From Gemmatimonadales bacterium (GTDB lineage: Bacteria > Gemmatimonadota > Gemmatimonadetes > Gemmatimonadales > GWC2-71-9), in the NCBI GenBank assembly GCA_036500345.1, contig DASYCE010000002.1, positions 124,001 through 188,000 of the forward strand: 64,000 nt of DNA, written 5' to 3'. Both the position numbers and the translations under genes were made by a program. Below the pieces are notes generated by a model. That model was not told the origin of the DNA and searched no databases. It was given only the letters and a program-made list of their open reading frames with translations. Below are positions 1 to 64,000 of this stretch, in pieces (position 1 is the first letter of the stretch; each line of letters begins with the position of its first letter).

Positions 1-1041
1 GCCATCGTCGATCAGCGGATTTGGTCGCCACGTCTCGTCGGCACGCAGCAGCGAGAGCGCGTTGACGGCGAGCGCCGTCGTCTGCCGCGCGACCTCGTAT
101 CGCGCGCCGACGGTGAGTTCCGGATTCGGATGGAGATTGGCGAAGAGGCTTCCGCCGCGACGGACATACCAGTCAGCGTAGTCGCGGCGCAGGACCAGCG
201 CGCTGATCCCCGATTCGAGCGGCGACGCCGGCTGGTCCGCGGTACTTGCGACCGTCTGGCCCCCTTCGACGCCCACCGTGAACGGCAGCGGACCGGGATG
301 CATCCAGCTCCCTCGGGCATGCCACCCGACCGTGGGTCGCGACGCACTCGGGTCGCGCGCGGTGCGGATCACGGCATACGCCTGTACCCGCGCCGTGTCG
401 TCCCCACCGGCATTCCACCGCGCGTTGCCGCCCATCTGCAGCGGCAGTGCCTCGACACGATTGTACTGGCCGAATCCGAGATACGGCGAGAGCAGCACGC
501 CGTTGACGTTCGCGGTCAGGTCGTTGGCGAGTTGCATGACCGGATGCGATGCCGGCCGCACCACGAGGGTGCCGTCGGAATAGCGATCGAGCGACACGGG
601 ATCGCTGCAGGTGAACGAACGCCCGTCGATCCTGCCGCCCGGATCGACCGTCAGCTGACCGCCAAGGACCGTCACGTCACCCGAGACCCTGCCGGTCGCC
701 GTCAACCGGACATCGCCGTTGAAGACGATCAGCGACCCGCGAATCGCGCCATCCACGCGCAGCGATCCGGCGAAGACGCCGTAGCTCCCCTGGATCGTGT
801 CGGCCGGCTGGATCACCGACGTGCCGCCGAAAACGTGGACCGCGGCGTGGCCGTTGAAAGCAAGCAGCGCCGCGGTGAGGGTCGAGTCGGTGTAGCACCG
901 ATGAGCCGTTGAATCGCCGGGAGGTCCGCCGATGTCGAGCGTCCTCGGATTCTGCGCCTGGGCGTGTCCCGGCGCGAATAGAGCCGCCGCGCCGCTCCAG
1001 ACCAGGGCGGCCATCGCCGTACGCCAGAGTTGTCGGATCAT
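1..1041 (-). CDS. Outer-membrane protein with bactofilin-like repeats, C-terminus cut by window edge
   Basis: The frame is open from an ATG at 1041 to the window edge, so the C-terminus lies outside; 347 codons are visible. The first ~29 residues form a signal peptide ([14 protein letters not shown] core, cut near AQA). Residues ~70-140 carry short beta repeats such as [18 protein letters not shown], the pattern of polymer-forming bactofilin-type right-handed helices. After that, alternating polar and aromatic strands suggest an outer-membrane beta-barrel. The ATG overlaps the TGA of the upstream regulator gene (ATGA), so it is probably translated together with the two-component pair and may be part of the surface function they sense. 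I know no named family for this combination. The bactofilin-like and barrel calls are by eye. Confidence 0.7.
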
Positions 1042-2420
1042 TCGTTCCCTCCCCGGATGCCGAGCCGGCGCATCCGCCGGTACAGGTTCCCGCGATCGGT
1101 TTTCAGCAGGCGGGCGGCTTCGGCGATGTTGCCGTTCGCCGTCGCCATCGCTCCGCTGATCAATGCACGTTCGGTATCATCGAGTCGTTCGCTCAATCCC
1201 CGTCCGTTGTCCACGAATCGCGACTCCGCATCGGCGGCCGCGACCAGTGCGGCGGGGTGCGAGCCGGTGCGCGCGAGGACGCGTGGAACCAGGTCGCCTG
1301 TCACCTCGTCGCCGCCGATGATCGCGAGCCGCTCGACGATATTGGCGAGCTCGCGCACATTCCCCGGCCAGCTGTGCGTCGCGAGCGCGGCGAGCGCCTC
1401 GGGCGTGAACCGCGGCGGATGCCGTGGCCGCAGCCGTGCCGCCAGATGTTCCACCAGGTCGGGAATGTCCATCAACCGGTCGCGAAGCGGCGGGACTTCG
1501 ATCGGAAAGACGTTCAGCCGGAAATAGAGATCTTCGCGAAAGAGGCCGTTGGCGACGGACACCTCCAGCCTGCGATTGGTGGCGGCGAGCGTCCGGATAT
1601 TGACCCGCTGGCTCCGCTCCGCTCCGATCCGCTGGATCTCCCCGCTCTCCAGCACCCGCAGCAGTTTCGCCTGCGCCTCGAGTTGCAGGTCGCCGATCTC
1701 GTCGAGGAAGAGCGTCCCGCCGTCGGCCAGTTCGAACCGGCCGATCCGGCGGTCAGTGGCACCGGTGAAGGCACCACGCTCGTGGCCGAACATTTCGCTC
1801 TCGACCAGGTCGCGAGGAATCGCGGCGCAATTCACCGAGACGAACGGACCCCGGGCGCGTGGCGAGTAGCGGTGAATCGCGTTGGCCACCAGCTCCTTGC
1901 CGCTCCCCGATTCGCCAAGGATCAGGACCCGGGCGTCGGTCGGTGCCACCTGGGCGATCTGTTGCCGCACATGCTCGATCGCCGGTGACGTACCGACCAG
2001 CGTCGGCTGCGGGCCGAGCGCCTGGCGCAACGCGCGATTCTCCGCTTGCGTGCGGACCAGGGTCTCGGCCGAGCGCACTGCGACGAGCAGCGATTCCGGC
2101 GCGAGCGGTTTCTCGAGGAACTGGAACGCGCCCATCTGCACGGCGCGAACTGCGTCGGAGAGTTGCGCCTTGCCGCTCATCATGATGACCGGGATGTCGC
2201 GATCGCCGGTACGGATTTTCTCGAGTGTTGCCAGGCCGTCGGGACCCGGCGGCATCATCAGGTCGAGGAGGATGATGTCGGGATGCACGTCGGGAATCGC
2301 CAGCAATCCGGCGTTGCCGTTGGCCGCTTCGGCGACGTCGAATCCCTCCGACTTGAGCAGCGCGCCGACCATCCGGCGGATGTTGGCTTCGTCGTCGACG
2401 ATCAGGATGGTGGTCGTCAT
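1038..2420 (-). CDS. NtrC-family sigma-54-dependent response regulator
   Basis: This 460-residue protein has the full NtrC layout. The receiver domain (1-120) carries D9/D10, phospho-acceptor D53 and K104. The AAA+ domain has Walker A GESGSGKE (169-176), the sigma-54 contact loop GAFTGA (216-221) and Walker B GGTLFLDE. The C-terminus is a Fis-type helix-turn-helix ([16 protein letters not shown]). It should activate sigma-54 promoters after phosphorylation by the kinase encoded just upstream; the kinase stop and this ATG overlap as ATGA. It is one of two such activators in the window, the other starting at 38845, so either could act on the sigma-54 sites described here. Its target genes are unknown; the neighbouring TonB receptor promoter is the nearest candidate. 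Confidence 0.95.
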
Positions 2421-3604
2421 GCGGGGAAATTCATGAGGAAGGTCGCCCCGCCGCCCGGAGTGTCCGTCACCGCGATCGTCCCGTGGTGCTGTTCGATCGT
2501 CTGCCGTACGATCGCGAGGCCGAGGCCGGTACCGTCACCCTTTTCGGTGTAGTACGGCTCGAAGATCCGCTCGCGCGTTGCCTCCGGGACGCCGGGCCCG
2601 TCATCGCTCAACGCCACGCGAAGCCTTCCGTTCTGACGGTCGATCGCCACAGCGATCGTTCCATGCCCATCGCATGCCTCGACCGCATTGCGCAAGACAT
2701 TGCTGAACGCGCGACGCAACGGGTCATAGTATCCCTCGATCGTCGCGTTGTCATCGAGGCAGTGCATCGCCCGGGCCATCCCCTCCGGCACGGTGTTTCG
2801 CAACAGATCCTCGAGCAGTTCGCGCAGGTCGACCGGTGCAGCCACTCCCTCCGGCAGCCGGCCGAGTTCGGCAAATTCGCGCGCCATCCCCTCGAGGCGC
2901 GCTGACTCCGCCGCGATCACTTCGAGTTCGTCGTGCATGTCGGTCGGCGCGCGCTTCGCCAGCTGGCGCACCGCAAGACGAATCGGCGTCAACGGATTCT
3001 TCATCTCGTGCGCGACCCGCCGTGCGACCTCGCCGAACGCGCGAAGCCGCTCGGCGTCGAGTTCCGAGGCACGGGCACGCTCCAGCCCCTGCTGCAGCTC
3101 ATAGAGCGATCGCTGCAGCGTCACCAGCTCCGGCATCGTCCCCGGTTTCGTGGCATCGGGAACGGGCTCGCGGCGCTGGATGCGCCGGGTCCATTCCACG
3201 ATCTCGTTGAGCGGCGAGGCATACTGCCGGGAAAGCATCGGCGCGGCGACGGCAATCAGAATGACCATCACCGTCGCGGCGACCACCACAAAGAGCGCCG
3301 CCGCCTGCGGCCACCGCGACTGCTGATCCTGGGTTCGGGTCACGCTGATCAGCAGGGTGTCGATCGCAGCCTGATGACGCTGCATCGCCTGACGAAGCGA
3401 CGGCGAAATCGCGGGAGTGTTCCGCCCGATCTGCTGCATCAGGTCGACGTCGGTTGTCGCCACCGGCGCGATGACCTGACTCGCGTTGATCGCGGGTGGA
3501 TTGCGGATAGCCCAGACCCCCGCCCCGGCAACCATCAAGAGGGGAAGTGCGCTGACGAAGAGGAGCGTCAGGAAGAGCCGCGAACGAAATGAGAGTCGGG
3601 ACAC
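2417..3604 (-). CDS. Membrane sensor histidine kinase, NtrY/NtrB-like
   Basis: A 395-residue kinase. It has two membrane segments (about 8-33 and 100-125) flanking a short periplasmic region, then a HAMP-like linker. The phosphoacceptor box [14 protein letters not shown] holds H199, a form typical of NtrY-type kinases. The ATPase domain has the N box ([11 protein letters not shown]), DDGPGVP and GTGLGLAIV. It should phosphorylate the NtrC-type regulator whose gene follows with an ATGA overlap. The periplasmic part is only about 65 residues, so the signal cannot be inferred. Its start at 3604 faces the TonB receptor promoter region. Confidence 0.93.
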
Positions 3605-3678
3605 CTGACCGTAAAGGTAGCTGTGTTATTCGGACACGACAGGCGGAATTGTGGCGACACCGCAGGCAATCCTAGTGG

Positions 3679-3696
3679 TGTTGCGTTGACGCAACA
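3679..3696. promoter_or_regulatory. Palindromic site TGTTGCG-N4-CGCAACA, candidate enhancer
   Basis: The 18-bp sequence TGTTGCGTTGACGCAACA has 8-bp inverted arms around a 2-bp centre. It lies in the gap between divergent genes, about 100 bp upstream of a strong -24/-12 promoter candidate. The core GTTGCG-N4-CGCAAC recurs exactly at 15791 and approximately at 11222, 30617 and 38673. Sigma-54 activators bind such dyads 70-200 bp upstream of their promoters. Binding by either activator in this window is inference. Confidence 0.6.
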
Positions 3697-3782
3697 GCCG
3701 CGAAGTTGCTGGCCGAACCCCAGTGTCTCGGCAGGTCGACATTGGGCATGTCGCGATCGCAGATTCGTCTTCTACCAACAGA

Positions 3783-3798
3783 TGGCACCGCTCCTGCA
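3783..3798 (+). promoter_or_regulatory. Sigma-54 (-24/-12) promoter candidate for TonB receptor
   Basis: TGGCACCGCTCCTGCA matches the consensus TGGCACG-N4-TTGCW at 10 of 12 positions, with both invariant doublets (GG, GC) at correct spacing. Transcription would start near 3809, about 50 bp before the receptor ATG. Confidence 0.65.
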
Positions 3799-3856
3799 CC
3801 ATCGAACCCGTTCTCCATTCGATCGATCCGTACTGACTCGCGCAACCTGGACGGCT

Positions 3857-6800
3857 ATGCCGATGCGTCTTTCCCAGCCGATTGGCCGCACGATCCTCCT
3901 CGCGGCGGCACTTGCAATCTTCGCGGCCACGACTCGCGCCGCGGCACAGAGCCTGACTGCCGGCTCGCTGACCGCGACGATTGTCGACCAGGGCCACGCG
4001 CCGCTGCGCGACGTGACTGTCACCCTCGAACGCAACGGATCGGCCTATCGCACGGTCGCCACCAATCGACTCGGTGTTGTGGCCTTTGCCGGTCTCACTC
4101 CCGGCTCCTATTCGGTCCTCGCCGAAGAACTCGGCTATCAACCAGTCCGGATGCGTGGCGTCTCCGTGGTGAGCAACGGTCGGTCATCGCTTACGATCAC
4201 CCTGGTGAGAAGGCCGCCGCCGATCACCACCGTCGACGAGATCCCCTCGTCGGCAACGGTTGCGACCACGACTGCGGAACGCGCCATCAGTGGCGACGCC
4301 TTGCGCCTCTTTGCCCGGCGACATGACATCACCGGCACCGCCAGCGCATTCTCCGAAGCGGATGTCCCGCTCGACGGCCGCGACGGTCTCGTCCTGAGCG
4401 GCGACGGACTCCGCCCGGCCTATTCATCGCTCGTCGTCGACGGCATGCGTGAAGCGCTGCTTCGCCACCCCGGCATGCCCAGCGAACCTGCGTCGGCGCC
4501 ACTCTTCGCGCGCGACGGCGTGACCCAGACGCTCTTCACCGGTTTTGCCGGCAGCGGCGAATGGCCCACGTCGCTCGGTGCGTTGATGGCGGCCGATACC
4601 CGCAGCGGCAACGGAAAAGTCACCGTGCAGCCGTGGGCGACATTCAGCAGCGCCAAGCTCGGCGGCCGCGGTGCCGACAATCCGGGCGATTCGAGCGCGA
4701 CCTCGTTCCAGGCCGGAATCGCACTCGGTGGGTCGATCAAGCGCGATACGGCATCCTGGTTCATTCGTGGTGACTACCAGCAGATCGAATTGCCGACGGC
4801 GAATCCGTTCGCAGTGGGGTCGGCGGTGACCGACTCGGTCGCTGCTGTGCCGAAGACGGTAACCTTGCCGACCAATTCGCCGGCCCTCGATCTGGGCCGC
4901 TGGCTCTCGCCGACGGTGCGCAGCTGGAAGGGCGGCAGCGCGAGCGGCCGGCTCGACTGGCGGTTCGGATCCAACACGGCGCTGGCGTTGCGAGCGGGCG
5001 GGGCGTCATGGACCGAGGACAATCCTGATGTCGGACTCGAGCTTGCGAGCGCTGCAGGCGCGCATCTGAGTGCGCACGACGTCTCTGCAGCGGGGTCGCT
5101 CACCACCGGCAGCGACAACCTCACCAGCGAGACGCGTCTCGGCTTCCACACCAGCAAGCGTGATTGGACCGGCGCCGCCGTGCCGTACACCGGAATCGTT
5201 GCTGAGGGCGTCGCTGTCGGTGGTGCGGCAACGCTCCCCGGAACCTTCGAAGAAACCGGCATCGAACTCTCCGAAACCGCCACCTACCGTTCCGGCATCA
5301 ACACGGTGAAGGGTGGCGGCGCGCTGCAGCACCGCACGGTGAACTACGATTGGCTTCCTGGGGGCGCCGGGCGCTTCTATTTCGGCGACGTCGCGACATT
5401 CGGCGCCGGGCAGGGCGCCTTCTACCAGGCGATCAATTCCGCGCCCGCGCCCGACCTCGGTGTGACCGACATTTCGCTCTTTGTCGAAGATGAACTGCAG
5501 GCCACGCCGGCGCTGCTGATCTCCGCCGGTTTCCGTCTGGATCACGAGACCCTCCCATCCGACGCCGTCAACGGCAACGCCGAGTGGGGACGCGTCTCCG
5601 GCTTTCCCAATAACGTGGTGCCGGCGGACAAGACCAGCCGCGACATCGGGCCGCGCGGCAGTTTCTCATGGGATGTCAGCGGCAGCGGGCGGACACTCGT
5701 TCGTGGCGACGCCGGGATCCTCTCCGGTCAATACGATCTCACCGCGCTGGCGGAAGCGGCGGAATTCGATGGAACCGTGAGTGTGCGGCGTGCGACCGGT
5801 ACACTCGACTGGCCATCCGTTGGCGCCTCGGCCGGGAATGATGCCGGTGAAGCGTTGACCACCTTCGGTCCCGACGTCCGCAAGCCGCGATCATTCAAGG
5901 CCGACCTCGCGCTCGTCCAGCACCTCGCCGGGGCAGCGACGTTGACGTTCACCGGCGGTTATCGCCATGGCGATTACCTGCTGCAGCGCGAGGACCTCAA
6001 TCGTGTTGCCGGCGTGGTAGCGACCGGCAGTGACGGTCGTCCGATCTACGGTGCGCTCCAGCAGTTCGGTGGATTGGTCACCCCGGACGTCGGATCCAAT
6101 CGTCGCTTTCCGGAATTCGACATGGTCTACGGGCTCACCTCGACCGGCTACAACGACTACTACGAAGCGACGGCGACGCTCGACGACCGGCTCGCCGCGC
6201 ACTTCAACGCATTGGTCTCCTACACCTACTCACGGACGACCGACAATCTCCCCGGCGAATTGAGCGCGGATCCCGCCGATCGCCTCTCGCCGTTCCCCGA
6301 CGGCCTCAACGGAGCGCGCTGGGAAGACGGCCGGTCCGATTTCGACGTGCCGCATCGCATCGCGGCAACGCTGCGGTACACGTCGGCTGGGGCGTCGCCG
6401 ATCACGGTGGCCGCACGCTACCGATATCGGTCCGGATTTCCGTTCACACCGGGGTTCCAGCCTGGCGTCGATGCCAACGGCGATGGATCGGGGAACAATG
6501 ATCCGGCGTTCGTGGCGACGTCGATCGACGGCATGCAGGCGCTCACGGCGGCCAATGCGTGCCTCGGCTCGCAGGCCGGTGCCTTTGCGGAGCGCAACAG
6601 CTGTCGCGATCCCGGAGTTCACGCGGTCGATCTGCAGGCTTCGATCGCGATCCGTCACGGCTGGGCGATCACGATCGACGGATTCAACCTGATCGGGTCG
6701 ACGACCGGACTGTACGATCACGCGGCCGTGCTCGTCGATCCGTCGCGCAGCATCACGACAGACGGGTCGGGACAAACCGTGCTCCCGCTCATCGCCAACC

Positions 6801-6874
6801 CCGACTTCGGAAAACTTCTCAGCCGCCGGGGAGAGCCGCGAGTCCTCCGGATCGGTATCCGGGTGGAGAACTGA
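3857..6874 (+). CDS. Oar-like TonB-dependent outer-membrane receptor
   Basis: This 1005-residue protein starts at the ATG at 3857 (a second ATG at 3863 is also possible); further upstream the frame runs through the promoter. Residues 1-32 are a signal peptide ending AAAQS. Residues ~33-120 form a carboxypeptidase-regulatory-like domain (ATIVDQGHAPLRDVTVTL, then the GLTPGSYSV turn). A plug-like region and a long beta-barrel follow. The last residue is Asn rather than the usual aromatic. Oar-like receptors move large or unknown substrates across the outer membrane; nothing here shows which. A lipoprotein gene follows 2 bp downstream and is probably cotranscribed. A sigma-54 promoter candidate and a palindromic site lie upstream. 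Confidence 0.85.
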   Translation: MPMRLSQPIGRTILLAAALAIFAATTRAAAQSLTAGSLTATIVDQGHAPLRDVTVTLERNGSAYRTVATNRLGVVAFAGLTPGSYSVLAEELGYQPVRMRGVSVVSNGRSSLTITLVRRPPPITTVDEIPSSATVATTTAERAISGDALRLFARRHDITGTASAFSEADVPLDGRDGLVLSGDGLRPAYSSLVVDGMREALLRHPGMPSEPASAPLFARDGVTQTLFTGFAGSGEWPTSLGALMAADTRSGNGKVTVQPWATFSSAKLGGRGADNPGDSSATSFQAGIALGGSIKRDTASWFIRGDYQQIELPTANPFAVGSAVTDSVAAVPKTVTLPTNSPALDLGRWLSPTVRSWKGGSASGRLDWRFGSNTALALRAGGASWTEDNPDVGLELASAAGAHLSAHDVSAAGSLTTGSDNLTSETRLGFHTSKRDWTGAAVPYTGIVAEGVAVGGAATLPGTFEETGIELSETATYRSGINTVKGGGALQHRTVNYDWLPGGAGRFYFGDVATFGAGQGAFYQAINSAPAPDLGVTDISLFVEDELQATPALLISAGFRLDHETLPSDAVNGNAEWGRVSGFPNNVVPADKTSRDIGPRGSFSWDVSGSGRTLVRGDAGILSGQYDLTALAEAAEFDGTVSVRRATGTLDWPSVGASAGNDAGEALTTFGPDVRKPRSFKADLALVQHLAGAATLTFTGGYRHGDYLLQREDLNRVAGVVATGSDGRPIYGALQQFGGLVTPDVGSNRRFPEFDMVYGLTSTGYNDYYEATATLDDRLAAHFNALVSYTYSRTTDNLPGELSADPADRLSPFPDGLNGARWEDGRSDFDVPHRIAATLRYTSAGASPITVAARYRYRSGFPFTPGFQPGVDANGDGSGNNDPAFVATSIDGMQALTAANACLGSQAGAFAERNSCRDPGVHAVDLQASIAIRHGWAITIDGFNLIGSTTGLYDHAAVLVDPSRSITTDGSGQTVLPLIANPDFGKLLSRRGEPRVLRIGIRVEN

Positions 6875-6876
6875 CC

Positions 6877-7869
6877 ATGCGCCGACTCTCATCGATCTGC
6901 TGCTTCGCCGTCATCGCGGCCACCGCCTGCACCAATGCAGGCCAGAAGCTGACCTATCCCGCCCTTTCGGTGGGCCACCTCTCGGTCGCGGTCTATTTCG
7001 ATCGCGACGACAGTCACTCGCTCACGTCGGCGGATACCTCCTTCACGGGCGCCACCGTCGATCTGCTGGCGCCGGGCGGCTCGGATACCCTCCGCCGCGC
7101 GACGACCGACGCCCAGGGAGTGGCGACATTCGATTCACTGCCGATCGGTTCCTACCGCGTCGTCATCGATCAGCACGCGCTGTCGGATTCTGTCGGCACG
7201 GTAGCCGGTGATACCGGTTCGATCCGGCTCGTAACCACTGCCGATTCGATCGTCGCCACCCGCATCATCCGTCTCGGCTACGCCGACCTCACCGTCGCGC
7301 AGGCCCGCGCGGCGGCACCCGGTCGCAAGGCGTTCGTCCGCGCTGCCGTGACCGTGCCGCTGCAGACGTTCCGCGATACCAGCACGTTCCTGGTCGACAG
7401 CACCGGATCGATTCGTGTCCTGCCGTCACGGATGCGCTCCGGCCTTGGCGGTGACAACATCGGCGATACCGTCCTCGTGCTCGCGCCAACCGGTGCCGCG
7501 CTCGGCCAACCGATCCTCGACAACGGGGTGATCACGCCGCTGTCCGCCGGCGCCGCACCTGCGCCGCAGACGGTCTCGGTCACCGATGCCCGGACGGCAA
7601 AGGGTGGTACGCTCGATGCCGCGCTGGTCAAGGTGACCGGCGCCATGATTCAGGATACCGTTGGGTCGTCGCCGGACTTCATCGTCCGCATCGCCGACCC
7701 GGCCGATTCCACCAGGACGGTCGATGTACTCATCGATGCGCAGCTCAACGCGCCGCACGTGTTTTTCCCGATCGGCGCGACGGTGACGATGGAAGGTGTC
7801 CTGGTGCCGATGGGGACGGGTACCTGGGTCATCAAGCCGCGCAACGCAGCCGACATCACCATCAACTGA
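6877..7869 (+). CDS. Lipoprotein with SdrD-B-like domain
   Basis: A 330-residue protein whose ATG follows the TonB receptor stop by 2 bp, so the two form one transcription unit. The N-terminus has a lipobox (VIAATAC, Cys near 18), predicting a lipoprotein. Residues ~32-100 look like an SdrD-type B domain: VYFDRDDSHSLTSADTSF, then FTGATVDL and FDSLPIGSYRVVID. The C-terminal ~200 residues resemble the repeated beta-strands of OB-fold surface domains, but I cannot name the family. Its pairing with the receptor suggests a surface partner that binds or presents the same substrate (inference). Confidence 0.75.
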   Translation: MRRLSSICCFAVIAATACTNAGQKLTYPALSVGHLSVAVYFDRDDSHSLTSADTSFTGATVDLLAPGGSDTLRRATTDAQGVATFDSLPIGSYRVVIDQHALSDSVGTVAGDTGSIRLVTTADSIVATRIIRLGYADLTVAQARAAAPGRKAFVRAAVTVPLQTFRDTSTFLVDSTGSIRVLPSRMRSGLGGDNIGDTVLVLAPTGAALGQPILDNGVITPLSAGAAPAPQTVSVTDARTAKGGTLDAALVKVTGAMIQDTVGSSPDFIVRIADPADSTRTVDVLIDAQLNAPHVFFPIGATVTMEGVLVPMGTGTWVIKPRNAADITIN

Positions 7870-7882
7870 ATCAGTCCGCGCG

Positions 7883-9115
7883 TCACGAATTCGTGGCGCG
7901 CTTCGACCGCAAACGGGATACGGCGGTCGCGCCGATGATCAGCGCAGCTGGTGCAGCGAACAGCTCCACGCCGCCCGCTGCCACACCGGTGATCGCGGCA
8001 GCGAGCGCCACGATCACGGCCGACGCGAAGCCGGCGGCCGCCGTGAACCGCCAGCCGGCGGCGCCGCTCGTCCACCCGAGCCATCCCCACCACCAGCCGA
8101 TCCAGAGGATGCTCCACCAGATCGCACGAGGATCGATCGTGTCGACGAAGGGATGGACGAACGCCCATCCGACGTCGAGCGTCGGAGTGATCGTCTCGGC
8201 GCGGGTCACCCCGGCGGGGAGGCCGATCCGGTTTAGTCGTACGCCGGCGCGCGACCAGGCAAAGTCAAACTGGACTGGCGTGCCCAGCGGAATGTCCATC
8301 ATCCGGTCGAAGCGCCACGACGGAGCGTGAAATCCCCAGCGAGCGCCGCGAAGCGCAACTTCCAGCACCAGCGCCGAACTGATCTCGCTCACCGAGACGC
8401 GCGTCCGGTGATCGGCGTCGACAACACGAACGAGCGACGCCGATCGCGCCGGCAACGTGTCGCTGGTTCGCGCCGCTTCAATCGTGAGATTGATCCGATC
8501 GGTCACCCTCGGCATCGAATCGAGAGGGTCATTCGGAATCGTGGTGCCGTTGACGCTCGCGCGCTGGATCGTTCCCGGGAACGGATCATGGCCGGCCCAC
8601 CGATACAGGATCTGCCCGACCCACGGACCGTCGTCGGCCGGAACGGGAGAGAACGCGACGCCGCTGATGAGAAATACGGCGGCGATGCACCCGAGCACCG
8701 CGGCGGCGTGCCGGCGCCCTTCTGTGGCGCTCTGTCCGCCCAGCCGTGACATCGCCGGATAGAGCCACCACGCCAGCGCCGCGCCGGTAGTGTTGGTGAG
8801 GACGTCGCCGAGCGATGCATCGCGTCCCACCAGGAAAAGGCCCTGCGTGACCTCGATCATCACGGTCAGCGGAACCACCACCGCCAGCAAGCGACTGCAA
8901 CGGATTCGCAGTGCGCGTGCCGCGAGGCCGAGTGGGATGAACAGCAGGATATTGAGGACGATATCGGCAGAGCCGCTGTCGCCGCAGGAGATACAGTACC
9001 AGTGGAGTGCGGCAACTCGGGCCGCCTGGTCGGGCGCGGGTCGCAGGGTGAGCCACCCGATCACCGCGAGCCACGCCATCGCGACGACGCGCCACGCCGT
9101 CTCCCGGCGATTCAT
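7883..9115 (-). CDS. VanZ-like membrane protein with C-terminal lectin-like region
   Basis: A 410-residue protein. The first ~130 residues are a VanZ-type four-helix membrane domain (VLNILLFIPLGLAARAL, and DVLTNTTGAALAWWLYP). A central soluble stretch (~160-310) looks like a concanavalin/LamG-type beta-sandwich. The C-terminus has two to three further membrane segments. VanZ-like proteins are common in exosortase-linked polysaccharide loci, although their biochemical role is not settled. The start overlaps the stop of the upstream glycosyltransferase (ATGA), so it ends a three-gene minus-strand operon (11132 to 7883). Confidence 0.8.
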   Translation of the reverse strand: MNRRETAWRVVAMAWLAVIGWLTLRPAPDQAARVAALHWYCISCGDSGSADIVLNILLFIPLGLAARALRIRCSRLLAVVVPLTVMIEVTQGLFLVGRDASLGDVLTNTTGAALAWWLYPAMSRLGGQSATEGRRHAAAVLGCIAAVFLISGVAFSPVPADDGPWVGQILYRWAGHDPFPGTIQRASVNGTTIPNDPLDSMPRVTDRINLTIEAARTSDTLPARSASLVRVVDADHRTRVSVSEISSALVLEVALRGARWGFHAPSWRFDRMMDIPLGTPVQFDFAWSRAGVRLNRIGLPAGVTRAETITPTLDVGWAFVHPFVDTIDPRAIWWSILWIGWWWGWLGWTSGAAGWRFTAAAGFASAVIVALAAAITGVAAGGVELFAAPAALIIGATAVSRLRSKRATNS

Positions 9116-10278
9116 GCCGGGCCCCTGGCGACGCTGCGGTAGTACTCGACGATGCGATCGACGATCACATCGGTCGCGAATGTCTCCATGGTATGTGCCC
9201 GCGCCGCCGCACTCAATGCGCGTCGTTCCGTCGGTGTGGTGAGCAGACGGTGCAACACCGGAATGACCTGGTGCACGTCGGTCATGTCGACCGGTGTCCC
9301 GCCCGCACCGGTCATCCAGCGCAGCGTCGCTTCATCGTGAGTCAGCATTGGAAGCCCGGAGGCGCCGGCTTCGAGGAGCGCGATCGGCATCATCTCGAAG
9401 AGTGAAGCCAGGACGAAGAGGTCGGCCGCACGGCAGAGCGCCGGGATCTTCTGGCGAGGGTGACGCACCAGGAAGCGGACGCTGTCGCCGAGACGGGCGG
9501 TGCCGTCCCTGATCAGCTCCTCGGTGTCGTGTTCGCGTCCGCCGGCCACGACCAGCACGACCGGAACGTCCGGATGCAGCGCACGATATGTCGCGACCAT
9601 GTCGATCAGCCAGTCGATCCGCTTGTGCGCACGCTTGATCGCGGCGAGTGCCAGGATCACCACCGCGTCGGCCGGGATCCCCAGCTCTGCGCGAACGTCG
9701 GGCGCGTTCCCGGGTTGAAAGCGATCGGTGTCGACGAAATTGCCGATCGCGGTCCAGCTTTCGCGCCACACCCCTTCACGACGCCAGCGTTCGAGTTGCA
9801 TCGGCGAGAGGTGCTGCACGTAGCGCAGGCGTTGCAGGAAACCGCCCGGCTCTTCGGTGCCATGCGCGAGAATCGTCCGCGTTCGGGTGAGTCCCATCCG
9901 ACGCATCTGATCGAGCCGCAGCGCGACGAGCGGGTCCTGCACGTGCAGGATATCGGCCGGTTGGCGACGCAACGCGCGAAGGAGGGAGAACGCAAAGGTG
10001 GTCTGTTCGACATCGTACGACGCCTGCATCCCGATCCGCCACCCGAGCGGCCGCGGAAACAGCCGACGCAGCGCCGCGTTCTCCGCCGACTCGCGCGGGC
10101 GATTGGCGAGCACTTCGCCCCACGCGGGCGGTGTGCCGCCGCCCTGATAGAGACGCACCGATTCGCCGCGGCGCTGGAGCGCACTGGCGAGATCGTCCGC
10201 CCATGTCTCGATGCCGCGCGCGATATGGCCCAGACCACTCGACGCGATTGCGATCGCCAGCCGACTGGTGTCACTCAT
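9112..10278 (-). CDS. Glycosyltransferase, GT4-like
   Basis: 388 residues, start chosen at 10278 because that ATG overlaps the TGA of the upstream gene and is followed by a typical N-terminus (SRLAIAIASSGLGHIARGIE). The C-terminal half carries GT4 features: the PADAVVILALAAIKRAHKRID donor-loop region, CRAADLFVLASLFEMMPIALLEAGASG with the E-x7-E motif, and HDEATLRWM. It should transfer a sugar from a nucleotide donor in the cytoplasm. It sits between a GT2 enzyme and a VanZ-like protein. Confidence 0.85.
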   Translation of the reverse strand: MSDTSRLAIAIASSGLGHIARGIETWADDLASALQRRGESVRLYQGGGTPPAWGEVLANRPRESAENAALRRLFPRPLGWRIGMQASYDVEQTTFAFSLLRALRRQPADILHVQDPLVALRLDQMRRMGLTRTRTILAHGTEEPGGFLQRLRYVQHLSPMQLERWRREGVWRESWTAIGNFVDTDRFQPGNAPDVRAELGIPADAVVILALAAIKRAHKRIDWLIDMVATYRALHPDVPVVLVVAGGREHDTEELIRDGTARLGDSVRFLVRHPRQKIPALCRAADLFVLASLFEMMPIALLEAGASGLPMLTHDEATLRWMTGAGGTPVDMTDVHQVIPVLHRLLTTPTERRALSAAARAHTMETFATDVIVDRIVEYYRSVARGPA

Positions 10279-11132
10279 CGGCGTGCTCGTCCGACGGGAA
10301 GTGCGGACGCCCACAGCCGGAGGCGCGCCTTCCAGTCGAGTGGGCCTCGTTGCGACGCCTCCCGGAGAAACTCGCGCGCCGACCTGGTCTCGCCGTAGTG
10401 GTAGAGCTCAAGTCCGTACTCGCGGTAGATCGTGAATTCGCGTCGCCGCAGCAGGTCGCCGGGCAGACCGAGTTGCCCCGCGACGCGACGAACGTTGGTC
10501 AGTTCCGCGTTGGCGAAGCGAAGCGTCTGTGCGGTGAGGCTCTGTGGCGTGGGCCGATAGTCGACCAGCGGGTACGGCAGGAGGTCGAATCGCCATCCGG
10601 CGTGTGCCAATCGCAGCCACAGGTTGTAGTCCTCCACCCCGATGAGCTCCCGCGTTTCGTCAAATCCGCCGACCGCTTCCCACGCAGCCTTCCGCAGCAG
10701 CACCGTCGACGTCGGGATGTAGTTGCGCTCCCAGAGCAGCGGGAAGTCGATGTCCCCTTCCGGCATCGCCGAGATCCGGTCCTCACGGGCGGAAAGACCC
10801 GCGATGACCGCGACCTCTGGATCGGCAACGTGCGGTAACTGACGTTCGAGTCGGTCGGGGCGGCTGATATCGTCGGCGTCCAGCAACGCGATCCACTCCG
10901 CCCGGGCGTCCCTGATCCCCGTATTGCGCGCGGCAGCTGGTCCACGGTTCTCCTGACGGATGACCCGCGCCCCCGCGGCGGCGGCGACCGCCGCCGTCTC
11001 GTCTCGTGAACCATCATCGACGACGATCAGCTCGTCGGCCGGAGTGGATTGCGAGAGTGCTGACGAAATCGCCCGCTGGACGACCTCGGCCGCCTGGTAG
11101 GCGGGGATGACGAAGGCGACCCGGGGGCTCAC
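10275..11132 (-). CDS. Family 2 glycosyltransferase
   Basis: 285 residues with a GT-A fold: VAFVIPAYQAAEVV at the start, VVDDGSRDET, NRGPAAARNTGI and the metal-binding DADD (near 93). The length and absence of membrane segments fit a soluble GT2 enzyme adding one sugar to a growing glycan. It is first in a three-gene operon (GT2, GT4, VanZ) with ATGA overlaps. The 371-bp gap upstream contains a sigma-54 candidate facing the other way; I see no clear promoter for this operon. Confidence 0.88.
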   Translation of the reverse strand: MSPRVAFVIPAYQAAEVVQRAISSALSQSTPADELIVVDDGSRDETAAVAAAAGARVIRQENRGPAAARNTGIRDARAEWIALLDADDISRPDRLERQLPHVADPEVAVIAGLSAREDRISAMPEGDIDFPLLWERNYIPTSTVLLRKAAWEAVGGFDETRELIGVEDYNLWLRLAHAGWRFDLLPYPLVDYRPTPQSLTAQTLRFANAELTNVRRVAGQLGLPGDLLRRREFTIYREYGLELYHYGETRSAREFLREASQRGPLDWKARLRLWASALPVGRARR

Positions 11133-11221
11133 TAGTGCAGCCCCGCGAGTTGCATCCAGCCGGGAATTCTCACCGCAAGATACCGATCAAAAAATAAACA
11201 GTTCATCGTGTTTACCATGCT

Positions 11222-11237
11222 GATGCCAGCGCGCAAC
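11222..11237. promoter_or_regulatory. Near-match to the palindromic enhancer motif
   Basis: GATGCCAGCGCGCAAC matches GTTGCG-N4-CGCAAC at 10 of 12 defined positions. It lies about 70 bp upstream of a -24/-12 candidate at 11298, a usual distance for a sigma-54 activator site. Confidence 0.4.
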
Positions 11238-11297
11238 AGATTTGTAAGTCATTGTTACGAAAGCATTTGATAATTTTCGCCAAGCGGCTAATCCGAG

Positions 11298-11313
11298 TGG
11301 TCTGCCTATTGCG
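11298..11313 (+). promoter_or_regulatory. Sigma-54 promoter candidate upstream of riboswitch
   Basis: TGGTCTGCCTATTGCG has GG at -24 and TTGC at -12 with exact spacing (8 of 12 consensus positions). Transcription from it would begin near 11324, just before the riboswitch candidate, giving a leader of about 180 nt. Confidence 0.45.
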
Positions 11314-11360
11314 AATATCGAACAGCGTCGGGGCGAAAGTCGCTCCGGAAAATCGTCGTG

Positions 11361-11458
11361 ACGCTGCCCAGAGCACACCTGTGGAAACGCAGGGTCGCAG
11401 AGTCAGGGAGCTACCGCGCTCAATACAGCGAGCGCCATGCCCGCCCAGCCGCCAGCGT
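11361..11458 (+). promoter_or_regulatory. Candidate cyclic-di-GMP-I (GEMM) riboswitch
   Basis: The leader has the GEMM-I hallmarks in order. A closing stem pairs ACGCTG (11361-11366) with CAGCGT (11453-11458). GCACACC corresponds to the usual GCAAACC. A 6-bp hairpin CCTG-TG/CG-CAGG is capped by a GAAA tetraloop (11378-11393). GGGTCGCAGAG corresponds to GGGACGCAAAG. A second arm runs from GCTA to CCATGC, which resembles the tetraloop receptor halves. A further hairpin (11464-11481) follows as a possible expression platform. Several conserved bases differ (A to C, A to T, A to G), so ligand identity is uncertain. The controlled gene would be the lipoprotein at 11504. Confidence 0.5.
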
Positions 11459-11503
11459 AACTCCCTGGTCACCGGACCAGGTCAACCTGGGCTGAGGCTC
11501 GTC

Positions 11504-11923
11504 ATGAAGATGTCTGTCCGTGGTCTTGTTCGGATCGTCGCTCCCGCTGCGTTCGCCTTCGCCGCCGCGTGCAGTTCCGATGCTGGCACCAGCGTCACCA
11601 CGCCGCCACCGGCCCCGAGCGGCGGATGGCTCACCTTGCAGCTGGTCACGCCGCGTACCGACGACGGTGCAGCACAGTTCGCCGTGCGTGGACCCGCGAT
11701 CGACAGCGTCAAGCTCATCGGATATGACGGCTTCGCCACCATCCAGTCCGGTACCGCCAACTTGATTGTCACGGGGGCCGTCACGGGTGGCAGCGTCGCC
11801 CAGATCTACGTCCCCGACCTGTCGCTCGCCGGAGAATATCAGGCATCGATCGCTGCGGCGGCCGCCCGCCAGACCTATGTCATGCAGTCGCTCACCGGCT
11901 ATCGCGCCGTGCTGGTGCGCTGA
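11504..11923 (+). CDS. Small lipoprotein
   Basis: 139 residues from the ATG at 11504; an ATG two codons later is an alternative. Residues 1-23 are a lipoprotein signal with the lipobox FAAAC. The mature part is a Pro-rich spacer (TTPPPAPSGG) followed by ~110 residues of predicted beta-strands with no family I recognise. It is the only plus-strand gene between 7.9 and 16 kb. It has its own leader with a sigma-54 candidate and a riboswitch candidate, and is flanked by glycosyltransferase operons. Its last 25 bp overlap the end of the convergent gene. A role in the cell envelope or matrix, tuned by c-di-GMP, is inference. Confidence 0.75.
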   Translation: MKMSVRGLVRIVAPAAFAFAAACSSDAGTSVTTPPPAPSGGWLTLQLVTPRTDDGAAQFAVRGPAIDSVKLIGYDGFATIQSGTANLIVTGAVTGGSVAQIYVPDLSLAGEYQASIAAAAARQTYVMQSLTGYRAVLVR

Positions 11924-12927
11924 GGCCGGACGACAAGATCCGCAAGCACCGGAACGTGGTCGGATCCGAGATCCGGTCCGATCCACGTTCGCCGGGAAGC
12001 GACCCGATCGTTCATCAGAATGTGATCGATACGGATCCCATGCCAGCGTGAGTGCCAGCTGTAGCCCGCACCGATCCCCGCCTCCTCGAACGCATCTGAA
12101 AATCGCGACCACCACCGCGAATAGATCCGGCTCTCCTCGGGCGTGTTGAAGTCCCCCGCGACAATCAGCGGGCCACCGGAATCAATCACAGGCTGCAGGA
12201 ACGCGATCGCCAGCCGCGATTCGACGTTGCGGATTGCCGAAATCGAATCGACGCCGGTCGACAGACCGGGCCACGCCGATGGATGGCGGAACTCGATCAG
12301 CGCGTCGCGCGGCGATTTCAGGTGCAGCAGGGCGATGGTGACAGCTTGCGACCCGATCCGGATCGTCGCCTTCGCGATCGCGAGCTTGCCGTGGAGCTTC
12401 CAGATGTCATCCTGCGATCGGAAGTCCCACGCGACGATCGGAAACTTCGAGAGAAAACAGAGCTCTCCGCCCGACTTGAAATTCCATCCTGCGGGGACGC
12501 GAATCGCATCGGAATACGACGGACACTCGACCAGGGTGGCGACGTCCGCATCCATCGAGTCGAGTCGCGCGAGAGTGGTTCTCGTTACCGCCTGGCTGGT
12601 CGCCATGTTGAATTCGACCAGCCGGAACATCGTCGGGCCCGAGGCGGCGAGACCAATCCGCGCCGGTCCGATGCGCATGCCAAGAATTCCGGCGAGGACC
12701 GCTACCATGGTCAGCAGCGCCGGAACGATCCCGGATCGGGGCCGCGAAAGCAGCAGCGGCAGCGGCAGGACGAGCAAGGGGAGGGCCATCCAGCGCGGAC
12801 CAAAGAGGAGCGGGAACACGGGCCACCACTGATCGCCTCCGGCTCGAAGGCCGATCGCAGCGAATACTGCGGCTGCGGCGCCGCCCCAGGCGAGCCACCA
12901 TCTGACCGGCATCGTCCTCCGGTTCAT
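11899..12927 (-). CDS. Endonuclease/exonuclease/phosphatase-fold membrane protein
   Basis: 342 residues. Three hydrophobic segments lie within residues 8-85, then a catalytic domain of the EEP superfamily: FRLVEFNMA at the start, VAGDFNTPEE (Asp/Asn site), IDHILMND and GSDHVPVLADL (catalytic Asp-His). The family cleaves phosphodiesters in nucleic acids, lipids or sugar phosphates. The membrane anchor and glycan neighbours suggest an envelope role, but the substrate is unknown. Its ATG overlaps the TGA of the upstream glycosyltransferase (ATGA). Its 3' end overlaps the convergent lipoprotein gene by 25 bp. Confidence 0.85.
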   Translation of the reverse strand: MNRRTMPVRWWLAWGGAAAAVFAAIGLRAGGDQWWPVFPLLFGPRWMALPLLVLPLPLLLSRPRSGIVPALLTMVAVLAGILGMRIGPARIGLAASGPTMFRLVEFNMATSQAVTRTTLARLDSMDADVATLVECPSYSDAIRVPAGWNFKSGGELCFLSKFPIVAWDFRSQDDIWKLHGKLAIAKATIRIGSQAVTIALLHLKSPRDALIEFRHPSAWPGLSTGVDSISAIRNVESRLAIAFLQPVIDSGGPLIVAGDFNTPEESRIYSRWWSRFSDAFEEAGIGAGYSWHSRWHGIRIDHILMNDRVASRRTWIGPDLGSDHVPVLADLVVRPQRTSTAR

Positions 12928-13946
12928 CCGCGGCCCTGTCGCTCATGTCTCATCGGCCAGTAGGCGAGTCCGGCCCAGAAGCCGATCCCCCACGCCAGAT
13001 GAATCACCAGGAAGACGATCGGAAGAATCGGAAGCAGAGCGAGTCCCTGCTTGGATGCGATCCGAGTGCTTGCGAGGACGGAGACCGCGGCGTACGCCAC
13101 GAGATGTGCTGCGCCGAGCACTCCCAGGTGCGCCACGAGCCACGGCGTGAGTATCACGGAGAGGACGAACGTCGGCGCCACCAGCTGGCGCCAGCGAATC
13201 GAAGTGCGGTGCTCCAGCAGCGTGCGCACCTTCCAGAAGCCATATCGCGCGTACTGGCGGGCGAGCTTGGGAAGTGTGCCGCGGACCTGATAGGTCGACC
13301 GGATCGTCGGCGAGAGGTAGACGGTGTCGCCGCGTGCGCGGAGCCGGATGTTCATCTCGTAATCTTCGTTGACCGCCCAGTCGGTACGCATGCCGCCGAG
13401 CTCGCGGAGCGTCGTCGTGCGCCAGGCGCCGAGGTACACGGTGTCGGTGAACGCCGGGGCAGTGGCGTTCCGATATTTCGCGTCGCCGGCGGCGAATGGG
13501 GACGAAACCGCCGCGGCGATCGCGCGGGTCACCCACGTCGTTCCGTGTGCGCGCTGGACGCCACCCACATTCCCCGCGCCGGTTTCTTCGAGGAGCCGGA
13601 CGCACTCGGCCACGTAGTCTGCCGCGTAGCTCGAGTGGGCATCCATCCGGACCACGAAGTCGCCGCGCGCAGCGGCGAGGCCGCGATTGAACGCGGCCGC
13701 CTGCAGACGATCGGGATTGTCGAGGAGTTGCACCCGTGGATCTTCCACGGCGATGCGGCGGACGATCTCATCGCTGCCATCGGTGCTGGCGCCGTCGAGG
13801 ACCAGCACCTCGATCGTCCCCATCGCGGGGAGGTCGCTGGCGAGCACTGACGCGAGACATGTCGCGATATTCTCCCGCTCATTGCGCATCGGGATGATGA
13901 TCGTGACAGTCGGGGCAGGGCGCGCTGGAGAGGAAAGGTCCGCCAC
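12924..13946 (-). CDS. Membrane-associated family 2 glycosyltransferase, ExoA-like
   Basis: 340 residues. The GT-A domain (10-240) shows TIIIPMRNERENI, VLDGASTDGS, the DAHSSY metal site (near 101-103) and the acceptor motif NEDYEMNIRLR. Two to three membrane helices follow at the C-terminus (VAPTFVLSVILTPWLVAHL, ALLPILPIVFLVIHLAW). The layout matches ExoA-type enzymes, which extend lipid-linked exopolysaccharide units at the inner membrane. A terminator separates it from the PEP-CTERM gene upstream, and it shares an ATGA overlap with the next gene. Confidence 0.87.
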   Translation of the reverse strand: MADLSSPARPAPTVTIIIPMRNERENIATCLASVLASDLPAMGTIEVLVLDGASTDGSDEIVRRIAVEDPRVQLLDNPDRLQAAAFNRGLAAARGDFVVRMDAHSSYAADYVAECVRLLEETGAGNVGGVQRAHGTTWVTRAIAAAVSSPFAAGDAKYRNATAPAFTDTVYLGAWRTTTLRELGGMRTDWAVNEDYEMNIRLRARGDTVYLSPTIRSTYQVRGTLPKLARQYARYGFWKVRTLLEHRTSIRWRQLVAPTFVLSVILTPWLVAHLGVLGAAHLVAYAAVSVLASTRIASKQGLALLPILPIVFLVIHLAWGIGFWAGLAYWPMRHERQGRG

Positions 13947-13970
13947 GCTCGGGGTGTTGAGGGGAAAACT

Positions 13971-14005
13971 GAAGCGGGTTCCGGCGTCGTGCCGGAACCC
14001 GCTTC
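13971..14005 (-). terminator. Rho-independent terminator after PEP-CTERM gene
   Basis: A perfect 15-bp stem (GAAGCGGGTTCCGGC and its complement) with loop GTCGT. On the minus strand it is followed by AGTTTTCCCC. It ends transcription of the PEP-CTERM gene at 14033-14740. Confidence 0.8.
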
Positions 14006-14032
14006 AAAGCTACTCGGTGCCGCTGGGTGAAA

Positions 14033-14740
14033 CTACTTGCGGCGGCGGCGCAGACCTGCACCGGCAAGACCAGTGAGTCCGAACGCCACCAGGCTGAGCG
14101 TCCCCGGCTCCGGAACGGTCGGCTCAGGCACGTGCGCGATGAATTCCTGCTCACCGTGGCCAGCGCCAAGATCGTCCGAGATGACGACCCACTCGCTGGG
14201 GATGATCGAGCTGGCGTCGGCAAGGTCGATCCAGTGCTGGACGTCGGTGCCGTCGTAGTCGCTATGACCTGAGGGGTCAAATCCCATGATTGTCCAGATC
14301 GCGAACTGGATCTCCGGATTGCCACCCCATCCCGGCGACCCGTGGGGATTGTCGCTCGAAAAATCGTCGGTTCCGGACATGAACTGAACCAGCGACGCTG
14401 CCTTCTCATATGCAAGCGGCGCGATGCCAGGCTGATTGACCTGGCTGAAATCGCTTCCGCCGAGGGAGGTGATCCACGCGTTGTAAAATCCGGTCGGAAT
14501 GTTCGGCGTGATGTTGTCGGTTTCGTCGACGCACCAGATCTGGAACGTCCCCCCGCCGGCAAACTGACCCGACAGGCCGTTGTACGAGCCGATCGATTCA
14601 CTGATGTTGCAGGGATTGTTGAACACGTTCACCCCTGAACAGCCGGCCACCTGGAACTGCACGTTGACCGGGGCTTGAGCTTGGGCGCCGACCGCGACAA
14701 ATGCGAGAAGGGCCGCGCCAGCTGCGACACTACGAATCAT
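14033..14740 (-). CDS. PEP-CTERM sorting-domain protein 1
   Basis: 235 residues. An N-terminal signal peptide ends at AQAQA. The C-terminus is a textbook PEP-CTERM tail: VPEPGT, a hydrophobic helix (LSLVAFGLTGLAGAG) and the basic end LRRRRK. The exosortase encoded at 32248-33153 is the obvious processing enzyme. The mature domain has conserved Cys pairs (VAGCSGVNVFNNPC and IWCVDETDN) and an alternating beta pattern, but no family I can name. It is clearly paralogous to the protein encoded just upstream, so the pair is a tandem duplication. I see no separate promoter in the 83-bp gap. Confidence 0.93.
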   Translation of the reverse strand: MIRSVAAGAALLAFVAVGAQAQAPVNVQFQVAGCSGVNVFNNPCNISESIGSYNGLSGQFAGGGTFQIWCVDETDNITPNIPTGFYNAWITSLGGSDFSQVNQPGIAPLAYEKAASLVQFMSGTDDFSSDNPHGSPGWGGNPEIQFAIWTIMGFDPSGHSDYDGTDVQHWIDLADASSIIPSEWVVISDDLGAGHGEQEFIAHVPEPTVPEPGTLSLVAFGLTGLAGAGLRRRRK

Positions 14741-14768
14741 GCGGTGTACTCCGTCCTGAAAAGGTCAA

Positions 14769-14791
14769 GGTGCCGCAGCATCTGCGGCACC
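14769..14791 (-). terminator. Hairpin terminator between PEP-CTERM genes
   Basis: A 10-bp stem GGTGCCGCAG/CTGCGGCACC with a 3-nt loop, followed on the minus strand by TTGACCTTTT. The T-run is not immediately adjacent, so it may be partial and allow read-through to the second paralogue. Confidence 0.55.
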
Positions 14792-14823
14792 GTGAAAAGA
14801 CCTGCGAAGAGCTGCTTCGGATG

Positions 14824-15552
14824 CTACTTCCGGCGGCGGCGGAAACCTGCACCCGCCATCCCGACGAGTCCGACTGCCAGCATCGCCATCGTGCCCGGCT
14901 CCGGGGTCGGCACTTCCTCCGGGAACGAGACCTGCGCCAGGAACTCCTGCTCACCGTGACCCGCTCCGAGGGCGTCCGAGATGATCACCCAGTCGTTCGG
15001 GTCGATCGACGCCGTGTTGGCGGCCGCAAAAGCTGTCCAGTGCGCGACATCGGCCGCATTGTAGCCCGAGTGACCAGTCGGATCGTAGCCCATCAGAGTC
15101 CAGATTGCGAACTGGATCTGCGGGTTTCCGCCCCACGTGGTCGCGCCATGAGCGGTGGCCGGGTTCGATGGATCGATGAAGTCATCCGTGCCGCTCATTT
15201 CCTGGGTAAGCACCGCCGCTTCGGTGTAGTTCAGCGGGGCGCCAGCCGGCTTGTACACGTTGGTGAACGGCCCGTTCAGCGAAGTCGCGAAGGCGTTGTA
15301 GAAGCCGGTCGGGATGCCCGGCGTGATCTGGTCGGTTTCGTCGACGCACCAGATCTGGAACGTCGGACCACTCGAGAACTGGCCCTGGAGGCCGTTGTAC
15401 GAGCCGATCGAAGCGCTGGAACCGCAAGCGTCGTTGAAGACGTTGACGCCAGAGCAGCTGGCAACCTGGAACTGCACGGGAACGGTCTGCGCGCTTGCGC
15501 CGGTTGCAAGGACCGCAGCGAGGGCAACGCCACCAACAATACGGCGCAGCAT
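14824..15552 (-). CDS. PEP-CTERM sorting-domain protein 2
   Basis: 242 residues with a signal peptide ending SAQT. The PEP-CTERM tail is TPEPGT, the helix MAMLAVGLVGMAGAG and the basic end FRRRRK. The mature region shares with its neighbour the motifs VQFQVA-CSGVNVFN, FQIWCVDETD, IPTGFYNA, IQFAIWT-MG and GAGHGEQEF. PEP-CTERM proteins are exported, then recognised and cleaved by exosortase, usually in bacteria that make exopolysaccharide. A sigma-54 promoter candidate lies at 15621-15636 and a palindromic enhancer candidate at 15791-15806. Confidence 0.93.
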   Translation of the reverse strand: MLRRIVGGVALAAVLATGASAQTVPVQFQVASCSGVNVFNDACGSSASIGSYNGLQGQFSSGPTFQIWCVDETDQITPGIPTGFYNAFATSLNGPFTNVYKPAGAPLNYTEAAVLTQEMSGTDDFIDPSNPATAHGATTWGGNPQIQFAIWTLMGYDPTGHSGYNAADVAHWTAFAAANTASIDPNDWVIISDALGAGHGEQEFLAQVSFPEEVPTPEPGTMAMLAVGLVGMAGAGFRRRRK

Positions 15553-15620
15553 GTCATTTACTCCGATTCAAAAAGGTTGTGCTCTGCAGACTCGAACTAA
15601 GTGCTTACGGGCCCCTCAGG

Positions 15621-15636
15621 AGCATACGGTATGCCA
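15621..15636 (-). promoter_or_regulatory. Sigma-54 promoter candidate for PEP-CTERM gene
   Basis: On the minus strand TGGCATACCGTATGCT fits TGGCACG-N4-TTGCW at 9 of 12 positions with both doublets. Start of transcription would be near 15609, 57 bp before the ATG. It also contains the inverted repeat GCATAC-G-GTATGC, so it could be part of a hairpin or operator instead. Confidence 0.5.
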
Positions 15637-15790
15637 CCTGAGCGGCCGCATTGTCGACAAGACCTCCTCGGAAGATCAATCATGCGTAACCAATTGGTAT
15701 AACATGTCTTACGTCGCGAAAGCCGGCAAGAGAATCGATGAAAATGAGGGTGTGCATCCAGACGGTGTCGTAGCCCGTCAACCACAACTT

Positions 15791-15806
15791 GTTGCGGCAT
15801 CGCAAC
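15791..15806. promoter_or_regulatory. Palindromic site GTTGCG-N4-CGCAAC between divergent genes
   Basis: GTTGCGGCATCGCAAC is an exact match to the motif at 3680-3695, differing only in the central four bases. It lies about 160 bp from the PEP-CTERM promoter candidate and about 190 bp from the protease promoter candidate, so it could serve both. The remaining ~525-bp gap (15553-16077) shows no gene. Confidence 0.6.
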
Positions 15807-15984
15807 GGCACCTTCCCGAGGGGGCACATCGGCCATTTTGTGGACCTGACGCGACAATCGGTTCGCAAGCGGAATTCTCCCGCAGATAGAAATTGGATAA
15901 AAATTTGACGATCAGTCTCTGTCATTTCCCGGGGATGACAGCAAGAAAACAGCTAAAACTGGCATTTGATCGGAATACGACTCA

Positions 15985-16000
15985 TGGAACGGGACCTGCA
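15985..16000 (+). promoter_or_regulatory. Sigma-54 promoter candidate for repeat subtilase
   Basis: TGGAACGGGACCTGCA matches the -24/-12 consensus at 10 of 12 positions with both doublets. The predicted start near 16011 leaves a 67-bp leader before the ATG at 16078. Confidence 0.6.
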
Positions 16001-16077
16001 TAAGAACCGGTCAGTTCTCGGCCGATACTAGCTCGCATCTTCGGCTACTGCTGTCCAACGCTTTCCAGGTCACCATC

Positions 16078-20733
<4,656 letters not shown>

Positions 20734-20743
20734 AGGTGAATTG

Positions 20744-20770
20744 CTCCCGGCGTCTGCGCGACGCCGGGAG
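20744..20770 (+). terminator. Hairpin between convergent genes
   Basis: A perfect 11-bp stem CTCCCGGCGTC/GACGCCGGGAG with loop TGCGC. It lies between the protease stop and the convergent PP-loop gene stop and could serve both strands. There is no strong T-run. Confidence 0.6.
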
Positions 20771-20774
20771 TGGT

Positions 20775-21887
20775 TCAGTCGCGGTGGAGGATGCGGCGGA
20801 ATCGTCCGCCGGTCAGCGTGTGGTCGAGATCGCGGACGAGCCAGCGCACCCGGATCCGCTTGATCAGCGCCGACAGCGCGGCAAAGAACTCCGGATCGTC
20901 AGCTGGTGAGACTACGTCCAGCAATTCGATCCAGTCCTCGAGAATCGGCTGCGAGCGGATGTTGAGCTGTCGCAGCGCCGCCAGGTCGTCGAGTCGCGGC
21001 AACGTGGGAATCGTCAGGCCGAGGGCGCGCGCACCCGCCATGGTGCGCAGACACTTCTCGCACCGGCCGCAGTTATGCTGTCCGCCCTGGAGGCAGACCC
21101 GTAACCGGGTGAGGCGGGGGAGTCCCGGGACGGCGATCGCCGCGAGCTTGTCGATGCGCCGCGCGCCACAACCGTGATGAACGATCTGCAATCCTTCAGT
21201 CGACCATTTCGGATCGGTGACGGGATGGCTCCCGGCCGGCGTGAGATCGGCCCACGACGCACTCGACGGGATGAAGAGCGTGGCGAATCCGCCGGCCATT
21301 GCGACCGCACTCAGCGCGGGACCGAGATAATCGCTCCAGTCGAGTCCGAAGGCGTGACAGATGTCCTTGATGTTGGTGTGCGCGACGGCGAGCTTCACGC
21401 CGACCGCCGCGGCAGTGGTCGTGTGCTCGGCAATCACCTCATTGAAGACGGCGTCGAGCGGCGTCTTGCCGAGATCGACCCGGTCCACGAGCAGCAGGTG
21501 TGACAGCCGCTCGTGTTCGCGAACGACCGTATACGACGAATCGACGCCACCCGAGAAGAGGGTGGCCGTTCCGTCGCCGACCGGCGCCGGCGACACGTTG
21601 GTGGCCTGCACGACGGTTGGGCGCGCCCAGCTGTACCATCGCAGGTAGATCTCCTGCAATTGCGCGAGACCCGCGAGCAACTGCGGCGACACCGGGAACC
21701 GGTCGTCGACTTCAATCGCCTCGCCGCGAGCCATGGCCGGGAGGAATGCCGCGGCGAGGAACGGGTCGGCGCGGAGCGCCGGTGCCGGGCGGTCGCGAAA
21801 GTCGAACCACAGGGTGTGCTCACCGATGGTTCCTTCGATCGCCTGTCCCCGACCATTTCGCGCCCGGATGTCCGTAATCCGCATCAT
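20775..21887 (-). CDS. PP-loop ATPase (QueC-like fold) in glycan operon
   Basis: 370 residues from the ATG at 21887, chosen because it overlaps the upstream stop (ATGATG context). The PP-loop FSGGVDSSY (near 130) binds ATP. A Cys cluster NCGRCEKCLRTM near residue 290 resembles the zinc site of QueC-type enzymes. The N-terminal ~110 residues are unfamiliar. Members of this superfamily adenylate a carboxylate or carbonyl before adding nitrogen or sulfur. At the end of a polysaccharide operon it may amidate a sugar acid or modify a carrier (inference). It is not a standard queuosine gene, as no queuosine neighbours are present. Confidence 0.8.
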   Translation of the reverse strand: MMRITDIRARNGRGQAIEGTIGEHTLWFDFRDRPAPALRADPFLAAAFLPAMARGEAIEVDDRFPVSPQLLAGLAQLQEIYLRWYSWARPTVVQATNVSPAPVGDGTATLFSGGVDSSYTVVREHERLSHLLLVDRVDLGKTPLDAVFNEVIAEHTTTAAAVGVKLAVAHTNIKDICHAFGLDWSDYLGPALSAVAMAGGFATLFIPSSASWADLTPAGSHPVTDPKWSTEGLQIVHHGCGARRIDKLAAIAVPGLPRLTRLRVCLQGGQHNCGRCEKCLRTMAGARALGLTIPTLPRLDDLAALRQLNIRSQPILEDWIELLDVVSPADDPEFFAALSALIKRIRVRWLVRDLDHTLTGGRFRRILHRD

Positions 21888-22927
21888 GGCTGCGCTCCGG
21901 CTCTCGCCTGCTCGACCGCGAGATACGTTTCCCACGCCGTTGCGAAGGCCAGCTCCCAGCGGCGCGCCTCACACTGTGCCTGGAGCAGCGCAATGGTCTC
22001 TTCGATGAAGCCGCCGAGGAGCGGACCAGCGTTCTTTTCCGGTGCGCCATGGGTATACAGCTTGAGAAAGATCGCGTTGCCGATTCGCGGTGCGGCGTCG
22101 ATCCATGCCCGCGCGCGCGCGCGGGATGGTGCGGCGTACCCCGCGAGTTCTCCGACTTCGAGTGTGGGGAGCACACGCCAGCGCGGGTGGCGCCGCAGCG
22201 TCAGCGGACCCTGGACGCAGAGGAGCGCGTCGTCCGGCGCGGTGGCGCCGGGCTCGACGAGGCGACCAGTGTCGTGCGATTTCGGTTGCGCGGGGTCGTC
22301 GACCGCCCAGTAGATCGCGTTGATCAACGTGGTCTGACACGGGTCCGGCGCGGCAGGCATGGTGAAATCGGCGTAGCATCCCAGGCGCCGCAGCAGCGTC
22401 AATTCGTTGTTGAGCCCGCACCACCGACCGTCGGGGCGGGAATTGTCGAGCGCCCAGTTGCCGTGGATGAAGCCGAACGTCGGCCGACCGTCACGCTCAT
22501 GCAGCAACCCGTGGTTGCGCGAAAGTTCGCCGATGAACCGCTCCATCCGGTCGGTGAAATCCGCTTCGCCTTCGCCGTCGTGGTGAATGTGGATCTCGAC
22601 GTCGGCGATTCCCGCACGCGTCATCTCGGCGAGGGGATCGATCAGCGCCGGGTGGTACTCCTCCTGCGGGTAGAAGAACGTCCATCGCGGCGGGTGCCCG
22701 CGCGCATCACGGAATCGTGAGGCGATCCGCGGCCACGCATCGGCCCACGCGGCGACGCGGGCGCGAGCCGTGGCGTCGGACGGGCGGTTCCAGCGCGGCT
22801 CGAAATGATCGGCGAACATGAGATGCACCGTGACCGGCCGTGACGGGTCGAACCGATGCGCGCGGGTCCGGCGCCGAGCGGCGCGCCAGCCGGGCCACCA
22901 GAGCTGGGCGTTGCGCGGGAGCGTCAC
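21884..22927 (-). CDS. Polysaccharide-deacetylase-like protein
   Basis: 347 residues, no signal peptide. Motifs MFADHFEPRW near the N-terminus, HIHHDGEGEADF and FGFIHGNWALDNS recall the metal-binding Asp/His layout of NodB-type carbohydrate deacetylases, but the canonical TFDDG is absent, so the assignment is by resemblance. The gene is in the middle of the glycan operon, overlapping its neighbours by ATGA on both sides. A cytoplasmic role on a nucleotide- or lipid-linked sugar would fit its lack of export signal. Confidence 0.65.
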   Translation of the reverse strand: MTLPRNAQLWWPGWRAARRRTRAHRFDPSRPVTVHLMFADHFEPRWNRPSDATARARVAAWADAWPRIASRFRDARGHPPRWTFFYPQEEYHPALIDPLAEMTRAGIADVEIHIHHDGEGEADFTDRMERFIGELSRNHGLLHERDGRPTFGFIHGNWALDNSRPDGRWCGLNNELTLLRRLGCYADFTMPAAPDPCQTTLINAIYWAVDDPAQPKSHDTGRLVEPGATAPDDALLCVQGPLTLRRHPRWRVLPTLEVGELAGYAAPSRARARAWIDAAPRIGNAIFLKLYTHGAPEKNAGPLLGGFIEETIALLQAQCEARRWELAFATAWETYLAVEQARAGAQP

Positions 22928-24078
22928 GCGATGGGCTGCAGGTGCGGGTCTGTCGCGCCGATGACGTCGGCAAATTGCCGGCGCAGTGCGGCGGTCGCGG
23001 TGGCGCGATCGTCGATCGCCACGGTCACCCGGCGCGACATCGGCGGAATCTCGGCCCAGTGTCGCAGCGCATCGGCGAGCGCCGTTCGGTCACCCGGCGG
23101 AACGAGGACGCAGGAATCCACGACGAGTGACGACACGCTCCCCACATCGCTTGCGATGAACGGTGCGCCGCACGCCAACCCTTCGAGCAGCACGTTGGGG
23201 ATCCCCTCCGATCTCGACGGCAGCAGATTCACGTCGGCTGCGCGATACCAGTCGCCGAGCTGCGCGTGCGGCGTGTTGCCGATGAATCGGACGGTGTCGC
23301 CGAGATCAGCCGCCCTGCGTTCGAGTGATCGCCGTCCGGCGCCGTCGCCCACCAGGCAGAGGAGTGGGTGCGACGGATGCCGTGCAATTGCGTGCCACGC
23401 GTCGAGCAGCACGTCGACTCCCTTGACCGGTACCATCCGGCCGACCCAGACGGCAATCGGACGATCGAGCGGCAGCCCAAGCGCCGCGCGGGCGTGGTCG
23501 GCAGCGCCGGGATGAAATCGCGCGGTATCGACGCCCCGGGTAAACGTCCCGACGTGATCGGCGTCGACGCCGAGTGCGATGACGGCATCGCGCAACGGGT
23601 GCCCCACGGTGATCACGCGGCGCGCGTCGCGCAGCGTGTCAACGATGACTTTTCGGCGCGATCGATCCTTCGCCAGGAGATGAATGTCCGACCCCCCGAC
23701 GAGCAGGACGCCCGGCACACCGAGGCGGCGCGCGGCGTGCAGCGCGACGGTGCCGTCGGGGTGGGTCCAGTACCCCGCCACGAGATCTGGCTGCCAATCC
23801 CGCGTCGCTGCGGTCACGGATGCGAGAACGCTGCGCGCCATCCAGCGATGATGAGTCCGATGCGCCATTCGAGGGGGATACCACCAGACGCGGTAGCGCG
23901 TCTCGTGCGCCGCCGGTGCGGTGGGACGCGTCACGAGCAGGTCGGTCCACGGCACCGGCACCACGACGCGAACGTCATCGCCTGCGGCGCGCAGCGCTGC
24001 GACAAGCTGCTGATTGAAGACTCCCTTGACCGGCCGCCGCGGCGAGGGATAGACACTGGTCAGCAGCAGCAGACGCAT
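22924..24078 (-). CDS. Glycosyltransferase, GT4 family
   Basis: 384 residues. The N-terminal MRLLLLTSVYPSPRRPVKGVFNQQLVAAL is split here as LLLTSVYPSP and GVFNQQLV, typical of GT4 enzymes. VWVGRMVPVKGVDVLLDAW, YRAADVNLLPSRSEGIPNVLLEGLACG (with the E-x7-E site) and SDVGSVSSLV complete the donor-binding half. It should add a hexose to the growing lipid-linked repeat unit. It is placed between the Wzy-like polymerase (3-bp gap) and the deacetylase-like gene (ATGA overlap). Confidence 0.9.
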   Translation of the reverse strand: MRLLLLTSVYPSPRRPVKGVFNQQLVAALRAAGDDVRVVVPVPWTDLLVTRPTAPAAHETRYRVWWYPPRMAHRTHHRWMARSVLASVTAATRDWQPDLVAGYWTHPDGTVALHAARRLGVPGVLLVGGSDIHLLAKDRSRRKVIVDTLRDARRVITVGHPLRDAVIALGVDADHVGTFTRGVDTARFHPGAADHARAALGLPLDRPIAVWVGRMVPVKGVDVLLDAWHAIARHPSHPLLCLVGDGAGRRSLERRAADLGDTVRFIGNTPHAQLGDWYRAADVNLLPSRSEGIPNVLLEGLACGAPFIASDVGSVSSLVVDSCVLVPPGDRTALADALRHWAEIPPMSRRVTVAIDDRATATAALRRQFADVIGATDPHLQPIA

Positions 24079-24081
24079 CGA

Positions 24082-25557
24082 TCAGCTGGTGGACGCCGGT
24101 CCGGGAAACGCCCGCAGGCGCCGCCGCGGTACCCCGCGCCCGGGCGCCGGCGGGAGCGCCTGTTCCGCCGGGTTTTCTTCCGGAAGTTTGGAGCCGAGCA
24201 CCGTCGCTCCGGCCAGTCCCAGCGCCATGTACATCAGTGGATAGTACGCGTTGGACAGGAACGTCCCGGTGACGAGCACGCCGGTGAGCATCGCGAGCAT
24301 GTGCCCCGCGAGGGTCTCCTCGGTTTTCGCCTCGGGATCGATTGCACGGCGCGCGGCGGCACGTTTTCGAATGGCGCGCAACCCCTTCACCAGCGAGTAG
24401 CAGAGCAGGATGAACAGGACCAGCCCGGCCACGCCGAGCTCCATGCCGTACTGCACCCACGAGCTGTGCGCGGCGCGTTCCTCGCCGTTGAGCATCCCGA
24501 AATAGGTCGAGAAGTTGGAGATGCCGTAGCCCCAGGGGCGCTTGATCATCCAGATCATCCCCTGCTTCCAGAAATACAGGCGTCCCTCGTTGCCGGAGAC
24601 GTTGTAGTCATCCGATGAGAAATCGGAGAACCGCGCGCCGGCGCCGATGCCGGTCGCCATCATCACGAACATCGCCACGCACCCGGCGACCAGCGCGAAG
24701 GAAAACCATCGTCGCCATCCTCGCGCGCCTGCGGCGACGATCACGACGGCGGCCGCGAGGAAGCCGAGTTCGGAGCCGCGCGATTGCGTCGGGACGACGG
24801 CGGCAACCATCAGGCCGGCGATCCCGGTCCAGAACACCCGGCGGCGGAACGATCCCACCGAGAGCCAGAGCGCCAGCGGAAAGGTGGTCCCGAGGACGGC
24901 GCCGAAGTCATTGGGGTCGAGCGACACACCGACCATCTGCAGGCGCCGCAATTCCGGGCGCGCAGCCAGCACGTCGGGATCGATCGGGTCGCCGTCCTCG
25001 TTGAGGACGACCGCGTTGGGATCGTACGTGTGCAGCACGTTGTACGACACCGCGGCGACGCAGAGGACGTAGATCGCCACCGCGAGACGCAGACTTCGTC
25101 GATCGCGAAGGAAGACCAGGCAGCAGATGAAGATGATGACGACGACGAGATACTTCTCGCGGAAAAACTGGAACGATTCGCTCGGCCAGATTCCGATCGG
25201 TGCCGTCACGAAAGCGAGTACGGCGAGCATCATCACCAGCCGGAACGCCGGTGATCGCCGCCAGATCAGCTGCCACGCATCGGTGGGAACCGTCACGACG
25301 AGCATCGCCATGAAGATCAGCATCAGGATCATCGGCAGATGCGGCAGCGCGAGTTCGATGAACACTTCGGGAAGACGCACGACCGCGTACCCGAGATAGA
25401 TCCCGACGAGCGGGATCAGGAGGCGCTCGCCCTGACTCGCGACCGACAACGAGAACCCGCTGACAGCGGAGCGCCGCGGGGGCGGTGCTTCCGTCGCCTG
25501 CCGCACCGCGGCAACGAGGTCGGATCCAAGCGGTTCGTTTGCTCCCAGCGTCGTCAC
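24082..25557 (-). CDS. O-antigen ligase/polymerase family membrane protein (Wzy-like)
   Basis: 491 residues with about ten to twelve membrane segments. A large periplasmic loop (~300-375) holds GRLYFWKQGMIWMIKRPWGYG and AAHSSWVQYGMELG, the hallmark region of the Wzy_C/O-antigen ligase family. Such proteins polymerise repeat units or ligate glycans to a carrier on the periplasmic side; related forms accompany exosortase loci. The C-terminal tail is Pro-rich and basic. It overlaps the upstream CapK-like gene by ATGA. Confidence 0.87.
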   Translation of the reverse strand: MTTLGANEPLGSDLVAAVRQATEAPPPRRSAVSGFSLSVASQGERLLIPLVGIYLGYAVVRLPEVFIELALPHLPMILMLIFMAMLVVTVPTDAWQLIWRRSPAFRLVMMLAVLAFVTAPIGIWPSESFQFFREKYLVVVIIFICCLVFLRDRRSLRLAVAIYVLCVAAVSYNVLHTYDPNAVVLNEDGDPIDPDVLAARPELRRLQMVGVSLDPNDFGAVLGTTFPLALWLSVGSFRRRVFWTGIAGLMVAAVVPTQSRGSELGFLAAAVVIVAAGARGWRRWFSFALVAGCVAMFVMMATGIGAGARFSDFSSDDYNVSGNEGRLYFWKQGMIWMIKRPWGYGISNFSTYFGMLNGEERAAHSSWVQYGMELGVAGLVLFILLCYSLVKGLRAIRKRAAARRAIDPEAKTEETLAGHMLAMLTGVLVTGTFLSNAYYPLMYMALGLAGATVLGSKLPEENPAEQALPPAPGRGVPRRRLRAFPGPASTS

Positions 25558-26939
25558 GGTCGCTCCCTGATGGTCGGTGCCGTACCGAGCCGATTGACCA
25601 CCACCTGCAATTTCCCCGCCGCCGTCAGGGGAATGTCGTCGACCACATCAATCGAGACGCGGAGCGCCGGTCCGGCGACGGCCGCCACTTCCCGGCGAAG
25701 CCATGCTTCATGTTCGGGTGCCCATCGCGGCGAGACAATCCGGATTATCACGGCGTCGGCCACTTCCTGGATCACCTGATATCGCCTGACGCCGGGGAGA
25801 TCCTTGAGGATGTGCGGGAAGAACTCGCCGGGAAGGCGCCGGCCATCGGGCGTCACGAGGATATCGAGCTGCCGGCCGGTCACCCGGGCGAGACGGTCCA
25901 GCCCGCGGCCGCACGCGCAGGGGCCGCTCGCCTTGATTGCCCGATCGCCGGTGGCATATCGCACGAACGGCATCCCGAGGTTCGTCAGGTCGGTGATGAC
26001 GACATTCCCTTCGACGCCGTCGCGAACTCCCGCGCCGTCGTCGTCGAGAATCTCCACCACCAGTTGCTCCGACGTCAGGTGCAGTCCACCGTGCACCGCA
26101 CATTCGGCGCCGATGAGCATGAACTCGCGCGACCCGTACGTTTCGAAGACCGGTGCCCGGAAGACGCGTTCAATCACCTCGCGCTGGAACGGATGCAGCC
26201 GCTCGGCGCCGACGACGATGCTGTGCGGGACCGGCGGCACCAGCGCGCGCGCTTCGAGCATCTGGGCGAAGGCATAGATCGCGTTGGTGTATGCCACGAT
26301 CGCGCGCGGCTCGGTCCGCACCAGCGACCGGAAGAACCGGTCGACGCTCGCGTCGCCGAGGTCGAAGCAGCTCACCAGCGTATGGCGGTACAGCCGGTCA
26401 TAGAGCTTCGCCTTGCGCTTGCTCCACGACGACGACGACACCGGTGCCACCCCCCAGAGATACCACTGCTTCGTGCCGGGACCGGCGCCGGCCCACGAAT
26501 AGCCGCGATGCCAGGCGGCCATGCGGCGCTGGTAGCTGTCGGTGTCGAGATCGAATTCGAGCGGTACGCCGCTGGATCCGCCGGTCGCCTTGGTGATCAG
26601 CGACGTCCCGGGCGCCGTCGATCGCATCGCGAGCCGGTGCTCACGAACCAATGCGCGATCGATGACCGGCCATTTCGCGAAATCCTCCGGGCCGTCGAGC
26701 CGCCGCGCATCGAGCCCGCCGGCACGCCAGGTGTCGCCATACCACGGTGAGGTGGACTGGGCGTGCAGCAGCAACCGGCGCAGCCCCTGGAACTGGATCG
26801 CGGCGATCTCGTCGCGCGAGCGCCACTGCGACGCCTCGAGTTCGCGCCAGTAGCGGAAGATCGACCGTCCATGCAGGCCGTCTTCATAGCCACGAATCAT
26901 CCAGCGCCGGACGCGTGTGACGAACGGATCGGCACTCAC
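25554..26939 (-). CDS. Adenylate-forming enzyme, CapK/PaaK-like
   Basis: 461 residues. The P-loop-like TKATGGSSGVPLEFD near 135-150, ETYGSREFMLIGAEC, VITDLTNLGMPFVRYATGD and a Cys pair CACGRGL identify the phenylacetate-CoA ligase/CapK branch of adenylate-forming enzymes. In polysaccharide operons these proteins are thought to activate an acyl or amino-acid group for glycan decoration, though CapK's reaction is not firmly known. ATGA overlaps with both neighbours place it in the nine-gene operon. Confidence 0.88.
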   Translation of the reverse strand: MSADPFVTRVRRWMIRGYEDGLHGRSIFRYWRELEASQWRSRDEIAAIQFQGLRRLLLHAQSTSPWYGDTWRAGGLDARRLDGPEDFAKWPVIDRALVREHRLAMRSTAPGTSLITKATGGSSGVPLEFDLDTDSYQRRMAAWHRGYSWAGAGPGTKQWYLWGVAPVSSSSWSKRKAKLYDRLYRHTLVSCFDLGDASVDRFFRSLVRTEPRAIVAYTNAIYAFAQMLEARALVPPVPHSIVVGAERLHPFQREVIERVFRAPVFETYGSREFMLIGAECAVHGGLHLTSEQLVVEILDDDGAGVRDGVEGNVVITDLTNLGMPFVRYATGDRAIKASGPCACGRGLDRLARVTGRQLDILVTPDGRRLPGEFFPHILKDLPGVRRYQVIQEVADAVIIRIVSPRWAPEHEAWLRREVAAVAGPALRVSIDVVDDIPLTAAGKLQVVVNRLGTAPTIRERP

Positions 26940-28057
26940 TGGGGCACCGTCCGGTTGACGTGCTTGAGGAGGCCGAGATACAACGCCTCGTAGGCGGCGA
27001 CGGTCGATTCGACCGAGAATTCGGCGACCGCGCGCCGGCGTGCGGCGTCACCGAAGCGCCGCATCCGGGCGGGGCTGGAAAAGAGCGCCGTCATCGCTCC
27101 GGCGAGCGCCGCAGGATCGCCCGATGGCACCAGGAATCCGGTCTCGCCCGGCACCACCACCTCGCGATTGCCGCCGACGTCGGTTGCGACCACTGGAAGA
27201 CCCGCCGCCATCGCTTCGAGCAGCGTCAAGGCAATCCCTTCGCTGGTCGACGAAAGGACGAACGCGTCCGCCCGGGCAAGGAACGGGCGAATGTCCTGCT
27301 GCATGCCATGGAAGGTGACGGTCTCGCCGAGCGAGAGTTCGGACGCCAGCCGTTCGAGTGGATCGCGCAGTTCTCCATCGCCGACGATGTCGAGGTGGAA
27401 CGCCGGCTCCTGGTCGGCAACGATCCGGGCGGCGCGCAGCAGTGTTTCCTGGTCCTTGACGAGATTCAGGCGTGCCACGTGCACCGCGCGCCATCCACCG
27501 GTTCGCTGCGGTACGGGGTTGCCGGCACGGACATCGATGCCGTTGCGGATCACGCGGATCCGGTTGGCGGGGACGTGCTCCACCGTTCGGGCGACCTCGG
27601 CGGCGTCGAGCGACACCGGTACCAGCGCGTCGGTCAGTTGTCCGGCGAACCGTTCGAGGAGGCGCCCCTTGAGGTTGAGCAATTGGTTGCGGCCATGCTT
27701 GGTGTGTACCAGCACCGGGACGTCGGTCACCATGCGCGCGACAGCGCCGTACTGATGCGGCGTAGGATTGTGGGTGTGGAGGATCGCGGGTCGCCGGCGA
27801 CGCAGGTAGCGGCGAAGCGCCGCGATCGTCGCCACCGACGCGCCGGCACCGACCGGCTGGTCAAGCACGTCGACCGGAATGCCAAGTGCCTCGAACCGCG
27901 GTGCAAGTTCGCCGGCGCTGTGCAGGCAGAGCACCCGCGGCGCGAAGAGCGCGCGATTGGCATGCGCCGCGAGTGACAAGATCACCATCTCCTGTCCGCC
28001 GATGGCAACCGAGAAGACGCAGTGCACGACTTCCCACGGGGGGTGCCGATCGGTCAT
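26936..28057 (-). CDS. Glycosyltransferase, GT4 family
   Basis: 373 residues from the ATG at 28057, which overlaps the upstream TGA; a longer open frame upstream is read-through of the methyltransferase region. WEVVHCVFSVAIGGQE at the start and HTHNPTPHQYGAVAR mark the acceptor half. VHVARLNLVKDQETLL, ADAFVLSSTSEGIALTLLEA and VATDVGGNREVV mark the donor half. It resembles EPS glycosyltransferases that use a UDP-sugar. It ends with a 4-bp overlap to the CapK-like gene. Confidence 0.9.
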   Translation of the reverse strand: MTDRHPPWEVVHCVFSVAIGGQEMVILSLAAHANRALFAPRVLCLHSAGELAPRFEALGIPVDVLDQPVGAGASVATIAALRRYLRRRRPAILHTHNPTPHQYGAVARMVTDVPVLVHTKHGRNQLLNLKGRLLERFAGQLTDALVPVSLDAAEVARTVEHVPANRIRVIRNGIDVRAGNPVPQRTGGWRAVHVARLNLVKDQETLLRAARIVADQEPAFHLDIVGDGELRDPLERLASELSLGETVTFHGMQQDIRPFLARADAFVLSSTSEGIALTLLEAMAAGLPVVATDVGGNREVVVPGETGFLVPSGDPAALAGAMTALFSSPARMRRFGDAARRRAVAEFSVESTVAAYEALYLGLLKHVNRTVPQ

Positions 28058-28746
28058 GGCAGCCGCCGGCACCGGAAGCCGATGTAGGAACTGCGACGCT
28101 CGAGGCCGAACCATTGTCCGGCACCATTCATCATCGAGAGGAGCAGGTCCGCGGGACCCTTCAATCGATCGAACGGCGGATCGAAGAAGCCAGCTTCCCG
28201 GTCGACCGCGAACCCGCCGCGAGCGAGGAAGGCGCGGAAGCCCGCGACCGAGTCGGCACCGATGCCGCCGTCCCAGACACGGCGTCCCTGGAGGCGGCGA
28301 ATGAGGCGCAGCATCGAGTCGGGGTTCTGCACCATGATGACCAGCGTACCTCCGGGCCGCAGCACTCGGCGACACTCGGCGAGATACCCCTCCGCCGACG
28401 GCGCGAAGTGCATCACCACGATCGAGAAGACGACGTCGAACGAGGCATCGTCGAACGCAACGGCGCCCTCGTCGCACCGTGAAAACTCGACCGGGGCCCA
28501 CTCGGCTGCTGCAAACTCGACGCGCGCCGGATCGATGTCGACGCCAATGATGCGGGTGAACTGTGGTGCGAGGCCTGCCGTGATGTCGCCCCACCCCGCG
28601 CCATAATCAAGCGCCGATCCGCCGAGCCCATCCGCCAGCGCGCGCACCGTCGACCACCGTCGCACCTGGTGGCGCGTCGGTTGCGCACCGCGCCGAAAGT
28701 TCGGCGGCGCCGGAGCAGCGAATCCCCGGAGTTCGATCGGACTCAC
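28054..28746 (-). CDS. SAM-dependent methyltransferase
   Basis: 230 residues from a GTG at 28746 that overlaps the previous stop (GTGA). SAM motif I is ALDYGAGWGDIT; then GVDIDPARVEFA, FDDASFDVVFSIVVMHF and RVLRPGGTLVIMVQ. The likely substrate is a sugar or a lipid-linked intermediate of this glycan operon, but nothing in the sequence decides this. A longer in-frame reading toward 29109 overlaps the neighbour's coding region and is rejected. Confidence 0.85.
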   Translation of the reverse strand: MSPIELRGFAAPAPPNFRRGAQPTRHQVRRWSTVRALADGLGGSALDYGAGWGDITAGLAPQFTRIIGVDIDPARVEFAAAEWAPVEFSRCDEGAVAFDDASFDVVFSIVVMHFAPSAEGYLAECRRVLRPGGTLVIMVQNPDSMLRLIRRLQGRRVWDGGIGADSVAGFRAFLARGGFAVDREAGFFDPPFDRLKGPADLLLSMMNGAGQWFGLERRSSYIGFRCRRLP

Positions 28747-29786
28747 GACGCCGGTACCGCCTCGTTGCTCGACGCTGACTCGGGGAAGACCCGCACCGAC
28801 CGGTCGGTCGGATCGGCGCGCAGCGCCGCGGGCAGCGCGGGGCGGAAGAATTTCACCATCGCGCGCGAGACCAGGTCGGCGGCGCGGTGCGGCAATCCGC
28901 AGAAGCGCGCGGTCGAGAAGACCCGCCGGCGGAATGCCCAGTTCTTCAGGAACTGCTCGTTGTAGAACCGCCATCCCCACCGTTCGGCAAAGAGACGGTG
29001 GCTGCGATCCACGAGGGTGTCCGACCACCGGAAGGTGAAGAACCGCAGGTCTTCGATCGTCGGCCGGGTGTGAATGTTGTCGAAGATCACTTCCGCCTGT
29101 GGCACGCACCAGATCGGTACTCCCATCCGCTGCAGCTGGATGCCGATGTCGATATGCTCACGCACGACCATCGACGGGAAATCGATCTGGCGAAGGAGTG
29201 CGGTCTCGGCGAAGAACGTATGCAGCTCGAAGAAGTCGACCGTCCACGGGCCGGCGGGGACTTCGTCACGCGCCGCGCGGCGGAACGGCTTGTAGTCGAA
29301 GATGTAGTCCTCGCTGCCGACCGCGACCTTGCGCAGTTCGGAATGCGAAATGTGGACCCGCAGCTCGAGGCGCCTGGCGTCGATGTCGAGTCCTTCCCGC
29401 TCGAACGTGAGCGGCAGGATGGCGCGCATCCCGCGCGTTGTCGCGGCATCGAGCATCGCGGTGAGCCACCCCGGCGTCACGAACGTGTCGTTGTCGACCC
29501 AGCAGGTATAGGGCGTATCGATCCGACCGAGGTAACTGCGGAAGGCGTCCATCGGAATGGTGCGCCCGCAGGGGACGATCTCGAACGGCCGCCCGGCGCA
29601 GAGTTCACGCAGGTCGCGGACGGTGCGGCGCGAGTATCCGAAATCGAGAAACGCCAGCTTGACCGGCTCGGGGGTGTGTTCGAGGATCGATCGCGTGCAC
29701 GCTTCGACGCTGCTGAAGCGATCCCGTGGCACGATGACGATCGTCACTGCTGGGGTATCAGACACGGTCACCTCGGTGGTCGACAT
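28743..29786 (-). CDS. Glycosyltransferase-like protein, GT2-related
   Basis: 347 residues. VTIVIVPRDRFSSVEACTRSI is a variant of the GT2 start (spread as VTIVIVPRD and EACTRSIL), and TCWVDNDTFVTPGWL carries a D-N-D metal site. FFELHTFFAETALLRQI follows. The acceptor-side motif is weaker than in the other GT2 enzymes of the window, so substrate and even activity are uncertain. It lies between GT4 and methyltransferase genes in the same operon. Confidence 0.78.
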   Translation of the reverse strand: MSTTEVTVSDTPAVTIVIVPRDRFSSVEACTRSILEHTPEPVKLAFLDFGYSRRTVRDLRELCAGRPFEIVPCGRTIPMDAFRSYLGRIDTPYTCWVDNDTFVTPGWLTAMLDAATTRGMRAILPLTFEREGLDIDARRLELRVHISHSELRKVAVGSEDYIFDYKPFRRAARDEVPAGPWTVDFFELHTFFAETALLRQIDFPSMVVREHIDIGIQLQRMGVPIWCVPQAEVIFDNIHTRPTIEDLRFFTFRWSDTLVDRSHRLFAERWGWRFYNEQFLKNWAFRRRVFSTARFCGLPHRAADLVSRAMVKFFRPALPAALRADPTDRSVRVFPESASSNEAVPAS

Positions 29787-29789
29787 CGG

Positions 29790-30911
29790 TTAGTGATCCG
29801 GCACCAGTGCACGGTAGAGCGCGACGTGGCGGCGGGCGTAGTGCCGCGCGTCGTAGAATTGCATGGCGCGTGCGAAGCCGCGTTCTCCGAGGCGGCGGCG
29901 CTCATCGCCGTCCCGCACCAGCCGGGCGACCTCGCGACCGAGCCGTTCGATGTCGTCAGGCGGGACGAGAATGCCGGTCCGTCCGTGGTCGATCAATTCG
30001 GGCATCGCGCCGACGGACGATGCGACAACGGGGAGGCCACACGCCATCGCCTGGACCACCACCAGTCCGAACGCTTCGAGCCGCGGCGTATGGATCAACA
30101 GATCCGCTCCCTGCAGCCAGGGGACCACATTCGACTGGAATCCATGGAATCGGACGCGGGTTCCCAGCGTCGCGCGGGCTTGCTCCTCGAGCGCCGCGGT
30201 TCGATCCGGGGCGCCGGTCCCGAGCACCGCCACGTTCCAGGGTGAGTTGCCAAGGAATCCCTCGGCTGCTGTGGCCGCCTGCAACGCGAGGTCGACCCCC
30301 TTTTCGGGACCGAAATGTCCGATGATCAGCGCCAGTGGCTCGTCGCCGATGCCCAGCGATTCCCGGAGACGGTGGCGAACTCCCGGGTCGGGCCTGAAAT
30401 GGGTCAGGTCGATGCCGATGGGGATGACCGCGACCTTGCTCTTGCGGACCAACGTATTGGCAATGAAGTACTTGCGACGGTCGTCCGACGCCGTCAGGAC
30501 GCGATCGATCAAAGGGAGGGAAATCGCGTTTCGCAGGAAATTTCTCGCCCCTTCGGTCTCGATTCCAAGACTGCGGTGGAAAGTCATCACCGTGCGGACT
30601 CGTGGATTGGTCAACCGTAGCGCCGACGCAACATACTGGCTTCCATGGTCATGCGCATGAATCACCGCCACCTGCCGCTCCCGGCAGATCCGGCGCACCT
30701 GCGAGAGCTCGGCCCGGGTCGGACGGGCCGCGAATGAGAGCCCGCCGACGAAATCGGCGCGGTCGGCGAATTCGGCGACTTCCGGCTCCGGATTCCTGAG
30801 CGCAACGAGCCCGCATTCTGCGCCGAGTGGGCGCAGATGGTCGATGAGGGTCAGGATCGCATCTCGTCGGCCACCCCGGGCAGCCGACAGCGTCAGATGG
30901 AGGACTCGCAT
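29790..30911 (-). CDS. Glycosyltransferase, GT4 family, first gene of operon
   Basis: 373 residues. MRVLHLTLSAARGGRRD opens the acceptor domain and HAHDHGSQYVASAL follows. ALIIGHFGPEKGVDLALQAA, GADLLIHTPRLEAFGLVVVQAMACG and VASSVGAMPELIDHG define the donor domain. It starts a nine-gene minus-strand operon ending at 20775. The ATG lies only about 10 bp from the predicted start of a -24/-12 candidate at 30930, leaving little room for a ribosome site, so the true promoter may lie further upstream. Confidence 0.9.
   Translation of the reverse strand: MRVLHLTLSAARGGRRDAILTLIDHLRPLGAECGLVALRNPEPEVAEFADRADFVGGLSFAARPTRAELSQVRRICRERQVAVIHAHDHGSQYVASALRLTNPRVRTVMTFHRSLGIETEGARNFLRNAISLPLIDRVLTASDDRRKYFIANTLVRKSKVAVIPIGIDLTHFRPDPGVRHRLRESLGIGDEPLALIIGHFGPEKGVDLALQAATAAEGFLGNSPWNVAVLGTGAPDRTAALEEQARATLGTRVRFHGFQSNVVPWLQGADLLIHTPRLEAFGLVVVQAMACGLPVVASSVGAMPELIDHGRTGILVPPDDIERLGREVARLVRDGDERRRLGERGFARAMQFYDARHYARRHVALYRALVPDH
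30617..30632. promoter_or_regulatory. Near-perfect copy of palindromic motif inside a gene
   Basis: GTAGCGCCGACGCAAC matches GTTGCG-N4-CGCAAC at 11 of 12 positions. It lies within the glycosyltransferase coding sequence, about 300 bp from the promoter pair at 30930-30963. Enhancers can act at that distance, but a chance match inside coding DNA is possible. Confidence 0.3.
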
Positions 30912-30929
30912 AGGGTCTCTCGCTCATGA

Positions 30930-30963
30930 AGCAAGAAACGGGACAGTCGGCCCGTGACTTGCT
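30930..30963. promoter_or_regulatory. Dyad containing back-to-back sigma-54 promoter candidates
   Basis: The 34-bp stretch has two nested inverted repeats, AGCAAG/CTTGCT and CGGG/CCCG, with equal 3-bp spacers. Read as promoters, 30948-30963 (plus) is CGGCCCGTGACTTGCT (10 of 12, both doublets) for the gene at 31056. 30930-30945 (minus) is TGTCCCGTTTCTTGCT (10 of 12, but one base of the -24 doublet is changed) for the operon at 30911. It could equally be an operator for a dimeric repressor. Confidence 0.5.
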
Positions 30964-31055
30964 CTGAAGCGGCTTCGTCCATTCTATTCGATTCACGATC
31001 CGCCCCGCTGCCCGCTCCGGGCCGACCGAATCACCTTGATGATTTGAGGACCTGC

Positions 31056-31583
31056 ATGGCCGCCAATCCGACGACTCCGCTGCTGTCCACCCGAGCCCAG
31101 GGGCTCCTCCCCGCCCTGGTCACGCTGCTGGTCGTCGTCATGCTGTCGACCTTCTCGGATGTCGGAGTGACGGCGCTAGCGACGCAGTCGATCGGTGTCC
31201 AGTACCGGTTCCAGGTCGTCGGTCTCCTGCTGGCAAGCGCCCCGCAGCTCGCAGTGGTTCTCGTGCTGATCGCGTGGCTGGCGACGTTGAGCGGCCAGCG
31301 GCTGGCGGTGCGCGGCGCGTCGATCGCGGCGATCGTGATCGGTGTCCTCTTCCTGATCCTGATCCCGTTCTTCGGGCTCGACTTCCTGCAGTCGCGCCGG
31401 ATGATCGCTGAAAGCCAGCTGCGAGGATTCACGATTGCGGGGCTCAAGACCGCGGGCTTTGCCGGACTCCTTGCGCTCCTCTTTGTGTGGGCGGGTTGGC
31501 GCGGGATCATGGCGAGCCAGCGTCTCGATGAAGGAGATTCCCGCCAGAAGGGCGAAGGGCTGGTGGTGGGCCAGCAACTCTAG
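31056..31583 (+). CDS. Small membrane protein of unknown function
   Basis: 175 residues with four likely membrane helices (about 15-35, 48-75, 85-105, 125-147) and a polar C-terminal tail. I recognise no family. The start at 31056 was chosen because the open frame further upstream lacks membrane character and crosses the promoter candidate at 30948. It stands alone on the plus strand between the nine-gene glycan operon and the exosortase operon, so an envelope or export role in this locus is likely (inference). Confidence 0.7.
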   Translation: MAANPTTPLLSTRAQGLLPALVTLLVVVMLSTFSDVGVTALATQSIGVQYRFQVVGLLLASAPQLAVVLVLIAWLATLSGQRLAVRGASIAAIVIGVLFLILIPFFGLDFLQSRRMIAESQLRGFTIAGLKTAGFAGLLALLFVWAGWRGIMASQRLDEGDSRQKGEGLVVGQQL

Positions 31584-31601
31584 TCCGGCGCGGCGCGGGC
31601 T

Positions 31602-31630
31602 TTCCCACGCTGGCGATCAGAGCGTGGGAA
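31602..31630. terminator. Hairpin at convergent gene ends
   Basis: A 10-bp stem TTCCCACGCT/AGCGTGGGAA with a 9-nt loop. It overlaps the last codons of the EpsI gene and follows the membrane-protein gene, and could end transcription from both sides. Confidence 0.55.
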
Positions 31631-32255
31631 GGACCCGCTTCATGTCGGAGACGAGCGGTGCCACGACAGAGGTCGCCACGCTGTCGGCGTGCGCCACATC
31701 ATTGCCGGTCACGGGAACGACGATCCGGACAAGCGCTTCCTCGGTCCGCCCGTGCAGTGCCGCGTCACGCAGCAATTCGTATTTCACCTTGAATTCATCA
31801 TGCGCCACGCGGCCCCGGCCCTGGTACCAGTAATAGACCATCGCATTGTGGCCCTGGTTGACCACGCGATACCGGTTGACCGTGACGGGCCCGGTTGCCG
31901 TGGCAATCGTCCGCGCCCCTGACTCGACCGGCTCCCAGCCGTCTCCCGGGAGACAGTTCTTCGGGGAATGGATGCTCTTCCCCTGCCGCTGTTCGTCGTA
32001 GTATCCCACGTAGATGGTGAACGTCGGCGCGGTGCGCGAACCGTAGAAGCGCAGGACGTACGAACTCATCCCCGCCACGCGACGTTCGTCCGCGGCAATG
32101 GTGTCGTCGATCGCTGCAAGGCCGTTCATCGTTGGCGCAACGGTCGCAAGCGGTGCCCGCAACGGTACCGGTCCGGCGCGACGCGCGGCAACGGTGCCGT
32201 TGATCATGCACCCGGCGGCGAGAATTCCCGCGGGGATCCAGCTGCCGCTAGCCAT
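31617..32255 (-). CDS. epsI: EpsI-family exosortase-associated protein
   Basis: 212 residues from the ATG at 32255, which overlaps the exosortase end by 8 bp. The N-terminus is a hydrophobic signal (WIPAGILAAGCMINGTVAA). The family signature KSIHSPKNCLPGDGWEP is intact, followed by VNRYRV and a YYWYQGRGR stretch. EpsI domains accompany exosortases either fused at their C-terminus or as a separate gene, as here; their exact job in exopolysaccharide or protein sorting is unsettled. It is last in the operon 34727-31617. Confidence 0.93.
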   Translation of the reverse strand: MASGSWIPAGILAAGCMINGTVAARRAGPVPLRAPLATVAPTMNGLAAIDDTIAADERRVAGMSSYVLRFYGSRTAPTFTIYVGYYDEQRQGKSIHSPKNCLPGDGWEPVESGARTIATATGPVTVNRYRVVNQGHNAMVYYWYQGRGRVAHDEFKVKYELLRDAALHGRTEEALVRIVVPVTGNDVAHADSVATSVVAPLVSDMKRVLPTL

Positions 32256-33153
32256 GCAACGCTCCCGGAGCGACCTTGCGCTCGACCAGCCGGACAACTG
32301 CAGTGCAGCCCCCGAGAATCGCGAAGGCCGCAGCAAACATCAGCATTCCCTCGCGCTCGTGCGCCAGCCCGGTGCCGAGTGATGGATCGACGAAATGAAT
32401 CAGGAACGCGGTGAGGAAGATCCGGACGCCGTTGAGCAGCACCGCCACCGGAACGACCAGTGCCACCAGGACGATGCGCGACACCACGGTGCCGAGGTAC
32501 ATGCCGCCGAGGAGCACACCCAGCGCCACGAGCGCCGACAGCGATCGCAAGCCACTGCACGCCTCGGCGACGAAGAGGAGCGCTTCGGGAATCTGGATCA
32601 CATTCCCCTGGGTTCGCACCGGTATATGACGCCAGTGGATCATCGCCGTGCCGAGACGTGACGCCCGGAACTGCAGCGGGATCGCCAGCTGGTTGATAAA
32701 CAGGGCGGGGAGCGGAATCGCCAGGAGCAGCACGATCAGCGGCAACCACCAGCTGCGGACCTGCCGCCAGCCAAAGCAGAAGACGATGAGCCCGACGATC
32801 GCGAGCCAGATCGCAAATCGCTGCGAAAAGAATTCGGCCGCGATCGACCCGAGAAGCCGGATCAGCGTCGCGGCGACGAGAATGATCGTCCCGCCGCGGC
32901 GATCGGGTGCCATGTCGGTGCGGAGCCCGGTGCGCCACGCCAGCCAGACGGCGACCGGGAAAAGCAGCAGGCCGTAGTTGGCGTCGTCGTCGTGCATCCA
33001 GTCATGGAACAAGGTCGAGACCGGCGACGCGAACAGGAGCACGAAGGCGACCGCGGCGGCGCAGACCGGAAGCCAGGTCGCCAGAGGCCACTCACGAACC
33101 GCGAGGGCCGAGACCGGCCGGACCGGCGCCGCGCTGGCGGTCGGTGCTACCAT
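32248..33153 (-). CDS. Exosortase (EpsH/Xrt family)
   Basis: 301 residues, start chosen at 33153 because it overlaps the upstream stop by 7 bp; the longer frame has no membrane character. About eight membrane helices. The catalytic triad is complete: C199 in EACSGLRSL, R244 in LNGVRIFLTAF and H265 in GLAHEREGM. Exosortases are membrane transpeptidase/proteases that recognise PEP-CTERM tails, and two such proteins are encoded at 14-15.5 kb. Unlike XrtA-type enzymes, the EpsI part is not fused. The gene sits between the initiating sugar transferase and epsI. Confidence 0.95.
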   Translation of the reverse strand: MVAPTASAAPVRPVSALAVREWPLATWLPVCAAAVAFVLLFASPVSTLFHDWMHDDDANYGLLLFPVAVWLAWRTGLRTDMAPDRRGGTIILVAATLIRLLGSIAAEFFSQRFAIWLAIVGLIVFCFGWRQVRSWWLPLIVLLLAIPLPALFINQLAIPLQFRASRLGTAMIHWRHIPVRTQGNVIQIPEALLFVAEACSGLRSLSALVALGVLLGGMYLGTVVSRIVLVALVVPVAVLLNGVRIFLTAFLIHFVDPSLGTGLAHEREGMLMFAAAFAILGGCTAVVRLVERKVAPGALHG

Positions 33154-33908
33154 CCACCCTTCCGGAACAGCATCACCGGAATCGTCTTGAGCATGATCCG
33201 GAGATCCTCCCAGATGCTCCGCCGGGCGATGTACTCGAGGTCGTGCTGCACCTTGAGCTTGACGTCCTCGACCGAGGTGTCGTACTGCAAGTGGACCTGC
33301 GCATGCCCGGTGATCCCGGGGCGAACGCGCTGGCGGCGCTGGTAGTCGGGGATCTGCTCGCGGAGCGACGTGAACAATTGCGGACGTTCCGGACGCGGAC
33401 CGACCAGATTCATGTCGCCGCGGATGACATTGAGCAATTGCGGCAACTCGTCGAGACGGCAACTGCGCAGGAATCCGCCGACCAGCGTGAGGCGGTTATC
33501 GCACGTCGACGCCCACACCGCCTGTCCGGCGGCTTCCGCGTCGATCTTCATCGTGCGGAACTTCACGATCGTAAATGGACGGCCGCCGCAATCATCGAGT
33601 CGCCGCGTCGACCCGGCACGTCCGGTGCGCCGATCGGCCCGGCGCCGAAGATCGAGGCCGACGCGCGTCTGGGTGTAGAAGACCGGGCCGCGCGACGTGA
33701 GCTTCACCACAATTGCGATGACGATCCACGCGGGCAGCGATGCGACGAGAATCAGCGTGGCCACCACGACGTTGAGCCCGCGGATCAGCCGTTCGTCGCG
33801 TGACAGGCGCCGCTCTGCGACCCCCTGAACCACGGTCGTGGCGGGGCGGGTGCGGGGAATGGGCGTGTCTTCGGCGCGAGGCATCGTTGACGTCAAAGGA
33901 CCAGACAT
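33147..33908 (-). CDS. Initiating sugar-phosphate transferase (bacterial sugar transferase family)
   Basis: 253 residues with one membrane helix (~47-68) after a polar N-terminus. It carries the family core: GPVFYTQTRVG, FTIVKFRTMKIDAE, FLRSCRLDELPQLLNVI and GDMNLVGPRPERP. These enzymes move a sugar-1-phosphate onto undecaprenyl phosphate, starting repeat-unit synthesis. It is the short, single-helix catalytic type. It follows the export-protein gene by 9 bp and overlaps the exosortase gene. Confidence 0.94.
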   Translation of the reverse strand: MSGPLTSTMPRAEDTPIPRTRPATTVVQGVAERRLSRDERLIRGLNVVVATLILVASLPAWIVIAIVVKLTSRGPVFYTQTRVGLDLRRRADRRTGRAGSTRRLDDCGGRPFTIVKFRTMKIDAEAAGQAVWASTCDNRLTLVGGFLRSCRLDELPQLLNVIRGDMNLVGPRPERPQLFTSLREQIPDYQRRQRVRPGITGHAQVHLQYDTSVEDVKLKVQHDLEYIARRSIWEDLRIMLKTIPVMLFRKGGW

Positions 33909-33917
33909 GGCAGTGTG

Positions 33918-34727
33918 CTAGAGGACAATATGGACAAGATACACCAACCCTCCGAGAGCCGTCGCGCCACCAATGATCCGCCAGAACAACGCAGCGGACG
34001 GCTTGGTGGCCAGGGTGATCTCGTCACCCGCCTGGACGTTGAGCTGATCGAGCGTAAGCCCCTTCTGTACCGCATCGGCGAACTCATCGCCATCGACGAT
34101 GATGCGATCACCGCGCTTGATCGTGGACTTGTTCCAGCGCACGTTGTTTGCCGGACCGCCGGCGTCGATCATGATCTCTTCGCTCATCAGTCGCGACGCT
34201 GGCGCCTGGAAGAAGCCCGGCTTGTTGAGCGCGCCGAACATCGAGATCCGCACGAAGGTCGTCGCCGTGACGGCGGGGTCGTTGACGACGCGCTTGAGCT
34301 GCTGGGTCAGATAGGCCTGCACCTCCGACCGGAGGATCCCGTGCATGTCGATCGATACCCCACCCGGGAGATCGAGCGTCCCGCGCGGTGAAATCGTGTA
34401 TGTCGCGCTCAACCCTGGTTCCGTCAGCACTTCCACCTTGATCTCATCTGCGGGGTGGATATCTCCATTGGTGAGCCGATCACGAATCACATCGGCAGCC
34501 GCCTGTTTCGACATCCGAAGTGCCTGGCTGTACGCAGTCGAGGTGAGGCCGCGCTGAATGTCGTCGAGCGCAGCCTGCAATTCGGCTCGCGTCACCATCG
34601 GCCGCTTGGCCGCAACGAGCGCCGTATCGCTCTGCATCGTTGTCGGCTGCTGCGTCGGCACCTGCGCAGACGCCTGTACCATCACACCGACGACAAGCGC
34701 GCCGGCGACCAGCTGGCAGATCCTCAC
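33918..34727 (-). CDS. Polysaccharide export protein, Wza-like
   Basis: 269 residues from a GTG at 34727 with an AG-rich ribosome site (GGGAG) about 9 bp upstream. A signal peptide ends near SAQ; no lipobox Cys is present, unlike classical Wza. The region ~85-170 fits the polysaccharide export fold (IHPADEIKVEVLTEPGL, TYTISPRGTLDLPGG). ISMFGALNKPGFFQAPASRL starts the SLBB-like part. A C-terminal helix (WRIIGGATALGGLVYLVHI) could span the outer membrane. It should form the outer-membrane channel and work with the Wzc-like kinase encoded at 36127. Confidence 0.87.
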   Translation of the reverse strand: MRICQLVAGALVVGVMVQASAQVPTQQPTTMQSDTALVAAKRPMVTRAELQAALDDIQRGLTSTAYSQALRMSKQAAADVIRDRLTNGDIHPADEIKVEVLTEPGLSATYTISPRGTLDLPGGVSIDMHGILRSEVQAYLTQQLKRVVNDPAVTATTFVRISMFGALNKPGFFQAPASRLMSEEIMIDAGGPANNVRWNKSTIKRGDRIIVDGDEFADAVQKGLTLDQLNVQAGDEITLATKPSAALFWRIIGGATALGGLVYLVHIVL

Positions 34728-35127
34728 GCGATTTTCTCCCGCGCAGACAGGTTAGGACGAACGAACCGGGATAAAAGCACATCCCATGCTCACCGCGGCG
34801 CAATTCCAACACTCACAGTAAGTCACGGGCCGCGAACAACTTAGGCAAGATCGCGGCCACGCATGGTCACCATGGTGCGACGAAGTTGTTGCAATACATC
34901 TACGGATCGCCGTGAATTTGCAACACTGTGGGGCGAGCAGTCGGCAACACCCCTCGTTGGTTCCATGCTGGCTCGGCAGAAACATTGCACGGGGATCACC
35001 TTCCGGGCTGGTGCTGGGTGCGGCCTACAGTTGCGGTGCTGTTGTATAAATTTAGTGGCCACAACGGGTTACACACTTCATTCGGCTCGCCGATCTTTTC
35101 CCTTGGCTCGGTCTGGAGCGTGGCGCC
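34728..35127. other. 400-bp divergent intergenic region
   Basis: No gene is supported here. It holds the minus-strand promoter candidate at 34844, scattered half-sites related to the palindromic motif (GTTGTTGC at 34885 and TTGCAAC at 34918), and an AT-rich island TATAAATTTAG near 35045 that could be part of a plus-strand promoter for the response regulator. Confidence 0.4.
34844..34859 (-). promoter_or_regulatory. Sigma-54 promoter candidate for export/exosortase operon
   Basis: On the minus strand TGGCCGCGATCTTGCC keeps TGGC and TTGC at exact spacing (8 of 12). Transcription would start near 34832, about 105 bp before the GTG start at 34727, and run through export protein, sugar transferase, exosortase and epsI. 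Confidence 0.45.
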
Positions 35128-36048
35128 TTGTCACAGAACTGTCGCGCGGGCGCATCGGATTTGACCCGCCTATCGTCATTCGAAGCTGTAGAGAGTCCCT
35201 TGTCGACTGCGGACACCCTGACCGAGCGAGCCACTCCGGTTATTCTGATCGCCAACGATCAGGAATGGACCGCTCGCGCAGTCGAGAGCATCCTGGCCGC
35301 AAGCGGGTACAAGGTCACCCACGCGTATACCGCCCGGGAGACCCTCCGGCTCGCTGTCGAAACCGACCCCGATCTCGTCATCCTCGATCAGCAGTTGCCT
35401 GATTTCTCCGGGCTCGAGGTCTGCCAGCAACTGCGGGCCAATCCGCAATTCGGGTCCTCGCTTCCGATCATCATCACGACCGCCGGTCCGTCGGGTCGGC
35501 CGCAGCGGCTGAACGCCTACGCGGCGGGCGCGTGGGAGTTCTACGGCCAACCGCTCGACTCCGAAGCGTTGCTGCACAAGCTCGGCGTCTACCTCGCGGC
35601 CTATCGTGACACGCGGCGTCTCCGTCGCTGCGCGATGATCGAAGAGGGGAGCGGATTGTACACTCGCTGGGGACTGGCGCGGCGCGCCACCGAATTGATC
35701 GGCGATGCCAAGCGACTTGGCCGCGCCGTCGGATGTGTCGGCTGGTCGATCCTCAGCGGCGAAGGGACTCCCCGTATCACCGAGGCCGTAGCGGCATTCC
35801 GCGGCAACGCGCGGTCGGCTGATGCACTCGGTCGCCTCGCGTCCGGTGACTTCATTGCGGTCGTACCAGGCGCGACGACCGACGGGGCCGAACGGATGGC
35901 CGACCGCTTTCGCGATCTGCTGGCACACGCCGCCGAGATTGCGGTCGAACGGGTTCGCTCGACGGTCGTCGTCGTCGACGATCCGTCGTTGCTCCCGCCG
36001 GATGGTGATCAACTCGTCGACCGGATGGCGCACGCCCTCGCCGGCTGA
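35128..36048 (+). CDS. Response regulator with degenerate receiver and degenerate GGDEF domain
   Basis: 306 residues from a TTG at 35128 (a TTG near 35200 is also possible). The receiver domain keeps D87 (VILDQQLPD) but the conserved switch Lys is Gln141 (GQPLD), and one acidic-pocket residue is missing. The second half has the diguanylate-cyclase frame (GRLASGDFIAVVPGATTDGAE split around ASGDF, 238-242), but the GGDEF signature is ASGDF, so cyclase activity is unlikely. It may be a c-di-GMP or protein-interaction module. It lies between the export operon and the wzc-like gene, pointing to control of the same locus. Confidence 0.8.
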   Translation: MSQNCRAGASDLTRLSSFEAVESPLSTADTLTERATPVILIANDQEWTARAVESILAASGYKVTHAYTARETLRLAVETDPDLVILDQQLPDFSGLEVCQQLRANPQFGSSLPIIITTAGPSGRPQRLNAYAAGAWEFYGQPLDSEALLHKLGVYLAAYRDTRRLRRCAMIEEGSGLYTRWGLARRATELIGDAKRLGRAVGCVGWSILSGEGTPRITEAVAAFRGNARSADALGRLASGDFIAVVPGATTDGAERMADRFRDLLAHAAEIAVERVRSTVVVVDDPSLLPPDGDQLVDRMAHALAG

Positions 36049-36069
36049 CCGCTCATTGCCCGGTAAAGA

Positions 36070-36110
36070 CACAGGCCCGATCTCGAACGAGACCGGGCCT
36101 GTGCGTTTTT
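36070..36110 (+). terminator. Rho-independent terminator
   Basis: A 16-position stem with one A-C mismatch (CACAGGCCCG and TCTCG paired with their complements) and a 2-nt loop, followed by CGTTTTT. It ends the degenerate GGDEF gene and separates it from the convergent wzc-like gene. Confidence 0.85.
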
Positions 36111-36126
36111 CGCCGCTGCGTTCCAC

Positions 36127-38556
36127 TCAGGGAATCGGCGTGGCCCCGCTCGTCGCCGGGAGCGACGGCCGCTCCGTCGGTTCGTCGGTGGCGCCATAGC
36201 CGTAGCTGTACGAGTAGTACTTGTAGTCGTTCATCGTCGACCGGACGTCGTTCAGCACCGCACCGATGAGACGAATCGGCAGCTGGTCGACGATCTGCAG
36301 TTTCGCCTCGGCGAGGTCGCGTTCGGTTGCCCCCGCACGAAGCACCAGGACCAGATTGCCGGTCAGCGTACCGAGCACGAACGGATCGATACCGGCGCCG
36401 AGCGGCGGCGTATCGACGACGATCACTTCGAATTGTTCCCGCATCGCCGCCAGCAGTTCACGCATCCGGTTCGTGCCGAGCAGTTCCGGCGCGTTGCGCT
36501 TGCGCGAGCCCCCCGTGATCAGCTGCAACTTCGGATGCGACGTCGGGCGAAGCAGGTCGCGCATCGGCAATTCGCCGGCGAGATAGTCGAGGAGTCCCGG
36601 CCGCCGCTCGGCACCAAAGGTCCGGTGCAGTTCGCCGCGGCGCGAGTCACCGTCGATCAGCAGCGTGCGATAGCCTGACTCGGCGAACGACAACGCGAGA
36701 TTCGAGGACACCAGCGATTTGCCGTCGCCCGGTGATGGACTCGAGATCGTCAGCATCACCGAACCCTCGCCCAGCGCGTGCGCCAGGTTGAGGCGTACGG
36801 TGCGGAACGATTCGATGACCTGCGCTGCTTCCTCGGCCGACGGTTGTTCGCCCTTGGCGCGGCGAATCTCCGGAATCACACCGAGAATGGTCAATCCGAG
36901 ACCGCTGGTGATCTGGTCGGCGTAGCGGACCCGCTTGTCGGTCATGTCGAGCAGGAGTGCCAACCCAAGGCCGGCGCCGAGGCCGACAATGGCCCCGAGG
37001 ATGATCATCAGCGACGCGCGATTTTTCTGCGGCTGGAACGGCGCGTCCGCGGCATCGAGCACCGCGACGTCCGGCACCGCGGTCGCTTCACGTGCGCGCG
37101 CAGCGTACACCTGCTTGGTGAGGTCGGCAACGACACTCTCGTCGACCGATTTCCGTCGCTGCAACTCGGATTCCTCGATCGACCGCTGCGGAATGTCGTG
37201 CAACTCGCCCTTCTGGATGCCAATTTCGGAATCGCCACGGGCGATCATCGAGTCGAGCAGCGTCAGGTCGGCACGGGTATACGTCGGAATCGTGACGGTG
37301 CGCAGCCGGTGAATATCCTGCACGTCGCGCGGCATGTTGATCTTGCCGTCGGGTGTGACCATCGAATCGGTGTAGCGGCCCTTGTTCTGGCGGTACCGGA
37401 GTTCGTCAGCCATCAATTCGTTGACGTAGCTCATGAGCTCCGGCGAGAGCTTGGTCACGGGATTGAGGGCGTACGCGTCGGCGACCGCGGTGTCACCTCG
37501 CTGCAGTCGCGTCAGCGCGGAGGCGAGATCGCGTCGCTCCTTGCGCAGCGTCTCGACTTCATTGCGCTTGTTGAGGAATTCCGCGTAGGCGCCGGGGGTT
37601 GTCGATTGCAAGCCGGGTGCAACCGCCAGGTCCTGCCGGGGCAGCGTGATCGTCTGGATCTGGAAGCGCTGCAGCGTGGCGTCGTCCGCATCGAGCTTGC
37701 CCTGCGCTTCGACCAGCTGGGAATCGAGGGCGCGAGCGGCAATGGTGAAATCGTGGCGCTTGGTCAGCGCCGCACCCTGGACGAACTGCGCCATGATGTC
37801 GTTGAGCGTCCCGGCGGTCGGCTCGGACTCCTGCCCCGTGAAGACCAGCGTGATGAAGCGCGGATTCCGGGGCGGTACGACCGTGACGGTGAGATTGGAA
37901 ATCACCTTGTCGGCGGCTTCGTGCGTGGTGACGGCGGTGAAGTCGAAGGTCTGCCCGTACCAGCGGCGTTCGATCAGCGGCAGCCACTGGAAGCCGAAGG
38001 CACGCCCGGCGCTGTCGCCGGCGACGCCCTGCTCCTTCTGCGACGTGACGATGTCACTCAGTTCCCAGCGCTTGCCGTCCTCGGAAACCTTGAACCGGTA
38101 GTTGCCGGGGCGGTAGTTGGCGCCGATATCGAAGCCGTTGAACAGCCCGGCGTTCGGACCGCTCGGTCCCTGCGGCAGCGGTGGGCCGCCGACGCGCTTG
38201 GGGCCGGTGATATATAGCCGGCGGGCTTTCACGACCGGCTCGATGACCGCGTAGCTCTGGATGTATTCCCGCCACTGGTCCGACTGGAAGGTCGGGCTTT
38301 CGCTCGGCGCGATCTGCAGCTTGGCACGCACCACGAAACTCGGCGGCCGAAGCCGGCTGACAAGGTATCCGCCGCCGAGGCCAACGAGCGTCAAGAGAAG
38401 GACCAGCCACTTCACCCGCCTCACCGCACCGAGATAACGGAGCAGCGGACTGGTCCGCGGACCGCCGCTGGCACCGGTGAGCGGCGACCCGGGCACCAGC
38501 CCAGGTGAACCGATCGGGGCGGGAAGGGATCCGGAATGTGAAGCAAGGTTCGTCAT
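36127..38556 (-). CDS. Wzc-type polysaccharide co-polymerase/tyrosine autokinase
   Basis: 809 residues from the ATG at 38556 (TNLASHSGSLPAP follows); an upstream in-frame ATG at 38646 would cross the promoter region. An N-terminal Wzz domain is bounded by helices near 50-70 and 500-520, with a long periplasmic coiled coil between. The BY-kinase domain has Walker A SPSPGDGKS (near 607), Walker A' LLIDGDSRR and Walker B VIVVDTPPLG. The C-terminus carries the Tyr cluster YKYYSYSYGYG. Such proteins set chain length and gate export through the Wza-like channel, switching by tyrosine phosphorylation. It is divergent from the sigma-54 activator gene. Confidence 0.95.
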   Translation of the reverse strand: MTNLASHSGSLPAPIGSPGLVPGSPLTGASGGPRTSPLLRYLGAVRRVKWLVLLLTLVGLGGGYLVSRLRPPSFVVRAKLQIAPSESPTFQSDQWREYIQSYAVIEPVVKARRLYITGPKRVGGPPLPQGPSGPNAGLFNGFDIGANYRPGNYRFKVSEDGKRWELSDIVTSQKEQGVAGDSAGRAFGFQWLPLIERRWYGQTFDFTAVTTHEAADKVISNLTVTVVPPRNPRFITLVFTGQESEPTAGTLNDIMAQFVQGAALTKRHDFTIAARALDSQLVEAQGKLDADDATLQRFQIQTITLPRQDLAVAPGLQSTTPGAYAEFLNKRNEVETLRKERRDLASALTRLQRGDTAVADAYALNPVTKLSPELMSYVNELMADELRYRQNKGRYTDSMVTPDGKINMPRDVQDIHRLRTVTIPTYTRADLTLLDSMIARGDSEIGIQKGELHDIPQRSIEESELQRRKSVDESVVADLTKQVYAARAREATAVPDVAVLDAADAPFQPQKNRASLMIILGAIVGLGAGLGLALLLDMTDKRVRYADQITSGLGLTILGVIPEIRRAKGEQPSAEEAAQVIESFRTVRLNLAHALGEGSVMLTISSPSPGDGKSLVSSNLALSFAESGYRTLLIDGDSRRGELHRTFGAERRPGLLDYLAGELPMRDLLRPTSHPKLQLITGGSRKRNAPELLGTNRMRELLAAMREQFEVIVVDTPPLGAGIDPFVLGTLTGNLVLVLRAGATERDLAEAKLQIVDQLPIRLIGAVLNDVRSTMNDYKYYSYSYGYGATDEPTERPSLPATSGATPIP

Positions 38557-38616
38557 AGGCTCTGCACTTGGAGTAATCCAGACGGAACCGGGTTCCGGCC
38601 CCGCCGTGGTGTAGTA

Positions 38617-38632
38617 CGCAAACATGATACCG
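38617..38632 (-). promoter_or_regulatory. Weak sigma-54 promoter candidate for wzc-like gene
   Basis: On the minus strand CGGTATCATGTTTGCG has both doublets and TTTGC at correct spacing but only 7 of 12 consensus positions. Start near 38606 would leave a 50-bp leader. Confidence 0.3.
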
Positions 38633-38672
38633 CAGACCGCAGCCACAAGGCTACAGCTGTCGTAGTAGTGTT

Positions 38673-38710
38673 GTTGGCTACTTGCAACGTATCGTAGTTG
38701 TTGCGCAACA
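38673..38710. promoter_or_regulatory. Two palindromic elements in the wzc/activator gap
   Basis: GTTGGCTACTTGCAAC (38673-38688) matches the GTTGCG-N4-CGCAAC motif at 9 of 12 positions. Ten bp on, TGTTGCGCAACA (38699-38710) is a perfect 12-bp palindrome of the same half-sites without the spacer. They sit about 50 bp from the wzc-side and 75-100 bp from the activator-side promoter candidate. Confidence 0.5.
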
Positions 38711-38778
38711 CGGATGCGCTATTGAGGCAACGATATAGCTTAGATGGCGGTTGGTTCGATGGACCGGCACCACAGGTG

Positions 38779-38794
38779 CGGCACGTTTTTCGCC
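38779..38794 (+). promoter_or_regulatory. Sigma-54 promoter candidate for the activator gene
   Basis: CGGCACGTTTTTCGCC matches the -24/-12 consensus at 9 of 12 positions with both doublets. Start near 38805 is 40 bp before the ATG; a GAGGAG ribosome site lies at 38831. It suggests that the activator controls its own synthesis. Confidence 0.5.
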
Positions 38795-38844
38795 TTGGGT
38801 GACTGCTGGACCAATCCCACGCCTGACGTTGAGGAGTTGCGACG

Positions 38845-40347
38845 ATGACCGCTGTATCCGGGGCCGGAACCGATGTTGGCTCCAGCGAGCCGCTGGGGGG
38901 ACGGGATATTCTTTCCCTTCCGGCGGACGTCAAGGCTTCGATCCGGGTGCTGATCGTCGACGACGAGCGGACCCTGCGCGAAAGCTGCGCGTCGGTCCTT
39001 CGCGGCGAAGGGTATAACGTCACACTGGCTGGGCGGGGCGAAGAGGCGCTCGATCTGGTACGGCGGCGGCAGTTCGACCTGGTGCTGGTGGACTTGTTCA
39101 TGTCACAGGTTCCGGGACTGGAGCTGCTCAACGCCACGCTCGAAGCGAACCGCGACTGCCTCGTGGTGGTGATGACCGGAAATCCGAGCGTTCCGTCGAG
39201 TATCGAAGCGTTGCGCATGGGGGCGTGGGACTATCTCCCCAAGCCGTTCTCCGCGACGCATCTGCAGATTCTGATCGGGCGGGCGTCGCACGCCGTGATG
39301 AAGGGGCGCGAAGCCGCCGACCTGCGGTTGCAGGTGATGCGCCAGCACTCGCATTCCGACACACATGCGCTGATCGGTATTTCTCCCGCGTTTCGCAAGG
39401 CGGTGGAGCTGGCGCGCAAGGTCGCGCCGACCGACGCCTCGGTGTTCATCAGCGGCGAGAGCGGGACCGGCAAGGAAGTCATCGCCCAGTTCATCCATCA
39501 GCATTCCCGCCGGGTGAAGAAGGCAATGGTGCCGATCAATTGCGCGGCATTGCCGGAGCCGCTGCTCGAGTCGGAGATGTTCGGCCACCGCAAGGGTGCC
39601 TTCACCGGGGCCGACCGCGACAAGCCCGGCCTGCTCGAGACCGCCAACGGCGGGACGCTCTTCCTCGACGAACTCACCGAGATGTCGCTGCCGCTGCAGG
39701 CGAAGCTGCTGCGTGTGGTGCAGGATGGCGTGGTTCGCCGGGTCGGCGCCGAAACGGGCGACTCGGTCGACGTGCGATTCGTCTCCGCGACCAACCGAGA
39801 TCCGCAGGAAGCGGTGGATCGTGGCGTCCTGCGCAGCGATCTCTTCTATCGGCTGCGGGTCGTGCCGATCACGCTGCCGCCGTTGCGCACGCGAGTCGAG
39901 GACATCGCCATGCTCGCGAATCACTTTCTCGGCGTCTTCTGGCATCGTCATCGCCAGATGCCCGACCGCGCGCCGCGGCTGAGCGAGTCGACGATCGAGT
40001 ACCTGCGTTCGCGGGCGTGGCGCGGCAACGTGCGCGAACTGCAGAACGTGATCGAACATGTGGCGGTCCTCGTGGAACCGGAGCAGGTGATCGAGCCGGG
40101 TGACATTCCGATCTACGACGACGCCGAGGTCGTCCCGGAACGCACGGCGGCGCCGCAACTCGATGGTCCGTTCCACGACGTGAAGGACCGCGTGATCGCG
40201 CAATTCGAGCGCGACTACCTCACCCGGCTGGTGGCCCGGGCCGCGGGCAACATGTCGAAAGCGGCACGGCAGGCCAACATCGACCGCACCACGCTGTACC
40301 GGTTGATGGAGAAGCACGGGCTGCAGCGCGACGACCGCGGGGAGTAA
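38845..40347 (+). CDS. Sigma-54-dependent response regulator, PrsR-like
   Basis: 500 residues. A short N-terminal extension precedes a receiver domain (33-150: D39/D40, D83 in VLVDLF, K133). The AAA+ domain has Walker A GESGTGKE (204-211), GAFTGA (251-256) and Walker B TLFLDE (271-276). The Fis-type HTH (MSKAARQANIDRTTLYRLM) is at the C-terminus. In Zoogloea, sigma-54 with the PrsK/PrsR pair controls PEP-CTERM genes; this protein sits in the matching genomic context, though its direct relation to PrsR is inferred. The partner kinase gene follows after 1 bp. It is the best candidate to bind the palindromes reported here. Confidence 0.94.
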   Translation: MTAVSGAGTDVGSSEPLGGRDILSLPADVKASIRVLIVDDERTLRESCASVLRGEGYNVTLAGRGEEALDLVRRRQFDLVLVDLFMSQVPGLELLNATLEANRDCLVVVMTGNPSVPSSIEALRMGAWDYLPKPFSATHLQILIGRASHAVMKGREAADLRLQVMRQHSHSDTHALIGISPAFRKAVELARKVAPTDASVFISGESGTGKEVIAQFIHQHSRRVKKAMVPINCAALPEPLLESEMFGHRKGAFTGADRDKPGLLETANGGTLFLDELTEMSLPLQAKLLRVVQDGVVRRVGAETGDSVDVRFVSATNRDPQEAVDRGVLRSDLFYRLRVVPITLPPLRTRVEDIAMLANHFLGVFWHRHRQMPDRAPRLSESTIEYLRSRAWRGNVRELQNVIEHVAVLVEPEQVIEPGDIPIYDDAEVVPERTAAPQLDGPFHDVKDRVIAQFERDYLTRLVARAAGNMSKAARQANIDRTTLYRLMEKHGLQRDDRGE

Positions 40348-40348
40348 C

Positions 40349-41401
40349 GTGGCGCTCTCGGCCGCGGCGCGTCAGCGCCTCGATGAAGCGGCCGGGGCAT
40401 TGGTCGACAGCTGGCGCGCCTTCTCCGAGGACGCGCTTTCGCAGGCGGAAGTCGCCGCCAGCGTGGCCGATGTCGTGGCCCGTGTGGCCGACGCCTGCAA
40501 CGGCGGTGTCCCGACCGACGATCATGCCGTGTCTGCGCTCACCCGGCGGGTGGTGACGCTGCTGCGCCGGCAGCTGCTGCTGCAGAGTGACGGTGACGGC
40601 CAGGACGTCTTGAGACTGTTGCACGGTCTCGAGCAGGTGGCCAGCGGCCTGGAGCCGAGGTGGTCGGAGCGATTCCAGGATCGGATGACCGGACCGAGCG
40701 GTCTCGACCTCATCGTCGAAGTCGCCCACGATCTTCGCTCACCACTCACGTCGATCCTCTTTCTCGCCGAAACGATGCTGCACGGCCGGAGCGGTCCGCT
40801 GACCCCGCTCCAGGAGCGCCAGCTCGGGCTGGTGTATTCCGCGGCGTTCGGGCTCAACGCTGTGGCGAGTGACGTGATCGAGCTGGTCCGCGGCGGAGAC
40901 CGTCTGGTGGGGCGGGAGGCGCAGCCGTTCTCGATCGCCGAGGTCATCGAGGCGGTGCGGGACATCGTCCTTCCGATCGCCGAAGAGAAGGGTCTCGAAC
41001 TGCGGTTCGAAGCGCCATCGAGTGACCTTCGCCGCGGGCATCCGGGCGCCATCAATCGGGTTCTGCTCAATCTCACCACCAACGCCCTCAAGTTCACCGC
41101 CGAAGGGTTCGTCGAGGTGCGAATCGTCGAGATCGGCGGCGACATCATCGAATGCTCGGTGCGCGACACCGGGCGCGGCATTCCGGTGGCCGCGATGCCG
41201 ACGCTGTACGAGCCGTTCCGGAGGCGCCAGCAGGCGGGTGACTACGCGTTCTCGGGATCGGGGCTCGGGCTGTCGATCTGCCGCAAGCTCGTCGAGGCGA
41301 TGGGAGCAGAACTTTCGGTCAAGACGGTCCAGGGGGAAGGGACCTGCTTCGCGTTCCGGCTGGAGCTGCCGATTGCCGATCAGGGAGCACTGATCAGCTG
41401 A
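40349..41401 (+). CDS. Soluble sensor histidine kinase
   Basis: 350 residues from a GTG one base after the activator stop. No membrane segment; the first ~110 residues are a helical input domain of unknown type. The H box is EVAHDLRSPLTSILFLAE with H127. The ATPase domain shows LLNLTTNALKFT, VRDTGRGIP and GSGLGLSICRKL. It should phosphorylate the adjacent sigma-54 activator and senses something in the cytoplasm. It is much shorter than membrane-bound PrsK kinases. Confidence 0.93.
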   Translation: MALSAAARQRLDEAAGALVDSWRAFSEDALSQAEVAASVADVVARVADACNGGVPTDDHAVSALTRRVVTLLRRQLLLQSDGDGQDVLRLLHGLEQVASGLEPRWSERFQDRMTGPSGLDLIVEVAHDLRSPLTSILFLAETMLHGRSGPLTPLQERQLGLVYSAAFGLNAVASDVIELVRGGDRLVGREAQPFSIAEVIEAVRDIVLPIAEEKGLELRFEAPSSDLRRGHPGAINRVLLNLTTNALKFTAEGFVEVRIVEIGGDIIECSVRDTGRGIPVAAMPTLYEPFRRRQQAGDYAFSGSGLGLSICRKLVEAMGAELSVKTVQGEGTCFAFRLELPIADQGALIS

Positions 41402-41590
41402 TGGGACGGTGCCGCCCGCGGCCGTCCGGGCGACGGCCGATTACATTTGGTTCACGCGGACGCAGGCGCCACTGGGGCGCCGTGCCGCTTTACGTGCTGT
41501 CTCGATCATCGATTGTCGCCGCCGCCGCGCCTTGTGGCGCAGTGCGCGGCTGACGCCGAGACCGGGGACGGCCCAGACAATGGTATCGTC

Positions 41591-43255
41591 GTGACTTCGC
41601 ACTCTGCCCATCGGGCCGGGCGGCAGCAGGCCGCTGCGCCGGCTCACCATGTTCCCTCGATCGCTCCCATTCATCATGCGCCGAACGCGGCGCTCCTCAT
41701 CGACTTCGACAACGTCACCCTCGGCATCCGGTCTGATCTCGCCAAGGAGCTCCGGACGCTCCTCAACAGCGACATCATCAAGGGGAAGGTGGCGGTGCAG
41801 CGGGCCTACGCCGACTGGCGGCGGTACCCGCAGCACATCGTCTCGCTCTCGGAATCGTCGATCGACCTGATCTTTGCGCCGGCGTTCGGGACCGCCAAGA
41901 AGAACGCGACGGACATCCGTCTCGCCGTCGACGCCATCGAACTGGTGTTCACGCGGCCGGAAATCGGCACCTTCATGCTGCTCTCGGGCGACAGCGATTT
42001 TTCCTCGCTAGTGCTCAAACTCAAGGAATACGGGAAGTACGTCATCGGTGTCGGGATCCGCGAGTCGGCCAGCGACATCCTGATCCAGAATTGCGACGAG
42101 TATTACTCATACAGCGATCTCGCCGGCCTCAGCAAGGAAGCAGACAGCGCCGGCCCGCCGCGCGACCCGTGGGAGCTGGTCACGGAGGCGGTGCAGCAGA
42201 TGGTGCGCAACGGCGATGTGATGCGCGCCGACCGGCTCAAGCAGGTGATGCAGCAGATCGATCCCGCGTTCGACGAGGGCGCCGCGGGGTACAGCCGCTT
42301 CAGCAAGTTCGTCACCGAAGCCGGCACGCGCGGGTTGATCAAGGTGATCAAGCAGGAGAACGGCCAGCTCGATATCGCACCGGTCACATCGGCTCCTGCG
42401 CGCGGCGGCAGTGGTCGCGGGGCGGCGCCTGCTGCGACGGCGGCCGAGCCCGCCGAGGGTGCCGCGCGCGGTGGACGTCATCGTCGCGGTGGTCGAGGGC
42501 GGTCGCGAGGCGGCGCGGCCGAGGAAACTCCGGCTCCGCGCGCCGCGGTCGCCGCCGCTCCCGCAACCTCCGGACTCACGCTCGCCGAAGCGTTCCACCT
42601 CCTGTCACGTTCGCTCGGCGAACTTCCGGCACCGGTCCAGCACGAAGCGCTGCGCGCGCGGATGGCGGTACTCCATGGCAAGGAAGATCCGCTCCTCGAC
42701 GCCGACCGGTTCGGCAAGCTGCTGCGCCAGGCGAACGACGCCGAGGTGGCCGACGTGCGCATGGTCGCCGAGAATCAGTACGAGGTCTCGCCGCACAAGG
42801 CCGACCTCGCGCTCCAGATGTCACGGCAGCCCGAGGCGCCGGCGGTGGAAGGAGCGGCCGCCACGGCGCGCCCGACTGCCGCGTTGCGCTTTCGCGGCGG
42901 TTCGTCGCGATCGACGACGCGTCCACCCGAACTGCAGATGGTCGGTGTCATCGATCTCAAGCCGGCGCTCGCCAACACCGTCGAATTGCCGATCCCGACG
43001 GTGACGCCGAGCACGAGTGAACCGGATGCAGCGGAGGAAGCGGAGGGAGAAGTGCCTGGTCGTCGCGGGAATCGGCGAGGGAAGCGGGGCGGGAAGCGGC
43101 ATCGCGCCGGCGAAGCGGCGGTTGAAGCAGCCGCAGCGCCGAGCAATGCGCCGGTCGTCGCGCCTGAACCGGCAACCACCGGTGGCGCTGCTCCGCGCGC
43201 ATCGAAAGGGGCGAAGCGATCGCCACGCCGGACTTCGAAACCGCTCGCCGGCTGA
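41591..43255 (+). CDS. NYN-domain RNase-like protein with LOTUS/OST-HTH domains
   Basis: 554 residues from a GTG at 41591; the frame is open back to a TTG at 41447 and the true start is uncertain. The NYN (LabA/DUF88) domain shows the acidic motifs ALLIDFDN, ATDIRLAVDAIEL and LLSGDSDFSSLV. A LOTUS/OST-HTH-like domain (~190-255: VQQMVRNGDVMRADRLKQ) and probably a second (~320-410) follow. Basic Gly/Arg-rich linkers (GGRHRRGGRGRSRGG) and a Lys/Arg-rich tail suggest RNA binding. This is probably an RNA-processing nuclease, unrelated to the glycan genes. Confidence 0.85.
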   Translation: MTSHSAHRAGRQQAAAPAHHVPSIAPIHHAPNAALLIDFDNVTLGIRSDLAKELRTLLNSDIIKGKVAVQRAYADWRRYPQHIVSLSESSIDLIFAPAFGTAKKNATDIRLAVDAIELVFTRPEIGTFMLLSGDSDFSSLVLKLKEYGKYVIGVGIRESASDILIQNCDEYYSYSDLAGLSKEADSAGPPRDPWELVTEAVQQMVRNGDVMRADRLKQVMQQIDPAFDEGAAGYSRFSKFVTEAGTRGLIKVIKQENGQLDIAPVTSAPARGGSGRGAAPAATAAEPAEGAARGGRHRRGGRGRSRGGAAEETPAPRAAVAAAPATSGLTLAEAFHLLSRSLGELPAPVQHEALRARMAVLHGKEDPLLDADRFGKLLRQANDAEVADVRMVAENQYEVSPHKADLALQMSRQPEAPAVEGAAATARPTAALRFRGGSSRSTTRPPELQMVGVIDLKPALANTVELPIPTVTPSTSEPDAAEEAEGEVPGRRGNRRGKRGGKRHRAGEAAVEAAAAPSNAPVVAPEPATTGGAAPRASKGAKRSPRRTSKPLAG

Positions 43256-43266
43256 GTCCGCGCGCG

Positions 43267-43794
43267 GTGATCGTGGCGCGCGATCTCCTCGGACGAACGC
43301 TCGCCTCCGATCTCGGGGGCGAACGTGTTTCCGGGATCATCGTTGAGACCGAAGCGTACCTCGGCGTGCACGACGCGGCGTCGCACGCCTGGCGATATCG
43401 GCGTCGGCGCGCGACCCACGGTGTCTTCGCGCCGGCCGATACGTGGTATGTCTACCAGTCGTACGGCATTCACTGGTGCCTCAACATCACGGCGCCGACC
43501 GGCGAAGATGGAGCAGCCGTGCTGATCCGCGCGCTGGTTCCCCGGAGCGGTCTGGAGGCGATTCGTTCGCGCCGCGGCGCTGTCGCGGACCGTCACCTCG
43601 CCAATGGTCCGGGGAAGGTCGGCCAGCTGCTTGCCCTCACCGGAGCGGAGAACGGTATGCGCCACACGCGTCGAAGCGCGCTGCGATTGACGTCGACGCC
43701 CAGCATCGCGGGGCCGATCGACGTCACGCCGCGCATCGGGATCAGCCAGGCGGTGGACTGGCCGCTCCGGTTCCTGCTGCGGGTCGATCGATGA
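43267..43794 (+). CDS. Alkyladenine DNA glycosylase (3-methyladenine, Mpg/AAG family)
   Basis: At least 175 residues. VARDLLGRTLAS, IIVETEAYLGVHDAASHA (catalytic Glu), WYVYQSYGIHWCLNI and NGPGKVGQLLALTG are family signatures. The GTG at 43267 is the only usual start I can place, but similarity seems to continue upstream in the same frame (FETARRLSPRA), where no ATG, GTG or TTG occurs; a CTG at 43252 just before the previous stop is possible. It removes alkylated bases in DNA repair. The next gene begins 4 bp later. Confidence 0.88.
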   Translation: MIVARDLLGRTLASDLGGERVSGIIVETEAYLGVHDAASHAWRYRRRRATHGVFAPADTWYVYQSYGIHWCLNITAPTGEDGAAVLIRALVPRSGLEAIRSRRGAVADRHLANGPGKVGQLLALTGAENGMRHTRRSALRLTSTPSIAGPIDVTPRIGISQAVDWPLRFLLRVDR

Positions 43795-43798
43795 CCGC

Positions 43799-45199
43799 AT
43801 GGCGGATCGCATGACGCGCGACCGGTCGCGGCAGCGGCTGGTGATCGTCGGCGCCGGGCTGTGCGGTTCGGTGCTCGCGATGCGGCTGCGAAGCGCCTTC
43901 GAGGTAACCGTCGTGGAGCAATCCGCGAGGCGACATCCACTCCTCGATGATATCGACTGTCCGACCGGTGGTGTGACGACCACCATCAATCGTGCGGCCG
44001 GGCTCGGTGGAACCACAAATTACTGGCACAACGCGCTGATCGAACTTGATCACGACGATCTTCGCGGGTGCGGACTCGACCCGACCGACATGGCGCCGTG
44101 GTACCGGCGGGCGTGGTCGTTCTTCCTCTCCGACGCGCAGATCGCGGAGACTGCGGCCATCGGCGACCGCAACGCCGCGGCGACCCCTGTGACGGCGCGC
44201 GCGGCGCACATGGTGGTGCCGCAGGGGCGAGTCAACGCATGGACGTTCGCGCAGAAGGCCTTTGCGGGTCCCGACGCGACGATCCGATACGGACGGGTGG
44301 AGCGGATCGAAGGAGCCGATGGAACCGCTCCCGCGCGGGTCATCGTCCGCGGCGACGACGGCGTCTCGGTCCTGGAGGCCGATCAGGTCATCGTTGCGGC
44401 GGGCGGCCTGGCAACGCCGGTGATTCTCGCCGCGTCGATCTCCCGGTTCGGGACGTGCCTCGGCGGCTATCACGATCACCCGATGGCGTATGTCGGAAAG
44501 GTGCAGCTGCGCCCGGACAGCATGCTCAAGCAGATCTCGTGTGTCGACAGCGGACCGCTGAGCATCCGCACCGGGTTCGTCTACCAGGCGAAGGGGCTCA
44601 AGGCGGTGTTCTACCTCCGGCCCGCGCTATCGCTCGACCTGCGATCGATCACCGGTGAAGCGCGGTACGTGCTCTCGGATCTGCGCAACGATCCGTTTTC
44701 GCCGCGCAAGATCATGCAACTGCTCGGAAACATCGAGGCGATTCGCGAGGCACTCCTGTTCAAGACGCGCGCCGGTTTTCGCGGCGACTACTATTCGATC
44801 CTGATGCTCGGCGAACAGCTGCCGATCGCCGATCGCGGCGTGCTGCTGCCCGCGTCTGGGCGTCCCCAACTCAACTGGCAGGTGCGGGACGATGAGGACG
44901 CCTCGTATCAGGAATGCCTGCGGCAATTCCTCGCCGGCATGTCGCATGACATCGTCGCCCAGCGCCTCGTCGAACCGTCGCGGTGGGACTATCGCACTGC
45001 TGCGCACCATTCCGGTACGGCGCGAGGCTTCCTCGATCCGGCGGCGCGAGGGCTCGATTTCTTCGCCGTGCCGGAAATTCCCGGCGTCTTCGTCTGCGAC
45101 GGCTCGGTGCTGCGAAGCGGTGGCGTGGCCAACAGTGGCCTCACGCTGGTCGCGCTGTCGCTCCGCCTCGCCGACCGGCTGATCGCGGAGCGCGCGTGA
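43799..45199 (+). CDS. GMC-type FAD oxidoreductase
   Basis: 466 residues (ATG at 43799; 43811 also possible). The FAD-binding Rossmann motif VIVGAGLCGSVLA lies near the N-terminus and GLGGTTNYWHNAL follows. IVAAGGLATPVILAAS and the C-terminal block AHHSGTARG, PGVFVCDGSVLRSGGVANSGLT give the GMC C-domain with its His and Asn. It should oxidise an alcohol group, likely on a sugar or polyol, since a deacetylase, glycosyltransferase and epimerase gene follow with overlaps. Confidence 0.88.
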   Translation: MADRMTRDRSRQRLVIVGAGLCGSVLAMRLRSAFEVTVVEQSARRHPLLDDIDCPTGGVTTTINRAAGLGGTTNYWHNALIELDHDDLRGCGLDPTDMAPWYRRAWSFFLSDAQIAETAAIGDRNAAATPVTARAAHMVVPQGRVNAWTFAQKAFAGPDATIRYGRVERIEGADGTAPARVIVRGDDGVSVLEADQVIVAAGGLATPVILAASISRFGTCLGGYHDHPMAYVGKVQLRPDSMLKQISCVDSGPLSIRTGFVYQAKGLKAVFYLRPALSLDLRSITGEARYVLSDLRNDPFSPRKIMQLLGNIEAIREALLFKTRAGFRGDYYSILMLGEQLPIADRGVLLPASGRPQLNWQVRDDEDASYQECLRQFLAGMSHDIVAQRLVEPSRWDYRTAAHHSGTARGFLDPAARGLDFFAVPEIPGVFVCDGSVLRSGGVANSGLTLVALSLRLADRLIAERA

Positions 45200-45882
45200 G
45201 TACCACCGCAAATCGCGCGGTGGTGCACGAAGGGGATCGACCGAATCCGTTTCGTCAGGCGGCCAGAGCAGTCCTCCTGCGCGTGGTCCCGCGTTCAATG
45301 CTCATCGCCAGTCTCCCACGGGGATCGGGGTCGGTTGCGCTCACCTTCGACGATGGCCCGCACCCGGTCTGGACGCCGAAGATTCTCGATGCCCTCGGCG
45401 CCGCGGGAGCCCGCGCGACCTTCTTCCTGATCGGCGCGCACGCAGCAGCGCATCCCGATGTGGTGCGCCGCATCGCGGCGGAGGGGCACGCTGTCGGACA
45501 CCACTCGTGGACGCATTCGGAACCGGCTGCGACGTCGGCGAAGATGCTCCTGCAGGAAACGGCACAGACGCGGCGGCTTCTCGAAGACCTGACGGGCGCG
45601 CCGGTACCGCTCTTCCGGCCTCCGCACGGCAAGCTCACGACGACAAAACTGATCGGCGTCTGGCGCCAGCGAAACGCGATCGTGCTCTGGAACGAGGATC
45701 CGAAGGATTTCCGGATGGCGGCGGCCGACGAATTGGTTGGCTGGGCACGGACCCGGACGTGGCGACCCGGTGAGATCATCCTCCTGCACGACGTGCACGA
45801 GCACACCGCGGCGGCGATACCGGCGATCCTTGCGGCAACGCCGATCCGATTCGTTGCACTGGGAACACCGCATGCCGGCTGA
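45196..45882 (+). CDS. Polysaccharide deacetylase (NodB domain)
   Basis: 228 residues from a GTG overlapping the previous stop (GTGA). Motif 1 LTFDDGPHPVWT, motif 2 HHSWTHSEPAA (metal His pair) and motif 3 RPPHGKLTTTK are all present, with LLHDVHEH near the end. No signal peptide is visible; an N-terminal hydrophobic patch (AARAVLLRVV) is too short for a clear anchor. It should remove acetyl groups from an amino sugar, perhaps on a lipid-linked intermediate. Its last 11 bp overlap the next gene. Confidence 0.92.
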   Translation: MSTTANRAVVHEGDRPNPFRQAARAVLLRVVPRSMLIASLPRGSGSVALTFDDGPHPVWTPKILDALGAAGARATFFLIGAHAAAHPDVVRRIAAEGHAVGHHSWTHSEPAATSAKMLLQETAQTRRLLEDLTGAPVPLFRPPHGKLTTTKLIGVWRQRNAIVLWNEDPKDFRMAAADELVGWARTRTWRPGEIILLHDVHEHTAAAIPAILAATPIRFVALGTPHAG

Positions 45883-47089
45883 TCGGAGATTCGACCACGG
45901 TGCGCCGATCACCTATCTCTACTTCGGCACCGACTGGGAGGCGGAGAACCGCACCTCGGCGCATCACGTTGCGCGCTGGCTCGGCGGGCGTTCGCAACTC
46001 CGCTACTTCGAGTGCCCGGGGTTGCGCGCGCCAAAGACGACCGGCCGCGACATGCGGCGCATGGTTGCCAAGATCGTCGGGGCGTTCAAACCGGCGCGCA
46101 CGCCTGCACCGCAGGTCGAGGTCCGGACCCTCCTGCAACTCCCCTTTCGTCGAGTGCCCGGAGTTCACGCCTTCAACCGCTGGTGGCTGCGGCGCTCGGT
46201 GCGGCGCGTCGCCGCCGACGCCAGGCGGCGGGGCGGGGCGGTGGTGTCGTGGTTCGCGGTGCCGCATGTCGGCGCGCTGGCGGGAGAGGTCGGCGAGGAT
46301 CTCATCGTCCAGTATTGCGTCGACGATTACTCCGCGCTGCCCGATATGGATGCGTCGGACGTCGCCGCAATGGACGCTGCGCTGAGCAAACGCGCCGACC
46401 TCGTGTTCGTGACGTCGGCGACATTGGTCGAGCGCAAGCAGCAGGTCTCCCGGCACGTTGCGGTCGCTCCCCATGGGGTCGACGTGGCACACTTCCGGCG
46501 CGCGACAGACGAGCAGGCGACAGTTCCTGGCGATATCCGGGAGCTGCGGGGGCCGGTGATCGGATTCTTCGGCTTGATCGAGGCGTGGATCGATCTCGAT
46601 CTCGTGGCAGAGCTCGCCACGAGGCATCCCGACTGGCAGTTCGTCCTGATCGGCCGAGTCGCCGTTCCGGAAAGCACGCTTCCGACGCAGCCCAATCTGC
46701 ACTTTCTGGGGCGCCGGCCCTACGAATCACTGCCGTCATACGGACGCCGGTTTGACGTGTCGATCATTCCGTACCGGATGACGACACAGGTTCATCACGC
46801 CAATCCGATCAAGCTGCGCGAGTATCTCGCCATGGAGAAGCCGATCGTCGCCGTTTCGACGCCGGAACTCGACAAGTTCGCCGACGTGGTGACGATTGCC
46901 CGCACGGTGGACGAATGGGACGCGGCGCTCGTTGCCGCGCTCGCGCCAGGGGACCGCAGCGCCGAGCGCGCCGCGAGGCGTGCCGCTGCCGATGCGATGA
47001 CCTGGGATGCCCGGCTGCTTCGTGTCGAGTCGATCGTGACCGACGCCCTCGCGGGGCGGCCATTTGCGCCACCACCGGTCTCGCGCTGA
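45872..47089 (+). CDS. Glycosyltransferase, GT4/TuaH-like
   Basis: 405 residues from the ATG at 45872, overlapping the deacetylase end by 11 bp. The N-terminal domain (ITYLYFGTDWEAENRTSAHH, broken here after 20) is followed by VQYCVDDYSALP, VFVTSATLVERK and VAPHGVDVAHF. GPVIGFFGLIEAWIDLDL and HHANPIKLREYLAMEKPIV belong to the donor half. The pattern of a DDY motif and PHGVD resembles TuaH-type transferases. It is part of the four-gene sugar cassette 43799-48000. Confidence 0.85.
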   Translation: MPADRRFDHGAPITYLYFGTDWEAENRTSAHHVARWLGGRSQLRYFECPGLRAPKTTGRDMRRMVAKIVGAFKPARTPAPQVEVRTLLQLPFRRVPGVHAFNRWWLRRSVRRVAADARRRGGAVVSWFAVPHVGALAGEVGEDLIVQYCVDDYSALPDMDASDVAAMDAALSKRADLVFVTSATLVERKQQVSRHVAVAPHGVDVAHFRRATDEQATVPGDIRELRGPVIGFFGLIEAWIDLDLVAELATRHPDWQFVLIGRVAVPESTLPTQPNLHFLGRRPYESLPSYGRRFDVSIIPYRMTTQVHHANPIKLREYLAMEKPIVAVSTPELDKFADVVTIARTVDEWDAALVAALAPGDRSAERAARRAAADAMTWDARLLRVESIVTDALAGRPFAPPPVSR

Positions 47090-47091
47090 CG

Positions 47092-48000
47092 ATGCGATGC
47101 GTTGCGGTGACCGGTGCGGCCGGCAGAATCGGTGCCCCGCTGGTGCGGCAGCTGGTCGCCGCCGGCGTGCAGGTGCGGGCGCTCTCCCGCCGCCGTCGTG
47201 AATCGCCGCCGGGAGTCGAATGGATCACCGGTGACCTGCTCGAACCACGGACACTCGCGGCGCTCGTCGACGGTGCGGACGTCGTGGTCCACGCCGGCGG
47301 TCAACTTGACGGTGCGCCCGAGGAGGTCGAGCGATCGCTGGTCGAGGGGACGCGCGCCGTGCTCGATGCGGCCCGCGCAATCCGGATGGTCCACGTCAGT
47401 TCACTGGTTGTCCTCCAGACGGCGCGGCGAGCTGAGAACATCGACGAGGAGTCGGCGCTCGAGCCGATGCCGGAACGGCGGGGGATCTACACCCGCGCCA
47501 AGAGTGCGGCCGAGGCGCTGGTGCGATCGCGGGGTGCCACGCAGGACGTCGTCGTGGTGCGCCCCGGGATCGTGGTCGATGACACGGTGACCGTGCCGAC
47601 ATCGGTCGCTCTCGCCGTCGGGCCGATCGATCTGTTCGTCGGTCCACGCAACGGGACGATGCCGCTGGTGCATTCGGAGGATGTCGCCAGTGGATTGATC
47701 GTCGTCGCCGGCCGGTCGCCTCGCGGCGACGTCGTGCACCTGGTCGATCCGCTGCCCGTGACCCGGGACGCATTGCATGCCCGGCTCAAGGCACGGAGCA
47801 GGCGGGGAACGCCGGTCCCGGTGGGAGGAATGATCGTCGGATTGGCGAGAATGATGAGTGCGATGCCGTTTCCGACGGTCGGCAACGCCGCGTATCGACT
47901 CGCCTCCGCGGGATCGGACCATCGCTGGCCGGTGCGGCGGGCGGACGATCTGGGCTGGCGGCCGTCGCATCTCGCGAACTGGCTGGGCACTTCCCGATAA
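47092..48000 (+). CDS. NAD-dependent epimerase/dehydratase family protein
   Basis: 302 residues with the extended SDR fold. The nucleotide motif is VTGAAGRIGAPLV (TGxxGxxG), DVVVHAGG follows, and the catalytic pair is in YTRAKSAAE (Y-x3-K). A Ser for the triad is in VHVSSLVVLQ. The substrate, probably a nucleotide sugar, cannot be told from sequence. It closes the cassette that starts with the oxidoreductase. A hairpin follows directly. Confidence 0.87.
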   Translation: MRCVAVTGAAGRIGAPLVRQLVAAGVQVRALSRRRRESPPGVEWITGDLLEPRTLAALVDGADVVVHAGGQLDGAPEEVERSLVEGTRAVLDAARAIRMVHVSSLVVLQTARRAENIDEESALEPMPERRGIYTRAKSAAEALVRSRGATQDVVVVRPGIVVDDTVTVPTSVALAVGPIDLFVGPRNGTMPLVHSEDVASGLIVVAGRSPRGDVVHLVDPLPVTRDALHARLKARSRRGTPVPVGGMIVGLARMMSAMPFPTVGNAAYRLASAGSDHRWPVRRADDLGWRPSHLANWLGTSR

Positions 48001-48004
48001 CAAC

Positions 48005-48034
48005 CGCGTCCCGGACCTTGCGGGCCGGGACGCG
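48005..48034 (+). terminator. Hairpin between convergent genes
   Basis: A 10-bp stem CGCGTCCCGG/CCGGGACGCG with a 10-nt loop. It directly follows the epimerase stop and precedes the end of the convergent outer-membrane protein gene. No T-run is evident. Confidence 0.5.
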
Positions 48035-48064
48035 TGTGCAGCGATGCGTGTTACCTCACGTCGG

Positions 48065-48706
48065 CTAGTTGCCGCCGAGTCCGTTGATCCCTTCGCGCGC
48101 GCTGCCGAGGCCGATGCGGAGCCCGCCGAGGAGCGACTGGCCCGCTCCCTTGAGGAGCTTGTCGTCGCTCGGCGCGGTATTGGCTTCATACTGTCCGAAG
48201 ACAGTGAAACGCTTCCACCGTCCCTGCACACCCGCCACAAAGCTGAGGAATGCGCTTGCGCTGGCATCCTCTGCCGCGCTCAGCGTGGCCGCATCCTGTA
48301 CCGGCCCCTGCGAGAGTGACGGGTCAAGGCGCGGGCCGACCACCTGCATGATGCCGAGGCCGGCGCCGAAATACGGTTCGACCGGTCCGGCGATCGGGAA
48401 CGCCATCGCGGCGGCCTGATAGCGCCGGATATCGTTGAAGAGGACCTGCTGCGTCGCGTGCTCGTTGGTGCCGATCCCTTCATCGACGCTGAGCAGCAAC
48501 CCGCCGCGGTGTGCCATGATCAGGACCTGCCCGCCGACCGACGGCACCACCTTCGTATTCTGGAAGCGGGTCTGGTACGCCATGATGCCGGCGTTGAGGC
48601 CGAGCTTCCAGGTATACGAGTCGTCCCGCTGTGCGAGAGCGGCAGCGGGAAGGGCCGTGGCGAGCACGATGGCGGCGATCGCGACACGGGGTCGGAGGAA
48701 CGTCAT
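48065..48706 (-). CDS. Outer-membrane beta-barrel protein of unknown function
   Basis: 213 residues from the ATG at 48706, which has an AGGAG ribosome site 7 bp upstream. A signal peptide (AAIVLATALPAAALAQ) precedes strands with alternating residues such as WKLGLNAGIMAYQT and EPYFGAGLGIMQVVG, ending GGLRIGLGS. The layout fits a small eight-stranded barrel. It follows kbl by 58 bp and may be transcribed with tdh-kbl, without any obvious functional link. Confidence 0.75.
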   Translation of the reverse strand: MTFLRPRVAIAAIVLATALPAAALAQRDDSYTWKLGLNAGIMAYQTRFQNTKVVPSVGGQVLIMAHRGGLLLSVDEGIGTNEHATQQVLFNDIRRYQAAAMAFPIAGPVEPYFGAGLGIMQVVGPRLDPSLSQGPVQDAATLSAAEDASASAFLSFVAGVQGRWKRFTVFGQYEANTAPSDDKLLKGAGQSLLGGLRIGLGSAREGINGLGGN

Positions 48707-48764
48707 CGAAGGATCTCCTGAAGAGTGCGTTGAGGCTGTCCGCCGCAAGGAACAGACCGTGGGT

Positions 48765-49973
48765 TCAAATCAGACCAAGTTGGCTGCCGACCCGGGAAAA
48801 TGCGGCGAGAGCCTCGTCGAGGTCTTCCCGGGTGTGGCCTGCCGAGATCTGGCAGCGGACTCGTGCCTCCCCCTGGGGTACCACCGGATAGCCGAATCCG
48901 GTGACGAAAACCCCTTGCTCGAGCAGGAGTTGGCTCATCCGGATCGCAGCGGCGGTTTCGCCGAGGATGACAGGCACAATAGGAGTATCGCCCGGTAGTG
49001 GTCGAAACCCGAGTTTCAGGAGACCCTGACGGAAATAGGCGGTATTGGACCGCAAGGTGGCGACCCGTTCGGGCTCGGCCTCCAGGACCTCGATCGCCGC
49101 AAGGGCGGAGGCTGCCACGGTGGCCGGGAGCGCGTTGGTAAAGAGCTGCGGGCGGGCGCGTTGCATGACGTAATCGCAGAGTGCCGATGACCCTGCGAGG
49201 AACCCGCCGGCAGCTCCGCCAAGGGCCTTTCCCAACGTCGACGTGATGATGTCGACCTCGCCCAGCAGGCCAAAATGTTCGGCCGTCCCGCGACCGGTCG
49301 TTCCCAGGACACCGGTGGCATGCGAGTCGTCGAGCCAGACGAGCGCACCGTGCTTGCGACAGACGGCGAGGAGCGCCGGCAGGTCGACGACCGACCCCTC
49401 CATCGAGAAGATGCCGTCGCTCACCACCAGCTTGACCTCCCTGTCGCTGGCCGCGGCGAGCTTGCCATCGAGCTCGTCGTAGTTCCGGTGCCTGAAGACC
49501 CCGGTCTCGCACTTGGTGATCGACTTGGCGAGCCGCATCGCGTCGATGATCGATGCGTGATTCAGCTGATCCGAAAGGATGATGTCGCGATCGGTGAGGA
49601 TGGTGGCGGGAAGCGCTTCGTTGGCGTTCCAGCAGCTGACGAAGGAGATCGAGGCTGCCGTTCCGACCAGCCTGGCGCACGCGGCTTCGAGGTCGCGGTG
49701 AATCGCGAAGGTGCCGCAAATGAAGCGAACCGATGCGGTTCCCGCGCCGTACTGATCGATCGCACCCTTGCCCGCCGCCATGACCACCGCATTGTCGCTC
49801 AGCCCCAGGTAGTTGTTGGAGGAGAGAATGATGACATCGCCATGGCCTTCCATCCTGACGCGCGGCGCCTGCGGCGATTCCAGATAGAGGAATTCCTTGT
49901 AGACACCATCGCGACGGAATTGATCGAGCGCCGCGCTGACCCGGCGATCGAGTGCATTGCTCCCCTGGGTCAT
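48765..49973 (-). CDS. kbl: 2-amino-3-ketobutyrate CoA ligase (glycine C-acetyltransferase)
   Basis: 402 residues, start at the ATG overlapping the tdh stop. A PLP enzyme of the alpha-oxoamine synthase family: SSNNYLGLSDN, FVSCWNANEALP, DSHATGVLG, and the Schiff-base Lys in STLGKALGGAAGG. It splits 2-amino-3-ketobutyrate with CoA to glycine and acetyl-CoA, the second step of threonine breakdown. The preceding gene encodes the first step, so the pair is a complete pathway. Confidence 0.96.
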   Translation of the reverse strand: MTQGSNALDRRVSAALDQFRRDGVYKEFLYLESPQAPRVRMEGHGDVIILSSNNYLGLSDNAVVMAAGKGAIDQYGAGTASVRFICGTFAIHRDLEAACARLVGTAASISFVSCWNANEALPATILTDRDIILSDQLNHASIIDAMRLAKSITKCETGVFRHRNYDELDGKLAAASDREVKLVVSDGIFSMEGSVVDLPALLAVCRKHGALVWLDDSHATGVLGTTGRGTAEHFGLLGEVDIITSTLGKALGGAAGGFLAGSSALCDYVMQRARPQLFTNALPATVAASALAAIEVLEAEPERVATLRSNTAYFRQGLLKLGFRPLPGDTPIVPVILGETAAAIRMSQLLLEQGVFVTGFGYPVVPQGEARVRCQISAGHTREDLDEALAAFSRVGSQLGLI

Positions 49974-51013
49974 CCGGCCACCTCGAGAATCACCTTGCCT
50001 GCGGAACCATCCTTGATCACCCCGATCGCATCGGCGATCCGCTCGAGCGGAAAGCGGTGCGTCACGACCGGGCGCGGATCGAACTGCCCCGACTGGAGCA
50101 GACGCATCATGTGGATCCAGGTCGAATACATCTTGCGGCCGGTCACACCGTACAGGACCAGCCCCTTGAAGATCACGTCGCGCGCGAAGTCGACTTCCGT
50201 CGTCCGGCTCGGCGTGCCGAGCAGGTTGACGCGGCCACCGGGACGTGCCGCGGCAAATGCCGTGGAATGTCCCGACGGGTGACCGCTCATCTCGCAGACC
50301 AGGTCGACGCCAAGACCGCTGGTGAGGTCGCGAGCGCGCGCCACCACGTCGTGCTCCCTGGGATCGAGCGTGTGATGCGCCCCCATTTTTTCGGCCAGGG
50401 TCCGGCGCGTCGGATTGAGGTCGGAGGCGATGACCAGCGAGGCTCCGGCGGCGCGGAGCACGCCGACGGCGAAGCAGCCGATCGGGCCGCAGCCGATCAC
50501 GAGCGCGGTGCTTCCCGCGACGTCGCCCCCTTCGAGCGCGGTATGGACTGCGTTGCCGATCGGGTCCATGATCGCGCCGATGTCGGTGGGGATGCCGTCG
50601 AGGTGCATCACGTTCGACGCCGGCATCGCGATGTAGTCCGCGAACGCGCCGTCGCGGTCGACGCCGATGATCGAGGTCCTGACACAGAGATGACCATTGC
50701 CGGTGCGACATGGGACGCAATGGCCGCAGATCACGTGGCCTTCTGCGGTGACCCGGTCGCCGACGGCGAAGATCCCCTCGGCCAGAGCGGCGGGGCCGAG
50801 GTCGGCAACCTCACCGGCGAACTCGTGACCGATTACCACCGGCGGCTTCAGCCGTCCCGCAGCCCACGCGTCCCATTCCCAGATGTGCAGGTCGGTGCCG
50901 CAGACACCGGCGTGATGCACCTTGATCAGCACATCGTGCGCACCAATCGTCGGCACGGGACGATCGACGAGTTCCATGCCGACGCCTGGAGCGGACTTCA
51001 GCAGTGCGCGCAT
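49970..51013 (-). CDS. tdh: L-threonine 3-dehydrogenase
   Basis: 347 residues from the ATG at 51013 (RALLKSAPGVGMELVDRPVP); longer readings add unrelated residues. The catalytic zinc site includes C38 in GVCGTDLHIWEWD and GHEFAGEV. The structural zinc site is CGHCVPCRTGNGHLC. NAD binds at VIGCGPIGCFAVGV. It oxidises threonine to 2-amino-3-ketobutyrate for the Kbl enzyme, whose ATG overlaps the tdh stop. The order tdh-kbl is the reverse of that in E. coli. Confidence 0.96.
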   Translation of the reverse strand: MRALLKSAPGVGMELVDRPVPTIGAHDVLIKVHHAGVCGTDLHIWEWDAWAAGRLKPPVVIGHEFAGEVADLGPAALAEGIFAVGDRVTAEGHVICGHCVPCRTGNGHLCVRTSIIGVDRDGAFADYIAMPASNVMHLDGIPTDIGAIMDPIGNAVHTALEGGDVAGSTALVIGCGPIGCFAVGVLRAAGASLVIASDLNPTRRTLAEKMGAHHTLDPREHDVVARARDLTSGLGVDLVCEMSGHPSGHSTAFAAARPGGRVNLLGTPSRTTEVDFARDVIFKGLVLYGVTGRKMYSTWIHMMRLLQSGQFDPRPVVTHRFPLERIADAIGVIKDGSAGKVILEVAG

Positions 51014-51633
51014 CGTATCCTTGGCGAGTGAGTGAACGGCGAGGAATATGAATCGGCGTCCCGGAAGAATGAAGTGAACGACACTCTCCCGCACATCCGG
51101 TGACCGGTGCAGTACCGGGATCCCGGTGGTATGAAAATCGGTTTCGCGCCCCGAATCCGGACAGTCGCGGTCGGCGCGCGACCGGTCGGTGATCGCGCGC
51201 CGACCGATCGGTTTTCGAGGCATGTTGCACGCGAGCGGCGCCGACGCGTGCAGCGTGGTGTGGTTGCGGCGCGCCGTCGGCGCGTCATGATGCGTCCGGT
51301 GATGATCCTGCGGAAAGCCGCACGGACACTGGCGTTGATGGCGACAGCGTCACGACACCTCGTGCCGCACTGCATGCGTGTGTGTCGCGCGAGACGATGA
51401 CACGCGCGCGCGCAACCGGCATCGAACCGGCACCGGAGAGTGCGGTGCGCGCGCGTCGAGCGGGATGCATCGTGCCGGCCGGGAGTCGCTCTTGCACGCG
51501 GGGGGTATTGCGCGTTACGGGAAAATTTCGATCTTGTATATGCCGACGCTACTCCGCACTCGGTGCTGGAGACGTCGCCGCGAGCATCGCGCGTACGACG
51601 ATGCCTCGCGCAACCTATTCTCAGGGAGGCTCC
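51014..51633. other. 620-bp region without a supported protein gene
   Basis: Unusually rich in CGCG and GCGC steps (for example GCGCGCGCGCAACC near 51405), with no convincing coding frame on either strand. It contains a hairpin CGGTCGG/CCGACCG (51183-51206) followed by ATCGGTTTT. Near 51517-51541 an AT-richer patch (TTACGG, 16 bp, TATATG) could be a weak promoter for the basic peptide gene. A non-coding RNA cannot be excluded. Confidence 0.4.
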
Positions 51634-51741
51634 ATGGCAGCTCGTAAGAAGGCCGCAAAGCGCGGCGCGAAGAAGGCCGCGAAGCGCGGCAAGAAGGCCG
51701 CAAAGCGCGGTCGCAAGAAGGCCGCGAAGCGCGGCAAGTAG
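51634..51741 (+). CDS. Tiny Lys/Arg/Ala/Gly-repeat basic peptide
   Basis: 35 residues (ATG at 51634) with a strong ribosome site AGGGAGG 6 bp upstream. After MAARK the protein is built of KKAAKRGK-type units repeated four to five times, like the C-terminal tails of bacterial histone H1-like proteins. It probably binds nucleic acid or compacts DNA. The coding DNA repeats AAGGCCGCGAAGCGCGGC with small changes. A terminator follows 38 bp after the stop, so it is a single-gene unit. Confidence 0.75.
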   Translation: MAARKKAAKRGAKKAAKRGKKAAKRGRKKAAKRGK

Positions 51742-51778
51742 TTCGCGACCCTCGCGAGCACTTCGCGAGCGCACAACA

Positions 51779-51804
51779 GAAGGGCCGGCATCTGCCGGCC
51801 CTTC
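51779..51804 (+). terminator. Strong hairpin after basic peptide gene
   Basis: A perfect 12-bp stem GAAGGGCCGGCA/TGCCGGCCCTTC with a 2-nt loop TC. It lies between the peptide gene and the end of the convergent gene at 51827 and may work in both directions. Confidence 0.65.
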
Positions 51805-51826
51805 GCGCGTTCATGGCATCCGGTTG

Positions 51827-52684
51827 CTACGCGCGCGCCGCGCGCTCCGCTTCGGCGACCGCGGCCGGCTTCATGAAGAGTGCGCCGCGCGCCGCCGCGC
51901 CGCGGACACGCCGCCCCGCCGTCGGCACCGCTTCACGCTGCCACGCGGCATAGTGTCCCGCCAGCCCTTCCGAACCGGTGCCGGCGGCGTCGGGGACCAG
52001 GGCGTGCAGCCCGCCTGGCGCGGTCATCCGCTGGAGTTCGGCGAGCAGGATCCGTCGTTCGCCGGGCGACATCGACGCCAGCGTTCCCGCATCGACGATC
52101 ACGAGCACGAAGTCGTCGCTCACGCACGGGAGCCACTTTCCGAACTGAACGCAGACCGCTTCGAACGACGACGACAGCGACTCGAGTGCAATCCGGTGTT
52201 CCGCCCGTTCGACGACACCGACGTCACGGTCGAGGAAGGTGACCACGCCGTCGTGGGCCGCGAGGAGGTACGCGCTCGACTCCGCCCCGCTGCCGACCAC
52301 CAGCACCGGATCATCGGGTTCGAGACGTGGCGCCAGGGTCGCCGCGAGATGAGTGGCGTCGAGTCCCCAGTGGGTCGGGTCTCGCTGTGCGGCGCGACGC
52401 TTGGGATACGATTTGCGCCAGCTGTCGAAGGAGCGGATGCCGAGGCGCTTCTTGATGAACTCGTCGACTGCGGTCTGCGCGAGGACTTCGGTCAGCAGGA
52501 ACTGCTCCTCGCCGCGCAGGTCGACCATCGCCTCATCGGCTTGGCGAAGGAGCTCTTCCCGCGAGATGGTGTTCTTGTAGTGCTCGATTCGATCCATGAT
52601 GTACAGATCGTATTGCTGGCGCAGCGACCGGATCGGCCGGCGTTTGCGGGCTGGTGCGAGGACGTCCTGCGCCGAGAGCATCAC
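51827..52684 (-). CDS. Putative SAM-methyltransferase-fold protein
   Basis: 285 residues. The N-terminal ~110 are helical and basic (RSLRQQYDLYIMDRIEHYKN). The second half has a Rossmann-like methyltransferase pattern: PVLVVGSGAESSAYLLA, VTFLDRDVGVVERAE and FVLVIVDAGTLASM. SAM-binding residues are not fully canonical, so enzymatic activity is uncertain. ATG at 52684 or the next codon. It lies 27 bp after rlmI and is probably cotranscribed with it. Confidence 0.65.
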   Translation of the reverse strand: MMLSAQDVLAPARKRRPIRSLRQQYDLYIMDRIEHYKNTISREELLRQADEAMVDLRGEEQFLLTEVLAQTAVDEFIKKRLGIRSFDSWRKSYPKRRAAQRDPTHWGLDATHLAATLAPRLEPDDPVLVVGSGAESSAYLLAAHDGVVTFLDRDVGVVERAEHRIALESLSSSFEAVCVQFGKWLPCVSDDFVLVIVDAGTLASMSPGERRILLAELQRMTAPGGLHALVPDAAGTGSEGLAGHYAAWQREAVPTAGRRVRGAAARGALFMKPAAVAEAERAARA

Positions 52685-52711
52685 GCAAAGTCGTGAATTG
52701 TCACGCCGCCG

Positions 52712-53866
52712 TCAATTGGCGCGGAGGAGGACGCCCTTGAGATATCCCGTCTCGGGAATCGTCACGACCTCCGGATGGTCGCGGCTCTGGCCCAGGATTC
52801 GTTCGAGCACGAAGCGCTGGCCGCTCTCCGCTGCCGCGCGGGCAATCATCTCGTGGAACCGCGGCCTCGACAGATGGAACGAGCAACTGGCGCTGAGCAG
52901 ATAGCCGCCGGGTGCCACCAGCCGCATCGCACGTCGGTTGATCTCGTGGTAGCCGCGCAGCGCGGCCTCGAGATGACCACGGTTCTTGGCGAACGCCGGC
53001 GGATCGACCACCACCAGGTCGAAACGGCGACCGGCGCGAGCCCAGGTCGGGAGGAGGTCGAAGGCATCCCCCACGACCCAGTCGATCGAATCGACGTGAT
53101 TGAGGCGGGCATTCTCCCGGCCCCGCTCGATCGCGTCGGCGCTGACGTCGAGTGCCGTGACCGACCGGGCCCGCTGCGCCAGGTGCAGCGCGAACGAACC
53201 ATGGTACGCGAAGCAATCGAGGGCGGTCCCACCGTTGGGGACGGTGGTCGCTGCAAGTATCCGGTTTTCCCGCTGATCGAGAAACGCGCCGGTCTTCTGG
53301 CCAGTCCACGGCGCGGCAAGCCAGCGGACGTTGCCCTCGCGAATCTCCACGCGTTCGGGCACCGTCCCCGCCGCGACTTCCACTTCTTCGGACAACCCCT
53401 CCAGGCGGCGAACCGGTGTGTCGTGGCGCAACAGGATGCCGTCAGGTTCGAACACTGCGCCGAGTGCCTCGATGATCACATCGCGCACCGTTTCGAGCGC
53501 GGCCGAGAGGAGCTGCACCACCAGCCACCGGTCGTAGCGATCGACCACCAGCGCCGGGAGTCCGTCGCCTTCGGCGTGAACCGCTCGCCACGCATTGGCG
53601 TCGATTCCGGCGCGGGCGTCGCGGCATCTGGTGAACCGCTCACGCCACCACGCGCCGTCGATTGGCGCATCGCTGCGATCGAGGAGGCGCAGGCGGATCT
53701 CCGATCGGGGCGAGCAGAGCGCCTGGCCGAGGAACGTCCCACGTGCGTCGCGGACGGCGACAATGCCCGCGCCGTCGGGCGACGAGACCACGTCGCTGCG
53801 ATAGATCCACGGATGTCCGCGGACCCATCGATCGGCCCCTCGCGACGAAACGGTGGCCCAGGGCAC
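52712..53866 (-). CDS. rlmI: 23S rRNA (cytosine) methyltransferase, RlmI-like
   Basis: 384 residues, close to the ~396 usual for RlmI. An N-terminal PUA-like part (WVRGHPWIYRSDV) precedes the EEHEE region and the methyltransferase domain with ALDCFAYHGSFALHLAQ, VTALDVSADAIERGREN, VVVDPPAFAKN and LLSASCSFHLS (catalytic Cys). It makes m5C in 23S rRNA in the E. coli homologue; the exact site here is inferred. Its start is 24 bp from the divergent thiE start. Confidence 0.88.
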   Translation of the reverse strand: MPWATVSSRGADRWVRGHPWIYRSDVVSSPDGAGIVAVRDARGTFLGQALCSPRSEIRLRLLDRSDAPIDGAWWRERFTRCRDARAGIDANAWRAVHAEGDGLPALVVDRYDRWLVVQLLSAALETVRDVIIEALGAVFEPDGILLRHDTPVRRLEGLSEEVEVAAGTVPERVEIREGNVRWLAAPWTGQKTGAFLDQRENRILAATTVPNGGTALDCFAYHGSFALHLAQRARSVTALDVSADAIERGRENARLNHVDSIDWVVGDAFDLLPTWARAGRRFDLVVVDPPAFAKNRGHLEAALRGYHEINRRAMRLVAPGGYLLSASCSFHLSRPRFHEMIARAAAESGQRFVLERILGQSRDHPEVVTIPETGYLKGVLLRAN

Positions 53867-53890
53867 GCCGGTCAGTCCATCTTCCGTGTC

Positions 53891-54520
53891 ATGCGCGACA
53901 ATCTAGTGGCCGCTCTTCGCCTGATGCTGGTGACCGATGACCGGTTGCTGGCCGGACGCGATCCGGTCGTCGTGTGCGCGGCTGCCGTGACCGGCGGCGT
54001 AACGATGGTGCAGCTGCGCCTCAAGCTCGCCGCCGACCGGGAAATCGTCGCCGTCGGACGGCGCCTTCTCTCGGCTCTCACCGTCCCGCTGATCGTCAAC
54101 GACCGCGTAGACCTGGCCCTCGCCATCGGCGCGGCCGGCGTCCATCTCGGCCCCGATGATCTCGCACCTGCGCTCGCTCGCCGGGTCGTTCCCCGCGGCT
54201 TCATCATCGGCGCGTCGGTCGGCGTGGACGGAGAAGCCGCTCGCGCCGCCGCCGCCGACTACTGGGGGATCGGCCCGCTGCGATCAACCGAGACGAAGGC
54301 CGACGCCGGCGCCGCGATCGGTTTCGCCGGCGCCAGCAAGATCCGCGAGGCGGCGGGGACGCGGCCGTCGGTGTTGATCGGGAATGTTCAGCCGAATGAT
54401 GTCGCGGCTGCGTTGGATGCAGGATTCGCCGGTGTCGCGGTCGGCAGCGGGATCCTCGCCCACCCGGAGGTGACGGAAGGTGCGCGGCGCTACGCGGTCG
54501 AACTCGACCGGCGGCGTTAG
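53891..54520 (+). CDS. thiE: Thiamine-phosphate synthase
   Basis: 209 residues from the ATG at 53891 (RDNLVAALRLMLVTDDRLL). ThiE features include VTMVQLRLKL, the phosphate-binding VNDRVDLALAIGAAGVHLG, DYWGIGPLRST and GVAVGSGI. It joins the thiazole and pyrimidine moieties to make thiamine phosphate. No other thiamine gene is nearby. Only 24 bp separate it from divergent rlmI, so its promoter must overlap the rlmI start. Its TAG and the mltG stop overlap on opposite strands. Confidence 0.92.
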   Translation: MRDNLVAALRLMLVTDDRLLAGRDPVVVCAAAVTGGVTMVQLRLKLAADREIVAVGRRLLSALTVPLIVNDRVDLALAIGAAGVHLGPDDLAPALARRVVPRGFIIGASVGVDGEAARAAAADYWGIGPLRSTETKADAGAAIGFAGASKIREAAGTRPSVLIGNVQPNDVAAALDAGFAGVAVGSGILAHPEVTEGARRYAVELDRRR

Positions 54521-55494
54521 TGGGGTGCGGCCGGCGCCAGGTAGCGCTTCACGTTGCGGAGATGGTCCTGGTAGCTGGTTGCGAAATGGCTCCGGCCCTG
54601 TCCATCTGCGACGAAATACAGGTACGGGACCTTGGGAGCATCGAGCACCGCCTCGATCGCGCCGCGTGACGGATTGTCGATCGGGCCCGGCGGCAGGCCG
54701 GGGTGCAGGTAGGTATTCCACGGCGAGTCGAACTGGTAGTCCGCTTCGCTCAGCCGACCCTTCCGCTGCCCGGTCTTGATCAGGTATCCGTACTCGATGG
54801 CGGGATCGGCCTGCAACGGCATCCCGAGCTTGAGGCGATTGCGATACACTGCCGCGATCAGCGCGCGATCGGAATCGCCGGCTGCCTCCGCCTCGACCAG
54901 GCTTGCGAGCGTGACAAGCTCGCGCCGGTCCATCCCCTCTCCACGGGCTCGCGCATCCCAGCCCGAATCCCAGCTGGCGCGCCGCGCGGCGGCAAAGCGG
55001 GTGATCACGGTTCGGGCACTGTCGAACTGGCCGAATTCGAATGTCTCGGGAAGGAGCCACCCTTCGGCGCTCGGGCCGTCGATGCCGAGCTGACGCAGCA
55101 GCGCCGAATCGCGCGCGGCGGCGAGGACGCTGTCGGTGGGGAGGTTGAGCGTGGTCGCGGCGGCGCGGGCGAGATCGAAGAGGGTGCCCCCTTTGGGGAG
55201 CGTGATCCGGAAGTGCATCGCGTCACCGCCGGCGAGTGCGTGCATCACCATCGTGAACGGCGCGTGGCGCGGCAGTTCATACACGCCCGCCTTGAGCGAC
55301 CGATCCACGTGTGCCCACCGCGCCCGGATCCTGAACAGGGTTGCCGACCAGATCACGCCGTGCGCCTTGAGTGAATCGGCGGCGGCCCGCAGCGAGGAGC
55401 CTGGCGGGATCGGCACCCGCTCGGCCGTCTTCGATCCGCCGCAGGCGGCGAGCGCCGCGGCGAAGGTCGTCACGGCGACGCGACGCGATCTCAC
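54517..55494 (-). CDS. mltG: Endolytic murein transglycosylase, MltG/YceG family
   Basis: 325 residues from a GTG overlapping the ruvX stop (GTGA). Family motifs are LASLVEAEA (catalytic Glu), LQADPAIEYGY, SPWNTYLHPGLPPGPIDNPS, and FVADGQGRSHFATSYQDH. It cuts nascent peptidoglycan strands. The N-terminus is a lipoprotein signal with a LAAC lipobox (Cys near 15), whereas most MltG proteins have a single membrane anchor. Cotranscribed with ruvX, a common pairing. Confidence 0.93.
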   Translation of the reverse strand: MRSRRVAVTTFAAALAACGGSKTAERVPIPPGSSLRAAADSLKAHGVIWSATLFRIRARWAHVDRSLKAGVYELPRHAPFTMVMHALAGGDAMHFRITLPKGGTLFDLARAAATTLNLPTDSVLAAARDSALLRQLGIDGPSAEGWLLPETFEFGQFDSARTVITRFAAARRASWDSGWDARARGEGMDRRELVTLASLVEAEAAGDSDRALIAAVYRNRLKLGMPLQADPAIEYGYLIKTGQRKGRLSEADYQFDSPWNTYLHPGLPPGPIDNPSRGAIEAVLDAPKVPYLYFVADGQGRSHFATSYQDHLRNVKRYLAPAAPH

Positions 55495-55916
55495 CTGCGT
55501 CCGTTCAGCCAGTGCTGCAGCATCGTCGCCGCGGCCGACGCGTCGACGCCGAGCGACGCCCCGGTGCCGGTCTCGCGCAATGTGCGCAGCGTGTCGGCCG
55601 TGGTGAAGCTTTCGTCGATCCACTCAACGGGAAGTGGCCGGCGCGCGCTCACGGAGCCCCCCATGTCGCGCGCGGCGATCGCCGCGGGGCCTTCGAGGCC
55701 GTTGTCATCGAGCGGCAACCCGACGACGAGCCCGACCGGTGATTCGCGATCGATGACGTCGAGGAGGTCGCGGAGCGGCAGGCGGCGCCCGGTCCGCCGG
55801 CGCACCGTCACGAGCGGCGTGGCGACCAGCTGCGTTTCGTCGCTGATCGCGACGCCGATGCGCGAGGTTCCCCAGTCGAGCGCCATGACGCGACCCGACG
55901 GCGGAATCACCGCCAT
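55491..55916 (-). CDS. ruvX: Putative pre-16S rRNA nuclease, RuvX/YqgF
   Basis: 141 residues (an internal ATG at residue 11 is another possible start). RNase H-like fold motifs are MALDWGTSRIGVAI, VGLVVGLPLDDNG and WIDESFTTADTLRTL, with a final Asp in GVDASAAATMLQHWL. It is thought to finish the 5' end of 16S rRNA. The family consensus has Lys where Ser is found in GTSRIG. The rho stop is 7 bp upstream, and mltG overlaps downstream. Confidence 0.93.
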   Translation of the reverse strand: MAVIPPSGRVMALDWGTSRIGVAISDETQLVATPLVTVRRRTGRRLPLRDLLDVIDRESPVGLVVGLPLDDNGLEGPAAIAARDMGGSVSARRPLPVEWIDESFTTADTLRTLRETGTGASLGVDASAAATMLQHWLNGRR

Positions 55917-55923
55917 CGGCCGA

Positions 55924-57171
55924 TCACTGCGCCATCGTGGCGAAGAATTCCTTGTTGGACTTGGTGCGCTTCATCCGCTCCAGCAGGAATTCCATGGCTT
56001 CGACCACCGGCATGTCGGCCAGGAAGTTGCGGAGCAGGTAGACGCGGTTGAGCTCGTCCTTGTCGAGGAGCAGCTCTTCCTTGCGTGTGCCGGACTTGTT
56101 GATGTCGATCGCCGGGAAGACGCGGCGGTCGGCGAGCCGGCGGTCGAGGACCAGTTCCATGTTGCCGGTTCCCTTGAACTCCTCGAAGATCACTTCGTCC
56201 ATCCGGGAGCCGGTGTCGATCAGCGCCGTGGCGACGATCGTCAGCGATCCGCCTCCCTCGATGTTGCGCGCCGCACCGAAGAAACGCTTCGGCTTCTGCA
56301 GGGCGTTGGCATCGACACCGCCGGAGAGGATCTTGCCCGAATGCGGCACGACGACGTTGTGCGCGCGGGCGAGCCGGGTGATCGAGTCGAGGAGGATGAT
56401 CACGTCGCGCCCATGCTCCACCAGGCGCCGGGCCTTTTCGATCACCATGTCGGCGACCTGGACGTGGCGATCGGCAGGTTCGTCGAACGTCGACGCGATC
56501 ACTTCCGCGGCGACGTTCTCCTGCATGTCGGTGACTTCTTCCGGGCGCTCGTCGATCAGCAGGACGATGAGGTAGCACTCCGGATGATTCTCGGTGATGG
56601 CGTTGGCGAGCTTCTGGAGGAGGATCGTCTTGCCGGCCTTCGGCTGCGCCACGATCAGGCCACGCTGTCCCTTGCCGATCGGTGACATGAGGTCGACGAC
56701 GCGCATCGACAGGTCGTTGTTCTTCCGCTCCAGCCGGATGCGCTGATCGGGGTACCGCGGCTTGAGGTTATCGAATGCGATCCGCGACTTGGTCTTGTCG
56801 GGTTCTTCATAGTTGACGCTCTCCACCTTGAGGAGGGCGAGGTACCGTTCCCCCTCCTTCGGCGGCCGCACTTGCCCCATGATGGTGTCGCCGGTGCGCA
56901 GATCGAACCGCTTGATCTGGCTCGGGGAGACGTAAATGTCGTCCGGACCGTAGAGGTAATTCCAATCCTGCGAGCGAAGGAATCCATATCCTTCGGGGAG
57001 GATTTCGAGGACGCCCTCGCCGCGGATGACCGTGTCCTTGTCGAGCAGCGATTGCTCGATGCGGAAGATCAGGTCCTGCTTGCGGAGGCCGGAATAGTTG
57101 GTGATGTTGAGTTCCGCGGCGAGCGCATGCAATTCGGCCACGGACTTCTGCTTCAATTCAGCGATATCCAC
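55924..57171 (-). CDS. rho: Transcription termination factor Rho
   Basis: 415 residues, standard length. An N-terminal Rho-N domain ([18 protein letters not shown]) precedes the cold-shock-like RNA-binding region ([21 protein letters not shown], split at 20) with its YVSPSQI motif. The ATPase core has Walker [16 protein letters not shown]-loop [18 protein letters not shown] (split) and the R-loop. It ends transcription as a hexameric helicase. A sigma-70-type promoter lies about 160 bp upstream, giving a leader long enough for autoregulation. Confidence 0.97.
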
Positions 57172-57331
57172 GGAGCACTCCGGATGGCGATGGCTGCCGC
57201 ATTCGGTGCGACACGAAAGGCCGGGATGACTGGTCGTCTGGAATCAATGTGTCTGGCGTATGAGACTCGCGCGGAGCGCGTGGTTGGTGCGAAGGGATCG
57301 GGACCTGACGCGGGGTTACTGGAAGCGCCAG

Positions 57332-57360
57332 ACAATACGGTAATCGCACGTCGGCGTCAA
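57332..57360 (-). promoter_or_regulatory. Sigma-70-type promoter for rho
   Basis: On the minus strand TTGACG (57360-57355) and TATTGT (57337-57332) are separated by 17 bp, close to the -35/-10 consensus. Transcription would start near 57325, leaving a leader of ~154 nt. The -35 box is only 8 bp from the divergent protease start codon. Confidence 0.65.
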
Positions 57361-57368
57361 GTGATGGT

Positions 57369-58502
57369 GTGACCACGCCTGCAACGTATTACGCCACATG
57401 GCGCGAAATATCGCTGGCCGGGGATCGCGAGGTCATCGACGGGATCGTTGCCGACCGATACCTCGGCCCCTCCGCCGAACTTGCCGCGTTCCTCGACCGG
57501 TGGCCCGGCACCTGGTACTGGGGCGATGATGCGCGGACCCGCCTCGTCCTGATCCGGGGATCGGCCCCGGCCCGACCGGAGCGCTGGCTCTGGCACGGCG
57601 CGCTTCTTCTCCTGTTCATCGTCTGCACCCTGGGCGCGGGCGAGGTCGTCTCCGGCGCGATCCGACCCCCGGCCTATTCCGGAATCAGCGGTGCCCTGGC
57701 CGGCGCAGTCGATTTCGGACGCTTCGTGATTTCGGGAGGATGGCGGGTCCTGCTGCACGGCTGGGAGTTCGGGGTGCCGCTCCTCGGCATCCTGCTGGTG
57801 CACGAGCTGGGGCACTATTTCGCCGCCAAGCGATACAGCATCGACGTCTCGCCACCGTACTTCATCCCGGTTCCCCCGAACCTGTCGCCGATCGGCGGCC
57901 TCGGCGCCTTCATTCGCCTGCGAAGCCCGGTCTACGACCGGCGGCAGCTGCTCGATGTGGGCGCCGCGGGGCCGCTCGCGGGGTTCGTGATCGCGCTGGG
58001 CGTCCTGGTCTGGGGATTCACCATCTCCCACCGGTTCGACGTCGGAGCGACCGGCTCCCCGTCATTCATTCTCTTTGCGGGGAAGCCGATCCTGCTGGGT
58101 GACTCGATCCTCGTGCGCGGGCTCCGGAATTGGCTCGTACCCGGCACTGGATCGGTCCTCCTCTCGGCACCGGCATTTGCGGGATGGGTAGGGATGTTCA
58201 TCACCGGTCTCAACCTGCTGCCGCTCTCCCAGCTCGACGGGGGACACGTATTGTATGGTGTGGCAGGGAAGGCGCAGCGCCCGGTCGCGATCGTCGTGGC
58301 GGCGGCACTGGTGGTGCTTGGTACCCGCGCACCGATGTGGTATCTCTGGGCCGGACTTACCTTCGTGATTGGCGGCGGGCGGTGGAGTCACCCGGACGTG
58401 GTCATCCCGTCGCGCCCGGTGACGCGGTACGGTCGGTGGATCGCGCTGGCATCGCTTGCGGTGCTGATCCTGACCTTTGTCCCGGTGCCGTTCCGGAACT
58501 GA
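57369..58502 (+). CDS. Site-2 protease family intramembrane metalloprotease
   Basis: 377 residues from a GTG at 57369. An N-terminal cytoplasmic part of ~70 residues precedes about eight membrane helices. The zinc site is LLVHELGHYFAAK (HExxH) and the third ligand Asp is in PLSQLDGGHVLYG. S2P enzymes cut membrane-bound regulators or clear signal peptides. No PDZ domain is present. It may be cotranscribed with the small HisKA-like protein 11 bp downstream; a regulatory link between them is inference. Confidence 0.9.
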   Translation: MTTPATYYATWREISLAGDREVIDGIVADRYLGPSAELAAFLDRWPGTWYWGDDARTRLVLIRGSAPARPERWLWHGALLLLFIVCTLGAGEVVSGAIRPPAYSGISGALAGAVDFGRFVISGGWRVLLHGWEFGVPLLGILLVHELGHYFAAKRYSIDVSPPYFIPVPPNLSPIGGLGAFIRLRSPVYDRRQLLDVGAAGPLAGFVIALGVLVWGFTISHRFDVGATGSPSFILFAGKPILLGDSILVRGLRNWLVPGTGSVLLSAPAFAGWVGMFITGLNLLPLSQLDGGHVLYGVAGKAQRPVAIVVAAALVVLGTRAPMWYLWAGLTFVIGGGRWSHPDVVIPSRPVTRYGRWIALASLAVLILTFVPVPFRN

Positions 58503-58513
58503 AAGGACTGCGG

Positions 58514-58741
58514 ATGACTGACCTGGACGACATCGGCAACCTTCGCCACTCGCTGGCGAATCCCCTGTCATCGATCCTTGGAGAAGCCCAGCTCATTCTT
58601 GGCAGCGGCGTAACGCTCGACGAGGAAACCCGGCAGGGTGTCCAGGCGATCGAACAGCTGGCTTTGCGCATGAAGACGATCCTGCAGGACAGCCGCAGTC
58701 GCGGTGGGTCGGACGACGCGCGCCGAGAGGAAATCCGCTGA
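58514..58741 (+). CDS. Stand-alone HisKA-like (dimerisation/phosphoacceptor) mini-protein
   Basis: 75 residues. LRHSLANPLSSILGEAQLIL is a clear H-box of a histidine-kinase DHp domain, with the second helix LDEETRQGVQAIEQLALRMKTIL. There is no ATPase domain, so it cannot phosphorylate itself. It could be a phosphotransfer or dimerisation partner for another kinase, or a kinase fragment that kept a function. A GGACTG stretch 5' of the ATG is a weak ribosome site. It follows the site-2 protease gene by 11 bp. Confidence 0.7.
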   Translation: MTDLDDIGNLRHSLANPLSSILGEAQLILGSGVTLDEETRQGVQAIEQLALRMKTILQDSRSRGGSDDARREEIR

Positions 58742-58846
58742 CCCGGCGCCGAGCCGTGCACGAACCTTCCCGCTGACCGTCTCCGGTTGTTGCGCGACCC
58801 GCACCTGGTCGCACGCCTGTTCGCCGACCGGAAGATGGAAGGTTAC

Positions 58847-59005
58847 ATGTCCGTACATCACCGCACTCCTGTACTGGTTTCCCGTGGTCACGTTCATACC
58901 ACCGGGGCCCGCGATCTCCGCCGCAAGCTGGTGACGATGTCGGTCACCGCGATCTGTGCCGTCGCGCTGCTATTCGAAATGGTCGAAATCATCCGCCTGC
59001 ATTAG
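58847..59005 (+). CDS. Putative 52-residue membrane peptide
   Basis: ATG at 58847 with GGAAGG 5 bp upstream. The protein has a basic N-terminal half (RTPVLVSRGH, RDLRRKL) and one membrane helix near the end (VTMSVTAICAVALLFEMVEII). No family is recognised. The frame is open upstream but without coding character. It lies in a 315-bp gap between the HisKA-like gene and pgl that otherwise holds nothing I can identify. Confidence 0.4.
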   Translation: MSVHHRTPVLVSRGHVHTTGARDLRRKLVTMSVTAICAVALLFEMVEIIRLH

Positions 59006-59056
59006 CACGTGCCAACTCCCGGGTCGCTGGTATCGCGATCCGGCTATTCTTACCCC

Positions 59057-59758
59057 ATGACCACGATCGTGGTGGCGCCCGCGAACCAGTTTGCTGCAGT
59101 AGCGGCGCAACGCATCGGCGAGCTTGTCACGACGTCGATTGCGACCTCCGGGAATTGCCGGTTGGCACTCTCCGGGGGGTCGACACCCGGACCGGTGCTC
59201 GCCAAGGTGGCGACTGCCGAGATCGAGTGGGGGAAGGTTTCGGTCTACTTCGCGGACGAACGGGCGGTCCCGCCTGATGCCGGCGACAGCAACTACGGGA
59301 TGATCCGCCGGGTCTTCCTCGACCTGGTCCCGATCCCGGCGACATCGATCCACCGCATGGAAGCCGAGCGCACGGATCTTGACGCGGCGGCGCGCGACTA
59401 CGATCGGCTCCTTCCCCTCGCGCTCGATCTGCTGCTCCTCGGTGTCGGCCCAGACGGTCACACGGCGTCTCTCTTTCCGGAATCGCCCGCGCTGCACGAA
59501 TCCACGCGCCGGGTCATTGCGGCAGCACCGCCGCGGCCACCGATCGCGCCACAGGTGGCTCGGCTCACGATCACCCCCCCGGTGATCGCCGCTGCCCGTA
59601 CCGTCGCGGTACTGGTTGCGGGGAGCGACAAGGCTGCGGTAGTTGCCGCAGTCCTTGGCAAGACAGATGGCGGGCGGTTCCCCGCGGCGCTGGCACGGGA
59701 CGGTCTGTGGATTCTCGACCGCGACGCCGCGGCACACTTGCAACCAGAGGATACCTGA
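59057..59758 (+). CDS. pgl: 6-phosphogluconolactonase
   Basis: 233 residues from the ATG at 59057. DevB/SOL-type features are LALSGGSTPGPVLAKV, VSVYFADERAVPPD, SNYGMIRRVFLD, LLLGVGPDGHTASLFP. It hydrolyses 6-phosphogluconolactone in the oxidative pentose-phosphate pathway. The next two genes encode the flanking steps (gnd 3 bp away, then zwf), so this is a complete oxidative-branch operon. Confidence 0.94.
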   Translation: MTTIVVAPANQFAAVAAQRIGELVTTSIATSGNCRLALSGGSTPGPVLAKVATAEIEWGKVSVYFADERAVPPDAGDSNYGMIRRVFLDLVPIPATSIHRMEAERTDLDAAARDYDRLLPLALDLLLLGVGPDGHTASLFPESPALHESTRRVIAAAPPRPPIAPQVARLTITPPVIAAARTVAVLVAGSDKAAVVAAVLGKTDGGRFPAALARDGLWILDRDAAAHLQPEDT

Positions 59759-59761
59759 ACC

Positions 59762-60664
59762 ATGCGCATGGCGATGATCGGTCTCGGCAAGATGGGCGGG
59801 AACATGACCGAGCGATTGATTCGCGGCGGCCATCAGGTCGTCGTCTACGATCGGAGTCCCGAAGCGATCGCCGCGGCGTCGGCCAGGGGCGCCACCGGGG
59901 CGCGTGACCTCGACGATGTCGTGGCGCAACTCGCGGCGCCGCGGGTGGTCTGGGTGATGGTCCCCGCCGGCGATCCGACCGAGCAGACGATCAACGCGAT
60001 CGCCGACCGGCTGCAACCCGGGGACATCATCATCGATGGCGGCAACTCGAACTTCCGCGATTCGATGCGCCGAGCCGACGCGTTGCGGGGGCGGTCGATC
60101 GAGTTCATCGATGCCGGGACGAGCGGCGGGGTCTGGGGTCTCGCCAACGGATACTGCCTCATGGTCGGTGGATCGGAATCGGCGTGCACCACGTGCGAGC
60201 CGATCTTCCGGACCCTCGCTCCTGAAAACGGGTATGCGCGGATGGGACCGCCGGGATCGGGACACTACGTCAAGATGGTCCACAACGGGATCGAATACGG
60301 CCTGCTCCAGGCCTACGCGGAGGGATACGAAATCCTGCATGCGTCGAAGGAATTCCCGTCGCTCGATCTGCACCGGATCGCAGGACTCTGGAACCAGGGA
60401 AGCGTGGTCCGGTCATGGCTCAACGAATTGGCGGAGCAGGCATTCGCCAAGGGGAATGATCTCTCCGGGCTGCGCGGGTATGTCGATGACTCCGGCGAGG
60501 GCCGCTGGACCGTTGCCGAAGCAATCGCGCTCGACGTTCCCGCGCCGGTCATCACGGCGTCGCTCCTGGCGCGGTTGCGGTCGCGGCAGGCGGAGTCGTT
60601 CTCGGCCAAGGTGATTGCCGCGCTGCGCAATGAGTTCGGCGGCCACGCGGTCAAGCACACATGA
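59762..60664 (+). CDS. gnd: 6-phosphogluconate dehydrogenase (decarboxylating), short type
   Basis: 300 residues, the short class often assigned NAD preference. Motifs are MIGLGKMGGNMTERL, IIDGGNSNFRDSMRR, DAGTSGGVWGLANGYCLMVGG (split), and the catalytic KMVHNGIEYGLLQAYAEG. The substrate-binding DDSGEGRWT is near the C-terminus. It makes ribulose-5-phosphate, CO2 and reduced cofactor. The stop overlaps the zwf ATG by 4 bp. Confidence 0.94.
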   Translation: MRMAMIGLGKMGGNMTERLIRGGHQVVVYDRSPEAIAAASARGATGARDLDDVVAQLAAPRVVWVMVPAGDPTEQTINAIADRLQPGDIIIDGGNSNFRDSMRRADALRGRSIEFIDAGTSGGVWGLANGYCLMVGGSESACTTCEPIFRTLAPENGYARMGPPGSGHYVKMVHNGIEYGLLQAYAEGYEILHASKEFPSLDLHRIAGLWNQGSVVRSWLNELAEQAFAKGNDLSGLRGYVDDSGEGRWTVAEAIALDVPAPVITASLLARLRSRQAESFSAKVIAALRNEFGGHAVKHT

Positions 60665-62229
60665 CGGCGCCGATCACGACACCCGTCAAGATCACCGGCG
60701 AGTTCCCGGTGCAGCGACCGGCGATGCCCAAGCCGGGGCGCTGCGTGGTCGTCATCCTCGGCGGCGGCGGCGATCTGGCGCATCGCAAGCTGTTGCCGGC
60801 GCTCTTCCATCTCTATCTCGACGGCGGCCTCCCCGACGAATTCGCCATCGTCGGTGTCGACCGAGCCAGCAGCAGCAGCGACGATGCCTACCGGGAGCTG
60901 GTCGCCGCGGCGCTCAGGGAAACCGGGATCGATGCGGCGTCGCTGGCTCGCGGATGGCCCGAGTTCGGCAAGCGACTCTTCTACATCTCGGCCGATCTGG
61001 GAAGTGCCGACGGATACGCGCAGCTCCGCACCGCCCTCGAACCGATCAATCAGACGGTCCCCGAGCTCGAGGGCCATCTTTTTCATCTGGCGTTGCCGCC
61101 GTCGTTGTACCTGCCGGTGATCCGCCAGCTCGCCGCGTCGGGATTGCTGCCCAAGCAGCGCGATCCCGCCGAACGTCCCTGGACGCGCGTCGTGATCGAG
61201 AAGCCGTTCGGTCACGACGGCCCCAGTGCACATGCGCTGCAGCGCGGCGCCCGGCGCGTAATGGCGGAATTCCAGCTCTATCGCATCGATCATTACCTCG
61301 GCAAGGAGACGGTGCAGAACCTCCTCGTGCTGCGGTTTGCCAATTCGATTTTCGAGACGGTGTGGAACCGGCACTACATCGAGCAGGTGCAGATCACCGC
61401 GAGCGAAGCGATCGGCGTCGAGCACCGCGGCAAGTACTACGAGGAAGCGGGAATCGTCCGCGACATGTTCCAGAATCACCTTCTTCAGTTGCTTGCGCTG
61501 ACCGCGATGGAGCCGCCGACCACGTTCGCCTCCGATTCGGTGCGCGACGAGAAGCTCAAGGTTCTCCGTGCCATTCATCCGATCGAGCCCGGCGCCGCGG
61601 TGCGCGGCCAGTACGGTCCGGGGCGCGTCGACGGCGCCGACGTGATCGGGTACCGGCAGGAAGAGCATGTGGCACCGCACTCCCAGACCCCGACGTACGC
61701 CGCGGTACATTTCAACGTCGACAACTGGCGCTGGCAGGGGGTGCCGTTTCTCGTCCGGGCGGGGAAACGTCTCGCCACCAGCGGCACCGAGATCGCGATC
61801 CGCTTCCGCTGTCCGCCGCTGATGCTCTTTCCTGCGGAGGACGGCGAGCGACTCGAGCCCAACGTGCTGGTGGCGCGCATCCAGCCGCGCGAGGGGATCT
61901 CGCTGCGGTTCGACGTGAAGGTTCCCGGCATGGCAATGCAGGCGCGCTCGGTCGAGATGGACTTTGCCTACGCCGAAGCGTTCGGCACCGAAGAGCACGA
62001 CGCCTACGAGACGCTGCTCCTCGACGCAATGCTCGGCGACCAGACGCACTTCATGCGCAGTGACGAAGTCGAAGCGGCGTGGGCGATCGTCGACCCGCTC
62101 CTGGCCTACTGGGAAGCACAGCCGCCGGAGCGGTTCCCGAATTATGCAGCGGGGAGCGCCGGTCCCGCGGCAGCCGACGACCTGATCAAGCACGCCGGCG
62201 GCGTGTGGCGGCCGATGGGCGGGCCATAG
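60661..62229 (+). CDS. zwf: Glucose-6-phosphate 1-dehydrogenase
   Basis: 522 residues. The nucleotide-binding motif is LGGGGDLAHRKLLPALF (the family usually has GASGDL). VIEKPFGHD and the active-site RIDHYLGKETVQN are intact, and the C-terminal domain shows YAEAFGTEEHDAYETLLLD. It oxidises glucose-6-phosphate to the lactone used by Pgl. Placed last of the pgl-gnd-zwf operon. Confidence 0.95.
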   Translation: MTAPITTPVKITGEFPVQRPAMPKPGRCVVVILGGGGDLAHRKLLPALFHLYLDGGLPDEFAIVGVDRASSSSDDAYRELVAAALRETGIDAASLARGWPEFGKRLFYISADLGSADGYAQLRTALEPINQTVPELEGHLFHLALPPSLYLPVIRQLAASGLLPKQRDPAERPWTRVVIEKPFGHDGPSAHALQRGARRVMAEFQLYRIDHYLGKETVQNLLVLRFANSIFETVWNRHYIEQVQITASEAIGVEHRGKYYEEAGIVRDMFQNHLLQLLALTAMEPPTTFASDSVRDEKLKVLRAIHPIEPGAAVRGQYGPGRVDGADVIGYRQEEHVAPHSQTPTYAAVHFNVDNWRWQGVPFLVRAGKRLATSGTEIAIRFRCPPLMLFPAEDGERLEPNVLVARIQPREGISLRFDVKVPGMAMQARSVEMDFAYAEAFGTEEHDAYETLLLDAMLGDQTHFMRSDEVEAAWAIVDPLLAYWEAQPPERFPNYAAGSAGPAAADDLIKHAGGVWRPMGGP

Positions 62230-62268
62230 CAGCATCACCGCGGGCGACATCGAATCAACGAGGAGTGC

Positions 62269-63429
62269 GTGACCTTTCGAGGTGACACCGTCCGCGCCGC
62301 CGTGCTCGACGGCGCCAACGCCGATCCACGCGTCGTGGAATTCGGGGCCCCAACGCTGACCCCGGGCTCGGCGCTTCTCGCCACGCGATACTCCGAGGTC
62401 TGCGGCACCGACGTGCACATCTGGCGCGGACGAATGCCGGGTGTCCGCTTTCCGATGATTCCCGGCCACGTGTCGGTGGGTGTCCTTGCGGCCTCAAGCC
62501 GCAAACTCACCGACATCGACGGCAAGCCGTTCCGCGACGGCGACGTGGTGACTTTTCTCGACGTCCACGAGACCTGCAACCACTGTTTCCAGTGCCTCGT
62601 CGCCAAGAACACGACGCGGTGCCCGCACCGCCGCGTCTACGGGATCACCTACGGCGTGGAAGACGGCTTGCTGGGCGGCTGGTCCGAAGTGATCTGGATC
62701 AAGCCCGGCGTCAAACTGGTGCGCATGCCACCCGAACTTGATCCGGAGACATTCATCGGCGGAGGGTGCGGGCTCGTCACTGCGATTCACGCGATGGATC
62801 GCGCCGACGTACGCCTTGGCCAGTCAGTCGTGGTCCTCGGCGCAGGACCGGTGGGACAGTCGATCACCGCGCTCTCGTCGCTCTCGGGCGCGGGGCAGGT
62901 CGTGACGGTCGGCGATCCCGCCGCGCGGCTCGACTTCGCACGGCGGATGGGCGCAACCGACACGATCGGCCTCGATACGCCGCCACCGGAGCGCGCGGCG
63001 CAGGTTCGACGGTTGACCGGCGGCCGCGGCGCAGATGTGGTGATTGAAGCGACCGGCGCACCGGACGCCGTCTCGCAAGCGCTCGACCTGGTGCGCGACG
63101 GTGGCCGGGTCGTGGTCTGCGGCCAGTACGCCGACAACGGCGATACCGCCATCAACCCCCATCGGCAGATCAATCGCAAGCAGGTCGAGGTCCGCGGGGT
63201 GTGGGGTTCGGACTATTCACACTTTCATCGTGCGGTCGCACTTGCCGCGCGCTTTGGCGACCGGATTCCGTGGCGCGACCAGGTCAGCGGCGGCTACCCG
63301 CTCGAGCGCGTGAAGGACGCGCTCGAAGCGGTCGAAGCGGGAGGTGTTCTGAAGGCGCTGGTGGTCCCTGGGCGCGCGGAGCGCGCCGCCGTCAGCGCGC
63401 CTGGTAAAGGGCGGGGAACTCCTGCTTGA
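62269..63429 (+). CDS. Zinc-dependent alcohol dehydrogenase family protein
   Basis: 386 residues from a GTG at 62269 with AGGAG just upstream. The catalytic zinc Cys is in EVCGTDVHIWRG. The second motif, normally GHE, reads GHVSVG, so the usual Glu is absent. The structural-zinc stretch CNHCFQC...RCPH is present. The Rossmann fold shows VVLGAGPVGQSI and DVVIEATGAPDAV. Substrate is unknown. It follows zwf by 39 bp and overlaps the convergent msrA end by 38 bp. Confidence 0.85.
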   Translation: MTFRGDTVRAAVLDGANADPRVVEFGAPTLTPGSALLATRYSEVCGTDVHIWRGRMPGVRFPMIPGHVSVGVLAASSRKLTDIDGKPFRDGDVVTFLDVHETCNHCFQCLVAKNTTRCPHRRVYGITYGVEDGLLGGWSEVIWIKPGVKLVRMPPELDPETFIGGGCGLVTAIHAMDRADVRLGQSVVVLGAGPVGQSITALSSLSGAGQVVTVGDPAARLDFARRMGATDTIGLDTPPPERAAQVRRLTGGRGADVVIEATGAPDAVSQALDLVRDGGRVVVCGQYADNGDTAINPHRQINRKQVEVRGVWGSDYSHFHRAVALAARFGDRIPWRDQVSGGYPLERVKDALEAVEAGGVLKALVVPGRAERAAVSAPGKGRGTPA

Positions 63430-64000
63430 GGTGCTCGACCTTCGGCTTGTCGTTGATCACGATGTAGGGATAGGTCGGATTCTTGTCGTAGAAGTTCTGG
63501 TGGTACCCCTCAGCCGGATAGAACGCGGTGAATTGCATCACCTGCGTCACGATCGGGTGTGAATAGGTCTTCGCCTGCGTGGCGCGCGCAATGTACGCGT
63601 CAGCGGCCTGCTTCTGCGCGGGGGTGCGAAAGAAAATTGCCGACCGGTACTGCGTCCCCTCGTCGGGTCCCTGCCGGTTGAGCTCGGTCGGATCGTGCGC
63701 CACCGTGAAGAACACCTGCAGCAATTGGTCGTAGCTGACGCGCGCGGGATCGTAGACCACCTGCACTGATTCGGCGTGCCCGGTGGTTCCAGTGCTTACC
63801 TCTTCGTAACTCGGACGGGTGAGGTGACCCCCGGAGTATCCCGACGTCGCACTGATCACGCCCTTCACCCGGGCGAAGACCGCCTGGATTCCCCAGAAGC
63901 AGCCCCCGGCAAAGACCGCGGTATCAGCCGCGGTGACGGGCGATGCGGCGGCGGGGCGCGCGGTTGCGGCGGCGAGAAGGACGGCAAGGGCAATCGCAGG
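63392..64000 (-). CDS. msrA: Peptide-methionine (S)-S-oxide reductase, exported, start beyond window
   Basis: 202 residues are visible; the frame runs to the window edge, so the start codon is missing. The catalytic GCFWG is read from 63913 toward 63899 in frame, with GYSGGHLTRPSYEEVSTG and TQYRSAIFF following. YHQNFYDKNP is near the C-terminus. Upstream of the enzyme lies a hydrophobic stretch AIALAVLLAAATARPAAA, a likely signal peptide, so this MsrA is probably periplasmic. It repairs oxidised methionine. An internal GTG at 63868 is not the real start because it would drop the active site. Confidence 0.93.
   Translation of the reverse strand, partial: PAIALAVLLAAATARPAAASPVTAADTAVFAGGCFWGIQAVFARVKGVISATSGYSGGHLTRPSYEEVSTGTTGHAESVQVVYDPARVSYDQLLQVFFTVAHDPTELNRQGPDEGTQYRSAIFFRTPAQKQAADAYIARATQAKTYSHPIVTQVMQFTAFYPAEGYHQNFYDKNPTYPYIVINDKPKVEHLKQEFPALYQAR

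What the first reader, a model, noticed from the sequence alone, without database searches (positions are those of the whole stretch)
3679..38710. A recurring palindrome GTTGCG-N4-CGCAAC marks promoters of the exopolysaccharide/exosortase locus
Exact copies occur at 3680-3695 and 15791-15806. Near copies occur at 30617 (11/12), 11222 (10/12) and 38673 (9/12), with a spacer-less version at 38699. With equal base use, a perfect 12-position match is expected about 0.004 times in 64 kb. All but the 30617 copy are intergenic, and most sit 50-190 bp upstream of a -24/-12 sequence. The simplest reading is an enhancer for the sigma-54 activator at 38845 (or the one at 1038), defining a regulon of the TonB receptor, lipoprotein, PEP-CTERM, subtilase and wzc-like genes.
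Basis: partly seen in the sequence, partly recalled or inferred. Interest (0 to 1): 0.85.

Follow-up and report, generated by a model that had tools for sequence, protein, structure and literature searches.

The report
Enhancer motif of a sigma-54 PEP-CTERM regulon
In soil and water bacteria of the phylum Gemmatimonadota, a short mirror-image DNA word (TGTTGC-N6-GCAACA) is very probably the landing site of a master switch protein that turns on, with the alternative sigma factor RpoN, cell-surface and slime-associated genes and its own gene; the general scheme is known from Proteobacteria, but this DNA word and this switch protein are new to it.

Summary
The palindrome is real. Two of its near copies are not supported, and the core interpretation holds. 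The window is from a Gemmatimonadota MAG. Exact GTTGCG-N4-CGCAAC occurs twice in the 3.32 Mb assembly, both times here; one-mismatch copies are at background, so counting alone proves nothing.

Position does. A motif-blind dyad search upstream of 76 orthologs of the NtrC-family regulator at 38845 returns TGTTG-N8-CAACA among its top hits. A matrix from 13 of those sites finds sites in 46/62 held-out activator promoters (4.8 in shuffles). It also finds sites in 25/50 PEP-CTERM promoters of the genus (1.1 shuffled, 3 in coding DNA). Those promoters carry sigma-54 boxes (26/50 sense, 2/50 antisense).

In the window the supported sites serve an Oar-like receptor (3679), a divergent PEP-CTERM/subtilase pair (15790) and the activator itself (38672). 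Sites 11221 and 30616 are not supported.

Most likely this is the enhancer of the 38845 activator, with autoregulation. It works like Proteobacterial PrsK/PrsR control of PEP-CTERM genes, but the regulator scores 377 against the PrsR cut-off of 502.6 and the DNA word differs. It is a new variant of a known kind. Binding is inferred, not shown.

The parts
3679..3696 (.). Palindrome 1, TGTTGCGTTGACGCAACA: predicted enhancer of the Oar-like receptor promoter
   Evidence: matrix score 27.8, best in window; sites also upstream of receptor orthologs in G001, G003, G008 and between kinase and receptor in G010, G011, G026
3783..3798 (+). sigma-54 -24/-12 box TGGCACCGCTCCTGCA of the receptor gene
   Evidence: box kept, nearly unchanged, upstream of all 9 genus receptor genes, whose proteins are 39-63% identical to the window's
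3857..6874 (+). Oar-like outer-membrane beta-barrel receptor (TonB-receptor-like), probable target
   Evidence: Pfam OMP_b-brl_4 4e-37 and CarboxypepD_reg; start at 3857 inferred from signal peptide
15790..15807 (.). Palindrome 2, TGTTGCGGCATCGCAACG: predicted shared enhancer of a divergent promoter pair
   Evidence: score 18.2; same place in G001, G009, G004
15839..15856 (.). Weaker second site, TGTGGACCTGACGCGACA, 49 bp from palindrome 2
   Evidence: a partner 48 bp away also in G001 and G009
15621..15636 (-). sigma-54-like box TGGCATACCGTATGCT of the PEP-CTERM gene
   Evidence: equivalents TGGCATGCCGTGTGCG (G001), TGGCATGGGGTCTGCA (G009), TGGCACAGCAGGTGCG (G004)
15985..16000 (+). sigma-54-like box TGGAACGGGACCTGCA of the subtilase gene
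   Evidence: equivalents TGGCAAGCGATGTGCA, TGGCAAGCGGCCTGCC, TGGCAAAGCTTTTGCT in orthologs
14824..15552 (-). PEP-CTERM protein (probable target)
   Evidence: TIGR02595 23.3 bits, cut-off 16
14033..14740 (-). second PEP-CTERM protein, about 63% identical to the first; no site of its own
16078..20733 (+). Large subtilase with tandem C-terminal repeats (probable target)
   Evidence: Peptidase_S8 2.1e-54
38672..38689 (.). Palindrome 3 (degenerate), TGTTGGCTACTTGCAACG: predicted autoregulatory enhancer
   Evidence: same place (about -170 to -180 from ATG) as strong palindromes of genus orthologs
38693..38710 (.). Overlapping weak site CGTAGTTGTTGCGCAACA (the spacer-less copy)
   Evidence: score 8.7
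38779..38794 (+). sigma-54 box CGGCACGTTTTTCGCC of the activator gene
   Evidence: block GGCAC-N5-TCGCC visible upstream of most genus orthologs and some outside it
38845..40347 (+). NtrC-family response regulator, proposed binder of the palindrome
   Evidence: Response_reg + Sigma54_activat + HTH_8; TIGR02915 377 bits, cut-off 502.6
40349..41401 (+). Histidine kinase, probable partner
   Evidence: gene adjacency
36127..38646 (-). Wzc-like tyrosine autokinase, divergent from the activator; control by palindrome 3 possible, not shown
   Evidence: no sigma-54 box on its side
1038..3604 (-). Second NtrC-type regulator and kinase (rival binder, disfavoured)
11221..11238 (.). Near copy upstream of a lipoprotein gene: not supported
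   Evidence: score 14.1 but no comparable site upstream of the orthologs in G001, G009, G005, G004
30616..30633 (.). Near copy inside a glycosyltransferase gene: probably chance
   Evidence: score 14.1, intragenic

Best explanation
TGTTGCR-N4-YGCAACA is the enhancer (upstream activator site) of the NtrC-family response regulator encoded at 38845-40347. When the regulator is active, presumably phosphorylated by the kinase encoded next to it, a dimer binds each palindrome about 50-200 bp upstream of a -24/-12 promoter. It assembles into an ATPase ring, loops to RNA polymerase carrying sigma-54 and opens the promoter. Targets are PEP-CTERM surface proteins across the genome, an Oar-like outer-membrane receptor, a large secreted subtilase and the activator's own gene, so the exosortase/exopolysaccharide locus carries the switch for the proteins that its sorting machinery handles. 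Shown by sequence: the motif, its position, its conservation, the sigma-54 boxes, the RpoN gene. Inferred: which protein binds, phosphorylation by 40349, activation rather than repression.
For: Motif-blind dyad search of 76 activator-ortholog upstreams: GTTGC-N6-GCAAC, TGTTG-N8-CAACA and TTGCG-N4-CGCAA rank 1-3 (13, 13, 8 sequences; shuffled maximum 4). Matrix from the 13 exact sites: 46/62 held-out upstreams score >=8 against 4.8 shuffled. The same matrix finds sites >=10 in 25/50 PEP-CTERM upstreams (1.1 shuffled; 0.9 with column-permuted matrices; 3/50 in coding DNA), and a motif-blind search of those upstreams also ranks the same dyads first. Sigma-54 boxes within 150 bp of the PEP-CTERM ATG: 26/50 sense, 2/50 antisense, 2.2 shuffled. 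Receptor promoter box kept in 9/9 genus genes. Divergent PEP-CTERM/subtilase region with a palindrome between two outward sigma-54 boxes in four species. RpoN present, 419.7 bits. Activator has receiver, sigma-54 ATPase and Fis HTH domains, and its recognition helix (DRTTLYRL) is almost invariant in the orthologs.
Against: No binding or expression data. Exact-motif counts genome-wide are at background. The window's own activator site is degenerate (score 11.4). Half of the PEP-CTERM promoters lack a good site, and sigma-54 boxes are nearly as common without a palindrome (11/25) as with one (15/25). Several receptor orthologs keep the sigma-54 box but no palindrome. Many distant activator orthologs have only degenerate sites, and some show a sigma-70-like TTGACA element instead (by eye). 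Orthologs are not phylogenetically independent.
Confidence: 0.78

Rival explanations
1. The palindrome is the binding site of the other NtrC-type regulator, encoded at 1038-2420 with its kinase at 2417-3604; the 38845 activator is only one of its targets (a cascade).
For: Palindrome 1 lies between this operon and the receptor gene; a site also lies near the kinase gene in G010, G011 and G026. Its recognition helix (TDRGNLYRR) resembles that of 38845 (IDRTTLYRL).
Against: In G022 the kinase is present without a nearby receptor gene and no palindrome is found; in further orthologs (L277-L284) the kinase upstream, where enough of it was held, has no good site. Regulators matching 1038 occur in all 61 genomes searched, but in the 11 order-level genomes without a 38845 ortholog the extended palindrome occurs once, against 18 in 13 genomes with it (my counts; reversed control 3 and 12, so only moderate evidence).
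Confidence: 0.1
2. The site is recognised by an unrelated transcription factor (for example a repressor encoded elsewhere) that co-regulates the same sigma-54 promoters; the link to 38845 is only that its gene belongs to the regulon.
For: No experiment ties the site to any protein; a palindrome with 5-7 bp arms suits many dimeric factors.
Against: Sigma-54 promoters need an enhancer-binding protein, and positions 50-200 bp upstream suit one; the motif is found upstream of orthologs of this activator throughout the order, as expected for autoregulation.
Confidence: 0.09
3. Chance: two exact palindromes in one window without function.
For: Genome-wide counts with 0-1 mismatch do not clearly exceed the reversed-pattern control.
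Against: Held-out tests in activator and PEP-CTERM promoters and positional conservation in orthologous promoters.
Confidence: 0.03

Closest known systems
PrsK/PrsR-RpoN control of PEP-CTERM genes in Proteobacteria (Haft et al. 2006, PMC1569441; RpoN dependence of pepA in Aquincola, PMC9850573)
   Same: PEP-CTERM genes preceded by an activator site and, 50-160 nt further down, a sigma-54 -24/-12 box; an NtrC-like response regulator and a kinase at the exopolysaccharide/exosortase locus; one regulator proposed for dispersed PEP-CTERM genes.
   Different: Described as confined to Proteobacteria. Their motif 1 is 17 nt ending in TTTACA; here it is TGTTGCR-N4-YGCAACA and TTTACA/TGTAAA is nearly absent (2/50). 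No PrsR above cut-off in own and 20 related genomes. Kinase is not PrsK by family score. Regulon includes an Oar-like receptor and a subtilase.
NtrC-family sigma-54 activators binding tandem palindromes (NtrC, ZraR, GlrR and others)
   Same: Domain order receiver / AAA+ sigma-54 / Fis HTH; palindromic upstream sites; probable autoregulation.
   Different: Different DNA word and regulon; tandem sites are seen only at some promoters here (about 48 bp apart at the PEP-CTERM/subtilase region).
CbrB of Pseudomonas (PMC6296734)
   Same: NtrC-family activator with a TGTTAC/GTAACA half-site resembling TGTTGC/GCAACA.
   Different: CbrB uses two or three variably spaced, non-palindromic subsites and controls carbon catabolite RNAs; orthology not tested.

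Membership tests
PrsK/PrsR PEP-CTERM-box system | Regulator is PrsR (TIGR02915, cut-off 502.6 bits) | tested here: not met
   377 bits; another regulator of the same genome scores 407; none of 21 genomes over the cut-off
PrsK/PrsR PEP-CTERM-box system | Kinase is PrsK (TIGR02916, cut-off 300 bits) | tested here: not met
   kinase at 2417: 89.9 bits; kinase at 40349: not among its best 25 families, so below about 63 bits
PrsK/PrsR PEP-CTERM-box system | Motif 1 ending in TTTACA upstream of PEP-CTERM genes | tested here: not met
   2/50 upstreams with either hexamer, no palindromic TGTAAA..TTTACA
PrsK/PrsR PEP-CTERM-box system | sigma-54 box between motif 1 and the PEP-CTERM start codon | tested here: met
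   26/50 sense against 2/50 antisense; 69-179 bp start to start from the palindrome
PrsK/PrsR PEP-CTERM-box system | PrsT TPR lipoprotein | not tested
   TIGR02917 was not searched
NtrC-family enhancer-binding response regulator | Receiver, sigma-54 AAA+ and Fis-type HTH domains | tested here: met
   PF00072, PF00158, PF02954
NtrC-family enhancer-binding response regulator | sigma-54 present in the genome | tested here: met
   TIGR02395 419.7 bits, cut-off 277.35
NtrC-family enhancer-binding response regulator | Binds the upstream palindrome and activates open-complex formation | not testable with these tools
   needs EMSA/footprinting and in vitro transcription

The most novel reading that the evidence does not exclude
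Gemmatimonadota control their PEP-CTERM/exosortase surface proteome with a two-component sigma-54 switch that is not orthologous to PrsK/PrsR: the same regulatory logic reached, or re-founded, with a different NtrC-family regulator and a different enhancer word.
Probability: 0.5. Interest if true: 0.62.

Novelty: new variant of a known kind. Interest (0 to 1): 0.52.

Why it matters
PEP-CTERM/exosortase systems are widespread, and the 2006 survey found the activator-site plus sigma-54 arrangement only in Proteobacteria. This gives a concrete 18-bp site, a candidate activator and a testable regulon for Gemmatimonadota, a common but poorly studied soil phylum. It ties the exosortase/exopolysaccharide locus to surface-protein genes elsewhere in the genome and to an Oar-like receptor and a subtilase, so that functions of unknown surface genes can be sought by their promoter.

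Tried and rejected
Counting the motif genome-wide: no clear excess over the reversed control with 0-1 mismatch, so of no use by itself. The 11221 lipoprotein site and the 30616 site were tested and dropped. The 1038 regulator as binder was tested and disfavoured. Covariation between recognition helix and motif could not be used: the helix hardly varies. Absence of the activator from G003 and G007 was traced to absence of the exosortase too, consistent with a missing contig. A plasmid search for Proteobacterial PrsR returned only GlrR, ZraR, AtoC and the like. The literature search found no work on PEP-CTERM regulation in Gemmatimonadetes in the held library.

Full report
Observation. The exact and near copies are at the stated places. 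The window belongs to a 3.32 Mb Gemmatimonadota MAG (own contig C2:124001-188000; nearly all of the 80 nearest named loci are labelled Gemmatimonadota/Gemmatimonadetes). The exact 12-letter pattern occurs twice in that assembly, both times in this window. With one mismatch it is at or below the reversed-pattern control (27 against 42), and over 101 related genomes exact counts are about 88 against 73. So the exact form is unusual in the window, but the motif is too short to be recognised by counting.

Extension of the motif. Loci of orthologs of the sigma-54 activator at 38845 were fetched from relatives. Several genus members have an exact or near palindrome 165-180 bp upstream of the ATG, e.g. 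TGTTGCGTTTACGCAACA and TGTTGCGTGAATGCAACA, followed by a conserved GGCAC-N5-TCGCC box of the -24/-12 type. A motif-blind search for 5-bp inverted dyads (spacer 0-12) in 76 upstream regions returned GTTGC-N6-GCAAC, TGTTG-N8-CAACA and TTGCG-N4-CGCAA as its top three, in 13, 13 and 8 sequences; shuffled maxima were 2-4. A symmetric matrix built only from the 13 sequences with an exact TGTTG-N8-CAACA was tested on the other 62 upstreams: 46 score >=8 against 4.8 in shuffles and 7 with a column-permuted matrix. The orthologs are related to each other, so these are not independent trials, but protein identity to the query ranges from 58 to 90% and the upstream regions differ widely.

Targets. PEP-CTERM genes were located with TIGR02595 in the ten genus genomes. 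Of 50 with about 330 bp of upstream DNA, 25 have a site >=10, against 1.1 in shuffles, 0.9 with permuted matrices and 3/50 in the first 330 bp of coding sequence; 16 score >=14, against 0.2 in shuffles. A motif-blind search on these upstreams alone again ranks GTTGC-N6-GCAAC and TGTTG-N8-CAACA first. Sigma-54 boxes lie within 150 bp of the ATG on the sense strand in 26/50 and on the antisense strand in 2/50 (shuffles 2.2). In the own genome, besides the window's gene at 14824-15552, two PEP-CTERM genes on contig C7 have sites of 15.8 and 15.3. Sigma-54 boxes are also found where no palindrome was found (11/25), so the palindrome does not account for the whole PEP-CTERM sigma-54 set.

Anatomy in the window. 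(1) Site 3679-3696 (score 27.8) is 104 bp, start to start, from TGGCACCGCTCCTGCA at 3783, which precedes an Oar-like outer-membrane receptor starting near 3857; the box is kept in all nine genus genes, the palindrome in about half. (2) Site 15790-15807, with a weaker one 49 bp away, lies between a sigma-54-like box facing the PEP-CTERM gene (15621-15636, minus) and one facing the subtilase (15985-16000, plus); palindrome and outward boxes recur in G001, G009 and G004. (3) The degenerate site 38672-38689 is 107 bp upstream, start to start, of CGGCACGTTTTTCGCC at 38779, before the activator gene. The copies at 11221 and 30616 are not supported. In G004 and G005 strong sites also lie in the divergent region between a GGDEF response-regulator gene and a polysaccharide-export gene; the window's counterpart is weak (34887, score 8.6).

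Which protein binds. The 38845 protein has receiver, sigma-54 ATPase and Fis-type HTH domains, its genome encodes RpoN, and the motif is found upstream of its orthologs throughout the order. Relatives of the rival regulator at 1038 are found in every genome searched. The palindrome next to its kinase gene occurs where the Oar-like receptor gene is divergent (G010, G011, G026) and not in G022, where no receptor gene is adjacent. This favours 38845 but does not prove it.

Comparison with the known. Haft et al. 2006 (PMC1569441) described an activator site (17 nt, ending in TTTACA), a spacer of about 63 nt and a sigma-54 box upstream of Proteobacterial PEP-CTERM genes, with PrsK, PrsR and PrsT as matching genes, and stated that among their species only Proteobacteria share it. 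RpoN dependence of a PEP-CTERM gene was later shown in Aquincola (PMC9850573). The present system has the same logic. By the curated models its regulator and kinases are not PrsR or PrsK, and the TTTACA word is nearly absent. Hence it works like PrsK/PrsR control but is not filed as that system: a new variant of a known kind.

Limits. Everything is from sequence. The genomes are mostly MAGs, start codons were chosen by heuristics (signal peptide, ribosome-binding site), and the sigma-54 box score is a simple consensus count. Phosphorylation, activation and the identity of the binder are inferred.

Noticed in passing
window 16078-20733: The subtilase carries at least eight tandem repeats of about 105 residues after the protease domain; a weak BACON_2 match suggests Ig-like domains. 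Copy number seems to differ among species (open frames of 1095 to 2021 residues).
   Followed up: no
window 15930-15953: A second inverted repeat, CTGTCATTTCCCGGGGATGACAG, lies between palindrome 2 and the subtilase sigma-54 box; possibly a site for another regulator.
   Followed up: no
window 14033-14740 and 14824-15552: Tandem pair of PEP-CTERM genes about 63% identical, probably a duplication; identical GGTTTCGTCGACGCACCA in both coding sequences gives matrix hits of 11.1 at 14519 and 15334.
   Followed up: partly
L170:6680, L173:16279: Strong palindromes (23.8, 27.0) in the divergent region between a GGDEF response-regulator gene and a polysaccharide-export gene in two genus members, hinting that c-di-GMP and export genes belong to the regulon there; the window's counterpart is weak (34887).
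   Followed up: partly
window 35176-36126 versus 35128-36048: The minus-strand ORF 35176-36126 is probably spurious; the real gene is on the plus strand and encodes a protein about 60% identical to a receiver/GGDEF-like protein of a genus relative.
   Followed up: partly
L175:2259, L176:2539: Perfect or near-perfect palindromes upstream of a 751-residue protein without Pfam match and of a gene encoding a FAD-dependent amine-oxidase-like protein in G008: possible further regulon members.
   Followed up: partly

Follow-up and report, generated by a model that had tools for sequence, protein, structure and literature searches.

A predicted sigma-54 promoter and a GEMM-I riboswitch in series upstream of a lipoprotein gene in a soil Gemmatimonadota bacterium

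A gene for a small lipoprotein lies in an exosortase/PEP-CTERM-like exopolysaccharide locus of a soil or peat Gemmatimonadota bacterium, and its upstream region raises the question of whether two regulatory inputs, one at the promoter and one in the leader RNA, converge on a single protein. We analysed a stretch of 64 kb around this gene (the window) together with related genomes; the genus consists of metagenome-assembled genomes, and the sister genomes include palsa_1233. As the original prediction had it, the gene stands amid glycan genes, its neighbours encoding glycosyltransferases, an EpsI-type exosortase-associated protein, polysaccharide export and tyrosine-kinase proteins, and PEP-CTERM proteins. 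The features considered here are the following.

11185 to 11201, plus strand: putative activator (EBP) site GATCAAAAAATAAACAG, a degenerate TGTC-N9-GACA dyad at constant spacing
11241 to 11261, plus strand: tentative second dyad TTTGTAAGTCATTGTTACGAA (6 of 7 pairs), some 55 bp 5' of the -24 element
11298 to 11312, plus strand: predicted sigma-54 (-24/-12) promoter TGGTCTGCCTATTGC, from orthologue conservation and rpoN in the genome
11324, plus strand: putative transcription start, 12 nt past the C of the -12 element, from sigma-54 promoter geometry
11362 to 11457, plus strand: GEMM-I (c-di-GMP-I) aptamer with A20, from Rfam score and covariation
11464 to 11481, plus strand: hairpin CCTGGTC-ACCG-GACCAGG 3' of the aptamer, from the fold, with no U-tract after it
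11487 to 11497, plus strand: CTGGGC, complementary to GCCCAG of the aptamer (11443-11448), followed by a Shine-Dalgarno-like GAGG
11504 to 11923, plus strand: lipoprotein of 139 residues, predicted cohesin-like beta-sandwich, from seven orthologues, lipobox Cys, model and structural match
15894 to 15910, plus strand: second operator-like site, upstream of a subtilase gene, second-best locus of the motif model in the window
16078 to 20733, plus strand: subtilase with BACON-like repeats (Peptidase_S8, 2.1e-54)

The aptamer and the gene behind it

The Rfam covariance model RF01051 (c-di-GMP-I, GEMM-I) matched the plus strand at 11362-11456 over the full model (positions 1-87) with 41.5 bits (E 1e-4), above the gathering score of 35 bits, and this was the sole Rfam match within the window. 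RNAalifold analysis of ten aptamers from the genus gave 26 base pairs, 15 of which carried compensatory changes on both sides, and P1 is formed by CGCTG (11362-11366) paired with CAGCG (11453-11457). The GEMM-like leader proposed earlier is thereby confirmed as a riboswitch. It resembles other RF01051 riboswitches in scoring above the gathering threshold over the whole model and in its conserved core, P1 helix and GAAA tetraloop, and differs from them in having A in place of G at ligand-contact position 20 and in a leader that would be fed by a sigma-54 promoter. The riboswitch lies directly upstream of the lipoprotein gene in five of the six genus orthologues; none was found before the orthologue in genome G083. 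GEMM-I is present in 80 of 102 genomes of the family, and the host genome holds three candidate sites, two of which exceed the cut-off.

The reading frame opens with ATG at 11504 and encodes the 139-residue lipoprotein that had been claimed; lipobox Cys23 is invariant across the seven orthologues, and the six others in the genus share 47-68% identity with it. A Pfam search with the protein matched no family. The structure model (mean pLDDT 89.8, and about 98 over residues 40-139) predicts a cohesin-like beta-sandwich, the closest structural match being cohesin 2xdh (rmsd 2.6 over 96 residues). With a Z score of 9.0 and only 6% identity, the similarity to cohesin modules is borderline and not informative on function; the protein may have a surface or matrix role.

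Ligand and direction of switching

The base preceding the GC of the core (AGAGCA) is an A at window position 11372, which we take to be position 20 in Vc2 numbering, a placement that fits the positions of the tetraloop and J2/3. G20 contacts the ligand and is required for the c-di-GMP-selective form, not for membership of the RNA family. The aptamer does not have this G, and its A agrees with GEMM-Ib. Because A20 is associated with recognition of 3',3'-cGAMP, the ligand is not assignable as c-di-GMP, and c-di-GMP cannot be assumed as the second input, as it was in the original prediction; the riboswitch may respond to c-di-GMP, to 3',3'-cGAMP or to both.

That the architecture is as described and the aptamer in fact senses 3',3'-cGAMP, as GEMM-Ib RNAs do, which would make cGAMP signalling the second input, is a serious possibility, if somewhat short of an even chance. 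The aptamer studied here has A at position 20, as do 92 of 155 family aptamers; the other 63 have G. A class I GEMM aptamer with the G20A mutation was crystallised with 3',3'-cGAMP (4YB1, as cited in PMC6274999), and cGAMP is preferred by GEMM-Ib RNAs of Geobacter (PMC6456294). Several sister genera encode GGDEF proteins whose membrane part was classed by eye as MASE1-like and which combine Ser at the Hypr position with a GGDEF active site (L200-L210); these are candidate 3',3'-cGAMP synthases in Gemmatimonadaceae. Against a cGAMP ligand, the Hypr position of the seven GGDEF domains in the host genome reads D, D, D, N, D, H and D, with no Ser/Thr-type (Hypr) cyclase among them; the association of A20 with Ser-type cyclases across genomes is not significant (17/19 versus 31/44, Fisher p 0.12); and A20 by itself is no proof of cGAMP preference. 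Comparison with the Geobacter GEMM-Ib RNAs is similarly divided. They too have A20 and lie upstream of envelope and extracellular genes, and their tandem copies and terminators are matched elsewhere in Gemmatimonadaceae, whereas leaders of the host genus are without terminators and the host genome is without a Ser/Thr-type Hypr cyclase. With more than half of the class I aptamers of A20 type and Hypr-like cyclases in sister genera, the question arises of whether 3',3'-cGAMP signalling operates in this largely uncultured soil group.

Some further observations concern aptamers and cyclases of the family. In three genera (g2, g3 and g8; L007, L010, L011, L015 and L028), GEMM-I aptamers occur in tandem with a separation of about 70-100 nt, and these loci carry terminators on the P1 strand. 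Aptamers of the A20 and of the G20 type are found together in one genome, G001. A GGDEF protein with ferredoxin-type cysteine motifs (G000:C16:46623-47096, L195) has Asn at the base-recognition position. This Asn variant is found family-wide; it was considered as a special cyclase and set aside, being present in 69 of 102 genomes and uninformative on A20.

Across the family, 54 of 156 leaders show complementarity of at least 8 bases to the P1 3' strand within 100 nt, against 7.8 in shuffles, and a T-rich tail follows the complementary stretch in 41 of these 54. Family terminators thus use the P1 3' strand, and since a ligand-stabilised P1 would prevent them, their arrangement argues for ligand-ON logic. 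For the lipoprotein leader itself, both a terminator and a sigma-70 promoter were considered and neither was found: it contains no terminator-like site and no U-tract, and no sigma-70-like promoter is present in 11133-11530. Its P1 3' region is able to pair with the CTGGGC next to the GAGG, and folding predicts a translational ON switch, in which the start codon is unpaired at 15-36% when P1 is not enforced and at 97% when it is. The G076 leader opens similarly with P1 enforced; among the seven leaders the effect is clear in these two and not in the other five, so that translational ON stays a prediction.

Conversely, the ligand might repress the lipoprotein, either through an OFF switch or with the hairpin at 11464-11481 acting as a Rho-dependent or weak terminator. 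A stable hairpin does follow the aptamer in most leaders of the genus, and the ON prediction is clear in just two of seven. The hairpin at 11464-11481 is, however, without a U-tract, and in family members with clear expression platforms the P1 3' strand is part of the terminator, which implies ligand-ON. We regard repression as rather improbable, and the translational ON switch is retained below.

The predicted promoter and the likely activator site

The -24/-12 candidate of the original prediction lies at 11298-11312, where GG and GC stand 10 bases apart and 8 of 12 letters agree with the consensus applied (TGGCACG-N4-TTGCW). This site could not stand alone, because shuffled versions of the intergenic region reach 8/12 at a rate of 8.7%; a second 8/12 match occurs at 11329. 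Yet the site is conserved, as five of the six genus orthologues keep a co-located -24/-12 site (TGGCCAACGAATTGC, TGGTCCGGCTATTGC, CGGTCCATGAATTGC, TGGTCCATCAATTGC, CGGCCCACAAATTGC). In G083 the promoter is kept and the start codon follows almost directly, and in G081 no -12 element is recognisable, though dyad and riboswitch are kept. Sigma-54 sites are also enriched before GEMM-I aptamers family-wide. A strong site (GG/GC, at least 9/12 letters, no more than 120 nt from the aptamer) was found in 55 of the 145 leaders with enough upstream sequence, where the controls gave 4 (reverse strand), 2 (positions further upstream) and 4.4 (shuffles); related leaders were counted singly, and the controls share this redundancy. 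The host genome encodes a single rpoN, and of its eight full-strength activator domains two lie within the window. Transcription from this promoter would start at about 11324, 38 nt 5' of the aptamer, which agrees with the order and spacing of elements that had been claimed. As a separate observation, a sigma-54-like site (TGGCATACCGTATGCT) lies on the minus strand at 15636-15621, about 70 bp upstream of a PEP-CTERM gene (14824-15552).

An alternative is that the riboswitch is real and transcribed from a housekeeping promoter, with the -24/-12 site and the dyad as chance matches or relics. The poor single-sequence significance of the -24/-12 match and the missing -12 element in G081 would fit such a reading. 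Conservation of the site and of its 113-114 bp spacing to the dyad, the family-wide enrichment and the absence of a sigma-70-like site speak against it, and we consider it unlikely.

The dyad that accompanies the sigma-54 promoter is 17 bp long and sits 113-114 bp upstream of the -24 element in the genus orthologues (113 bp in the host). Scored over seven anchored leaders at offsets 20 to 259 from -24, dyad symmetry reached 44/56 at offsets 113-114, where the mean over all offsets is 22.8 (sd 3.8), and pairwise identity of the 17 bp peaks at the same offsets (0.60 versus 0.40). A weak secondary peak appears at offset 54-56. G081, which was positioned via the dyad motif, was excluded from the offset statistic; motif and offset were spotted by eye in the same sequences and scored later, so the statistic is not fully independent. 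A search of ten genus genomes offers a partly independent check: the strict operator (at most one mismatch) was located seven times at separate places, with none in the backward control, and six of the seven are before the lipoprotein gene, a paralogous leader or a subtilase gene, or on the lipoprotein contig (G083). The host copy is degenerate, with 4 of 8 consensus letters; it is the top match of the motif model in the window, but is also one of the sites used in building that model. Outside the genus, no clear family-wide enrichment was seen (23/144 versus a shuffle mean of 16, allowing one mismatch), and the dyad therefore looks genus-specific. From its sequence and position, 11185-11201 is likely to be the activator site.

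The palindrome originally named as the enhancer, CTGATG-N8-CAACAG at 11220-11239, has the letters described (5/6 pairs) at a plausible distance upstream of -24, but as an activator site it is very improbable and was rejected, since 55% of shuffles contain one as good, its right half is not kept in G081 and the other dyad is the one kept at fixed spacing. A perfect dyad with 6-bp arms lies nearby, at 11195-11214.

Probable combined control and a possible regulon

Taken together, we think it probable that the lipoprotein gene is serially gated by a dyad-bound activator, a sigma-54 promoter, a GEMM-I riboswitch and a translational ON step. An NtrC-family activator would bind the dyad at 11185-11201 and drive sigma-54 RNA polymerase at 11298-11312, yielding an RNA that starts near 11324 and has the GEMM-I aptamer as its first element; and ligand binding would close P1, releasing the P1 3' region from the ribosome-binding region so that the lipoprotein is made. 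Activator and cyclic dinucleotide would both be required, as in an AND gate. The proposal that two inputs converge on the lipoprotein thus gains from conservation in the genus and from the family statistics, with the enhancer placed further upstream than it had it and with c-di-GMP as one of two candidate ligands. The two inputs appear separable, as G083 has dyad and promoter without the riboswitch.

A published parallel is offered by sigma-54/PrsR PEP-CTERM genes, which are likewise single-gene units with a long intergenic region and an activator motif 5' of -24/-12 in an exosortase/exopolysaccharide locus (PMC1569441). That motif was reported in Proteobacteria only, with a spacer averaging 62.8 nt (Haft et al. 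2006, PMC1569441), whereas in the host the dyad starts about 113 bp from -24, the product is a lipoprotein and a riboswitch is present. The two activators of the window, the only ones compared, scored 365 and 377 bits, below the cut-off of 502.6 bits for the PEP-CTERM-box regulator model (TIGR02915). No paper connecting the parts of this layout was found in the open-access literature searched. The individual parts are known; their recurrence across the family as a riboswitch fed from a sigma-54 promoter appears to be new. Riboswitches are usually treated separately from transcript initiation, and an activator-dependent promoter found repeatedly before a cyclic-dinucleotide riboswitch makes combinatorial control directly testable.

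The operator-like site at 15894-15910 took no part in building the motif model. It is followed by a -24-like TGGCA at 15960, where the -12 element reads GA instead of GC, and by the subtilase gene. Since such a site precedes the subtilase gene too, lipoprotein and subtilase are probably co-regulated as one regulon. No aptamer was found before the subtilase gene of the window; open reading frames whose N-terminus is similar to that of the subtilase do lie behind GEMM-I aptamers in G080, G084 and G078. A wider reading, which we put forward tentatively and as less likely than not, is a sigma-54-gated regulon of Gemmatimonadaceae with cGAMP-type (A20) riboswitches and a dedicated operator, comprising surface lipoproteins and the subtilase. 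If true, it would be a cGAMP-type riboswitch regulon outside the groups described (Geobacter and others), in which activator input is multiplied by RNA input.

Operators without a riboswitch were noted at the G083 lipoprotein gene (L053), where the promoter is also kept, and at the subtilase genes of G081 (L234) and of the window (15894-16078), so that the riboswitch looks like a module that is gained and lost. Finally, the signature M-x-[FY]-x-[FH]-K-L-[SA]-x-R-[LV] (MTFKHKLSRRLA, MPFTFKLSKRLA) opens 50 of 158 GEMM-I-controlled reading frames (L238-L267). It is also carried by lipoproteins with no riboswitch detected nearby (14 of 19 loci checked). At the DNA level, 36 genomes hold 77 copies of the pattern, with none in the backward control, and 49 of the 50 signature reading frames are behind A20 aptamers.
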